Origin: Bugula neritina
Lineage: Eukaryota; Bryozoa; Gymnolaemata; Cheilostomatida; Bugulidae
Direction of reading: 5' to 3'
NCBI GenBank assembly: GCA_964035545.1
Contig: OZ037767.1
Span: 13,015,301-13,079,300 of the forward strand
Length of the DNA stretch: 64,000 bases
Shown piece after piece: positions 1 to 64,000 of the stretch. Each line of letters starts with the position of its first letter. The stretch's first letter is position 1. The notes beneath the pieces were generated by a model. That model was given only the letters and a program-made list of their open reading frames with translations, did not search any database and had not been told where the DNA came from. A program made the translations under genes and the position numbers.

Positions 1-94
1 TGTGCTGATCATACTTTGCAGTGAATAATGTGTTAATGCAAGTTACGGCTGTACAAAACATGCAATGTAGCGTTCCTTATGTGAATCTGTTCAC

Positions 95-100
95 TTTAAT
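95..100 (-). promoter_or_regulatory. Candidate polyadenylation signal (ATTAAA)
   Basis: ATTAAA on the minus strand, about 36 nt after the proposed stop at 138-136. It is meaningful only if the 210-136 terminal exon is real; such hexamers are frequent by chance in AT-rich DNA. Confidence 0.2.
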
Positions 101-135
101 TTGGCACCTTGTATATGAAGAATAATTAATAAGTA

Positions 136-210
136 CTAGTGTAGAAACATTTTTGTAAGTTTATAGCTTGTCTTAGCTAGCTTTGATTCTAGAAATTTTA
201 AACAAGCTTC
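136..210 (-). CDS. Possible terminal exon of the mucin-like gene
   Basis: Acceptor GCTGTTATAG precedes 210, in phase 0 as needed by the donor at 460. The frame reads EACLKFLESKLAK, then TSYKLTKMFLH, then TAG (138-136). A minus-strand ATTAAA, a common polyadenylation variant, lies at 100-95, about 36 nt past the stop. The peptide is helical and basic and has no transmembrane segment, so if it is real the protein would be secreted rather than membrane-anchored. The acceptor lacks a clear pyrimidine tract and the exon is short, so chance is a serious alternative; the true next exon may lie left of the window. Confidence 0.25.
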   Translation of the reverse strand, partial: EACLKFLESKLAKTSYKLTKMFLH

Positions 211-459
211 CTATAACAGCATATTCGGTGTCAGTGAATCGGTTGTAATTGTTAGAGAGCAAATGAGTAAGAGGTTAAAATACAACAACCAACCACTGAG
301 TCAAGAAAAAGCTCTTGAACTGTCTGTCATTACACAGTCTATTTCACTATAACTATCCTCAATTAGATAATAAACAAGTTTTGATAAAAATCTAGTGCTA
401 TGAATTTTTAGATGCTCTCCGGTTTTGTCATGCTAATTTCACTAAGAAAATCTTCTCAC
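211..459 (-). other. Region between the SEA-like exon and the possible terminal exon
   Basis: AT-rich, starting GTGAGA and ending GTTATAG on the minus strand. It is an intron if the 210-136 exon is real; nothing else is seen in it. Confidence 0.3.
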
Positions 460-596
460 TTGAATAATCACAGCCAGTCTCATCTCAGCATATGCTACTG
501 TTGTTGGATCTTCAATGTCAGTGTTACAGCCACTTGGAAATGTGTAGATGATTTGTGTGCTGAACTGAACTGTGTTCACTGCGACAGCTGTATTCT
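460..596 (-). CDS. Downstream exon, possible first half of a SEA-like domain
   Basis: A strong acceptor with a T-run (CTTTTTTTGTAG) precedes 596 and a donor CAA/GTGAGA follows 460, giving 137 nt, phase 1 in and phase 0 out. After the EGF exon it reads VENTAVAVNTVQF, then a stretch rich in beta-branched residues, then CNTDIEDPTTVAYAEMRLAV and IIQ. The pattern of beta strand, Asp-Pro-(Thr/Ser), aromatic and amphipathic helix resembles the start of SEA domains, which follow EGF modules in mucins. This is a weak eye-level match; the second half and the GS cleavage motif are not visible. Immediate read-through of the donor meets a stop within six codons, which supports splicing. Confidence 0.5.
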
Positions 597-778
597 CTAC
601 AAAAAAAGAGAATATAATGCAAACACCAACGATTGTGTTGAAGCAAATGTTATAGTAATGTGTCATTTCAAGTGTAATTTCATTAGAGTCACATATTAAA
701 GTAAAATCACTTCAAGTGTAACATTCAATTGGTTGCTCTGCTACGTAATAATGTGCTGCCATTTTAAAATAAACTTAC
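597..778 (-). other. 182-nt intron between the EGF-like and SEA-like exons
   Basis: Begins GTAAGT and ends TTTTTTTGTAG on the minus strand, phase 1. The best intron in the window by splice-site quality. Confidence 0.6.
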
Positions 779-895
779 CAACACAATTGTTAGTTGATGA
801 GTCTCTAATGTAGTTGCTGTTACATTCACATACTTCAAGGAGGTTACATACTTCATTTTCCAAACAATTGTCACATGGCTTAGTGAATGGGGGCT
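779..895 (-). CDS. EGF-like exon of the mucin-like gene
   Basis: On the minus strand, acceptor TTGACTGTAG precedes 895 and a textbook donor GTTG/GTAAGT follows 779. The exon is 117 nt, phase 1 at both ends. Joined to the repeat exon it continues SIIVQ-EPPFTKPCDNC and ends NNCV. It contains six cysteines spaced C-x2-C-x5-C-x5-C-x1-C-x12-C. The x1 pair and the long last loop fit an EGF-like domain, although the usual glycine before the last cysteine is missing. EGF-like modules between a Thr/Ser-rich array and a membrane-proximal region are known in transmembrane mucins. The phase match to the giant exon and to the next exon is the main reason to place it in this gene. Confidence 0.65.
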
Positions 896-1844
896 CTACA
901 GTCAAATGAAACCGTAATAAGCAATTAAATATAAGCAATCAACAATCAACTATATTGATACAAATTATTATTTAAATATCTTTGTAATTGATAGTTTTGT
1001 AAACATTAAAAAATAAACTGGCTGAAGTTATAAAAAAACTGGCCAATTACACTTATTACTAAGTTAAACAAGACTAAGTTCGAGTACTTTTCTTCTCTTT
1101 AGTCTATACCAGGACTTAATTGATGCCGATTTTTATCTTTAATTATCTGTAACGAACTTTGCTTGCAAACAAGCTATTGTTATTTAACTAGGTAAAAAAT
1201 TATTTAAATTAATTTTTCAGGTAGAGCAAAGTTACAAAGTTTACTATGCAATTATAACTAACAGAAATGAATATAATAGTACAAGTAACAATAATGTAGA
1301 GCTGACTTTTTTATCAACTGATAAAAACTGATTGATCTATGAATTGTATAATAAGAAAATAACATTAAAAGAAGCAGTACAAACGCTACAGTCTGATAAA
1401 GAATATATATACCTTTTCTTTGTACCAAAAGATAAACAGCTATCAAGCAATGCATATTATTGTCTAATTGCTGTTAGATTCTATGTCTGAGAACTTTGAA
1501 TGTACTCGTTGAGCAATGGCCCAAAACAAAAAAAAATGTCGTAAAATATTTTTTCTCTAGTTGTGAAGTTTTAAAGTGTTGCTGCATGCTTTAATTAAAC
1601 CTGCTTCTAATGATCCTAAAACAAAAGGTTTGTGTCCGAGCTTTTTTATAAGGGCCTAAACCTCATATCAAACTGCAAGAGTAGAGCGGTTTAAACCAAT
1701 CAGCAATTGACGGTTAGATTTAAAATCAAATCAAGGCTTTCTTTATCTAAATTGATAGTATTATAACAGAAATATCCATATTTGAATGGAAGTGGGAAAT
1801 TACTTCTTCATAGTCTCAAGAAAAAAGGTTTTCCATTAATTTAG

Positions 1845-2223
1845 ACGTAATAACGCACAGACCACCACAACACTCACTACAACCACAATAACAGCTACTA
1901 CTACAACACCCACAACCACCACAACACCCACCACTACTACAACACCAACCACTACTACAACACCCACAACCACAACAACACCTACCACTACTAGAGCACC
2001 CACCACCACAACACCCACTACAACCACAACACCAACCACTACTACAACACCCACCACTACTACCACACCCACAACCACGACAACACCCTCAACCACATCG
2101 CAGACAATTAAGAAAAAGAGAAAAGCAAAAGAACACTACTGTGGAAAGACCAACAACTGCTCACCAAAACAACAAAGACATAAATCAAAATGCATCGAAC
2201 ACGTATATGTTAGTGAGATATAG
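1845..2223 (+). CDS. Possible terminal exon of a second, plus-strand Thr/Pro-rich gene (or gene fragment)
   Basis: Open from a TAA at 1837-1839 to TAG at 2221-2223. A plausible acceptor TTAATTTAG ends at 1844, and another AG at 1860 is also in frame. The peptide starts NNAQ, runs through about ten Thr5-Pro units, then STTSQT, a very basic stretch (KKKRKAK) and a tail with three cysteines (YCGKTNNC, then KSKC) ending YVSEI. AATAAA lies at 2232-2237. The function of the tail is unknown. It has no upstream partner exon that I can recognise, and it sits inside the intron of the giant gene on the opposite strand. It may be a real nested gene end, an exon inverted from a paralogue, or a dead fragment; the intact frame through the tail slightly favours something once coding. 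Confidence 0.35.
1861..2100 (+). repeat. Short inverted array of the same Thr5-Pro satellite
   Basis: Here the plus strand carries the A/C-rich sense (units such as ACCACTACTACAACACCC), so the orientation is opposite to the main array. About ten units are present, including one five-codon unit and one TTTRAP variant. Its outer edge reads more loosely (TTTTLTTTTITATTTTP), as at degenerating array ends. Confidence 0.95.
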
Positions 2224-2231
2224 TTATTGAG

Positions 2232-2237
2232 AATAAA
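2232..2237 (+). promoter_or_regulatory. Candidate polyadenylation signal (AATAAA)
   Basis: AATAAA begins 9 nt after the plus-strand stop at 2221-2223. The short spacing would need cleavage close to 2250. It fits the idea of a plus-strand 3' exon but is common by chance in this AT-rich DNA. Confidence 0.25.
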
Positions 2238-2745
2238 AAAGAAGCACATGTCCTCTATTAGGGCGAAAAACTACTGTGGTATATACATCTGTTATCCTAA
2301 TGACATCTGAAAACATATTGATATGCAAAGTGATGCACAAAAAGGGAGTAGCAATGCAAGCGAAAGAAAGTGGTAGGACAGGTAACTAAAACAAAGCTTG
2401 AATAGTTATTACTTGATGTACATTTATGCGTTCGATAGGAAACACTTGGTTTACATGAGCAAAACGGATTGCTACTATGAATGAGATCCGATTGACAAAA
2501 GCTGAGTTATGAATGAGAAAAGAACGGAGGCAAGAAGTTGTTCACAACTCGACTAGCCCAACAAGTTCAGAAAAATGATCTATAATGAAGGCTATGAAAG
2601 CAAGGTAAACACCTGATTTAGAAATGGACCATTTACACTACTTGTTGCGAAGCATAATTGTGATGAGAAAAATGAAACAAAAAGTAAAAACAAAGATAAC
2701 TAATCATAAAACCAAAAGGAATAAAAAGAAAAGTAATAAGATTAC

Positions 2746-5700
2746 CTTGAACAATTATGGATGTTGTTGCGGTTGTCGGTGTAGCGGTTGTTGGTGTTGA
2801 AGTAGTGGTGGGTGTTGTAGTAGTGGTTGGTGTTGTAGTGGTGGTGGGTGTTGTCGTGGTAGTGGGTGTTGTTGTAGTTGTGGGCGTGGTAGTAGTGGTT
2901 GGCGGTGTAGTGGTGGTGGGTGTTGTTGTGGTTGTGGGTGTTGTTGTGGTTGTGGGCGTGGTAGTAGTTGTGGGTGTTGTAGTAGTGGTTGGTGTTGCAG
3001 TAGTGGTTGGTGTTGTCGTGGTAGTGGGTGTTGTCGTGGTAGTGGGTGTTGTCGTAGTTGTGGGTGTGGTAGTAGTGGTTGTGGGTGTGGTAGTAGTGGT
3101 TGGTGTTGTAGTGGTGGTGGGTGTTGTTGTGGTTGTGGGTGTTGTTATGGTTGTGGGTGTGGTGGTAGTTGTGGGTGTTAATGTGGTTGTGGGTGTGGTA
3201 GTAGTTGTGGGTGTTGTGGTGGTTGTGGGTGTTGTAGTAGTGGTTGGTGTTGTAGTGGTGGTTGGTGTTGTAGTAGTGGTTGGTGTTGTCGTGGTAGTGG
3301 GTGTTGTCGTGGTTGTGGGTGTGGTAGTAGTGGTGGGTGTTGTAGTAGTGGTTGGTGTTGTCGTGGTTGTGGGTGTTGTTGTCGTTGTAGGTGTGGTAGT
3401 AGTTGTGGGTGTTGTAATAGTGCTTGGTGTTGTAGTAGTGGTTGGTGTTGTCGTGGTAGTGGGTGTTGTCGTGGTTGTGGGCGTGGTAGTAGTGGTTGGT
3501 GTTGTAGTGGTGGTGGGTGTTGTAGTAGTGGTTGGTGTTGTAGTAGTGGTTGGTGTTGAAGTCGTGCTGGGTGTTGTCGTGGTTGTGGGTGTTGTTGTCG
3601 TTGTAGGTGTGGTAGTAGTTGTGGGTCTTGTGGTAGTGGTTGGAGTTGTAGTAGTGGTTGGTGTTGTCGTGGTAGTGGGTGTTGTTGTGGTTGTGGGTGT
3701 GGTAGAAGTGGTTAGTGTCGTAGTGGTGGTGGGTGTTGTTGTGGTTGTGGGTGTTGTTGTGGTTGTGGGCGTGGTAGTAATTGTGGGTGTTGTAGTAGTG
3801 GTTGGTGTTGTCGTTGTAGTGGGTGTTGTCGTGGTTGTGGGCGTGGTAGTAGTGGTTGTTGTTGTAGTGGTGGTGGGGGTTGTTGTGGTTGTGGGTGTTG
3901 TCGTGGTTGTGGGTGTTGTTGTGGTTGTGGGTGTGGTAGTAGTTGTGGGTGTCGTAGTAGTGGTTGGTGTTGTAGTAGTGGTTGGTGTTGTAGTAGTGGT
4001 TGGTGTTGTAGTAGTGGTTGGTGTTGTAGTCGTGCTGGGTGTTGTGGTGGTTGTGGGTGTTGTTGTCGTTGTGGGTGTTGTTGTGGTTGTGGGTGTTGTC
4101 ATGGTTGTGGGTGTGGTAGTAGTAGTGGGTGTTGTAGTAGTGGTTGGTGTTGTAGTGGTGGTTAGTAATGTAGTGGTGGTGGGTGTTGTAGTAGTGGTTG
4201 GTGTTGTAGTGGTGGTTGGTGTTGTCGTGGTAGTGGGTGTTGTTGTGGTTGTGGGTGTGGTAGTAGTGGTTGGTGTTGTAGTGGTGGTTGGTGTTGTCGT
4301 GGTAGTGGGTGTTGTTGTGGTTGTGGGTGTTGTAGTAGTGGTTGGTGTTGTCGTGGTAGTGGGTGTTGTCGTGGTTGTGGGCGTGGTAGTAGTGGTTGGT
4401 GTTGTAGTGGTGGTGGGTGTTGTTGTGGTAGTGGGTGTTGTCGTGGTTGTGGGTGTGGTAGTAGTGGTTGGTGTTGTAGTAGTGGTGGGTGTTGTCGTGG
4501 TTGTAGGTGTTGCAGTGGTGGTGGGTGTTGTGGTTGTTGTGGGCGTCGTAGTCGTGGTAGGTGTTGTAGTAGTGGTTAAAGTCGTAGTAGTCGTGGGTGT
4601 TGTCGTGGTTGTGGGTGTGGTAGTAGTGGTGGGTGTTGTAGTAGTCGTGGGTGTTGTAGTAGTGGTTGGTGTTGTAGTGGTGGTTAGTAATGTAGTGGTG
4701 GTGGGTGTTGTAGTAGTGGTTGGTGTTGTAGTGGTGGTTGGTGTTGTAGTAGTGGTTGGTGTTGTCGTGGTAGTGGGTGTTGTCGTGGTTGTGGGTGTGG
4801 TAGTAGTGGTGGGTGTTGTAGTAGTGGTTGGTGTTGTAGTGGTGGTTAGTAATGTAGTGGTGGTGGGTGTTGTAGTAGTGGTTGGTGTTGTAGTAGTGAT
4901 TGGTGTTGTAGTGGTGGTTAGTAATGTAGTGGTGGTGGGTGTTGTAGTAGTGGTTGGTGTTGTAGTAGTGGTTGGTGTTGTCGTGGTTGTGGGTGTTGTC
5001 GTGGTAGTGGGTGTTGTCGTGGTTGTGGGCGTGGTAGTAGTGGTTGGTGTTGTAGTGGGGGTGGGTGTTGTTGTGGTTGTGGGTGTTGTTGTGGTTGTGG
5101 GTGTGGTAGTAGTTGTGGGTGTCGTAGAAGTGGTTGGTGTTGTAGTAGTGGTTGGTGTTGTAGTAGTGGTTGGTGTTGTCGTGGTTGTGGGTGTTGTTGT
5201 CGTTGTAGGTGTGGTAGTAGTTGTGGGTGTTGTAATAGTGCTTGGTGTTGTAGTAGTGGTTGGTGTTGTCGTGGTAGTGGGTGTTGTCGTGGTTGTGGGC
5301 GTGGTAGTAGTGGTTGGTGTTGTAGTGGTGGTGGGTGTTGTAGTAGTGGTTGGTGTTGTAGTAGTGGTTGGTGTTGAAGTCGTGCTGGGTGTTGTCGTGG
5401 TTGTGGGTGTTGTTGTCGTTGTAGGTGTGGTAGTAGTTGTGGGTCTTGTGGTAGTGGTTGGAGTTGTAGTAGTGGTTGGTGTTGTCGTGGTAGTGGGTGT
5501 TGTTGTGGTTGTGGGTGTGGTAGAAGTGGTTAGTGTCGTAGTGGTGGTGGGTGTTGTTGTGGTTGTGGGTGTTGTTGTGGTTGTGGGTGTTGTTGTGGTT
5601 GTGGGTGTGGTAGTAGTTGTGGGTGTTCTGGTGGTTGTGGGCGTCGTAGTTGTGGTTGGTGTTGTAGTGGTGATGGGTGTTGTTGTGGTTGTGGGTGTGG

Positions 5701-8700
5701 TAGTAGTGGTTGGTGTTGTCGTGGTAGTGGGTGTTGTGGTGGTTGGGGGTGTGGTAGTAGTGGTGGGTGTTGTAGTGGTCGTGGGTGTTGTAGTAGTGGT
5801 TAGTGTAGTAGTGGTGGTTGGTAATGTAGTGGTGGTGGGTGTTGTAGTGGTGGTTGGTGTTGTAGTAGTGGTTGGTGTTGTCGTGGTAGTGGGTGTTGTC
5901 GTGGTTGTGGGTGTCGTAGTAGTGGTTGGTGTTGTAGTAGTGGTTGGTGTTGTAGTAGTGGTTGGTGTTGTAGTAGTGGTTGGTGTTGTAGTCGTGCTGG
6001 GTGTTGTCGTGGTTGTGGATGTTGTTGTCGTTGTGGGTGTGGTAGTAGTTGTGGGTCTTGTAGTTGTGGTTGGAGTTGTAGTAGTGGTTGGTGTTGTCGT
6101 GGTAGTGGGTGTTGTCGTGGTTGTGGGTGTGGTAGTAGTGGTTGGTGTTGTAATGGTGGTTGGTGTTGTTGTGGTTGTGGGTGTTGTTGTGGTTGTGGGT
6201 GTGGTAGTGGTTGTGGGTCTTGTAGTAGTGGTTGGAGTTGTAGTAGTGGTTGGGGTGGTAGTGGTGGTTGGTGTTGTGGTAGTGGTTGGAGTTGTGGTTG
6301 TGGTTGGTGTTGTAGTAGTGGTTGGTGTTGTAGTCGTGCTGGGTCTTGTCGTGGTTGTGGGTGTTGTTGTGGTTGTAGGTGTTGTTGTGGTTGGGGGTGT
6401 TGTAGTAGTCGTGGGTGTTGTAGTAATGGTTGGTGTTGTAGTGGTGGTTAGTAATGTAGTGGTTGTGGGTGTGGTAGTAGTGGTTGTGGGTGTGGTAGTA
6501 GTGGTTGGTGTTGTAGTGGTGGTGGGTGTTGTTGTGATTGTGGGTGTTGTTGTGGTTGTGGGTGTGGTAGTAGTGGTTGGTGTTGTGGTGGTTGTGGGCG
6601 TTCTAGTCGTGGTAGGTGTTGTAGTAGTGGTTAAAGTCATAGTAGTCGTGGGTGTTGTCGTGGTTGTGGGTGTGGTAGTAGTGGTGGGTGTTGTAGTAGT
6701 CGTGGGTGTTGTAGTAGTGGTTGGTGTTGTTGTGGTGGTTGGTGTTGTAGTAGTGGTTGGTGTTGTCGTGGTAGTGGGTGTTGTTGTGGTTGTGGGTGTG
6801 GTAGTAGTGGTTGGTAGTGTAGTGATGGTGGGTGTTGTCGTGGTTGTGGGTGTTGTTGTGGTTGTGGGTGTGGTAGTAGTTGTGGGTGTTGTCATGAGAG
6901 TGGGTGTTGTGGTGGTTGTGGGTGTGGTAGTAGTGGTTGGTGTTGTCGTGGTAGTGGGTGTTGTGGTGGTTGGGGGTGTGGTAGTAGTGGTGGGTGTTGT
7001 AGTGGTCGTGGGTGTTGTAGTAGTGGTTAGTGTAGTAGTGGTGGTTGGTAATGTAGTGGTGGTGGGTGTTGTAGTGGTGGTTGGTGTTGTAGTAGTGGTT
7101 GGTGTTGTAGTCGTGCTGGGTGTTGTCGTGGTTGTGGGTGTTGTTGTCGTTGTAGGTGTGGTAGTAGTTGTGGGTCTTGTAGTAGTGGTTGGAGTTGTAG
7201 TAGTGGTCGGTGTTGTCGTGGTGGTGGGTGTTGTCGTGGTTGTGGGTGTGGTAGTAGTGGTTGGTGTTGTAGTGGTGGTGGGTGTTGTTGTGGTTGTGGG
7301 TGTTGTTGTGAATGTGGGTGTGGTAGTAGTTGTGGGTGTCGTAGTAGTGGTGGGTGTTGTCGTGGTAGTGGGTGTTGTCGTGGTTGTGGGCGTGGTAGTA
7401 GTTGTAGGTGTTGTAGTAGTGGTGGGTGTTGTTGTGGTTGTGGGTGTTGTTGTGGTTGTGGGTGTTGTAGTAGTCGTGGGTGTTGTAGTAGTGGTTGGTG
7501 TTGTAGTGGTGGTTAGTAATGTAGTGGTTGTGGGTGTGGTAGTAGTGGTTGGTGTTGTAGTGGTGGTGGGTGTTGTTGTGGTTGTGGGCGTGGTAGTAGT
7601 TGTAGGTGTTGTAGTAGTGGTGGGTGTTGTTGTGGTTGTGGGTGTTGTTGTGGTTCCGGGTGTTGTAGTAGCCGTGGGTGTTGTAGTAGTGGTTGGTGTT
7701 GTAGTGGTGGTTAGTAATGTAGTGGTTGTGGGTGTGGTAGTAGTGGTTGGTGTTGTAGTAGTGGTTGGTGTTGTTGTGGTTGTGGGTGTTGTTGTGGTTG
7801 TGGGCGTGGTAGTAGTTGTGGGTGTTGTAGTAGTGGTTGGTGTTGTCGTGGTAGTGGGTGTTGTCGTGGTTGTGGGCGTGGTAGTAGTGGTTGGTGTTGT
7901 AGTGGTGGTGGGTGTTGTCTTGGTTGTGGGTGTTGTTGTAGTTGTGGGTGTGGTAGTATTTGTGGGTGTTGTAGTAGTGGTTGGTGTGGTAGTGGTGGTT
8001 GGTGTTGTGGTAGTGGTTGGTGTTGTAGTAGTAGTTGGTGTTGTGGTTGTGGTTGGTGTTGTAGTAGTGGTTGGTGTTGTAGTCGTGCTAGGTGTTGCCG
8101 TGGTTGTGGGTGTTGTTGTGGTTGTAGGTGTGGTAGTAGTTGTGGGTGTTGTAATAGTGCTTGGTGTTGTAGTAGTAGTTGGTGTTATCGTGGTAGTGGG
8201 TGTTGTCGTGGTTGTGGGCGTGGTAGTAGTTGTTGGTGTTGTAGTGGTGGTGGGTGTTGTTGTGGTTGTGGGTGTTGTTGTGATTGTGGGTGTGATAGTA
8301 GTTGTGGGTCTTGTAGTAGTGGTTGGTGTTGTTGTGGTTGTGGGTGTTGTTGTGGTTGTGGGTGTTGTAGTAGTTGTTGGTGTTGTAGTAGTGGTTAGTG
8401 TGGTAGTGGTGGTTGGTGTTGTGGTAGTGGTTGGAGTTGTGGTTGTGGTTGGTGTTGTAGTAGTGGTTGGTGTTGTAGTCGTGCTGGGTCTTGTCGTGGT
8501 TGTGGGTGTTGTTGTGGTTGTAGGTGTGGTAGTAGTTGTGGGTGTTGTAGTAGTGGTTGGTGTTGTAGTAGTGGTTGGTGTTGTCGTGGTAGTGGGTGTT
8601 GTTGTGGTTGTGGGTGTGGTAGTAGTGGTTGGTGTTGTAGTGGTGGTGGGTGTTGTAGTAGTGGTTGGTGTTGTAGTCGTGCTGGGTGTTGTCGTGGTTG

Positions 8701-11700
8701 TGGGTGTTGTCGTGGTGGTGGGTGTTCTCGTGGTTGTGGGCGTGGTAGTAGTGGTTGGTGTTGTAGTGGTGGTGGGTGTTGTAGTTGTGGGTGTTGTTGT
8801 GGTTGTGGGTGTGGTAGTAGTTGTGGGTGTCGTAGTAGTGGTTGGTGTGGTAGTAGTTGTCGGTGTTGTAGTAGTGGTTGGTGTTGTCGTGGTAGTGGGT
8901 GTTGTAGTCGTGCTGGGTGTTGTCGTGGTTGTGGGTGTTGTTGTCGTTGTAGGTGTGGTAGTAGTTGTGGGTCTTGTAGTAGTGGTTGGAGTTGTAGTAG
9001 TGGTTGGTTTTGTCGTGGTGGTGGGTGTTGTCGTGGTTGTGGGTGTGGTAGTAGTGGTTGGTGTTGTAGTGGTGGTGGGTGTTGTTGTGGTTGTGGGTGT
9101 TGTTGTGGTTGTGGGTGTGGTAGTAGTTGTGGGTGTCGTAGTAGTGGTGGGTGTTGTCGTGGTAGTGGGTGTTGTCGTGGTTGTGGGCGTGGTAGTAGTT
9201 GTAGGTGTTGTAGTAGTGGTGGGTGTTGTTGTGGTTGTGGGTGTTGTTGTGGTTGTGGGTGTTGTAGTAGTCATGGGTGTTGTAGTAGTGGTTGGTGTTG
9301 TAGTGGTGGTTAGTAGTGTAGTGGTTGTGGGTGTGGTAGTAGTGGTTGGTGTTGTAGTGGTGGTGGGTGTTGTTGTGGTTGTGGGTGTTGTTGTGGTTGT
9401 GGGTGTGGTAGTAGTTGTGGGTGTCGTAGTAGTGGTTGGTGTGGTAGTAGTTGTCGGTGTTGCAGTAGTGGTTGGTGTTGTCGTGGTAGTGGGTGTTGTC
9501 GTGGTTGTGGGTGTTGTAGTAGTGGTTGGTGTTGTAGTGGTGGTGGGTGTTGTTGTGGTTGTGGGTGTTGTTGTGGTTGTGGGTGTTGTTGTGGTGGTGG
9601 GTGTTGTAGTAGTGGTTGGTGTTGTAGTGGTGGTTGGTGTTGTAGTAGTGGTTGGTGTTGTCGTGGTAGTGGGTGTTGTTGTGGTTGTGGGTGTGGTAGT
9701 AGTGGTTGGTGTTGTAGTGGTGGTGGGTGTTGTCGTGGTTGTGGGTGTTGTCGTGGTAGTGGGTGTTGTCGTGGTTGTGGGCGTGGTAGTAGTGGTTGGT
9801 GTTGTAGTAGTGGTTGGTGTTGTAGTAGTGGTTGGTGTTGTAGTAGTGGTTGGTGTTGTCGTGGTAGTGGGTGTTGTTGTGGTTGTGGGTGTGGTAGTAG
9901 TGGTTGGTGTTGTAGTGGTGGTGGGTGTTGTCGTGGTTGTGGGTGTTGTCGTGGTAGTGGGTGTTGTCGTGGTTGTGGGCGTGGTAGTAGTGGTTGGTGT
10001 TGTAGTAGTGGTTGGTGTTGTAGTAGTGGTTGGTGTTGTAGTAGTGGTTGGTGTTGTCGTGGTAGTGGGTGTTGTTGTGGTTGTGGGTGTGGTAGTAGTT
10101 GTGGGTGTTGTAGTGGTGGTGGGTGTTGTTGTGGTTGTGGGTGTTGTTGTGGTTGTGGGTGTGGTAGTAGTTGTGGGTGTCGTAGTAGTGGTTGGTGTTG
10201 TAGTAGTGGTTGGTGTTGTAGTAGTGGTTGGTGTTGTCGTGGTAGTGGGTGTTGTCGTGGTTGTGGGCGTGGTAGTAGTGGTTGGTAGTGTAGTGGTGGT
10301 GGGTGTTGTAGTAGTGGTTGGTGTTGTAGTAGTGGTTGGTGTTGTAGTAGTGGTTGGTGTTGTAGTCGTGCTGGGTGTTGTCGTGGTTGTGGGTGTTGTT
10401 GTCGTTGTAAGTGTGGTAGTAGTTGTGGGTCTTGTAGTAGTGGTTGGAGTTGTAGTAGTGGTTGGTGTTGTCGTGGTGGTGGGTGTTGTCGTGGTTGTGG
10501 GTGTGGTAGTAGTGGTTGGTGTTGTAGTGGTGGTGGGTGTTGTTGTGGTTGTGGGTGTTGTTGTGAATGTGGGTGTGGTAGTAGTTGTGGGTGTCGTAGT
10601 AGTGGTGGGTGTTGTCGTGGTAGTGGGTGTTGTCGTGGTTGTGGGCGTGGTAGTAGTTGTAGGTGTTGTAGTAGTGGTGGGTGTTGTTGTGGTTGTGGGT
10701 GTTGTTGTGGTTGTGGGTGTTGTAGTAGTCGTGGGTGTTGTAGTAGTGGTTGGTGTTGTAGTGGTGGTTAGTAATGTAGTGGTTGTGGGTGTGGTAGTAG
10801 TGGTTGGTGTTGTAGCGGTGGTGGGTGTTGTTGTGGTTGTGGGCGTGGTAGTAGTTGTAGGTGTTGTAGTAGTGGTGGGTGTTGTTGTGGTTGTGGGTGT
10901 TGTTGTGGTTGCGGGTGTTGTAGTAGCCGTGGGTGTTGTAGTAGTGGTTGGTGTTGTTGTGGTGGTTGGTGTTGTAGTAGTGGTTGGTGTTGTCGTGGTA
11001 GTGGGTGTTGTTGTGGTTGTGGGTGTGGTGGTAGTTGTGGGTGTTAATGTGGTTGTGGGTGTGGTAGTAGTTGTGGGTGTTGTGGTGGTTGTGGGTGTTG
11101 TAGTAGTGGTTGGTGTTGTAGTGGTGGTTGGTGTTGTAGTAGTGGTTGGTGTTGTCGTGGTAGTGGGTGTTGTCGTGGTTGTGGGTGTGGTAGTAGTGGT
11201 GGGTGTTGTAGTAGTGGTTGGTGTTGTCGTGGTTGTGGGTGTTGTTGTCGTTGTAGGTGTGGTAGTAGTTGTGGGTGTTGTAATAGTGCTTGGTGTTGTA
11301 GTAGTGGTTGGTGTTGTCGTGGTAGTGGGTGTTGTCGTGGTTGTGGGCGTGGTAGTAGTGGTTGGTGTTGTAGTGGTGGTGGGTGTTGTAGTAGTGGTTG
11401 GTGTTGTAGTAGTGGTTGGTGTTGAAGTCGTGCTGGGTGTTGTCGTGGTTGTGGGTGTTGTTGTCGTTGTAGGTGTGGTAGTAGTTGTGGGTCTTGTGGT
11501 AGTGGTTGGAGTTGTAGTAGTGGTTGGTGTTGTCGTGGTAGTGGGTGTTGTTGTGGTTGTGGGTGTGGTAGAAGTGGTTAGTGTCGTAGTGGTGGTGGGT
11601 GTTGTTGTGGTTGTGGGTGTTGTTGTGGTTGTGGGCGTGGTAGTAGTTGTGGGTGTTGTAGTAGTGGTTGGTGTTGTCGTGGTAGTGGGTGTTGTCGTGG

Positions 11701-14700
11701 TTGTGGGTGTGGTAGAAGTGGTTAGTGTCGTAGTGGTGGTGGGTGTTGTTGTGGTTGTGGGTGTTGTTGTGGTTGTGGGCGTGGTAGTAGTTGTGGGTGT
11801 TGTAGTAGTGGTTGGTGTTGTCGTGGTTGTGGGTGTTGTTGTGGTTGTGGGTGTGGTAGTAGTTGTGGGCGTCGTAGTAGTGGTTGGTGTTGTAGTAGTG
11901 GTTGGTGTTGTAGTAGTGGTTGGTGTTGTAGTAGTGGTTGCTGTTGTAGTCGTGCTGGGTGTTGTGGTGGTTGTGGGTGTTGTTGTCGTTGTGGGTGTTG
12001 TTGTGGTTGTGGGTGTTGTCATGGTTGTGGGTGTGGTAGTAGTAGTGGGTGTTGTAGTAGTGGTTGGTGTTGTAGTGGTGGTTAGTAATGTAGTGGTGGT
12101 GGGTGTTGTAGTAGTGGTTGGTGTTGTAGTGGTGGTTGGTGTTGTCGTGGTAGTGGGTGTTGTTGTGGTTGTGGGTGTGGTAGTAGTGGTTGGTGTTGTA
12201 GTGGTGGTTGGTGTTGTCGTGGTAGTGGGTGTTGTTGTGGTTGTGGGTGTTGTAGTAGTGGTTGGTGTTGTCGTGGTAGTGGGTGTTGTCGTGGTTGTGG
12301 GCGTGGTAGTAGTGGTTGGTGTTGTAGTGGTGGTGGGTGTTGTTGTGGTAGTGGGTGTTGTCGTGGTTGTGGGTGTGGTAGTAGTGGTTGGTGTTGTAGT
12401 AGTGGTGGGTGTTGTCGTGGTTGTAGGTGTTGCAGTGGTGGTGGGTGTTGTGGTTGTTGTGGGCGTCGTAGTCGTGGTAGGTGTTGTAGTAGTGGTTAAA
12501 GTCGTAGTAGTCGTGGGTGTTGTCGTGGTTGTGGGTGTGGTAGTAGTGGTGGGTGTTGTAGTAGTCGTGGGTGTTGTAGTAGTGGTTGGTGTTATAGTGG
12601 TGGTTAGTAATGTAGTGGTGGTGGGTGTTGTAGTAGTGGTTGGTGTTGTAGTGGTGGTTGGTGTTGTAGTAGTGGTTGGTGTTGTCGTGGTAGTGGGTGT
12701 TGTCGTGGTTGTGGGTGTGGTAGTAGTGGTGGGTGTTGTAGTAGTGGTTGGTGTTGTAGTGGTGGTTAGTAATGTAGTGGTGGTGGGTGTTGTAGTAGCG
12801 GTTGGTGTTGTAGTAGTGATTGGTGTTGTAGTGGTGGTTAGTAATGTAGTGGTGGTGGGTGTTGTAGTAGTGGTTGGTGTTGTAGTAGTGGTTGGTGTTG
12901 TCGTGGTTGTGGGTGTTGTCGTGGTAGTGGGTGTTGTCGTGGTTGTGGGCGTGGTAGTAGTGGTTGGTGTTGTAGTGGGGGTGGGTGTTGTTGTGGTTGT
13001 GGGTGTTGTTGTGGTTGTGGGTGTGGTAGTAGTTGTGGGTGTCGTAGAAGTGGTTGGTGTTGTAGTAGTGGTTGGTGTTGTAGTAGTGGTTGGTGTTGTC
13101 GTGGTTGTGGGTGTTGTTGTCGTTGTAGGTGTGGTAGTAGTTGTGGGTGTTGTAATAGTGCTTGGTGTTGTAGTAGTGGTTGGTGTTGTCGTGGTAGTGG
13201 GTGTTGTCGTGGTTGTGGGCGTGGTAGTAGTGGTTGGTGTTGTAGTGGTGGTGGGTGTTGTAGTAGTGGTTGGTGTTGTAGTAGTGGTTGGTGTTGAAGT
13301 CGTGCTGGGTGTTGTCGTGGTTGTGGGTGTTGTTGTCGTTGTAGGTGTGGTAGTAGTTGTGGGTCTTGTGGTAGTGGTTGGAGTTGTAGTAGTGGTTGGT
13401 GTTGTCGTGGTAGTGGGTGTTGTTGTGGTTGTGGGTGTGGTAGAAGTGGTTAGTGTCGTAGTGGTGGTGGGTGTTGTTGTGGTTGTGGGTGTTGTTGTGG
13501 TTGTGGGTGTTGTTGTGGTTGTGGGTGTGGTAGTAGTTGTGGGTGTTCTGGTGGTTGTGGGCGTCGTAGTTGTGGTTGGTGTTGTAGTGGTGGTGGGTGT
13601 TGTTGTGGTTGTGGGTGTGGTAGTAGTGGTTGGTGTTGTCGTGGTAGTGGGTGTTGTGGTGGTTGGGGGTGTGGTAGTAGTGGTGGGTGTTGTAGTGGTC
13701 GTGGGTGTTGTAGTAGTGGTTAGTGTAGTAGTGGTGGTTGGTAATGTAGTGGTGGTGGGTGTTGTAGTGGTGGTTGGTGTTGTAGTAGTGGTTGGTGTTG
13801 TCGTGGTAGTGGGTGTTGTCGTGGTTGTGGGTGTCGTAGTAGTGGTTGGTGTTGTAGTAGTGGTTGGTGTTGTAGTAGTGGTTGGTGTTGTAGTAGTGGT
13901 TGGTGTTGTAGTCGTGCTGGGTGTTGTCGTGGTTGTGGATGTTGTTGTCGTTGTGGGTGTGGTAGTAGTTGTGGGTCTTGTAGTTGTGGTTGGAGTTGTA
14001 GTAGTGGTTGGTGTTGTCGTGGTAGTGGGTGTTGTCGTGGTTGTGGGTGTGGTAGTAGTGGTTGGTGTTGTAATGGTGGTTGGTGTTGTTGTGGTTGTGG
14101 GTGTTGTTGTGGTTGTGGGTGTGGTAGTGGTTGTGGGTCTTGTAGTAGTGGTTGGAGTTGTAGTAGTGGTTGGGGTGGTAGTGGTGGTTGGTGTTGTGGT
14201 AGTGGTTGGAGTTGTGGTTGTGGTTGGTGTTGTAGTAGTGGTTGGTGTTGCAGTCGTGCTGGGTCTTGTCGTGGTTGTGGGTGTTGTTGTGGTTGTAGGT
14301 GTTGTTGTGGTTGGGGGTGTTGTAGTAGTCGTGGGTGTTGTAGTAATGGTTGGTGTTGTAGTGGTGGTTAGTAATGTAGTGGTTGTGGGTGTGGTAGTAG
14401 TGGTTGTGGGTGTGGTAGTAGTGGTTGGTGTTGTAGTGGTGGTGGGTGTTGTTGTGATTGTGGGTGTTGTTGTGGTTGTGGGTGTGGTAGTAGTGGTTGG
14501 TGTTGTGGTGGTTGTGGGCGTTCTAGTCTTGGTAGGTGTTGTAGTAGTGGTTAAAGTCATAGTAGTCGTGGGTGTTGTCGTGGTTGTGGGTGTGGTAGTA
14601 GTGGTGGGTGTTGTAGTAGTCGTGGGTGTTGTAGTAGTGGTTGGTGTTGCTGTGGTGGTTGGTGTTGTAGTAGTGGTTGGTGTTGTCGTGGTAGTGGGTG

Positions 14701-17700
14701 TTGTTGTGGTTGTGGGTGTGGTAGTAGTGGTTGGTAGTGTAGTGATGGTGGGTGTTATCGTGGTTGTGGGTGTTGTTGTGGTTGTGGGTGTGGTAGTAGT
14801 TGTGGGTGTTGTCATGAGAGTGGGTGTTGTGGTGGTTGTGGGTGTGGTAGTAGTGGTTGGTGTTGTCGTGGTAGTGGGTGTTGTGGTGGTTGGGGGTGTG
14901 GTAGTAGTGGTGGGTGTTGTAGTGGTCGTGGGTGTTGTAGTAGTGGTTAGTGTAGTAGTGGTGGTTGGTAATGTAGTGGTGGTGGGTGTTGTAGTGGTGG
15001 TTGGTGTTGTAGTAGTGGTTGGTGTTGTAGTCGTGCTGGGTGTTGTCGTGGTTGTGGGTGTTGTTGTCGTTGTAGGTGTGGTAGTAGTTGTGGGTCTTGT
15101 AGTAGTGGTTGGAGTTGTAGTAGTGGTTGGTGTTGTCGTGGTGGTGGGTGTTGTCGTGGTTGTGGGTGTGGTAGTAGTGGTTGGTGTTGTAGTGGTGGTG
15201 GGTGTTGTTGTGGTTGTGGGTGTTGTTGTGAATGTGGGTGTGGTAGTAGTTGTGGGTGTCGTAGTAGTGGTGGGTGTTGTCGTGGTAGTGGGTGTTGTCG
15301 TGGTTGTGGGCGTGGTAGTAGTTGTAGGTGTTGTAGTAGTGGTGGGTGTTGTTGTGGTTGTGGGTGTTGTTGTGGTTGTGGGTGTTGTAGTAGTCGTGGG
15401 TGTTGTAGTAGTGGTTGGTGTTGTAGTGGTGGTTAGTAATGTAGTGGTTGTGGGTGTGGTAGTAGTGGTTGGTGTTGTAGTGGTGGTGGGTGTTGTTGTG
15501 GTTGTGGGCGTGGTAGTAGTTGTAGGTGTTGTAGTAGTGGTGGGTGTTGTTGTGGTTGTGGGTGTTGTTGTGGTTCCGGGTGTTGTAGTAGCCGTGGGTG
15601 TTGTAGTAGTGGTTGGTGTTGTAGTGGTGGTTAGTAATGTAGTGGTTGTGGGTGTGGTAGTAGTGGTTGGTGTTGTAGTAGTGGTTGGTGTTGTTGTGGT
15701 TGTGGGTGTTGTTGTGGTTGTGGGCGTGGTAGTAGTTGTGGGTGTTGTAGTAGTGGTTGGTATTGTCGTGGTAGTGGGTGTTGTCGTGGTTGTGGGCGTG
15801 GTAGTAGTGGTTGGTGTTGTAGTGGTGGTGGGTGTTGTCTTGGTTGTGGGTGTTGTGGTGGTTGGGGTTGTGGTAGTAGTGGTGGGTGTTGTAGTGGTCG
15901 TGGGTGTTGTAGTAGTGGTTAGTGTAGTAGTGGTGGTTGGTAATGTAGTGGTGGTGGGTGTTGTAGTGGTGGTTGGTGTTGTAGTAGTGGTTGGTGTTGT
16001 AGTCGTGCTGGGTGTTGTCGTGGTTGTGGGTGTTGTTGTCGTTGGAGGTGTGGTAGTAGTTGTGGGTCTTGTAGTAGTGGTTGGAGTTGTAGTAGTGGTT
16101 GGTGTTGTCGTGGTGGTGGGTGTTGTCGTGGTTGTGGGTGTGGTAGTAGTGGTTGGTGTTGTAGTGGTGGTGGGTGTTGTTGTGGTTGTGGGTGTTGTTG
16201 TGAATGTGGGTGTGGTAGTAGTTGTGGGTGTCGTAGTAGTGGTGGGTGTTGTCGTGGTAGTGGGTGTTGTCGTGGTTGTGGGCGTGGTAGTAGTTGTAGG
16301 TGTTGTAGTAGTGGTGGGTGTTGTTGTGGTTGTGGGTGTTGTTGTGGTTGTGGGTGTTGTAGTAGTCGTGGGTGTTGTAGTAGTGGTTGGTGTTGTAGTG
16401 GTGGTTAGTAATGTAGTGGTTGTGGGTGTGGTAGTAGTGGTTGGTGTTGTAGTGGTGGTGGGTGTTGTTGTGGTTGTGGGCGTGGTAGTAGTTGTAGGTG
16501 TTGTAGTAGTGGTGGGTGTTGTTGTGGTTGTGGGTGTTGTTGTGGTTCCGGGTGTTGTAGTAGCCGTGGGTGTTGTAGTAGTGGTTGGTGTTGTAGTGGT
16601 GGTTAGTAATGTAGTGGTTGTGGGTGTGGTAGTAGTGGTTGGTGTTGTAGTAGTGGTTGGTGTTGTTGTGGTTGTGGGTGTTGTTGTGGTTGTGGGCGTG
16701 GTAGTAGTTGTGGGTGTTGTAGTAGTGGTTGGTGTTGTCGTGGTAGTGGGTGTTGTCGTGGTTGTGGGCGTGGTAGTAGTGGTTGGTGTTGTAGTGGTGG
16801 TGGGTGTTGTCTTGGTTGTGGGTGTTGTTGTAGTTGTGGGTGTGGTAGTAGTTGTGGGTGTTGTAGTAGTGGTTGGTGTGGTAGTGGTGGTTGGTGTTGT
16901 GGTAGTGGTTGGTGTTGTAGTAGTAGTTGGTGTTGTGGTTGTGGTTGGTGTTGTAGTAGTGGTTGGTGTTGTAGTCGTGCTAGGTGTTGCCGTGGTTGTG
17001 GGTGTTGTTGTGGTTGTAGGTGTGGTAGTAGTTGTGGGTGTTGTAATAGTGCTTGGTGTTGTAGTAGTAGTTGGTGTTATCGTGGTAGTGGGTGTTGTCG
17101 TGGTTGTGGGCGTGGTAGTAGTTGTTGGTGTTGTAGTGGTGGTGGGTGTTGTTGTGGTTGTGGGTGTTGTTGTGATTGTGGGTGTGATAGTAGTTGTGGG
17201 TCTTGTAGTAGTGGTTGGTGTTGTTGTGGTTGTGGGTGTTGTTGTGGTTGTGGGTGTTGTAGTAGTGGTTTGTGTTGTAGTAGTGGTTAGTGTGGTAGTG
17301 GTGGTTGGTGTTGTGGTAATGGTTGGAGTTGTGGTTGTGGTTGGTGTTGTAGTAGTGGTTGGTGTTGTAGTCGTGCTGGGTCTTGTCGTGGTTGTGGGTG
17401 TTGTTGTGGTTGTAGGTGTGGTAGTAGTTGTGGGTGTTGTAGTAGTGGTTGGTGTTGTAGTAGTGGTTGGTGTTGTCGTGGTAGTGGGTGTTGTTGTGGT
17501 TGTGGGTGTGGTAGTAGTGGTTGGTGTTGTAGTGGTGGTGGGTGTTGTAGTAGTGGTTGGTGTTGTAGTCGTGCTGGGTGTTGTCGTGGTTGTGGGTGTT
17601 GTCGTGGTGGTGAGTGTTCTCGTGGTTGTGGGCGTGGTAGTAGTGGTTGGTGTTGTAGTGGTGGTGGGTGTTGTTGTAGTTGTGGGTGTTGTTGTGGTTG

Positions 17701-20700
17701 TGGGTGTGGTAGTAGTTGTGGGTGTCGTAGTAGTGGTTGGTGTGGTAGTAGTTGTCGGTGTTGTAGTAGTGGTTGGTGTTGTCGTGGTAGTGGGTGTTGT
17801 AGTCGTGCTGGGTGTTGTCGTGGTTGTGGGTGTTGTTGTCGTTGTAGGTGTGGTAGTAGTTGTGGGTCTTGTAGTAGTGGTTGGAGTTGTAGTAGTGGTT
17901 GGTGTTGTCGTGGTGGTGGGTGTTGTCGTGGTTGTGGGTGTGGTAGTAGTGGTTGGTGTTGTAGTGGTGGTGGGTGTTGTTGTGGTTGTGGGTGTTGTTG
18001 TGGTTGTGGGTGTGGTAGTAGTTGTGGGTGTCGTAGTAGTGGTGGGTGTTGTCGTGGTAGTGGGTGTTGTCGTGGTTGTGGGCGTGGTAGTAGTTGTAGG
18101 TGTTGTAGTAGTGGTGGGTGTTGTTGTGGTTGTGGGTGTTGTTGTGGTTGTGGGTGTTGTAGTAGTCATGGGTGTTGTAGTAGTGGTTGGTGTTGTAGTG
18201 GTGATTAGTAGTGTAGTGGTTGTGGGTGTGGTAGTAGTGGTTGGTGTTGTAGTGGTGGTGGGTGTTGTTGTGGTTGTGGGTGTTGTTGTGGTTGTGGGTG
18301 TGGTAGTAGTTGTGGGTGTCGTAGTAGTGGTTGGTGTGGTAGTAGTTGTAGGTGTTGCAGTAGTGGTTGGTGTTGTCGTGGTAGTGGGTGTTGTCGTGGT
18401 TGTGGGTGTTGTAGTAGTGGTTGGTGTTGTAGTGGTGGTGGGTGTTGTTGTGGTTGTGGGTGTTGTTGTGGTTGTGGGTGTTGTTGTGGTGGTGGGTGTT
18501 GTAGTAGTGGTTGGTGTTGTAGTGGTGGTTGGTGTTGTAGTAGTGGTTGGTGTTGTCGTGGTAGTGGGTGTTGTTGTGGTTGTGGGTGTGGTAGTAGTGG
18601 TTGGTGTTGTAGTGGTGGTGGGTGTTGTCGTGGTTGTGGGTGTTGTCGTGGTAGTGGGTGTTGTCGTGGTTGTGGGCGTGGTAGTAGTGGTTGGTGTTGT
18701 AGTAGTGGTTGGTGTTGTAGTAGTGGTTGGTGTTGTAGTAGTGGTTGGTGTTGTCGTGGTAGTGGGTGTTGTTGTGGTTGTGGGTGTGGTAGTAGTTGTG
18801 GGTGTTGTAGTGGTGGTGGGTGTTGTTGTGGTTGTGGGTGTTGTTGTGGTTGTGGGTGTGGTAGTAGTTGTGGGTGTCGTAGTAGTGGTTGGTGTTGTAG
18901 TAGTGGTTGGTGTTGTAGTAGTGGTTGGTGTTGTCGTGGTAGTGGGTGTTGTCGTGGTTGTGGGCGTGGTAGTAGTGGTTGGTAGTGTAGTGGTGGTGGG
19001 TGTCGTAGTAGTGGTTGGTGTTGTAGTAGTGGTTGGTGTTGTAGTAGTGGTTGGTGTTGTAGTCGTGCTGGGTGTTGTCGTGGTTGTGGGTGTTGTTGTC
19101 GTTGTAAGTGTGGTAGTAGTTGTGGGTCTTGTAGTAGTGGTTGGAGTTGTAGTAGTGGTTGGTGTTGTCGTGGTGGTGGGTGTTGTCGTGGTTGTGGGTG
19201 TGGTAGTAGTGGTTGGTGTTGTAGTGGTGGTGGGTGTTGTTGTGGTTGTGGGTGTTGTTGTGAATGTGGGTGTGGTAGTAGTTGTGGGTGTCGTAGTAGT
19301 GGTGGGTGTTGTCGTGGTAGTGGGTGTTGTCGTGGTTGTGGGCGTGGTAGTAGTTGTAGGTGTTGTAGTAGTGGTGGGTGTTGTTGTGGTTGTGGGTGTT
19401 GTTGTGGTTGTGGGTGTTGTAGTAGTCGTGGGTGTTGTAGTAGTGGTTGGTGTTGTAGTGGTGGTTAGTAATGTAGTGGTTGTGGGTGTGGTAGTAGTGG
19501 TTGGTGTTGTAGCGGTGGTGGGTGTTGTTGTGGTTGTGGGCGTGGTAGTAGTTGTAGGTGTTGTAGTAGTGGTGGGTGTTGTTGTGGTTGTGGGTGTTGT
19601 TGTGGTTGCGGGTGTTGTAGTAGCCGTGGGTGTTGTAGTAGTGGTTGGTGTTGTAGTGGTGGTTAGTAATGTAGTGGTTGTGGGTGTGGTAGTAGTGGTT
19701 GGTGTTGTAGTAGTGGTTGGTGTTGTCGTGGTTGTGGGTGTTGTTGTGGTTGTGGGCGTGGTAGTAGTTGTGGGTGTTGTAGTAGTGGTTGGTGTTGTCG
19801 TGGTAGTGGGTGTTGTCGTGGTTGTGGGCGTGGTAGTAGTGGTTGGTGTTGTAGTGGTGGTGGGTGTTGTCTTGGTTGTGGGTGTTGTTGTGGTTGTGGG
19901 TGTGGTAGTAGTTGTGGGTGTTGTAGTAGTGGTTGGTGTGGTAGTGGTGGTTGGTGTTGTGGTAGTGGTTGGTGTTGTAGTAGTAGTTGGTGTTGTGGTT
20001 GTGGTTGGTGTTGTAGTAGTGGTTGGTGTTGTAGTCGTGCTAGGTGTTGTCGTGGTTGTGGGTGTTGTTGTGGTTGTAGGTGTGGTAGTAGTTGTGGGTG
20101 TTGTAATAGTGCTTGGTGTTGTAGTAGTGGTTGGTGTTATCGTAGTAGTGGGTGTTGTCGTGGTTGTGGGCGTGGTAGTAGTTGTTGGTGTTGTAGTGGT
20201 GGTGGGTGTTGTTGTGGTTGTGGGTGTTGTTGTGATTGTGGGTGTGATAGTAGTTGTGGGTCTTGTAGTAGTGGTTGGTGTTGTTGTGGTTGTGGGTGTT
20301 GTTGTGGTTGTGGGTGTTGTAGTAGTGGTTGGTGTTGTAGTAGTGGTTAGTGTGGTAGTGGTGGTTGGTGTTGTGGTAGTGGTTGGAGTTGTGGTTGTGG
20401 TTGGTGTTGTAGTAGTGGTTGGTGTTGTAGTCGTGCTGGGTCTTGTCGTGGTTGTGGGTGTTGTTGTGGTTGTAGGTGTGGTAGTAGTTGTGGGTGTTGT
20501 AGTAGTGGTTGGTGTTGTAGTAGTGGTTGGTGTTGTCGTGGTAGTGGGTGTTGTTGTGGTTGTGGGTGTGGTAGTAGTGGTTGGTGTTGTAGTGGTGGTG
20601 GGTGTTGTAGTAGTGGTTGGTGTTGTAGTCGTGCTGGGTGTTGTCGTGGTTGTGGGTGTTGTCGTGGTGGTGGGTGTTCTCGTGGTTGTGGGCGTGGTAG

Positions 20701-23700
20701 TAGTGGTTGTTGTTGTAGTGGTGGAGGGTGTTGTTGTAGTTGTGAGTGTTGTTGTGATTGTGGGTGTGATAGTAGTTGTGGGTCTTGTAGTAGTGGTTGG
20801 TGTTGTTGTGGTTGTGGGTGTTGTTGTGGTTGTGGGTGTTGTAGTAGTGGTTGGTATTGTAGTAGTGGTTAGTGTGGTAGTGGTGGTTGGTGTTGTAGTA
20901 GTGGTTGGAGTTGTGGTTGTGGTTGGTGTTGTAGTAGTGGTTGGTGTTGTAGTCGTGCTGGGTCTTGTCGTGGTTGTGGGTGTTGTTGTGGTTGTAGGTG
21001 TGGTAGTAGTTGTGGGTGTTGTAGTAGTGGTTGGTGTGGTAGTGGTGGTTGGTGTTGTGGTAGTGGTTGGTGTTGTAGTAGTAGTTGGTGTTGTGGTTGT
21101 GGTTGGTGTTGTAGTAGTGGTTGGTGTTGTAGTCGTGCTAGGTGTTGTCGTGGTTGTGGGTGTTGTTGTGGTTGTAGGTGTGGTAGTAGTTGTGGGTGTT
21201 GTAATAGTGCTTGGTGTTGTAGTAGTGGTTGGTGTTATCGTAGTAGTGGGTGTTGTCGTGGTTGTGGGCGTGGTAGTAGTTGTTGGTGTTGTATTGGTGG
21301 TGGGTGTTGTTGTGGTTGTAGGTGTTGTTGTGATTGTGGGTGTGATAGTAGTTGTGGGTCTTGTAGTAGTGGTTGGTGTTGTTGTGGTTGTGGGTGTTGT
21401 TGTGGTTGTGGGTGTTGTAGTAGTGGTTGGTGTTGTAGTAGTGGTTAGTGTGGTAGTGGTGGTTGGTGTTGTGGTAGTGGTTGGAGTTGTGGTTGTGGTT
21501 GGTGTTGTAGTAGTGGTTGGTGTTGTAGTCGTGCTGGGTCTTGTCGTGGTTGTGGGTGTTGTTGTGGTTGTAGGTGTGGTAGTAGTTGTGGGTGTTGTAG
21601 TAGTGGTTGGTGTTGTAGTAGTGGTTGGTGTTGTCGTGGTAGTGGGTGTTGTTGTGGTTGTGGGTGTGGTAGTAGTGGTTGGTGTTGTAGTGGTGGTGGG
21701 TGTTGTAGTAGTGGTTGGTGTTGTAGTCGTGCTGGGTGTTGTCGTGGTTGTGGGTGTTGTCGTGGTGGTGGGTGTTCTCGTGGTTGTGGGCGTGGTAGTA
21801 GTGGTTGGTGTTGTAGTGGTGGTGGGTGTTGTAGTTGTGGGTGTTGTTGTGGTTGTGGGTGTGGTAGTAGTTGTGGGTGTCGTAGTAGTGGTTGGTGTGG
21901 TAGTAGTTGTCGGTGTTGTAGTAGTGGTTGGTGTTGTCGTGGTAGTGGGTGTTGTAGTCGTGCTGGGTGTTGTCGTGGTTGTGGGTGTTGTTGTCGTTGT
22001 AGGTGTGGTAGTAGTTGTGGGTCTTGTAGTAGTGGTTGGAGTTGTAGTAGTGGTTGGTGTTGTCGTGGTGGTGGGTGTTGTCGTGGTTGTGGGTGTGGTA
22101 GTAGTGGTTGGTGTTGTAGTGGTGGTGGGTGTTGTTGTGGTTGTGGGTGTTGTTGTGGTTGTGGGTGTGGTAGTAGTTGTGGGTGTCGTAGTAGTGGTGG
22201 GTGTTGTCGTGGTAGTGGGTGTTGTCGTGGTTGTGGGCGTGGTAGTAGTTGTAGGTGTTGTAGTAGTGGTGGGTGTTGTTGTGGTTGTGGGTGTTGTTGT
22301 GGTTGTGGGTGTTGTAGTAGTCATGGGTGTTGTAGTAGTGGTTGGTGTTGTAGTGGTGGTTAGTAGTGTAGTGGTTGTGGGTGTGGTAGTAGTGGTTGGT
22401 GTTGTAGTGGTGGTGGGTGTTGTTGTGGTTGTGGGTGTTGTTGTGGTTGTGGGTGTGGTAGTAGTTGTGGGTGTCGTAGTAGTGGTTGGTGTGGTAGTAG
22501 TTGTCGGTGTTGCAGTAGTGGTTGGTGTTGTCGTGGTAGTGGGTGTTGTCGTGGTTGTGGGTGTTGTAGTAGTGGTTGGTGTTGTAGTGGTGGTGGGTGT
22601 TGTTGTGGTTGTGGGTGTTGTTGTGGTTGTGGGTGTTGTTGTGGTGGTGGGTGTTGTAGTAGTGGTTGGTGTTGTAGTGGTGGTTGGTGTTGTAGTAGTG
22701 GTTGGTGTTGTCGTGGTAGTGGGTGTTGTTGTGGTTGTGGGTGTGGTAGTAGTGGTTGGTGTTGTAGTGGTGGTGGGTGTTGTCGTGGTTGTGGGTGTTG
22801 TCGTGGTAGTGGGTGTTGTCGTGGTTGTGGGCGTGGTAGTAGTGGTTGGTGTTGTAGTAGTGGTTGGTGTTGTAGTAGTGGTTGGTGTTGTAGTAGTGGT
22901 TGGTGTTGTCGTGGTAGTGGGTGTTGTTGTGGTTGTGGGTGTGGTAGTAGTTGTGGGTGTTGTAGTGGTGGTGGGTGTTGTTGTGGTTGTGGGTGTTGTT
23001 GTGGTTGTGGGTGTGGTAGTAGTTGTGGGTGTCGTAGTAGTGGTTGGTGTTGTAGTAGTGGTTGGTGTTGTAGTAGTGGTTGGTGTTGTCGTGGTAGTGG
23101 GTGTTGTCGTGGTTGTGGGCGTGGTAGTAGTGGTTGGTAGTGTAGTGGTGGTGGGTGTTGTAGTAGTGGTTGGTGTTGTAGTCGTGCTGGGTGTTGTCGT
23201 GGTTGTGGGTGTTGTTGTCGTTGTAAGTGTGGTAGTAGTTGTGGGTCTTGTAGTAGTGGTTGGAGTTGTAGTAGTGGTTGGTGTTGTCGTGGTGGTGGGT
23301 GTTGTCGTGGTTGTGGGTGTGGTAGTAGTGGTTGGTGTTGTAGTGGTGGTGGGTGTTGTTGTGGTTGTGGGTGTTGTTGTGAATGTGGGTGTGGTAGTAG
23401 TTGTGGGTGTCGTAGTAGTGGTGGGTGTTGTCGTGGTAGTGGGTGTTGTCGTGGTTGTGGGCGTGGTAGTAGTTGTAGGTGTTGTAGTAGTGGTGGGTGT
23501 TGTTGTGGTTGTGGGTGTTGTTGTGGTTGTGGGTGTTGTAGTAGTCGTGGGTGTTGTAGTAGTGGTTGGTGTTGTAGTGGTGGTTAGTAATGTAGTGGTT
23601 GTGGGTGTGGTAGTAGTGGTTGGTGTTGTAGCGGTGGTGGGTGTTGTTGTGGTTGTGGGCGTGGTAGTAGTTGTAGGTGTTGTAGTAGTGGTGGGTGTTG

Positions 23701-26700
23701 TTGTGGTTGTGGGTGTTGTTGTGGTTGCGGGTGTTGTAGTAGCCGTGGGTGTTGTAGTAGTGGTTGGTGTTGTAGTGGTGGTTAGTAATGTAGTGGTTGT
23801 GGGTGTGGTAGTAGTGGTTGGTGTTGTAGTAGTGGTTGGTGTTGTCGTGGTTGTGGGTGTTGTTGTGGTTGTGGGCGTGGTAGTAGTTGTGGGTGTTGTA
23901 GTAGTGGTTGGTGTTGTCGTGGTAGTGGGTGTTGTCGTGGTTGTGGGCGTGGTAGTAGTGGTTGGTGTTGTAGTGGTGGTGGGTGTTGTCTTGGTTGTGG
24001 GTGTTGTTGTGGTTGTGGGTGTGGTAGTAGTTGTGGGTGTTGTAGTAGTGGTTGGTGTGGTAGTGGTGGTTGGTGTTGTGGTAGTGGTTGGTGTTGTAGT
24101 AGTAGTTGGTGTTGTGGTTGTGGTTGGTGTTGTAGTAGTGGTTGGTGTTGTAGTCGTGCTAGGTGTTGTCGTGGTTGTGGGTGTTGTTGTGGTTGTAGGT
24201 GTGGTAGTAGTTGTGGGTGTTGTAATAGTGCTTGGTGTTGTAGTAGTGGTTGGTGTTATCGTAGTAGTGGGTGTTGTCGTGGTTGTGGGCGTGGTAGTAG
24301 TTGTTGGTGTTGTAGTGGTGGTGGGTGTTGTTGTGGTTGTGGGTGTGGTGGTAGTTGTGGGTGTTAATGTGGTTGTGGGTGTGGTAGTAGTTGTGGGTGT
24401 TGTGGTGGTTGTGGGTGTTGTAGTAGTGGTTGGTGTTGTAGTGGTGGTTGGTGTTGTAGTAGCGGTTGGTGTTGTCGTGGTAGTGGGTGTTGTCGTGGTT
24501 GTGGGTGTGGTAGTAGTGGTGGGTGTTGTAGTAGTGGTTGGTGTTGTCGTGGTTGTGGGTGTTGTTGTCGTTGTAGGTGTGGTAGTAGTTGTGGGTGTTG
24601 TAATAGTGCTTGGTGTTGTAGTAGTGGTTGGTGTTGTCGTGGTAGTGGGCGTCGTCGTGGTTGTGGGCGTGGTAGTAGTGGTTGGTGTTGTAGTGGTGGT
24701 GGGTGTTGTAGTAGTGGTTGGTGTTGTAGTAGTGGTTGGTGTTGAAGTCGTGCTGGGTGTTGTCGTGGTTGTGGGTGTTGTTGTCGTTGTAGGTGTGGTA
24801 GTAGTTGTGGGTCTTGTGGTAGTGGTTGGAGTTGTAGTAGTGGTTGGTGTTGTCGTGGTAGTGGGTGTTGTTGTGGTTGTGGGTGTGGTAGAAATGGTTA
24901 GTGTCGTAGTGGTGGTGGGTGTTGTTGTGGTTGTGGGTGTTGTTGTGGTTGTGGGCGTGGTAGTAGTTGTGGGTGTTGTAGTAGTGGTTGGTGTTGTCGT
25001 GGTAGTGGGTGTTGTCGTGGTTGTGGGCGTGGTAGTAGTGGTTGTTGTTGTAGTGGTGGTGGGGGTTGTTGTGGTTGTGGGTGTTGTCGTGGTTGTGGGT
25101 GTTGTTGTGGTTGTGAGTGTGGTAGTAGTTGTGGGTGTCGTAGTAGTGGTTGGTGTTGTAGTAGTGGTTGGTGTTGTAGTAGTGGTTGGTGTTGTAGTAG
25201 TGGTTGGTGTTGTAGTCGTGCTGGGTGTTGTGGTGGTTGTGGGTGTTGTTGTCGTTGTGGGTGTTGTTGTGGTTGTGGGTGTTGTAGTAGTGGTTGGTGT
25301 TGTCGTGGTAGTGAGTGTTGTCGTGGTTGTGGGCGTGGTAGTAGTGGTTGGTGTTGTAGTGGTGGTGGGTGTTGTTGTGGTAGTGGGTGTTGTCGTGGTT
25401 GTGGGTGTGGTAGTAGTGGTTGTTGTTGTAGTAGTGGTGGGTGTTGTCGTGGTTGTAGGTGTTGCAGTGGTGGTGGGTGTTGTGGTTGTTGTGGGCGTCG
25501 TAGTCGTGGTAGGTGTTGTAGTAGTGGTTAAAGTCGTAGTAGTCGTGGGTGTTGTCGTGGTTGTGGGTGTGGTAGTAGTGGTGGGTGTTGTAGTAGTCGT
25601 GGGTGTTGTAGTAGTGGTTGGTGTTGTAGTGGTGGTTAGTAATGTAGTGGTGGTGGGTGTTGTAGTAGTGGTTGGTGTTGTAGTGGTGGTTGGTGTTGAG
25701 TTAGTGGTTGGTGTTGTCGTGGTAGTGGGTGTTGTCGTGGTTGTGGGTGTGGTAGTAGTGGTGGGTGTTGTAGTAGTGGTTGGTGTTGTAGTGGTGGTTA
25801 GTAATGTAGTGGTGGTGGGTGTTGTAGTAGTGGTTGGTGTTGTAGTAGTGATTGGTGTTGTAGTGGTGGTTAGTAATGTAGTGGTGGTGGGTGTTGTAGT
25901 AGTGGTTGGTGTTGTAGTAGTGGTTGGTGTTGTCGTGGTTGTGGGTGTTGTCGTGGTAGTGGGTGTTGTCGTGGTTGTGGGCGTGGTAGTAGTGGTTGGT
26001 GTTGTAGTGGGGGTGGGTGTTGTTGTGGTTGTGGGTGTTGTTGTGGTTGTGGGTGTGGTAGTAGTTGTGGGTGTCGTAGAAGTGGTTGGTGTTGTAGTAG
26101 TGGTTGGTGTTGTAGTAGTGGTTGGTGTTGTCGTGGTTGTGGGTGTTGTTGTCGTTGTAGGTGTGGTAGTAGTTGTGGGTGTTGTAATAGTGCTTGGTGT
26201 TGTAGTAGTGGTTGGTGTTGTCGTGGTAGTGGGTGTTGTCGTGGTTGTGGGCGTGGTAGTAGTGGTTGGTGTTGTAGTGGTGGTGGGTGTTGTAGTAGTG
26301 GTTGGTGTTGTAGTAGTGGTTGGTGTTGAAGTCGTGCTGGGTGTTGTCGTGGTTGTGGGTGTTGTTGTCGTTGTAGGTGTGGTAGTAGTTGTGGGTCTTG
26401 TGGTAGTGGTTGGAGTTGTAGTAGTGGTTGGTGTTGTCGTGGTAGTGGGTGTTGTTGTGGTTGTGGGTGTGGTAGAAGTGGTTAGTGTCGTAGTGGTGGT
26501 GGGTGTTGTTGTGGTTGTGGGTGTTGTTGTGGTTGTGGGTGTTGTTGTGGTTGTGGGTGTGGTAGTAGTTGTGGGTGTTCTGGTGGTTGTGGGCGTCATA
26601 GTTGTGGTTGGTGTTGTAGTGGTGGTGGGTGTTGTTGTGGTTGTGGGTGTGGTAGTAGTGGTTGGTGTTGTCGTGGTAGTGGGTGTTGTGGTGGTTGGGG

Positions 26701-29700
26701 GTGTGGTAGTAGTGGTGGGTGTTGTAGTGGTCGTGGGTGTTGTAGTAGTGGTTAGTGTAGTAGTGGTGGTTGGTAATGTAGTGGTGGTGGGTGTTGTAGT
26801 GGTGGTTGGTGTTGTAGTAGTGGTTGGTGTTGTCGTGGTAGTGGGTGTTGTCGTGGTTGTGGGTGTCGTAGTAGTTGTGGGTGTTGTAGTGGTGGTGGGT
26901 GTTGTTGTGGTTGTGGGTGTTGTTGTGGTTGTGGGTGTGGTAGTAGTTGTGGGTGTCGTAGTAGTGGTTGGTGTTGTAGTAGTGGTTGGTGTTGTAGTAG
27001 TGGTTGGTGTTGTCGTGGTAGTGGGTGTTGTCGTGGTTGTGGGCGTGGTAGTAGTGGTTGGTAGTGTAGTGGTGGTGGGTGTTGTAGTAGTGGTTGGTGT
27101 TGTAGTCGTGCTGGGTGTTGTCGTGGTTGTGGGTGTTGTTGTCGTTGTAAGTGTGGTAGTAGTTGTGGGTCTTGTAGTAGTGGTTGGAGTTGTAGTAGTG
27201 GTTGGTGTTGTCGTGGTGGTGGGTGTTGTCGTGGTTGTGGGTGTGGTAGTAGTGGTTGGTGTTGTAGTGGTGGTGGGTGTTGTTGTGGTTGTGGGTGTTG
27301 TTGTGAATGTGGGTGTGGTAGTAGTTGTGGGTGTCGTAGTAGTGGTGGGTGTTGTCGTGGTAGTGGGTGTTGTCGTGGTTGTGGGCGTGGTAGTAGTTGT
27401 AGGTGTTGTAGTAGTGGTGGGTGTTGTTGTGGTTGTGGGTGTTGTTGTGGTTGTGGGTGTTGTAGTAGTCGTGGGTGTTGTAGTAGTGGTTGGTGTTGTA
27501 GTGGTGGTTAGTAATGTAGTGGTTGTGGGTGTGGTAGTAGTGGTTGGTGTTGTAGCGGTGGTGGGTGTTGTTGTGGTTGTGGGCGTGGTAGTAGTTGTAG
27601 GTGTTGTAGTAGTGGTGGGTGTTGTTGTGGTTGTGGGTGTTGTTGTGGTTGCGGGTGTTGTAGTAGCCGTGGGTGTTGTAGTAGTGGTTGGTGTTGTAGT
27701 GGTGGTTAGTAATGTAGTGGTTGTGGGTGTGGTAGTAGTGGTTGGTGTTGTAGTAGTGGTTGGTGTTGTCGTGGTTGTGGGTGTTGTTGTGGTTGTGGGC
27801 GTGGTAGTAGTTGTGGGTGTTGTAGTAGTGGTTGGTGTTGTCGTGGTAGTGGGTGTTGTCGTGGTTGTGGGCGTGGTAGTAGTGGTTGGTGTTGTAGTGG
27901 TGGTGGGTGTTGTCTTGGTTGTGGGTGTTGTTGTGGTTGTGGGTGTGGTAGTAGTTGTGGGTGTTGTAGTAGTGGTTGGTGTGGTAGTGGTGGTTGGTGT
28001 TGTGGTAGTGGTTGGTGTTGTAGTAGTAGTTGGTGTTGTGGTTGTGGTTGGTGTTGTAGTAGTGGTTGGTGTTGTAGTCGTGCTAGGTGTTGTCGTGGTT
28101 GTGGGTGTTGTTGTGGTTGTAGGTGTGGTAGTAGTTGTGGGTGTTGTAATAGTGCTTGGTGTTGTAGTAGTGGTTGGTGTTATCGTAGTAGTGGGTGTTG
28201 TCGTGGTTGTGGGCGTGGTAGTAGTTGTTGGTGTTGTAGTGGTGGTGGGTGTTGTTGTGGTTGTGGGTGTGGTGGTAGTTGTGGGTGTTAATGTGGTTGT
28301 GGGTGTGGTAGTAGTTGTGGGTGTTGTGGTGGTTGTGGGTGTTGTAGTAGTGGTTGGTGTTGTAGTGGTGGTTGGTGTTGTAGTAGCGGTTGGTGTTGTC
28401 GTGGTAGTGGGTGTTGTCGTGGTTGTGGGTGTGGTAGTAGTGGTGGGTGTTGTAGTAGTGGTTGGTGTTGTCGTGGTTGTGGGTGTTGTTGTCGTTGTAG
28501 GTGTGGTAGTAGTTGTGGGTGTTGTAATAGTGCTTGGTGTTGTAGTAGTGGTTGGTGTTGTCGTGGTAGTGGGCGTCGTCGTGGTTGTGGGCGTGGTAGT
28601 AGTGGTTGGTGTTGTAGTGGTGGTGGGTGTTGTAGTAGTGGTTGGTGTTGTAGTAGTGGTTGGTGTTGAAGTCGTGCTGGGTGTTGTCGTGGTTGTGGGT
28701 GTTGTTGTCGTTGTAGGTGTGGTAGTAGTTGTGGGTCTTGTGGTAGTGGTTGGAGTTGTAGTAGTGGTTGGTGTTGTCGTGGTAGTGGGTGTTGTTGTGG
28801 TTGTGGGTGTGGTAGAAATGGTTAGTGTCGTAGTGGTGGTGGGTGTTGTTGTGGTTGTGGGTGTTGTTGTGGTTGTGGGCGTGGTAGTAGTTGTGGGTGT
28901 TGTAGTAGTGGTTGGTGTTGTCGTGGTAGTGGGTGTTGTCGTGGTTGTGGGCGTGGTAGTAGTGGTTGTTGTTGTAGTGGTGGTGGGGGTTGTTGTGGTT
29001 GTGGGTGTTGTCGTGGTTGTGGGTGTTGTTGTGGTTGTGAGTGTGGTAGTAGTTGTGGGTGTCGTAGTAGTGGTTGGTGTTGTAGTAGTGGTTGGTGTTG
29101 TAGTAGTGGTTGGTGTTGTAGTAGTGGTTGGTGTTGTAGTCGTGCTGGGTGTTGTGGTGGTTGTGGGTGTTGTTGTCGTTGTGGGTGTTGTTGTGGTTGT
29201 GGGTGTTGTAGTAGTGGTTGGTGTTGTCGTGGTAGTGAGTGTTGTCGTGGTTGTGGGCGTGGTAGTAGTGGTTGGTGTTGTAGTGGTGGTGGGTGTTGTT
29301 GTGGTAGTGGGTGTTGTCGTGGTTGTGGGTGTGGTAGTAGTGGTTGTTGTTGTAGTAGTGGTGGGTGTTGTCGTGGTTGTAGGTGTTGCAGTGGTGGTGG
29401 GTGTTGTGGTTGTTGTGGGCGTCGTAGTCGTGGTAGGTGTTGTAGTAGTGGTTAAAGTCGTAGTAGTCGTGGGTGTTGTCGTGGTTGTGGGTGTGGTAGT
29501 AGTGGTGGGTGTTGTAGTAGTCGTGGGTGTTGTAGTAGTGGTTGGTGTTGTAGTGGTGGTTAGTAATGTAGTGGTGGTGGGTGTTGTAGTAGTGGTTGGT
29601 GTTGTAGTGGTGGTTGGTGTTGAGCTAGTGGTTGGTGTTGTCGTGGTAGTGGGTGTTGTCGTGGTTGTGGGTGTGGTAGTAGTGGTGGGTGTTGTAGTAG

Positions 29701-32700
29701 TGGTTGGTGTTGTAGTGGTGGTTAGTAATGTAGTGGTGGTGGGTGTTGTAGTAGTGGTTGGTGTTGTAGTAGTGATTGGTGTTGTAGTGGTGGTTAGTAA
29801 TGTAGTGGTGGTGGGTGTTGTAGTAGTGGTTGGTGTTGTAGTAGTGGTTGGTGTTGTCGTGGTTGTGGGTGTTGTCGTGGTAGTGGGTGTTGTCGTGGTT
29901 GTGGGCGTGGTAGTAGTGGTTGGTGTTGTAGTGGGGGTGGGTGTTGTTGTGGTTGTGGGTGTTGTTGTGGTTGTGGGTGTGGTAGTAGTTGTGGGTGTCG
30001 TAGAAGTGGTTGGTGTTGTAGTAGTGGTTGGTGTTGTAGTAGTGGTTGGTGTTGTCGTGGTTGTGGGTGTTGTTGTCGTTGTAGGTGTGGTAGTAGTTGT
30101 GGGTGTTGTAATAGTGCTTGGTGTTGTAGTAGTGGTTGGTGTTGTCGTGGTAGTGGGTGTTGTCGTGGTTGTGGGCGTGGTAGTAGTGGTTGGTGTTGTA
30201 GTGGTGGTGGGTGTTGTAGTAGTGGTTGGTGTTGTAGTAGTGGTTGGTGTTGAAGTCGTGCTGGGTGTTGTCGTGGTTGTGGGTGTTGTTGTCGTTGTAG
30301 GTGTGGTAGTAGTTGTGGGTCTTGTGGTAGTGGTTGGAGTTGTAGTAGTGGTTGGTGTTGTCGTGGTAGTGGGTGTTGTTGTGGTTGTGGGTGTGGTAGA
30401 AGTGGTTAGTGTCGTAGTGGTGGTGGGTGTTGTTGTGGTTGTGGGTGTTGTTGTGGTTGTGGGTGTTGTTGTGGTTGTGGGTGTGGTAGTAGTTGTGGGT
30501 GTTCTGGTGGTTGTGGGCGTCGTAGTTGTGGTTGGTGTTGTAGTGGTGGTGGGTGTTGTTGTGGTTGTGGGTGTGGTAGTAGTGGTTGGTGTTGTCGTGG
30601 TAGTGGGTGTTGTGGTGGTTGGGGGTGTGGTAGTAGTGGTGGGTGTTGTAGTGGTCGTGGGTGTTGTAGTAGTGGTTAGTGTAGTAGTGGTGGTTGGTAA
30701 TGTAGTGGTGGTGGGTGTTGTAGTGGTGGTTGGTGTTGTAGTAGTGGTTGGTGTTGTCGTGGTAGTGGGTGTTGTCGTGGTTGTGGGTGTCGTAGTAGTG
30801 GTTGGTGTTGTAGTAGTGGTTGGTGTTGTAGTAGTGGTTGGTGTTGTAGTAGTGGTTGGTGTTGTAGTCGTGCTGGGTGTTGTCGTGGTTGTGGATGTTG
30901 TTGTCGTTGTGGGTGTGGTAGTAGTTGTGGGTGTGGTAGTAGTGGTTGGTGTTGTAATGGTGGTTGGTGTTGTTGTGGTTGTGGGTGTTGTTGTGGTTGT
31001 GGGTGTGGTAGTGGTTGTGGGTCTTGTAGTAGTGGTTGGAGTTGTAGTAGTGGTTGGGGTGGTAGTGGTGGTTGGTGTTGTGGTAGTGGTTGGAGTTGTG
31101 GTTGTGGTTGGTGTTGTAGTAGTGGTTGGTGTTGTAGTCGTGCTGGGTCTTGTCGTGGTTGTGGGTGTTGTTGTGGTTGTAGGTGTTGTTGTGGTTGGGG
31201 GTGTTGTAGTAGTCGTGGGTGTTGTAGTAATGGTTGGTGTTGTAGTGGTGGTTAGTAATGTAGTGGTTGTGGGTGTGGTAGTAGTGGTTGTGGGTGTGGT
31301 AGTAGTGGTTGGTGTTGTAGTGGTGGTGGGTGTTGTTGTGATTGTGGGTGTTGTTGTGGTTGTGGGTGTGGTAGTAGTGGTTGGTGTTGTGGTGGTTGTG
31401 GGCGTTCTAGTCGTGGTAGGTGTTGTAGTAGTGGTTAAAGTCATGGTAGTCGTGGGTGTTGTCGTGGTTGTGGGTGTGGTAGTAGTGGTGGGTGTTGTAG
31501 TAGTCGTGGGTGTTGTAGTGGTGGTTGGTGTTGTTGTGGTGGTTGGTGTTGTAGTAGTGGTTGGTGTTGTCGTGGTAGTGGGTGTTGTTGTGGTTGTGGG
31601 TGTGGTAGTAGTGGTTGGTAGTGTAGTGATGGTGGGTGTTGTCGTGGTTGTGGGTGTTGTTGTGGTTGTGGGTGTGGTAGTAGTTGTGGGTGTTGTCATG
31701 AGAGTGGGTGTTGTGGTGGTTGTGGGTGTGGTAGTAGTGGTTGGTGTTGTCGTGGTAGTGGGTGTTGTGGTGGTTGGGGGTGTGGTAGTAGTGGTGGGTG
31801 TTGTAGTGGTCGTGGGTGTTGTAATAGTGGTTAGTGTAGTAGTGGTGGTTGGTAATGTAGTGGTGGTGGGTGTTGTAGTGGTGGTTGGTGTTGTAGTAGT
31901 GGTTGGTGTTGTAGTCGTGCTGGGTGTTGTCGTGGTTGTGGGTGTTGTTGTCGTTGTAGGTGTGGTAGTAGTTGTGGGTCTTGTAGTAGTGGTCGGAGTT
32001 GTAGTAGTGGTTGGTGTTGTCGTGGTGGTGGGTGTTGTCGTGGTTGTGGGTGTGGTAGTAGTGGTTGGTGTTGTAGTGGTGGTGGGTGTTGTTGTGGTTG
32101 TGGGTGTTGTTGTGAATGTGGGTGTGGTAGTAGTTGTGGGTGTCGTAGTAGTGGTGGGTGTTGTCGTGGTAGTGGGTGTTGTCGTGGTTGTGGGCGTGGT
32201 AGTAGTTGTAGGTGTTGTAGTAGTGGTGGGTGTTGTTGTGGTTGTGGGTGTTGTTGTGGTTGTGGGTGTTGTAGTAGTCGTGGGTGTTGTAGTAGTGGTT
32301 GGTGTTGTAGTGGTGGTTAGTAATGTAGTGGTTGTGGGTGTGGTAGTAGTGGTTGGTGTTGTAGTGGTGGTGGGTGTTGTTGTGGTTGTGGGCGTGGTAG
32401 TAGTTGTAGGTGTTGTAGTAGTGGTGGGTGTTGTTGTGGTTGTGGGTGTTGTTGTGGTTCCGGGTGTTGTAGTAGCCGTGGGTGTTGTAGTAGTGGTTGG
32501 TGTTGTAGTGGTGGTTAGTAATGTAGTGGTTGTGGGTGTGGTAGTAGTGGTTGGTGTTGTAGTAGTGGTTGGTGTTGTTGTGGTTGTGGGTGTTGTTGTG
32601 GTTGTGGGCGTGGTAGTAGTTGTGGGTGTTGTAGTAGTGGTTGGTGTTGTCGTGGTAGTGGGTGTTGTCGTGGTTGTGGGCGTGGTAGTAGTGGTTGGTG

Positions 32701-35700
32701 TTGTAGTGGTGGTGGGTGTTGTCTTGGTTGTGGGTGTTGTTGTAGTTGTGGGTGTGGTAGTAGTTGTGGGTGTTGTAGTAGTGGTTGGTGTGGTAGTGGT
32801 GGTTGGTGTTGTGGTAGTGGTTGGTGTTGTAGTAGTAGTTGGTGTTGTGGTTGTGGTTGGTGTTGTAGTAGTGGTTGGTGTTGTAGTCGTGCTAGGTGTT
32901 GCCGTGGTTGTGGGTGTTGTTGTGGTTGTAGGTGTGGTAGTAGTTGTGGGTGTTGTAATAGTGCTTGGTGTTGTAGTAGTAGTTGGTGTTATCGTGGTAG
33001 TGGGTGTTGTCGTGGTTGTGGGCGTGGTAGTAGTTGTTGGTGTTGTAGTGGTGGTGGGTGTTGTTGTGGTTGTGGGTGTTGTTGTGATTGTGGGTGTGAT
33101 AGTAGTTGTGGGTCTTGTAGTAGTGGTTGGTGTTGTTGTGGTTGTGGGTGTTGTTGTGGTTGTGGGTGTTGTAGTAGTGGTTGGTGTTGTAGTAGTGGTT
33201 AGTGTGGTAGTGGTGGTTGGTGTTGTGGTAATGGTTGGAGTTGTGGTTGTGGTTGGTGTTGTAGTAGTGGTTGGTGTTGTAGTCGTGCTGGGTCTTGTCG
33301 TGGTTGTGGGTGTTGTTGTGGTTGTAGGTGTGGTAGTAGTTGTGGGTGTTGTAGTAGTGGTTGGTGTTGTAGTAGTGGTTGGTGTTGTAGTAGTGGTTGG
33401 TGTTGTAGTAGTGGTTGGTGTTGTCGTGGTAGTGGGTGTTGTTGTGGTTGTGGGTGTGGTAGTAGTTGTGGGTGTTGTAGTGGTGGTGGGTGTTGTTGTG
33501 GTTGTGGGTGTTGTTGTGGTTGTGGGTGTGGTAGTAGTTGTGGGTGTCGTAGTAGTGGTTGGTGTTGTAGTAGTGGTTGGTGTTGTAGTAGTGGTTGGTG
33601 TTGTCGTGGTAGTGGGTGTTGTCGTGGTTGTGGGCGTGGTAGTAGTGGTTGGTAGTGTAGTGGTGGTGGGTGTTGTAGTAGTGGTTGGTGTTGTAGTAGT
33701 GGTTGGTGTTGTAGTAGTGGTTGGTGTTGTAGTCGTGCTGGGTGTTGTCGTGGTTGTGGGTGTTGTTGTCGTTGTAAGTGTGGTAGTAGTTGTGGGTCTT
33801 GTAGTAGTGGTTGGAGTTGTAGTAGTGGTTGGTGTTGTCGTGGTGGTGGGTGTTGTCGTGGTTGTGGGTGTGGTAGTAGTGGTTGGTGTTGTAGTGGTGG
33901 TGGGTGTTGTTGTGGTTGTGGGTGTTGTTGTGAATGTGGGTGTGGTAGTAGTTGTGGGTGTCGTAGTAGTGGTGGGTGTTGTCGTGGTAGTGGGTGTTGT
34001 CGTGGTTGTGGGCGTGGTAGTAGTTGTAGGTGTTGTAGTAGTGGTGGGTGTTGTTGTGGTTGTGGGTGTTGTTGTGGTTGTGGGTGTTGTAGTAGTCGTG
34101 GGTGTTGTAGTAGTGGTTGGTGTTGTAGTGGTGGTTAGTAATGTAGTGGTTGTGGGTGTGGTAGTAGTGGTTGGTGTTGTAGCGGTGGTGGGTGTTGTTG
34201 TGGTTGTGGGCGTGGTAGTAGTTGTAGGTGTTGTAGTAGTGGTGGGTGTTGTTGTGGTTGTGGGTGTTGTTGTGGTTGCGGGTGTTGTAGTAGCCGTGGG
34301 TGTTGTTGTAGTGGTTGGTGTTGTAGTGGTGGTTAGTAATGTAGTGGTTGTGGGTGTGGTAGTAGTGGTTGGTGTTGTAGTAGTGGTTGGTGTTGTAGTA
34401 GTGGTTGGTGTTGTCGTGGTAGTGGGTGTTGTCGTGGTTGTGGGCGTGGTAGTAGTGGTTGGTGTTGTAGTGGTGGTGGGTGTTGTCTTGGTTGTGGGTG
34501 TTGTTGTGGTTGTGGGTGTGGTAGTAGTTGTGGGTGTTGTAGTAGTGGTTGGTGTGGTAGTGGTGGTTGGTGTTGTGGTAGTGGTTGGTGTTGTAGTAGT
34601 AGTTGGTGTTGTGGTTGTGGTTGGTGTTGTAGTAGTGGTTGGTGTTGTAGTCGTGCTAGGTGTTGTCGTGGTTGTGGGTGTTGTTGTGGTTGTAGGTGTG
34701 GTAGTAGTTGTGGGTGTTGTAATAGTGCTTGGTGTTGTAGTAGTGGTTGGTGTTATCGTAATAGTGGGTGTTGTCGTGGTTGTGGGCGTGGTAGTAGTTG
34801 TTGGTGTTGTAGTGGTGGTGGGTGTTGTTGTGGTTGTGGGTGTTGTTGTGATTGTGGGTGTGATAGTAGTTGTGGGTCTTGTAGTAGTGGTTGGTGTTGT
34901 TGTGGTTGTGGGTGTTGTTGTGGTTGTGGGTGTTGTAGTAGTGGTTAGTGTTGTAGTAGTGGTTAGTGTGGTAGTGGTGGTTGGTGTTGTGGTAGTGGTT
35001 GGAGTTGTGGTTGTGGTTGGTGTTGTAGTAGTGGTTGGTGTTGTAGTCGTGCTGGGTCTTGTCGTGGTTGTGGGTGTTGTTGTGGTTGTAGGTGTGGTAG
35101 TAGTTGTGGGTGTTGTAGTAGTGGTTGGTGTTGTAGTAGTGGTTGGTGTTGTCGTGGTAGTGGGTGTTGTTGTGGTTGTGGGTGTGGTAGTAGTGGTTGG
35201 TGTTGTAGTGGTGGTGGGTGTTGTAGTAGTGGTTGGTGTTGTAGTCGTGCTGGGTGTTGTCGTGGTTGTGGGTGTTGTCGTGGTGGTGGGTGTTCTCGTG
35301 GTTGTGGGCGTGGTAGTAGTGGTTGTTGTTGTAGTGGTGGAGGGTGTTGTTGTAGTTGTGAGTGTTGTTGTGATTGTGGGTGTGATAGTAGTTGTGGGTC
35401 TTGTAGTAGTGGTTGGTGTTGTTGTGGTTGTGGGTGTTGTTGTGGTTGTGGGTGTTGTAGTAGTGGTTGGTATTGTAGTAGTGGTTAGTGTGGTAGTGGT
35501 GGTTGGTGTTGTAGTAGTGGTTGGAGTTGTGGTTGTGGTTGGTGTTGTAGTAGTGGTTGGTGTTGTAGTCGTGCTGGGTCTTGTCGTGGTTGTGGGTGTT
35601 GTTGTGGTTGTAGGTGTGGTAGTAGTTGTGGGTGTTGTAGTAGTGGTTGGTGTGGTAGTGGTGGTTGGTGTTGTGGTAGTGGTTGGTGTTGTAGTAGTAG

Positions 35701-38700
35701 TTGGTGTTGTGGTTGTGGTTGGTGTTGTAGTAGTGGTTGGTGTTGTAGTCGTGCTAGGTGTTGTCGTGGTTGTGGGTGTTGTTGTGGTTGTAGGTGTGGT
35801 AGTAGTTGTGGGTGTTGTAATAGTGCTTGGTGTTGTAGTAGTGGTTGGTGTTATCGTAGTAGTGGGTGTTGTCGTGGTTGTGGGCGTGGTAGTAGTTGTT
35901 GGTGTTGTAGTGGTGGTGGGTGTTGTTGTGGTTGTGGGTGTTGTTGTGATTGTGGGTGTGATAGTAGTTGTGGGTCTTGTAGTAGTGGTTGGTGTTGTTG
36001 TGGTTGTGGGTGTTGTTGTGGTTGTGGGTGTTGTAGTAGTGGTTGGTGTTGTAGTAGTGGTTAGTGTGGTAGTGGTGGTTGGTGTTGTGGTAGTGGTTGG
36101 AGTTGTGGTTGTGGTTGGTGTTGTAGTAGTGGTTGGTGTTGTAGTCGTGCTGGGTCTTGTCGTGGTTGTGGGTGTTGTTGTGGTTGTAGGTGTGGTAGTA
36201 GTTGTGGGTGTTGTAGTAGTGGTTGGTGTTGTAGTAGTGGTTGGTGTTGTCGTGGTAGTGGGTGTTGTTGTGGTTGTGGGTGTGGTAGTAGTGGTTGGTG
36301 TTGTAGTGGTGGTGGGTGTTGTAGTAGTGGTTGGTGCTGTAGTCGTGCTGGGTGTTGTCGTGGTTGTGGGTGTTGTCGTGGTGGTGGGTGTTCTCGTGGT
36401 TGTGGGCGTGGTAGTAGTGGTTGTTGTTGTAGTGGTGGAGGGTGTTGTTGTAGTTGTGAGTGTTGTTGTGATTGTGGGTGTGATAGTAGTTGTGGGTCTT
36501 GTAGTAGTGGTTGGTGTTGTTGTGGTTGTGGGTGTTGTTGTGGTTGTGGGTGTTGTTGTGGTTCCGGGTGTTGTAGTAGCCGTGGGTGTTGTAGTAGTGG
36601 TTGGTGTTGTAGTGGTGGTTAGTAATGTAGTGGTTGTGGGTGTGGTAGTAGTGGTTGGTGTTGTAGTAGTGGTTGGTGTTGTTGTGGTTGTGGGTGTTGT
36701 TGTGGTTGTGGGCGTGGTAGTAGTTGTGGGTGTTGTAGTAGTGGTTGGTGTTGTCGTGGTAGTGGGTGTTGTCGTGGTTGTGGGCGTGGTAGTAGTGGTT
36801 GGTGTTGTAGTGGTGGTGGGTGTTGTCTTGGTTGTGGGTGTTGTTGTGGTTGTGGGTGTGGTAGTAGTTGTGGGTGTTGTAGTAGTGGTTGGTGTGGTAG
36901 TGGTGGTTGGTGTTGTGGTAGTGGTTGGTGTTGTAGTAGTAGTTGGTGTTGTGGTTGTGGTTGGTGTTGTAGTAGTGGTTGGTGTTGTAGTCGTGCTAGG
37001 TGTTGTCGTGGTTGTGGGTGTTGTTGTGGTTGTAGGTGTGGTAGTAGTTGTGGGTGTTGTAATAGTGCTTGGTGTTGTAGTAGTAGTTGGTGTTATCGTG
37101 GTAGTGGGTGTTGTCGTGGTTGTGGGCGTGGTAGTAGTTGTTGGTGTTGTAGTGGTGGTGGGTGTTGTTGTGGTTGTGGGTGTTGTTGTGATTGTGGGTG
37201 TGATAGTAGTTGTGGGTCTTGTAGTAGTGGTTGGTGTTGTTGTGGTTGTGGGTGTTGTTGTGGTTGTGGGTGTTGTAGTAGTGGTTGGTGTTGTAGTAGT
37301 GGTTAGTGTGGTAGTGGTGGTTGGTGTTGTGGTAGTGGTTGGAGTTGTGGTTGTGGTTGGTGTTGTAGTAGTGGTTGGTGTTGTAGTCGTGCTGGGTCTT
37401 GTCGTGGTTGTGGGTGTTGTTGTGGTTGTAGGTGTGGTAGTAGTTGTGGGTGTTGTAGTAGTGGTTGGTGTTGTAGTAGTGGTTGGTGTTGTCGTGGTAG
37501 TGGGTGTTGTTGTGGTTGTGGGTGTGGTAGTAGTGGTTGGTGTTGTAGTGGTGGTGGGTGTTGTAGTAGTGGTTGGTGTTGTAGTCGTGCTGGGTGTTGT
37601 CGTGGTTGTGGGTGTTGTCGTGGTAGTGGGTGTTCTCGTGGTTGTGGGCGTGGTAGTAGTGGTTGGTGTTGTAGTGGTGGTGGGTGTTGTTGTAGTTGCG
37701 GGTGTTGTTGTGGTTGTGGGTGTGGTAGTAGTTGTGGGTGTCGTAGTAGTGGTTGGTGTGGTAGTAGTTGTCGGTGTTGTAGTAGTGGTTGGTGTTGTCG
37801 TGGTAGTGGGTGTTGTAGTCGTGCTGGGTGTTGTCGTGGTTGTGGGTGTTGTTGTCGTTGTAGGTGTGGTAGTAGTTGTGGGTCTTGTAGTAGTGGTTGG
37901 AGTTGTAGTAGTGGTTGGTGTTGTCGTGGTGGTGGGTGTTGTCGTGGTTGTGGGTGTGGTAGTAGTGGTTGGTGTTGTAGTGGTGGTGGGTGTTGTTGTG
38001 GTTGTGGGTGTTGTTGTGGTTGTGGGTGTGGTAGTAGTTGTGGGTGTCGTAGTAGTGGTGGGTGTTGTCGTGGTAGTGGGTGTTGTCGTGGTTGTGGGCG
38101 TGGTAGTAGTTGTAGGTGTTGTAGTAGTGGTGGGTGTTGTTGTGGTTGTGGGTGTTGTTGTGGTTGTGGGTGTTGTAGTAGTCATGGGTGTTGTAGTAGT
38201 GGTTGGTGTTGTAGTGGTGGTTAGTAGTGTAGTGGTTGTGGGTGTGGTAGTAGTGGTTGGTGTTGTAGTGGTGGTGGGTGTTGTTGTGGTTGTGGGTGTT
38301 GTTGTGGTTGTGGGTGTGGTAGTAGTTGTGGGTGTCGTAGTAGTGGTTGGTGTGGTAGTAGTTGTCGGTGTTGTAGTAGTGGTTGGTGTTGTCGTGGTAG
38401 TGGGTGTTGTCGTGGTTGTGGGTGTTGTAGTAGTGGTTGGTGTTGTAGTGGTGGTGGGTGTTGTTGTGGTTGTGGGTGTTGTTGTGGTTGTGGGTGTTGT
38501 TGTGGTGGTGGGTGTTGTAGTAGTGGTGGGTGTTGTAGTGGTGGTTGGTGTTGTAGTAGTGGTTGGTGTTGTCGTGGTAGTGGGTGTTGTTGTGGTTGTG
38601 GGTGTGGTAGTAGTGGTTGGTGTTGTAGTGGTGGTGGGTGTTGTCGTGGTTGTGGGTGTTGTCGTGGTAGTGGGTGTTGTCGTGGTTGTGGGCGTGGTAG

Positions 38701-41700
38701 TAGTGGTTGGTGTTGTAGTAGTGGTTGGTGTTGTAGTAGTGGTTGGTGTTGTAGTAGTGGTTGGTGTTGTCGTGGTAGTGGGTGTTATTGTGGTTGTGGG
38801 TGTGGTAGTAGTTGTGGGTGTTGTAGTGGTGGTGGGTGTTGTTGTGGTTGTGGGTGTTGTTGTGGTTGTGGGTGTGGTAGTAGTTGTGGGTGTCGTAGTA
38901 GTGGTTGGTGTTGTAGTAGTGGTTGGTGTTGTAGTATTGGTTGGTGTTGTCGTGGTAGTGGGTGTTGTCGTGGTTGTGGGCGTGGTAGTAGTGGTTGGTA
39001 GTGTAGTGGTGGTGGGTGTTGTAGTAGTGGTTGGTGTTGTAGTAGTGGTTGGTGTTGTAGTAGTGGTTGGTGTTGTAGTCGTGCTGGGTGTTGTCGTGGT
39101 TGTGGGTGTTGTTGTCGTTGTAGGTGTGGTAGTAGTTGTGGGTCTTGTAGTAGTGGTTGGAGTTGTAGTAGTGGTTGGTGTTGTCGTGGTGGTGGGTGTT
39201 GTCGTGGTTGTGGGTGTGGTAGTAGTGGTTGGTGTTGTAGTGGTGGTGGGTGTTGTTGTGGTTGTGGGTGTTGTTGTGAATGTGGGTGTGGTAGTAGTTG
39301 TGGGTGTCGTAGTAGTGGTGGGTGTTGTCGTGGTAGTGGGTGTTGTCGTGGTTGTGGGCGTGGTAGTAGTTGTAGGTGTTGTAGTAGTGGTGGGTGTTGT
39401 TGTGGTTGTGGGTGTTGTTGTGGTTGTGGGTGTTGTAGTAGTCGTGGGTGTTGTAGTAGTGGTTGGTGTTGTAGTGGTGGTTAGTAATGTAGTGGTTGTG
39501 GGTGTGGTAGTAGTGGTTGGTGTTGTAGTGGTGGTGGGTGTTGTTGTGGTTGTGGGCGTGGTAGTAGTTGTAGGTGTTGTAGTAGTGGTGGGTGTTGTTG
39601 TGGTTGTGGGTGTTGTTGTGGTTGCGGGTGTTGTAATAGCCGTGGGTGTTGTAGTAGTGGTTGGTGTTGTAGTGGTGGTTAGTAATGTAGTGGTTGTGGG
39701 TGTGGTAGTAGTGGTTGGTGTTGTAGTAGTGGTTGGTGTTGTCGTGGTTGTGGGTGTTGTTGTGGTTGTGGGCGTGGTAGTAGTTGTGGGTGTTGTAGTA
39801 GTGGTTGGTGTTGTCGTGGTAGTGGGTGTTGTCGTGGTTGTGGGCGTGGTAGTAGTGGTTGGTGTTGTAGTGGTGGTGGGTGTTGTCTTGGTTGTGGGTG
39901 TTGTTGTGGTTGTGGGTGTGGTAGTAGTTGTGGGTGTTGTAGTAGTGGTTGGTGTGGTAGTGGTGGTTGGTGTTGTGGTAGTGGTTGGTGTTGTAGTAGT
40001 AGTTGGTGTTGTGGTTGTGGTTGGTGTTGTAGTAGTGGTTGGTGTTGTAGTCGTGCTAGGTGTTGTCGTGGTTGTGGGTGTTGTTGTGGTTGTAGGTGTG
40101 GTAGTAGTTGTGGGTGTTGTAATAGTGCTTGGTGTTGTAGTAGTGGTTGGTGTTGTAGTATTGGTTGGTGTTGTCGTGGTAGTGGGTGTTGTTGTGGTTG
40201 TGGGTGTTGTAGTAGTGGTTGGTGTTGTAGTAGTGGTTAGTGTGGTAGTGGTGGTTGGTGTTGTGGTAGTGGTTGGAGTTGTGGTTGTGGTTGGTGTTGT
40301 AGTAGTGGTTGGTGTTGTAGTCGTGCTGGGTCTTGTCGTGGTTGTGGGTGTTGTTGTGATTGTAGGTGTGGTAGTAGTTGTGGGTGTTGTAGTAGTGGTT
40401 GGTGTTGTAGTAGTGGTTGGTGTTGTCGTGGTAGTGGGTGTTGTTGTGGTTGTGGGTGTGGTAGTAGTGGTTGGTGTTGTAGTGGTGGTGGGTGTTGTAG
40501 TAGTGGTTGGTGTTGTAGTCGTGCTGGGTGTTGTCGTGGTTGTGGGTGTTGTCGTGGTGGTGGGTGTTCTCGTGGTTGTGGGCGTGGTAGTAGTGGTTGT
40601 TGTTGTAGTGGTGGAGGGTGTTGTTGTAGTTGTGGGTGTTGTTGTGATTGTGGGTGTGATAGTAGTTGTGGGTCTTGTAGTAGTGGTTGGTGTTGTTGTG
40701 GTTGTGGGTGTTGTTGTGGTTGTGGGTGTTGTAGTAGTGGTTGGTATTGTAGTAGTGGTTAGTGTGGTAGTGGTGGTTGGTGTTGTAGTGGTGGTTAGTA
40801 ATGTAGTGGTTGTGGGTGTGGTAGTAGTGGTTGGTGTTGTAGCGGTGGTGGGTGTTGTTGTGGTTGTGGGCGTGGTAGTAGTTGTAGGTGTTGTAGTAGT
40901 GGTGGGTGTTGTTGTGGTTGTGGGTGTTGTTGTGGTTGCGGGTGTTGTAGTAGCCGTGGGTGTTGTTGTAGTGGTTGGTGTTGTAGTGGTGGTTAGTAAT
41001 GTAGTGGTTGTGGGTGTGGTAGTAGTGGTTGGTGTTGTAGTAGTGGTTGGTGTTGTAGTAGTGGTTGGTGTTGTCGTGGTAGTGGGTGTTGTCGTGGTTG
41101 TGGGCGTGGTAGTAGTGGTTGGTGTTGTAGTGGTGGTGGGTGTTGTCTTGGTTGTGGGTGTTGTTGTGGTTGTGGGTGTGGTAGTAGTTGTGGGTGTTGT
41201 AGTAGTGGTTGGTGTGGTAGTGGTGGTTGGTGTTGTGGTAGTGGTTGGTGTTGTAGTAGTAGTTGGTGTTGTGGTTGTGGTTGGTGTTGTAGTAGTGGTT
41301 GGTGTTGTAGTCGTGCTAGGTGTTGTCGTGGTTGTGGGTGTTGTTGTGGTTGTAGGTGTGGTAGTAGTTGTGGGTGTTGTAATAGTGCTTGGTGTTGTAG
41401 TAGTGGTTGGTGTTATCGTAGTAGTGGGTGTTGTCGTGGTTGTGGGCGTGGTAGTAGTTGTTGGTGTTGTAGTGGTGGTGGGTGTTGTTGTGGTTGTGGG
41501 TGTTGTTGTGATTGTGGGTGTGATAGTAGTTGTGGGTCTTGTAGTAGTGGTTGGTGTTGTTGTGGTTGTGGGTGTTGTTGTGGTTGTGGGTGTTGTAGTA
41601 GTGGTTGGTGTTGTAGTAGTGGTTAGTGTGGTAGTGGTGGTTGGTGTTGTGGTAGTGGTTGGAGTTGTGGTTGTGGTTGGTGTTGTAGTAGTGGTTGGTG

Positions 41701-44700
41701 TTGTAGTCGTGCTGGGTCTTGTCGTGGTTGTGGGTGTTGTTGTGGTTGTAGGTGTGGTAGTAGTTGTGGGTGTTGTAGTAGTGGTTGGTGTTGTAGTAGT
41801 GGTTGGTGTTGTCGTGGTAGTGGGTGTTGTTGTGGTTGTGGGTGTGGTAGTAGTGGTTGGTGTTGTAGTGGTGGTGGGTGTTGTAGTAGTGGTTGGTGTT
41901 GTAGTCGTGCTGGGTGTTGTCGTGGTTGTGGGTGTTGTCGTGGTGGTGGGTGTTCTCGTGGTTGTGGGCGTGGTAGTAGTGGTTGTTGTTGTAGTGGTGG
42001 AGGGTGTTGTTGTAGTTGTGAGTGTTGTTGTGATTGTGGGTGTGATAGTAGTTGTGGGTCTTGTAGTAGTGGTTGGTGTTGTTGTGGTTGTGGGTGTTGT
42101 TGTGGTTGTGGGTGTTGTAGTAGTGGTTGGTATTGTAGTAGTGGTTAGTGTGGTAGTGGTGGTTGGTGTTGTAGTAGTGGTTAGAGTTGTGGTTGTGGTT
42201 GGTGTTGTAGTAGTGGTTGGTGTTGTAGTCGTGCTGGGTCTTGTCGTGGTTGTGGGTGTTGTTGTGGTTGTAGGTGTGGTAGTAGTTGTGGGTGTTGTAG
42301 TAGTGGTTGGTGTGGTAGTGGTGGTTGGTGTTGTGGTAGTGGTTGGTGTTGTAGTAGTAGTTGGTGTTGTGGTTGTGGTTGGTGTTGTAGTAGTGGTTGG
42401 TGTTGTAGTCGTGCTAGGTGTTGTCGTGGTTGTGGGTGTTGTTGTGGTTGTAGGTGTGGTAGTAGTTGTGGGTGTTGTAATAGTGCTTGGTGTTGTAGTA
42501 GTGGTTGGTGTTATCGTAGTAGTGGGTGTTGTCGTGGTTGTGGGCGTGGTAGTAGTTGTTGGTGTTGTAGTGGTGGTGGGTGTTGCTGTGGTTGTGGGTG
42601 TTGTTGTGATTGTGGGTGTGATAGTAGTTGTGGGTCTTGTAGTAGTGGTTGGTGTTGTTGTGGTTGTGGGTGTTGTTGTGGTTGTGGGTGTTGTAGTAGT
42701 GGTTGGTGTTGTAGTAGTGGTTAGTGTGGTAGTGGTGGTTGGTGTTGTGGTAGTGGTTGGAGTTGTGGTTGTGGTTGGTGTTGTAGTAGTGGTTGGTGTT
42801 GTAGTCGTGCTGGGTCTTGTCGTGGTTGTGGGTGTTGTTGTGGTTGTAGGTGTGGTAGTAGTTGTGGGTGTTGTAGTAGTGGTTGGTGTTGTAGTAGTGG
42901 TTGGTGTTGTCGTGGTAGTGGGTGTTGTTGTGGTTGTGGGTGTGGTAGTAGTGGTTGGTGTTGTAGTGGTGGTGGGTGTTGTAGTAGTGGTTGGTGCTGT
43001 AGTCGTGCTGGGTGTTGTCGTGGTTGTGGGTGTTGTCGTGGTGGTGGGTGTTCTCGTGGTTGTGGGCGTGGTAGTAGTGGTTGTTGTTGTAGTGGTGGAG
43101 GGTGTTGTTGTAGTTGTGAGTGTTGTTGTGATTGTGGGTGTGATAGTAGTTGTGGGTCTTGTAGTAGTGGTTGGTGTTGTTGTGGTTGTGGGTGTTGTTG
43201 TGGTTGTGGGTGTTGTTGTGGTTCCGGGTGTTGTAGTAGCCGTGGGTGTTGTAGTAGTGGTTGGTGTTGTAGTGGTGGTTAGTAATGTAGTGGTTGTGGG
43301 TGTGGTAGTAGTGGTTGGTGTTGTAGTAGTGGTTGGTGTTGTTGTGGTTGTGGGTGTTGTTGTGGTTGTGGGCGTGGTAGTAGTTGTGGGTGTTGTAGTA
43401 GTGGTTGGTGTTGTCGTGGTAGTGGGTGTTGTCGTGGTTGTGGGCGTGGTAGTAGTGGTTGGTGTTGTAGTGGTGGTGGGTGTTGTCTTGGTTGTGGGTG
43501 TTGTTGTGGTTGTGGGTGTGGTAGTAGTTGTGGGTGTTGTAGTAGTGGTTGGTGTGGTAGTGGTGGTTGGTGTTGTGGTAGTGGTTGGTGTTGTAGTAGT
43601 AGTTGGTGTTGTGGTTGTGGTTGGTGTTGTAGTAGTGGTTGGTGTTGTAGTCGTGCTAGGTGTTGTCGTGGTTGTGGGTGTTGTTGTGGTTGTAGGTGTG
43701 GTAGTAGTTGTGGGTGTTGTAATAGTGCTTGGTGTTGTAGTAGTAGTTGGTGTTATCGTGGTAGTGGGTGTTGTCGTGGTTGTGGGCGTGGTAGTAGTTG
43801 TTGGTGTTGTAGTGGTGGTGGGTGTTGTTGTGGTTGTGGGTGTTGTTGTGATTGTGGGTGTGATAGTAGTTGTGGGTCTTGTAGTAGTGGTTGGTGTTGT
43901 TGTGGTTGTGGGTGTTGTTGTGGTTGTGGGTGTTGTAGTAGTGGTTGGTGTTGTAGTAGTGGTTAGTGTGGTAGTGGTGGTTGGTGTTGTGGTAGTGGTT
44001 GGAGTTGTGGTTGTGGTTGGTGTTGTAGTAGTGGTTGGTGTTGTAGTCGTGCTGGGTCTTGTCGTGGTTGTGGGTGTTGTTGTGGTTGTAGGTGTGGTAG
44101 TAGTTGTGGGTGTTGTAGTAGTGGTTGGTGTTGTAGTAGTGGTTGGTGTTGTCGTGGTAGTGGGTGTTGTTGTGGTTGTGGGTGTGGTAGTAGTGGTTGG
44201 TGTTGTAGTGGTGGTGGGTGTTGTAGTAGTGGTTGGTGTTGTAGTCGTGCTGGGTGTTGTCGTGGTTGTGGGTGTTGTCGTGGTAGTGGGTGTTCTCGTG
44301 GTTGTGGGCGTGGTAGTAGTGGTTGGTGTTGTAGTGGTGGTGGGTGTTGTTGTAGTTGCGGGTGTTGTTGTGGTTGTGGGTGTGGTAGTAGTTGTGGGTG
44401 TCGTAGTAGTGGTTGGTGTGGTAGTAGTTGTCGGTGTTGTAGTAGTGGTTGGTGTTGTCGTGGTAGTGGGTGTTGTAGTCGTGCTGGGTGTTGTCGTGGT
44501 TGTGGGTGTTGTTGTCGTTGTAGGTGTGGTAGTAGTTGTGGGTCTTGTAGTAGTGGTTGGAGTTGTAGTAGTGGTTGGTGTTGTCGTGGTGGTGGGTGTT
44601 GTCGTGGTTGTGGGTGTGGTAGTAGTGGTTGGTGTTGTAGTGGTGGTGGGTGTTGTTGTGGTTGTGGGTGTTGTTGTGGTTGTGGGTGTGGTAGTAGTTG

Positions 44701-47700
44701 TGGGTGTCGTAGTAGTGGTGGGTGTTGTCGTGGTAGTGGGTGTTGTCGTGGTTGTGGGCGTGGTAGTAGTTGTAGGTGTTGTAGTAGTGGTGGGTGTTGT
44801 TGTGGTTGTGGGTGTTGTTGTGGTTGTGGGTGTTGTAGTAGTCATGGGTGTTGTAGTAGTGGTTGGTGTTGTAGTGGTGGTTAGTAGTGTAGTGGTTGTG
44901 GGTGTGGTAGTAGTGGTTGGTGTTGTAGTGGTGGTGGGTGTTGTTGTGGTTGTGGGTGTTGTTGTGGTTGTGGGTGTGGTAGTAGTTGTGGGTGTCGTAG
45001 TAGTGGTTGGTGTGGTAGTAGTTGTCGGTGTTGTAGTAGTGGTTGGTGTTGTCGTGGTAGTGGGTGTTGTCGTGGTTGTGGGTGTTGTAGTAGTGGTTGG
45101 TGTTGTAGTGGTGGTGGGTGTTGTTGTGGTTGTGGGTGTTGTTGTGGTTGTGGGTGTTGTTGTGGTGGTGGGTGTTGTAGTAGTGGTGGGTGTTGTAGTG
45201 GTGGTTGGTGTTGTAGTAGTGGTTGGTGTTGTCGTGGTAGTGGGTGTTGTTGTGGTTGTGGGTGTGGTAGTAGTGGTTGGTGTTGTAGTGGTGGTGGGTG
45301 TTGTCGTGGTTGTGGGTGTTGTCGTGGTAGTGGGTGTTGTCGTGGTTGTGGGCGTGGTAGTAGTGGTTGGTGTTGTAGTAGTGGTTGGTGTTGTAGTAGT
45401 GGTTGGTGTTGTAGTAGTGGTTGGTGTTGTCGTGGTAGTGGGTGTTATTGTGGTTGTGGGTGTGGTAGTAGTTGTGGGTGTTGTAGTGGTGGTGGGTGTT
45501 GTTGTGGTTGTGGGTGTTGTTGTGGTTGTGGGTGTGGTAGTAGTTGTGGGTGTCGTAGTAGTGGTTGGTGTTGTAGTAGTGGTTGGTGTTGTAGTATTGG
45601 TTGGTGTTGTCGTGGTAGTGGGTGTTGTCGTGGTTGTGGGCGTGGTAGTAGTGGTTGGTAGTGTAGTGGTGGTGGGTGTTGTAGTAGTGGTTGGTGTTGT
45701 AGTAGTGGTTGGTGTTGTAGTAGTGGTTGGTGTTGTAGTCGTGCTGGGTGTTGTCGTGGTTGTGGGTGTTGTTGTCGTTGTAGGTGTGGTAGTAGTTGTG
45801 GGTCTTGTAGTAGTGGTTGGAGTTGTAGTAGTGGTTGGTGTTGTCGTGGTGGTGGGTGTTGTCGTGGTTGTGGGTGTGGTAGTAGTGGTTGGTGTTGTAG
45901 TGGTGGTGGGTGTTGTTGTGGTTGTGGGTGTTGTTGTGAATGTGGGTGTGGTAGTAGTTGTGGGTGTCGTAGTAGTGGTGGGTGTTGTCGTGGTAGTGGG
46001 TGTTGTCGTGGTTGTGGGCGTGGTAGTAGTTGTAGGTGTTGTAGTAGTGGTGGGTGTTGTTGTGGTTGTGGGTGTTGTTGTGGTTGTGGGTGTTGTAGTA
46101 GTCGTGGGTGTTGTAGTAGTGGTTGGTGTTGTAGTGGTGGTTAGTAATGTAGTGGTTGTGGGTGTGGTAGTAGTGGTTGGTGTTGTAGTGGTGGTGGGTG
46201 TTGTTGTGGTTGTGGGCGTGGTAGTAGTTGTAGGTGTTGTAGTAGTGGTGGGTGTTGTTGTGGTTGTGGGTGTTGTTGTGGTTGCGGGTGTTGTAATAGC
46301 CGTGGGTGTTGTAGTAGTGGTTGGTGTTGTAGTGGTGGTTAGTAATGTAGTGGTTGTGGGTGTGGTAGTAGTGGTTGGTGTTGTAGTAGTGGTTGGTGTT
46401 GTCGTGGTTGTGGGTGTTGTTGTGGTTGTGGGCGTGGTAGTAGTTGTGGGTGTTGTAGTAGTGGTTGGTGTTGTCGTGGTAGTGGGTGTTGTCGTGGTTG
46501 TGGGCGTGGTAGTAGTGGTTGGTGTTGTAGTGGTGGTGGGTGTTGTCTTGGTTGTGGGTGTTGTTGTGGTTGTGGGTGTGGTAGTAGTTGTGGGTGTTGT
46601 AGTAGTGGTTGGTGTGGTAGTGGTGGTTGGTGTTGTGGTAGTGGTTGGTGTTGTAGTAGTAGTTGGTGTTGTGGTTGTGGTTGGTGTTGTAGTAGTGGTT
46701 GGTGTTGTAGTCGTGCTAGGTGTTGTCGTGGTTGTGGGTGTTGTTGTGGTTGTAGGTGTGGTAGTAGTTGTGGGTGTTGTAATAGTGCTTGGTGTTGTAG
46801 TAGTGGTTGGTGTTATCGTAGTAGTGGGTGTTGTCGTGGTTGTGGGCGTGGTAGTAGTTGTTGGTGTTGTAGTGGTGTTGGGTGTTGTTGTGGTTGTGGG
46901 TGTTGTTGTGATTGTGGGTGTGATAGTAGTTGTGGGTCTTGTAGTAGTGGTTGGTGTTGTTGTGGTTGTGGGTGTTGTTGTGGTTGTGGGTGTTGTAGTA
47001 GTGGTTGGTGTTGTAGTAGTGGTTAGTGTGGTAGTGGTGGTTGGTGTTGTGGTAGTGGTTGGAGTTGTGGTTGTGGTTGGTGTTGTAGTAGTGGTTGGTG
47101 TTGTAGTCGTGCTGGGTCTTGTCGTGGTTGTGGGTGTTGTTGTGATTGTAGGTGTGGTAGTAGTTGTGGGTGTTGTAGTAGTGGTTGGTGTTGTAGTAGT
47201 GGTTGGTGTTGTCGTGGTAGTGGGTGTTGTTGTGGTTGTGGGTGTGGTAGTAGTGGTTGGTGTTGTAGTGGTGGTGGGTGTTGTAGTAGTGGTTGGTGTT
47301 GTAGTCGTGCTGGGTGTTGTCGTGGTTGTGGGTGTTGTCGTGGTGGTGGGTGTTCTCGTGGTTGTGGGCGTGGTAGTAGTGGTTGTTGTTGTAGTGGTGG
47401 AGGGTGTTGTTGTAGTTGTGGGTGTTGTTGTGATTGTGGGTGTGATAGTAGTTGTGGGTCTTGTAGTAGTGGTTGGTGTTGTTGTGGTTGTGGGTGTTGT
47501 TGTGGTTGTGGGTGTTGTAGTAGTGGTTGGTATTGTAGTAGTGGTTAGTGTGGTAGTGGTGGTTGGTGTTGTAGTAGTGGTTGGAGTTGTGGTTGTGGTT
47601 GGTGTTGTAGTAGTGGTTGGTGTTGTAGTCGTGCTGGGTCTTGTCGTGGTTGTGGGTGTTGTTGTGGTTGCAGGTGTGGTAGTAGTTGTGGGTGTTGTAG

Positions 47701-50700
47701 TAGTGGTTGGTGTTGTAGTAGTGGTTGGTGTTGTCGTGGTAGTGGGTGTTGTTGTGGTTGTGGGTGTGGTAGTAGTGGTTGGTGTTGTAGTGGTGGTTAG
47801 TAATGTAGTGGTTGTGGGTGTGGTAGTAGTGGTTGGTGTTGTAGTGGTGGTGGGTGTTGTTGTGGTTGTGGGCGTGGTAGTAGTTGTAGGTGTTGTAGTA
47901 GTGGTGGGTGTTGTTGTGGTTGTGGGTGTTGTTGTGGTTGCGGGTGTTGTAATAGCCGTGGGTGTTGTAGTAGTGGTTGGTGTTGTAGTGGTGGTTAGTA
48001 ATGTAGTGGTTGTGGGTGTGGTAGTAGTGGTTGGTGTTGTAGTAGTGGTTGGTGTTGTCGTGGTTGTGGGTGTTGTTGTGGTTGTGGGCGTGGTAGTAGT
48101 TGTGGGTGTTGTAGTAGTGGTTGGTGTTGTCGTGGTAGTGGGTGTTGTCGTGGTTGTGGGCGTGGTAGTAGTGGTTGGTGTTGTAGTGGTGGTGGGTGTT
48201 GTCTTGGTTGTGGGTGTTGTTGTGGTTGTGGGTGTGGTAGTAGTTGTGGGTGTTGTAGTAGTGGTTGGTGTGGTAGTGGTGGTTGGTGTTGTGGTAGTGG
48301 TTGGTGTTGTAGTAGTAGTTGGTGTTGTGGTTGTGGTTGGTGTTGTAGTAGTGGTTGGTGTTGTAGTCGTGCTAGGTGTTGTCGTGGTTGTGGGTGTTGT
48401 TGTGGTTGTAGGTGTGGTAGTAGTTGTGGGTGTTGTAATAGTGCTTGGTGTTGTAGTAGTGGTTGGTGTTGTAGTATTGGTTGGTGTTGTCGTGGTAGTG
48501 GGTGTTGTTGTGGTTGTGGGTGTTGTAGTAGTGGTTGGTGTTGTAGTAGTGGTTAGTGTGGTAGTGGTGGTTGGTGTTGTGGTAGTGGTTGGAGTTGTGG
48601 TTGTGGTTGGTGTTGTAGTAGTGGTTGGTGTTGTAGTCGTGCTGGGTCTTGTCGTGGTTGTGGGTGTTGTTGTGATTGTAGGTGTGGTAGTAGTTGTGGG
48701 TGTTGTAGTAGTGGTTGGTGTTGTAGTAGTGGTTGGTGTTGTCGTGGTAGTGGGTGTTGTTGTGGTTGTGGGTGTGGTAGTAGTGGTTGGTGTTGTAGTG
48801 GTGGTGGGTGTTGTAGTAGTGGTTGGTGTTGTAGTCGTGCTGGGTGTTGTCGTGGTTGTGGGTGTTGTCGTGGTGGTGGGTGTTCTCGTGGTTGTGGGCG
48901 TGGTAGTAGTGGTTGTTGTTGTAGTGGTGGAGGGTGTTGTTGTAGTTGTGGGTGTTGTTGTGATTGTGGGTGTGATAGTAGTTGTGGGTCTTGTAGTAGT
49001 GGTTGGTGTTGTTGTGGTTGTGGGTGTTGTTGTGGTTGTGGGTGTTGTAGTAGTGGTTGGTATTGTAGTAGTGGTTAGTGTGGTAGTGGTGGTTGGTGTT
49101 GTAGTGGTGGTTAGTAATGTAGTGGTTGTGGGTGTGGTAGTAGTGGTTGGTGTTGTAGCGGTGGTGGGTGTTGTTGTGGTTGTGGGCGTGGTAGTAGTTG
49201 TAGGTGTTGTAGTAGTGGTGGGTGTTGTTGTGGTTGTGGGTGTTGTTGTGGTTGCGGGTGTTGTAGTAGCCGTGGGTGTTGTTGTAGTGGTTGGTGTTGT
49301 AGTGGTGGTTAGTAATGTAGTGGTTGTGGGTGTGGTAGTAGTGGTTGGTGTTGTAGTAGTGGTTGGTGTTGTAGTAGTGGTTGGTGTTGTCGTGGTAGTG
49401 GGTGTTGTCGTGGTTGTGGGCGTGGTAGTAGTGGTTGGTGTTGTAGTGGTGGTGGGTGTTGTCTTGGTTGTGGGTGTTGTTGTGGTTGTGGGTGTGGTAG
49501 TAGTTGTGGGTGTTGTAGTAGTGGTTGGTGTGGTAGTGGTGGTTGGTGTTGTGGTAGTGGTTGGTGTTGTAGTAGTAGTTGGTGTTGTGGTTGTGGTTGG
49601 TGTTGTAGTAGTGGTTGGTGTTGTAGTCGTGCTAGGTGTTGTCGTGGTTGTGGGTGTTGTTGTGGTTGTAGGTGTGGTAGTAGTTGTGGGTGTTGTAATA
49701 GTGCTTGGTGTTGTAGTAGTGGTTGGTGTTATCGTAGTAGTGGGTGTTGTCGTGGTTGTGGGCGTGGTAGTAGTTGTTGGTGTTGTAGTGGTGGTGGGTG
49801 TTGTTGTGGTTGTGGGTGTTGTTGTGATTGTGGGTGTGATAGTAGTTGTGGGTCTTGTAGTAGTGGTTGGTGTTGTTGTGGTTGTGGGTGTTGTTGTGGT
49901 TGTGGGTGTTGTAGTAGTGGTTGGTGTTGTAGTAGTGGTTAGTGTGGTAGTGGTGGTTGGTGTTGTGGTAGTGGTTGGAGTTGTGGTTGTGGTTGGTGTT
50001 GTAGTAGTGGTTGGTGTTGTAGTCGTGCTGGGTCTTGTCGTGGTTGTGGGTGTTGTTGTGGTTGTAGGTGTGGTAGTAGTTGTGGGTGTTGTAGTAGTGG
50101 TTGGTGTTGTAGTAGTGGTTGGTGTTGTCGTGGTAGTGGGTGTTGTTGTGGTTGTGGGTGTGGTAGTAGTGGTTGGTGTTGTAGTGGTGGTGGGTGTTGT
50201 AGTAGTGGTTGGTGTTGTAGTCGTGCTGGGTGTTGTCGTGGTTGTGGGTGTTGTCGTGGTGGTGGGTGTTCTCGTGGTTGTGGGCGTGGTAGTAGTGGTT
50301 GTTGTTGTAGTGGTGGAGGGTGTTGTTGTAGTTGTGAGTGTTGTTGTGATTGTGGGTGTGATAGTAGTTGTGGGTCTTGTAGTAGTGGTTGGTGTTGTTG
50401 TGGTTGTGGGTGTTGTTGTGGTTGTGGGTGTTGTAGTAGTGGTTGGTATTGTAGTAGTGGTTAGTGTGGTAGTGGTGGTTGGTGTTGTAGTAGTGGTTAG
50501 AGTTGTGGTTGTGGTTGGTGTTGTAGTAGTGGTTGGTGTTGTAGTCGTGCTGGGTCTTGTCGTGGTTGTGGGTGTTGTTGTGGTTGTAGGTGTGGTAGTA
50601 GTTGTGGGTGTTGTAGTAGTGGTTGGTGTGGTAGTGGTGGTTGGTGTTGTGGTAGTGGTTGGTGTTGTAGTAGTAGTTGGTGTTGTGGTTGTGGTTGGTG

Positions 50701-53700
50701 TTGTAGTAGTGGTTGGTGTTGTAGTCGTGCTAGGTGTTGTCGTGGTTGTGGGTGTTGTTGTGGTTGTAGGTGTGGTAGTAGTTGTGGGTGTTGTAATAGT
50801 GCTTGGTGTTGTAGTAGTGGTTGGTGTTATCGTAGTAGTGGGTGTTGTCGTGGTTGTGGGCGTGGTAGTAGTTGTTGGTGTTGTAGTGGTGGTGGGTGTT
50901 GCTGTGGTTGTGGGTGTTGTTGTGATTGTGGGTGTGATAGTAGTTGTGGGTCTTGTAGTAGTGGTTGGTGTTGTTGTGGTTGTGGGTGTTGTTGTGGTTG
51001 TGGGTGTTGTAGTAGTGGTTGGTGTTGTAGTAGTGGTTAGTGTGGTAGTGGTGGTTGGTGTTGTGGTAGTGGTTGGAGTTGTGGTTGTGGTTGGTGTTGT
51101 AGTAGTGGTTGGTGTTGTAGTCGTGCTGGGTCTTGTCGTGGTTGTGGGTGTTGTTGTGGTTGTAGGTGTGGTAGTAGTTGTGGGTGTTGTAGTAGTGGTT
51201 GGTGTTGTAGTAGTGGTTGGTGTTGTCGTGGTAGTGGGTGTTGTTGTGGTTGTGGGTGTGGTAGTAGTGGTTGGTGTTGTAGTGGTGGTGGGTGTTGTAG
51301 TAGTGGTTGGTGCTGTAGTCGTGCTGGGTGTTGTCGTGGTTGTGGGTGTTGTCGTGGTGGTGGGTGTTCTCGTGGTTGTGGGCGTGGTAGTAGTGGTTGT
51401 TGTTGTAGTGGTGGAGGGTGTTGTTGTAGTTGTGAGTGTTGTTGTGATTGTGGGTGTGATAGTAGTTGTGGGTCTTGTAGTAGTGGTTGGTGTTGTTGTG
51501 GTTGTGGGTGTTGTTGTGGTTGTGGGTGTTGTTGTGGTTCCGGGTGTTGTAGTAGCCGTGGGTGTTGTAGTAGTGGTTGGTGTTGTAGTGGTGGTTAGTA
51601 ATGTAGTGGTTGTGGGTGTGGTAGTAGTGGTTGGTGTTGTAGTAGTGGTTGGTGTTGTTGTGGTTGTGGGTGTTGTTGTGGTTGTGGGCGTGGTAGTAGT
51701 TGTGGGTGTTGTAGTAGTGGTTGGTGTTGTCGTGGTAGTGGGTGTTGTCGTGGTTGTGGGCGTGGTAGTAGTGGTTGGTGTTGTAGTGGTGGTGGGTGTT
51801 GTCTTGGTTGTGGGTGTTGTTGTGGTTGTGGGTGTGGTAGTAGTTGTGGGTGTTGTAGTAGTGGTTGGTGTGGTAGTGGTGGTTGGTGTTGTGGTAGTGG
51901 TTGGTGTTGTAGTAGTAGTTGGTGTTGTGGTTGTGGTTGGTGTTGTAGTAGTGGTTGGTGTTGTAGTCGTGCTAGGTGTTGTCGTGGTTGTGGGTGTTGT
52001 TGTGGTTGTAGGTGTGGTAGTAGTTGTGGGTGTTGTAATAGTGCTTGGTGTTGTAGTAGTAGTTGGTGTTATCGTGGTAGTGGGTGTTGTCGTGGTTGTG
52101 GGCGTGGTAGTAGTTGTTGGTGTTGTAGTGGTGGTGGGTGTTGTTGTGGTTGTGGGTGTTGTTGTGATTGTGGGTGTGATAGTAGTTGTGGGTCTTGTAG
52201 TAGTGGTTGGTGTTGTTGTGGTTGTGGGTGTTGTTGTGGTTGTGGGTGTTGTAGTAGTGGTTGGTGTTGTAGTAGTGGTTAGTGTGGTAGTGGTGGTTGG
52301 TGTTGTGGTAGTGGTTGGAGTTGTGGTTGTGGTTGGTGTTGTAGTAGTGGTTGGTGTTGTAGTCGTGCTGGGTCTTGTCGTGGTTGTGGGTGTTGTTGTG
52401 GTTGTAGGTGTGGTAGTAGTTGTGGGTGTTGTAGTAGTGGTTGGTGTTGTAGTAGTGGTTGGTGTTGTCGTGGTAGTGGGTGTTGTTGTGGTTGTGGGTG
52501 TGGTAGTAGTGGTTGGTGTTGTAGTGGTGGTGGGTGTTGTAGTAGTGGTTGGTGTTGTAGTCGTGCTGGGTGTTGTCGTGGTTGTGGGTGTTGTCGTGGT
52601 AGTGGGTGTTCTCGTGGTTGTGGGCGTGGTAGTAGTGGTTGGTGTTGTAGTGGTGGTGGGTGTTGTTGTAGTTGCGGGTGTTGTTGTGGTTGTGGGTGTG
52701 GTAGTAGTTGTGGGTGTCGTAGTAGTGGTTGGTGTGGTAGTAGTTGTCGGTGTTGTAGTAGTGGTTGGTGTTGTCGTGGTAGTGGGTGTTGTAGTCGTGC
52801 TGGGTGTTGTCGTGGTTGTGGGTGTTGTTGTCGTTGTAGGTGTGGTAGTAGTTGTGGGTCTTGTAGTAGTGGTTGGAGTTGTAGTAGTGGTTGGTGTTGT
52901 CGTGGTGGTGGGTGTTGTCGTGGTTGTGGGTGTGGTAGTAGTGGTTGGTGTTGTAGTGGTGGTGGGTGTTGTTGTGGTTGTGGGTGTTGTTGTGGTTGTG
53001 GGTGTGGTAGTAGTTGTGGGTGTCGTAGTAGTGGTGGGTGTTGTCGTGGTAGTGGGTGTTGTCGTGGTTGTGGGCGTGGTAGTAGTTGTAGGTGTTGTAG
53101 TAGTGGTGGGTGTTGTTGTGGTTGTGGGTGTTGTTGTGGTTGTGGGTGTTGTAGTAGTCATGGGTGTTGTAGTAGTGGTTGGTGTTGTAGTGGTGGTTAG
53201 TAGTGTAGTGGTTGTGGGTGTGGTAGTAGTGGTTGGTGTTGTAGTGGTGGTGGGTGTTGTTGTGGTTGTGGGTGTTGTTGTGGTTGTGGGTGTGGTAGTA
53301 GTTGTGGGTGTCGTAGTAGTGGTTGGTGTGGTAGTAGTTGTCGGTGTTGTAGTAGTGGTTGGTGTTGTCGTGGTAGTGGGTGTTGTCGTGGTTGTGGGTG
53401 TTGTAGTAGTGGTTGGTGTTGTAGTGGTGGTGGGTGTTGTTGTGGTTGTGGGTGTTGTTGTGGTTGTGGGTGTTGTTGTGGTGGTGGGTGTTGTAGTAGT
53501 GGTGGGTGTTGTAGTGGTGGTTGGTGTTGTAGTAGTGGTTGGTGTTGTCGTGGTAGTGGGTGTTGTTGTGGTTGTGGGTGTGGTAGTAGTGGTTGGTGTT
53601 GTAGTGGTGGTGGGTGTTGTCGTGGTTGTGGGTGTTGTCGTGGTAGTGGGTGTTGTCGTGGTTGTGGGCGTGGTAGTAGTGGTTGGTGTTGTAGTAGTGG

Positions 53701-56700
53701 TTGGTGTTGTAGTAGTGGTTGGTGTTGTAGTAGTGGTTGGTGTTGTCGTGGTAGTGGGTGTTATTGTGGTTGTGGGTGTGGTAGTAGTTGTGGGTGTTGT
53801 AGTGGTGGTGGGTGTTGTTGTGGTTGTGGGTGTTGTTGTGGTTGTGGGTGTGGTAGTAGTTGTGGGTGTCGTAGTAGTGGTTGGTGTTGTAGTAGTGGTT
53901 GGTGTTGTAGTATTGGTTGGTGTTGTCGTGGTAGTGGGTGTTGTCGTGGTTGTGGGCGTGGTAGTAGTGGTTGGTAGTGTAGTGGTGGTGGGTGTTGTAG
54001 TAGTGGTTGGTGTTGTAGTAGTGGTTGGTGTTGTAGTAGTGGTTGGTGTTGTAGTCGTGCTGGGTGTTGTCGTGGTTGTGGGTGTTGTTGTCGTTGTAGG
54101 TGTGGTAGTAGTTGTGGGTCTTGTAGTAGTGGTTGGAGTTGTAGTAGTGGTTGGTGTTGTCGTGGTGGTGGGTGTTGTCGTGGTTGTGGGTGTGGTAGTA
54201 GTGGTTGGTGTTGTAGTGGTGGTGGGTGTTGTTGTGGTTGTGGGTGTTGTTGTGAATGTGGGTGTGGTAGTAGTTGTGGGTGTCGTAGTAGTGGTGGGTG
54301 TTGTCGTGGTAGTGGGTGTTGTCGTGGTTGTGGGCGTGGTAGTAGTTGTAGGTGTTGTAGTAGTGGTGGGTGTTGTTGTGGTTGTGGGTGTTGTTGTGGT
54401 TGTGGGTGTTGTAGTAGTCGTGGGTGTTGTAGTAGTGGTTGGTGTTGTAGTGGTGGTTAGTAATGTAGTGGTTGTGGGTGTGGTAGTAGTGGTTGGTGTT
54501 GTAGTGGTGGTGGGTGTTGTTGTGGTTGTGGGCGTGGTAGTAGTTGTAGGTGTTGTAGTAGTGGTGGGTGTTGTTGTGGTTGTGGGTGTTGTTGTGGTTG
54601 CGGGTGTTGTAATAGCCGTGGGTGTTGTAGTAGTGGTTGGTGTTGTAGTGGTGGTTAGTAATGTAGTGGTTGTGGGTGTGGTAGTAGTGGTTGGTGTTGT
54701 AGTAGTGGTTGGTGTTGTCGTGGTTGTGGGTGTTGTTGTGGTTGTGGGCGTGGTAGTAGTTGTGGGTGTTGTAGTAGTGGTTGGTGTTGTCGTGGTAGTG
54801 GGTGTTGTCGTGGTTGTGGGCGTGGTAGTAGTGGTTGGTGTTGTAGTGGTGGTGGGTGTTGTCTTGGTTGTGGGTGTTGTTGTGGTTGTGGGTGTGGTAG
54901 TAGTTGTGGGTGTTGTAGTAGTGGTTGGTGTGGTAGTGGTGGTTGGTGTTGTGGTAGTGGTTGGTGTTGTAGTAGTAGTTGGTGTTGTGGTTGTGGTTGG
55001 TGTTGTAGTAGTGGTTGGTGTTGTAGTCGTGCTAGGTGTTGTCGTGGTTGTGGGTGTTGTTGTGGTTGTAGGTGTGGTAGTAGTTGTGGGTGTTGTAATA
55101 GTGCTTGGTGTTGTAGTAGTGGTTGGTGTTATCGTAGTAGTGGGTGTTGTCGTGGTTGTGGGCGTGGTAGTAGTTGTTGGTGTTGTAGTGGTGTTGGGTG
55201 TTGTTGTGGTTGTGGGTGTTGTTGTGATTGTGGGTGTGATAGTAGTTGTGGGTCTTGTAGTAGTGGTTGGTGTTGTTGTGGTTGTGGGTGTTGTTGTGGT
55301 TGTGGGTGTTGTAGTAGTGGTTGGTGTTGTAGTAGTGGTTAGTGTGGTAGTGGTGGTTGGTGTTGTGGTAGTGGTTGGAGTTGTGGTTGTGGTTGGTGTT
55401 GTAGTAGTGGTTGGTGTTGTAGTCGTGCTGGGTCTTGTCGTGGTTGTGGGTGTTGTTGTGATTGTAGGTGTGGTAGTAGTTGTGGGTGTTGTAGTAGTGG
55501 TTGGTGTTGTAGTAGTGGTTGGTGTTGTCGTGGTAGTGGGTGTTGTTGTGGTTGTGGGTGTGGTAGTAGTGGTTGGTGTTGTAGTGGTGGTGGGTGTTGT
55601 AGTAGTGGTTGGTGTTGTAGTCGTGCTGGGTGTTGTCGTGGTTGTGGGTGTTGTCGTGGTGGTGGGTGTTCTCGTGGTTGTGGGCGTGGTAGTAGTGGTT
55701 GTTGTTGTAGTGGTGGAGGGTGTTGTTGTAGTTGTGGGTGTTGTTGTGATTGTGGGTGTGATAGTAGTTGTGGGTCTTGTAGTAGTGGTTGGTGTTGTTG
55801 TGGTTGTGGGTGTTGTTGTGGTTGTGGGTGTTGTAGTAGTGGTTGGTATTGTAGTAGTGGTTAGTGTGGTAGTGGTGGTTGGTGTTGTAGTAGTGGTTGG
55901 AGTTGTGGTTGTGGTTGGTGTTGTAGTAGTGGTTGGTGTTGTAGTCGTGCTGGGTCTTGTCGTGGTTGTGGGTGTTGTTGTGGTTGCAGGTGTGGTAGTA
56001 GTTGTGGGTGTTGTAGTAGTGGTTGGTGTTGTAGTAGTGGTTGGTGTTGTCGTGGTAGTGGGTGTTGTTGTGGTTGTGGGTGTGGTAGTAGTGGTTGGTG
56101 TTGTAGTGGTGGTGGGTGTTGTAGTAGTGGTTGGTGTTGTAGTCGTTCTGGGTGTTGTCGTGGTTGTGGGTGTTGTCGTGGTAGTGGGTGTTCTCGTGGT
56201 TGTGGGCGTGGTAGTAGTGGTTGGTGTTGTAGTGGTGGTGGGTGTTGTTGTAGTTGTGGGTGTTGTTGTGGTTGTGGGTGTGGTAGTAGTTGTGGGTGTC
56301 GTAGTAGTGGTTGGTGTGGTAGTAGTTGTCGGTGTTGTAGTAGTGGTTGGTGTTGTCGTGGTAGTGGGTGTTGTAGTCGTGCTGGGTGTTGTCGTGGTTG
56401 TGGGTGTTGTTGTCGTTGTAGGTGTGGTAGTAGTTGTGGGTCTTGTAGTAGTGGTTGGAGTTGTAGTAGTGGTTGGTGTTGTCGTGGTGGTGGGTGTTGT
56501 CGTGGTTGTGGGTGTGGTAGTAGTGGTTGGTGTTGTAGTGGTGGTGGGTGTTGTTGTGGTTGTGGGTGTTGTTGTGGTTGTGGGTGTGGTAGTAGTTGTG
56601 GGTGTCGTAGTAGTGGTGGGTGTTGTCGTGGTAGTGGGTGTTGTCGTGGTTGTGGGCGTGGTAGTAGTTGTAGGTGTTGTAGTAGTGGTGGGTGTTGTTG

Positions 56701-59700
56701 TGGTTGTGGGTGTTGTTGTGGTTGTGGGTGTTGTAGTAGTCATGGGTGTTGTAGTAGTGGTTGGTGTTGTAGTGGTGGTTAGTAGTGTAGTGGTTGTGGG
56801 TGTGGTAGTAGTGGTTGGTGTTGTAGTGGTGGTGGGTGTTGTTGTAGTTGTGGGTGTTGTTGTGGTTGTGGGTGTGGTAGTAGTTGTGGGTGTCGTAGTA
56901 GTGGTTGGTGTGGTAGTAGTTGTCGGTGTTGTAGTAGTGGTTGGTGTTGTCGTGGTAGTGGGTGTTGTCGTGGTTGTGGGTGTTGTAGTAGTGGTTGGTG
57001 TTGTAGTGGTGGTGGGTGTTGTTGTGGTTGTGGGTGTTGTTGTGGTTGTGGGTGTTGTTGTGGTGGTGGGTGTTGTAGTAGTGGTTGGTGTTGTAGTGGT
57101 GGTTGGTGTTGTAGTAGTGGTTGGTGTTGTCGTGGTAGTGGGTGTTGTTGTGGTTGTGGGTGTGGTAATAGTGGTTGGTGTTGTAGTGGTGGTGGGTGTT
57201 GTCGTGGTTGTGGGTGTTGTCGTGGTAGTGGGTGTTGTCGTGGTTGTGGGCGTGGTAGTAGTGGTTGGTGTTGTAGTAGTGGTTGGTGTTGTAGTAGTGG
57301 TTGGTGTTGTAGTAGTGGTTGGTGTTGTCGTGGTAGTGGGTGTTGTTGTGGTTGTGGGTGTGGTAGTAGTTGTGGGTGTTGTAGTGGTGGTGGGTGTTGT
57401 TGTGGTTGTGGGTGTTGTTGTGGTTGTGGGTGTGGTAGTAGTTGTGGGTGTCGTAGTAGTGGTTGGTGTTGTAGTAGTGGTTGGTGTTGTAGTAGTGGTT
57501 GGTGTTGTCGTGGTAGTGGGTGTTGTCGTGGTTGTGGGCGTGGTAGTAGTGGTTGGTAGTGTAGTGGTGGTGGGTGTTGTAGTAGTGGTTGGTGTTGTAG
57601 TAGTGGTTGGTGTTGTAGTAGTGGTTGGTGTTGTAGTCGTGCTGGGTGTTGTCGTGGTTGTGGGTGTTGTTGTCGTTGTAGGTGTGGTAGTAGTTGTGGG
57701 TCTTGTAGTAGTGGTTGGAGTTGTAGTAGTGGTTAGTGTGGTAGTGGTGGTTGGTGTTGTGGTAGTGGTTGGAGTTGTGGTTGTGGTTGGTGTTGTAGTA
57801 GTGGTTGGTGTTGTAGTAGTGCTGGGTCTTGTCGTGGTTGTGGGTGTTGTTGTGGTTGTAGGTGTGGTAGTAGTTGTGGGTGTTGTAGTAGTGGTTGGTG
57901 TTGTAGTAGTGGTTGGTGTTGTCGTGGTAGTGGGTGTTGTTGTGGTTGTGGGTGTGGTAGTAGTGGTTGGTGTTGTAGTGGTGGTGGGTGTTGTAGTAGT
58001 GGTTGGTGTTGTAGTCGTGCTGGGTGTTGTCGTGGTTGTGGGTGTTGTCGTGGTGGTGGGTGTTCTCGTGGTTGTGGGCGTGGTAGTAGTGGTTGTTGTT
58101 GTAGTGGTGGAGGGTGTTGTTGTAGTTGTGGGTGTTGTTGTGATTGTGGGTGTGATAGTAGTTGTGGGTCTTGTAGTAGTGGTTGGTGTTGTTGTGGTTG
58201 TGGGTGTTGTTGTGGTTGTGGGTGTTGTAGTAGTGGTTGGTATTGTAGTAGTGGTTAGTGTGGTAGTGGTGGTTGGTGTTGTAGTAGTGGTTGGAGTTGT
58301 GGTTGTGGTTGGTGTTGTAGTAGTGGTTGGTGTTGTAGTCGTGCTGGGTCTTGTCGTGGTTGTGGGTGTTGTTGTGGTTGCAGGTGTGGTAGTAGTTGTG
58401 GGTGTTGTAGTAGTTGTGGGTGTTGTTTTTGTAGTGGGTGTTGTCGTGGTTGTGGGCGTGGTAGTAGTGGTTGGTGTTGTAGTGGTGGTGGGTGTTGTCT
58501 TGGTTGTGGGTGTTGTTGTGGTTGTGGGTGTGGTAGTAGTTGTGGGTGTTGTAGTAGTGGTTGGTGTGGTAGTGGTGGTTGGTGTTGTGGTAGTGGTTGG
58601 TGTTGTAGTAGTAGTTGGTGTTGTGGTTGTGGTTGGTGTTGTAGTAGTGGTTGGTGTTGTAGTCGTGCTAGGTGTTGTCGTGGTTGTGGGTGTTGTTGTG
58701 GTTGTAGGTGTGGTAGTAGTTGTGGGTGTTGTAATAGTGCTTGGTGTTGTAGTAGTGGTTGGTGTTATCGTGGTAGTGGGTGTTGTCGTGGTTGTGGGCG
58801 TGGTAGTAGTTGTTGGTGTTGTAGTGGTGGTGGGTGTTGTTGTGGTTGTGGGTGTTGTTGTGGTTGTGGGTGTGGTAGTAGTGGTTGTGGGTGTGGTAGT
58901 AGTGGTTGGTGTTGTAGTGGTGGTGGGTGTTGTTGTGGTTGTGGGTGTTGTTGTGGTTGTGGGTGTGGTAGTAGTTGTGGGTGTCGTCGTAGTGGTTGGT
59001 GTTGTAGTAGTGGTTGGTGTTGTAGTAGTGCTGGGTGTTGTCGTGGTTGTGGGTGTGGTAGTAGTGGTGGGTGTTGTAGTAGTCGTGGGTGTTGTAGTAG
59101 TGGTTGGTGTTGTAGTGGTGGTTAGTAATGTAGTGGTGGTGGGTGTTGTAGTAGTGGTTGGTGTTGTAGTGGTGGTTGGTGTTGTAGTAGTGGTTGGTGT
59201 TGTCGTGGTAGTGGGTGTTGTTGTGGTTGTGGGTGTGGTAGTAGTGGTTGGTGTTGTAGTGGTGGTGGGTGTTGTCGTGGTTGTGGGTGTTGTCGTTGTA
59301 GTGGGTGTTCTCGTGGTTGTGGGCGTGGTAGTAGTGGTTGGTGTTGTAGTGGTGGTGGGTGTTGTTGTGGTTGTGGGTGTTGTTGTGGTTGTGGGTGTGG
59401 TAGTAGTTGTGGGTGTGGTAGTAGTTGTGGTTGTTGTAGTAGTTGTGGGTGTCGTAGTAGTGGTTGGTGTTGTACTAGTGGTTGGTGTTGTAGTAGTGGT
59501 TGGTGTTGTAGTCGTGCTGGGTGTTGTCGTGGTTGTGGGTGTTGTTGTCGTTGTGGGTGTCGTAGTAGTTGTGGGTCTTGTAGTAGTGGTTGGAGTTGTA
59601 GTAGTGATTGGTGTTGTAGTGGTGGTTAGTAATGTAGTAGTGGTGGGTGTTGTAGTAGTGGTTGGTGTTGTAGTAGTGATTGGTGTTGTAGTGGTGGTTG

Positions 59701-61738
59701 GTGTTGTCGTGGTAGTGGGTGTTGTTGTGGTTGTGGGTGTGGTAGTAGTGGTTGGTGTTGTAGTGGTGGTGGGTGTTGTAGTAGTGGTTGGTGTTGTAGT
59801 CGTGCTGGGTGTTGTCGTGGTTGTGGGTGTTGTCGTGGTGGTGGGTGTTCTCGTGGTTGTGGGCGTGGTAGTAGTGGTTGTTGTTGTAGTGGTGGAGGGT
59901 GTTGTTGTAGTTGTGGGTGTTGTTGTGATTGTGGGTGTGATAGTAGTTGTGGGTCTTGTAGTAGTGGTTGGTGTTGTTGTGGTTGTGGGTGTTGTTGTGG
60001 TTGTGGGTGTTGTAGTAGTGGTTGGTATTGTAGTAGTGGTTAGTGTGGTAGTGGTGGTTGGTGTTGTAGTAGTGGTTGGAGTTGTGGTTGTGGTTGGTGT
60101 TGTAGTAGTGGTTGGTGTTGTAGTCGTGCTGGGTCTTGTCGTGGTTGTGGGTGTTGTTGTGGTTGCAGGTGTGGTAGTAGTTGTGGGTGTTGTAGTAGTT
60201 GTGGGTGTTGTTGTGGTAGTGGGTGTTGTCGTGGTTGTGGGCGTGGTAGTAGTGGTTGGTGTTGTAGTGGTGGTGGGTGTTGTCTTGGTTGTGGGTGTTG
60301 TTGTGGTTGTGGGTGTGGTAGTAGTTGTGGGTGTTGTAGTAGTGGTTGGTGTGGTAGTGGTGGTTGGTGTTGTGGTAGTGGTTGGTGTTGTAGTAGTAGT
60401 TGGTGTTGTGGTTGTGGTTGGTGTTGTAGTAGTGGTTGGTGTTGTAGTCGTGCTAGGTGTTGTCGTGGTTGTGGGTGTTGTTGTGGTTGTAGGTGTGGTA
60501 GTAGTTGTGGGTGTTGTAATAGTGCTTGGTGTTGTAGTAGTGGTTGGTGTTATCGTGGTAGTGGGTGTTGTCGTGGTTGTGGGCGTGGTAGTAGTTGTTG
60601 GTGTTGTAGTGGTGGTGGGTGTTGTTGTGGTTGTGGGTGTTGTTGTGGTTTTGGGTGTGGTAGTAGTGGTTGTGGGTGTGGTAGTAGTGGTTGGTGTTGT
60701 AGTGGTGGTGGGTGTTGTTGTGGTTGTGGGTGTTGTTGTGGTTGTGGGTGTGGTAGTAGTTGTGGGTGTCGTCGTAGTGGTTGGTGTTGTAGTAGTGGTT
60801 GGTGTTGTAGTAGTGGTTGGTGTTGTAGTAGTGGTTGGTGTTGTAGTCGTGCTGGGTGTTGTCGTGGTTGTGGGTGTGGTAGTAGTGGTGGGTGTTGTAG
60901 TAGTCGTGGGTGTTGTAGTAGTGGTTGGTGTTGTAGTGGTGGTTAGTAATGTAGTGGTGGTGGGTGTTGTAGTAGTGGTTGGTGTTGTAGTGGTGGTTGG
61001 TGTTGTAGTAGTGGTTGGTGTTGTCGTGGTAGTGGGTGTTGTTGTGGTTGTGGGTGTGGTAGTAGTGGTTGGTGTTGTAGTGGTGGTGGGTGTTGTCGTG
61101 GTTGTGGGTGTTGTCGTTGTAGTGGGTGTTCTCGTGGTTGTGGGCGTGGTAGTAGTGGTTGGTGTTGTAGTGGTGGTGGGTGTTGTTGTGGTTGTGGGTG
61201 TTGTTGTGGTTGTGGGTGTGGTAGTAGTTGTGGGTGTGGTAGTAGTTGTGGGTGTTGTAGTAGTTGTGGGTGTCGTAGTAGTGGTTGGTGTTGTAGTAGT
61301 GGTTGGTGTTGTACTAGTGGTTGGTGTTGTAGTAGTGGTTGGTGTTGTAGTCGTGCTGGGTGTTGTCGTGGTTGTGGGTGTTGTTGTCGTTGTGGGTGTC
61401 GTAGTAGTTGTGGGTCTTGTAGTAGTGGTTGGAGTTGTAGTAGTGGTTGGTGTTGTCGTGGTAGTGGGTGTTGTCGTGGTTGTGGGTGTGGTAGTAGTGG
61501 TTGGTGTTGTAGTAGTGGTGGGTGTTGTAGTAGTGGTTGGTGTTGTAGTAGTGGTTGGTGTTGTGGTAGTGGTGGGTGTTGTAGTAGTGGTGGTGGATTT
61601 GGTAGTTGTTGGTGATGTTGCTGCTGTTTCACTTGCTACAAATATGCTCGGTGTACATGTGTTCATTGTCTGTTGTAGTACTAGTACCAGAATCACCTTT
61701 TGTAGTACGTTGATCATCATTTGGGAGATTTTCATTCT
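2746..61738 (-). CDS. Giant Thr/Pro-rich mucin-like protein, repeat-bearing portion (two exons)
   Basis: An uninterrupted minus-strand reading frame (61735 to 2633, about 19,700 codons) consists almost wholly of the hexapeptide Thr5-Pro. My exon model starts at an acceptor (TTTAG before 61738), has a 42-nt exon (61738-61697), a 61-nt intron and one exon 61635-2746 of 58,890 nt (19,630 codons), ending at the donor CAAG/GTAAT. Exon ends are phase 1 throughout. About five sixths of residues are Thr. Departures are mostly single substitutions (Pro to Leu; Thr to Ser, Ile, Ala, Arg, Lys, Asn, Met). From family knowledge, such Thr/Pro arrays are dense O-glycosylation scaffolds of secreted or membrane mucins. 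The role here is inferred. The first ATG of the frame (61735) lies just inside the acceptor, so it is probably not the true start. A real signal peptide is expected upstream and was not found. Alternative: a non-genic coding-like satellite, which the flanking phase-matched exons argue against. Confidence 0.7.
3100..19700 (-). repeat. Duplication of a block of about 7.9 to 8.9 kb
   Basis: Markers recur at 7,866 bp (Asn unit 3175 and 11041; GTTGAA 3555 and 11421), then 7,920 bp (4081 and 12001; Gly unit 7653 and 15573), then 8,892 bp (7909 and 16801) and 8,697 bp (Ala unit 10814 and 19511). The changing offset shows later insertions and losses inside one copy, all in whole codons. Confidence 0.75.
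14884..16827 (-). repeat. Local 972-bp tandem duplication
   Basis: A block of 54 units around 14884-15855 is repeated immediately (15573 and 16545 Gly units; the GGTGGTTGGGG unit at 14881 and 15853). It is absent from the matching place in the older copy (about 7,9xx), where the offset jumps from 7,920 to 8,892 bp, so it arose after the 7.9-kb duplication. Confidence 0.8.
22949..30796 (-). repeat. Tandem duplication of a 3,924-bp block of the array
   Basis: Rare markers in about 22949-26872 recur exactly 3,924 bp (218 units) later in about 26873-30796. Examples are the Asn unit at 24361 and 28285, the Ala unit at 23630 and 27554, and the odd GTTGAG unit at 25695 and 29619. I noticed only isolated differences between copies (T at 25701 against C at 29625; A at 26598 against G at 30522), so the event is recent. 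Breakpoints are approximate. Confidence 0.85.
34120..47570 (-). repeat. Tandem duplication of a block of about 6.66 kb
   Basis: Markers in about 34120-40780 recur 6,660 bp (370 units) later: Ala unit 34181 and 40841, Gly unit GTTCC 36561 and 43221, TGTAGTTGCG 37691 and 44351. Near 40150-40200 the first copy lacks about seven units, shifting the offset to 6,786 bp at the end. Breakpoints lie near a TTAGTA-bearing unit. Confidence 0.8.
39475..56106 (-). repeat. Tandem duplication of an 8,316-bp block, overlapping the 6.66-kb event
   Basis: Markers in about 39475-47790 recur 8,316 bp (462 units) later in about 47791-56106: Ala unit 40841 and 49157, Gly unit 43221 and 51537, TAGTATTGG 40156 and 48472. 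The duplicated block contains the junction of the 6.66-kb duplication (about 40780, copied to about 49095), so this event is younger. Confidence 0.8.
57800..61400 (-). repeat. Duplication of about 1,785 bp near the N-terminal end of the array
   Basis: The GATTGTGGGTGTGATAG unit at 58141 recurs at 59926, and the seven-codon unit near 58871 recurs at 60656; both offsets are 1,785 bp. This is 595 codons but not a whole number of 18-bp units, because a Thr6-Pro type unit is included. Confidence 0.65.
61636..61696 (-). other. Probable 61-nt mini-intron
   Basis: The minus strand has GTGATT at the left junction and ATTTGTAG at the right. Removing it joins two Thr-containing, phase-1 exons and eliminates an in-frame TGA. 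The length is not a multiple of three, which explains why the unspliced DNA keeps the array open only in the other frame. Introns this short occur in compact animal genomes. The polypyrimidine tract is weak, so this stays a prediction. Confidence 0.5.
61697..61738 (-). CDS. Short 42-nt exon preceding the repeat exon
   Basis: RNA-sense acceptor GCTTTAG precedes 61738 and donor AAAAG/GTGATT follows 61697. Read with one preceding G (phase 1), the exon encodes ENENLPNDDQRTTK, an acidic, polar peptide typical of mucin flanks. The same frame continues after the next acceptor as ASETAATSPTTTK and then the Thr5-Pro array. Both ends are phase 1 and the length is a multiple of three. If the exon were not spliced here, this frame would hit a TGA about 110 nt after the acceptor, inside the proposed intron. 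The alternative frame through the same DNA is open from a Met at 61735 and would encode a short hydrophobic run (VILVLVL) usable as a weak signal peptide, so the start remains undecided. Confidence 0.5.
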
Positions 61739-64000
61739 CTAAAGCATAAACTTTGTTAATTATCTCAGCCTGCTTTATATTTTCCAAGCCGCTAGTTAGG
61801 CCCCTCCCTACCTCAAGTACAAACTTTACATCTCATTTAATTTCAGTTATTGTTTTTTTCTTTCTTGCTTGTTGTGGAATTTGTCTCTATTCAAATGAAT
61901 GTATTTCTTGCGCTACCTTTTCTTTTCAGTATCATGATGTTCCCCCCCCTTTTCCCCCCCTTTCCTCCCCCCCTTCCCCTCCCCCTCCCTGACATCATAC
62001 TTATAAAAAGTATACTTTGATAGCCGCCCCACATGTTGGAAGTTCTTTTCAAAATAATTGTTGATTTTCTATCAAATGTAAATTTTTTCTCTTTTAACAA
62101 AACATCATAATTTTCCTTACTAACAGTGATGCAAAATTTGTCACAAAAACTCATGTTTTTTATTCAAGCTTCAACAACACTTCCTGAAAAAGCCTGAACT
62201 TTAGAAAAATATATAAATCTTCATCTTTATTTGTTAAAAACATATCGGTCCATTTTCATTAGCAGCTAGATACATAATTATATATTCTGTTTCAATCCAG
62301 AAATGGCCTCCAATTGTCTTTCACTCATTACACTTGTATGATGGGCCACACTGCTTTTTTTAAAACTAGAGAGTTTTGGGAACCTACATAGTTTGTAAAA
62401 ATTTCTGACCGCATGTTCTAATCACCCAGCTAGCCACAAAACCTCTTCCAACTTTCTTGATAATTTCGTAGTTGTCTTCTTCCAAATTATGTCTAAATTA
62501 ATTATCCTTAGTTATTAATGCTTTTTTCTGTTGTATATAAGTAAAATTGTCTGCTGATACTCATAACTCCGCTTTTTCACTTTTTTGGGTTTTTTCACTC
62601 TTGGTATGTTTTGTGAAATTCGGTATTTGGAAGAAAGTAAAACATGGAAAAAGAACAAGCACTGGATCACTTCAGTTGATCTATGTTATTCTTGCATCAG
62701 CAGTATATATTAATAATATATGTGAACCTATGTCGTATTATAATTGTTTTATCATTTTACATATCATGGCTACTTTCACAAAATATGTCATTAGCAGCAT
62801 GACAGTTTTTTTATGAGCCCTGACGAATAATTCAATTAAAGTTGTACGATTGAGCATCAAATTAAAATTGAGTTATATATTAAATATAAGCAATGTTTAT
62901 AAAGCAAAGCTCTTGGTTAAATGAATCCTTTTTTTATTATATTAACATTCAATTTACAGTCTAATATAGTTTAGCACAGTACCTTACATAAATTTACAAA
63001 GGGGATACCCACAAACTTTTCCATAATTAAAAATATATTATGTAACTAATGCTTAAGTCATCCATTAGAAAAATATATCTGGCGGTGCCTTATTCTAAGT
63101 TCATTAGCACGTACTTCTATTTCTTACAAAACCAACTAACTTCTAAATTACTAAAAGCTAGAACAAGGTGTTCTATAGACTGATGGAGTAATTTTGAAAC
63201 TTGAAACACCTGGTGCCATTCTAAGTCTGAGCATGCAGGTTGTAGACAGACTAATGTATTTTAGCTAAGGGTTACCTCGACAAGTATTGCCATTATAAAA
63301 ATATTTTCTATCTAATTTTAGGCGAATTTTTTGCTATCACAACAGAAAGTATGGATGAAGCCTAGTCGATGGCAATAATAGTTTCTCCACCAAATTCGTA
63401 AAGAATTGCTTATGTTTCAACTAGTCATTTTGTGATAAGTATAACAAACAAAATTTGATTACTGCTTTCAATTCCATTGAATTCACAACATCCTTTTAGA
63501 CCCTTATATAGAGTCTGATTCTGGTAGGCCCCTACAACACCTACTTCAAATGTTGAACTCAATCTTATACTACATATATGAATCATAGAAATCTAGAATC
63601 GACCACAGACCGCTGTGTTTCACACCTCCACTTCCTTAAAATGCTATTATTTCTAATGAAATACAGGAACTTTAAAAAATGAAAGCTGTTTCTAAGAGTG
63701 GTTTGTGTGGCATTAAAAAAATCATTGTAGTGGCTCATTTGTATTTTATTAGCTCTTCTGTGATTTATCAAGAAACCAGCTTTAAGAAAGAGATCAAGGC
63801 ATGTTATATGATAACTAAAAATAGAATAGCTGTCAATGCTTTGAACCAAAAATTTCTAGTCAACTTCAGCAAATTCTTAGCAATTGGCGACAAGAAAAAA
63901 GTTGCGGTACTTTTTTGTGTGCAGTATATGGTATAAACCACTAGAGTGGAGTTTTGCCGTAGCTGTTACATATGGAAACTACATTTAGCTAGGATTTTAA
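61739..64000. other. AT-rich flank upstream of the giant gene
   Basis: Apart from the C-rich tract I see no supported gene in these 2.26 kb. Short open frames at 62547-62816, 63583-63849 and 63679-63936 lack recognisable domains, and two overlap on opposite strands. No clear minus-strand exon with a signal peptide and a phase-1 donor was found, so the first coding exon probably lies beyond 64000 or is too short to recognise. Confidence 0.5.
61942..61989 (-). other. G-run tract (C-rich on plus), candidate G-quadruplex
   Basis: The plus strand is pure C and T with runs of eight, seven, seven and several four- to five-base C runs. On the minus strand this gives at least four G-runs separated by short A-rich loops, the classic G-quadruplex pattern, and a polypurine tract. 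It lies about 200 nt upstream (in RNA sense) of the 42-nt exon, within a predicted intron or the 5' region. Its role is unknown. Confidence 0.6.

Follow-up and report, generated by a model that had tools for sequence, protein, structure and literature searches.

The minus-strand Thr5-Pro array of Bugula neritina described here is an extreme open array that is real as sequence and most likely coding, and it lies in a gene of a transmembrane mucin-like family. In our preferred explanation, to which we assign a probability of about 0.82, the array would represent the first coding exon of its gene, and the product would be a type I transmembrane, mucin-like protein of giant size. The first-pass annotation of this DNA had proposed that a coding exon specifies a Thr-rich scaffold and precedes an EGF-like exon, which remains the best reading and is supported by paralogous genes. 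The window, i.e. the whole stretch of 64,000 bases that was analyzed, is located on contig C3 (13,015,301-13,079,300), and the gene with the giant array is named G3 among its paralogs. Coordinates follow the numbering of the window, with negative values and values above 64,000 referring to flanking contig DNA beyond it (Table 1).

Table 1. Coordinates of the features assigned to G3 (slashes mark exon-intron borders)
Feature	Position	Strand	Remarks
Exon 1, coding part: ATG, hydrophobic leader, (Thr5-Pro)n, phase-1 donor	2746..61735	-	58,990 nt
Acceptor-like AG immediately 5' of ATG	61736..61740	-	4/4 aligned leaders
Leader MKISQMMINVLQKVILVLVLQQTMNTCTPSIFVA, likely signal peptide	61634..61735	-	aligned with three paralogous leaders
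Thr5-Pro array, 18-nt units with higher-order repeats	2753..61627	-	3,241 in-register units, 157 DNA types
Exact 8,345-bp repeat, two tandem copies, offset 8,316	39453..56113	-	first copy 47769-56113; second from offset
Splice donor CAAG/GTAATC, array end, phase 1	2740..2746	-	set by eye
EGF-like exon with six Cys, phase 1 at both borders	779..895	-	
Exon after EGF-like exon, phase 1 to phase 0	460..596	-	
Exon	-72..-136	-	outside window
Exon with RRKR (dibasic site)	-258..-523	-	outside window
Transmembrane exon	-1167..-1267	-	outside window
Tail exon	-1843..-2045	-	outside window
Last exon with stop	-2306..-2357	-	outside window

Open frame, exon limits and predicted product

A frame scan of the window identified a stop-free minus-strand frame of 19,701 codons (61738 to 2636) that encodes 15,671 Thr and 3,130 Pro, while the other two sense frames contained 169 and 30 stops. 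The absence of stops is expected from the codon content of the Thr5-Pro frame. We consider openness to be weak evidence for coding and dropped it as proof, since Thr and Pro codons are rarely one substitution away from a stop (0.19% of the single substitutions in this frame create one, compared with 4.2% when all 61 codons are considered) and an equally long stretch (19,663 codons) is free of stops in the antisense Val5-Gly frame.

Phase-1 splice sites had been proposed for both edges of the array. The GT donor after position 2746 in phase 1 was retained, while the acceptor at 61635 was rejected because the frame runs on to the ATG at 61735, the leader encoded there is common to G1 through G4 and the AG of the proposed acceptor, present in G1, G3 and G4, is replaced by GG in G2. 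The exon probably includes the start codon, judging from these alignments, and the acceptor at 61635 is probably wrong. The leader was in frame with the array in all four paralogs read there (G1-G4) and, with a top 9-residue mean hydropathy of 2.39 in G3, is a likely candidate signal peptide. In all four aligned leaders an AG was present no more than five bases from the ATG, which suggests either an intron in the 5' UTR or trans-splicing. A long C-rich tract with some T (61941-61990) lies upstream of the G3 start codon.

Splice sites and joins were set by eye and pattern, with an alignment of five paralogs aiding in the region between two of the exons. The joined G3 product comprised 19,976 aa with a mass of 2,018 kDa (approximately 2.02 MDa before sugars) and contained 15,695 Thr. 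Its transmembrane 19-mer (mean hydropathy 2.77) is followed by IRRR and a short tail, and the predicted topology, with one transmembrane segment and a cytoplasmic tail, corresponds to that of tethered mucins. When the C-terminal parts of G3 and G4, after joining, were scanned with Pfam, no family was identified at the cut-off; TM_ErbB1 and TNFR_nem appeared below it only. In a search for homologs of the joined EGF-to-tail part, not one among 1,143 candidates passed E 0.01, and an Rfam scan of the window returned 0 matches. Inside the intron 3' of the giant exon a 261-bp Thr5-Pro array in the opposite orientation was observed (1855-2115, plus strand), which is part of an open frame (1840-2220) and could represent either a stray copy or an exon that belongs to a different gene.

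Paralogous genes

The neighboring genes G1, G2 and G4 share with G3 the leader, a donor after the array, the EGF-like exon, the exon with the dibasic site and the transmembrane exon. A donor-like site was present at the end of the array in all four paralogs read as DNA, with the sequence CAAG/GTAAT in G1 and G2 and TCAG/GTAAAT in G4. When read from the ATG past the donor, the open frames were 1,078 aa (G1), 1,201 aa (G2) and 5,136 aa (G4) in length. G5 (105857-109500, minus strand) has an array and downstream exons, and a search for its leader found none; its array mixes Thr5-Pro with TVAPP-like repeats and extends past the stretch that was read. Exons were joined in full by script for G3 and G4, for the three middle exons in G5 and for the same three by hand in G1 and G2, while G6 and G7 were left unjoined. 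All seven loci read (G1-G7) contained the six-Cys EGF-like motif, yet neither of the two joined proteins (G3 and G4) produced a Pfam EGF match. The transmembrane motif was present in six of the seven, the exception being G6, whose locus may end sooner.

The exon that in G3 carries RRKR matched at least ten places in the genome, six on contig C3 (including G3), one on C4 and three on C1, among at least 22 matches in all. The open frame at -30287 to -29910 (minus strand) was rejected as the transmembrane exon of the family, because a search with it retrieved only its own sequence and a single weak stretch; it is a transmembrane exon that belongs to another gene, located between G1 and G2. Beyond the window, a 2,028-bp Thr5-Pro array was located at -101138 to -99111 (plus strand) with no adjoining match to the family leader.

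Comparison of the seven non-array exons between G3 and G4 revealed 39 synonymous and 39 nonsynonymous differences (dS 0.207, dN 0.056, dN/dS 0.27). For the leader, dN/dS ranged from 0.19 (G1-G2) to 0.68 (G3-G4) over only about 22 synonymous sites, and from 0.39 to 0.68 in the pairs with G3, again with few sites. Due to the parts common to G1, G2 and G4 and the dN/dS of the non-array exons, paralogy provides better evidence for coding than openness does.

Array composition, recent change and alternative explanations

The array was confirmed as near-pure Thr5-Pro, with 79.9% Thr and 15.9% Pro among its 19,608 codons, a composition that corresponds to the large Pro/Thr/Ser tandem repeats of transmembrane mucins. 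The Thr-Pro frame was maintained over the entire array. Departures of the Pro spacing from the six-residue register numbered 42 and fell into 17 different DNA contexts; the majority were paired as 1+5 or 2+4 and thus represented Thr-to-Pro changes. True 3-nt indels were few, and the absence of frameshifts therefore constitutes modest evidence only. Among 2,929 clean units, a count that omits units with altered Pro (3,241 less 2,929), deviation from the commonest base amounted to 7-53% at third codon positions and 0-6% at first and second positions, with zero deviation at the Pro slot resulting from the choice of clean units with intact Pro.

Nonsynonymous change was barely depleted in recently duplicated blocks of the array. 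The 13 non-redundant recent blocks (32,580 bp), drawn from 267 segments, exhibited 28 synonymous and 46 nonsynonymous differences, corresponding to an omega of approximately 0.81 if mutation is modelled as uniform. A less stringent set, which comprises 178 overlapping runs, counts sites repeatedly and takes in unrelated unit pairs at run ends; it contained 6,368 synonymous and 3,780 nonsynonymous differences. We read these patterns as weak constraint on single residues together with older constraint on composition, the alternative reading being relaxed selection.

This near-neutral recent change is also what would be seen if the array were a recently expanded repeat in a gene no longer making protein, i.e. 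a recent pseudogene of the family, and a leader-like copy on contig C6 with two TAA indicates that broken family copies exist. We regard this explanation as unlikely, because the seven non-array exons of G3 and their splice sites are intact and their dN/dS relative to G4 is 0.27, even though some of this constraint may be older than a recent loss. It is very improbable that the repeat is non-coding or that the antisense Val5-Gly frame is the relevant one, with the Thr5-Pro frame as a by-product of the 18-nt unit. The comparable openness of the antisense frame would fit such an origin, but the leader, donor and downstream exons are all on the minus strand and conserved in the paralogs, and the variation among units tracks the codon positions of the Thr-Pro frame.

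An explanation compatible with a coding first exon, and with an appreciable chance of applying even if short of even odds, is that the mucin-like gene is real and its array mis-sized due to kilobase blocks collapsed or duplicated by the assembler, in which case the exon would in reality be either shorter or longer than 58.9 kb. According to the genome note for tzBugNeri2.1, the assembly was based on 27.37 Gb in 2.82 million HiFi reads at approximately 132-fold coverage (PMC11480708), from which a mean read length of approximately 9.7 kb can be calculated. Reads of this length are too short for the 16.7 kb occupied by both copies of the exact tandem repeat, and the copy number of this 8.3-kb block is consequently insecure. 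The repeat is without a single difference, whereas most other blocks differ, and 38% of positions are located in exact matches of more than 1,000 bp. On the other hand, only four exact repeat pairs of at least 1,500 bp were detected, two of the remaining three measuring 4,228 bp and the third 2,757 bp, the median longest exact match was 636 bp, and coverage is high with an N count of 0 in the window. The proposal of one uninterrupted coding exon of about 58.9 kb held with respect to the frame, which is open for 58,990 nt from the ATG and has the support of the paralogs, while the 5' limit that was given did not hold and the length is uncertain in light of the 8,345-bp repeat.

Comparison with known giant mucins

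MUC12, MUC3A and MUC17 have a signal peptide as well as EGF-like and transmembrane parts after the array, and MUC16 carries a very long Thr/Ser-rich extracellular array before its transmembrane segment together with many SEA modules. G3 resembles MUC16 in the very long Thr-rich array ahead of the transmembrane segment and differs in having one short unit and no SEA found by sequence. As described in a 2026 preprint (PMC13345508), MUC12, which with MUC3A and MUC17 belongs to the tethered mucins of chromosome 7, likewise has a giant Thr/Ser/Pro array in one exon and is part of a gene cluster. In contrast to MUC12, the 18-nt unit of G3 is nearly pure Thr5-Pro, SEA was not found by sequence and RRKR may be positioned roughly where SEA self-cleavage would be expected. 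The predicted G3 product is a very large, extreme example of an already known kind of protein. In the portion of PMC13326412 that was available, the word 'mucin' was absent.

The first-pass annotation had also ranked the exon above the largest known coding exons by comparison with MUC16, a claim that is outdated and doubtful given the MUC12 data. The preprint reports that predicted human MUC12 proteins range from 4,677 to 23,080 aa, gives 55,233 bp as the size range and describes the array exon of MUC12, in some people, as the human genome's largest single coding exon (PMC13345508). Unless more than approximately 3,400 residues are encoded outside it, the longest MUC12 exon would exceed 58,990 nt, which makes a 'largest coding exon' claim for G3 doubtful without disproving it. 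A human mucin allele reported there is probably larger than G3.

Membership of G3 among the SEA-type mucins (MUC1/3/12/13/16/17) was rejected at the sequence level, as Pfam, PDB profile and hhalign comparisons all failed to support it. The Pfam SEA family did not match the joined parts of G3 and G4, no Pfam family matched the SEA-like segments at E 10 (none of five aligned members), and the five genome matches to PF01390 were all on C2. A PDB profile search returned one unrelated chain (E 0.11). A search with the SEA-like alignment went through 6,815 candidates and retained six at E 0.1, each of them a metagenome protein of approximately one exon. By eye, the SEA-like segment and the MUC1 SEA domain have strand, cleavage region and strand in similar order (31% identity over 52 columns), but the likeness lacked significance in hhalign, which gave E 0.16 and a probability of 0.4%, compared with E 0.44 for the reversed control. 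With no SEA domain found by sequence, we refer to the product as mucin-like instead of filing it as a SEA-type mucin.

If the preferred reading applies, the leader would direct secretion of the G3 product, its Thr residues would be densely O-glycosylated, so that the stiffened chain forms a cell-surface brush some micrometres long, and a furin-type cut at RRKR may release the ectodomain. Array length would shift via in-frame exchange of 18-nt units and kilobase blocks, with selection probably seeing length and composition more than single residues. Since recent change in the array is near-neutral and the other exons are conserved, the notion that length matters and letters do not becomes testable. 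A more far-reaching and rather doubtful extension is that giant tethered mucins form a bryozoan family, with a furin-type site instead of SEA self-cleavage and with arrays that are selected for length instead of sequence. The G3 exon (about 59 kb) would then rank with the largest known coding exons and might be the largest outside vertebrates. Should the exon prove real at its assembled size, a single uninterrupted exon would be spliced, and its translation would yield a protein close to the largest known, with approximately 15,700 Thr residues. This would have implications for how exons are defined, for the supply of threonine and for the capacity of the Golgi, and giant one-exon mucin arrays would exist in a bryozoan as well as in mammals.

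PF00535 had 31 matches in the genome; this family is not specific for mucin-type glycosyltransferases and some of the matches were on possibly contaminant contigs. COX1 matches of different kinds were observed on C17 (without TGA codons), C196 and C65, perhaps derived from cobionts or contaminants. A full-length COX1 match on nuclear contig C6 (11174072-11175412, minus strand) probably represents a recent nuclear copy of mitochondrial DNA, while on the mitochondrial contig C295 (15,248 bases) COX1 reads through with table 5.
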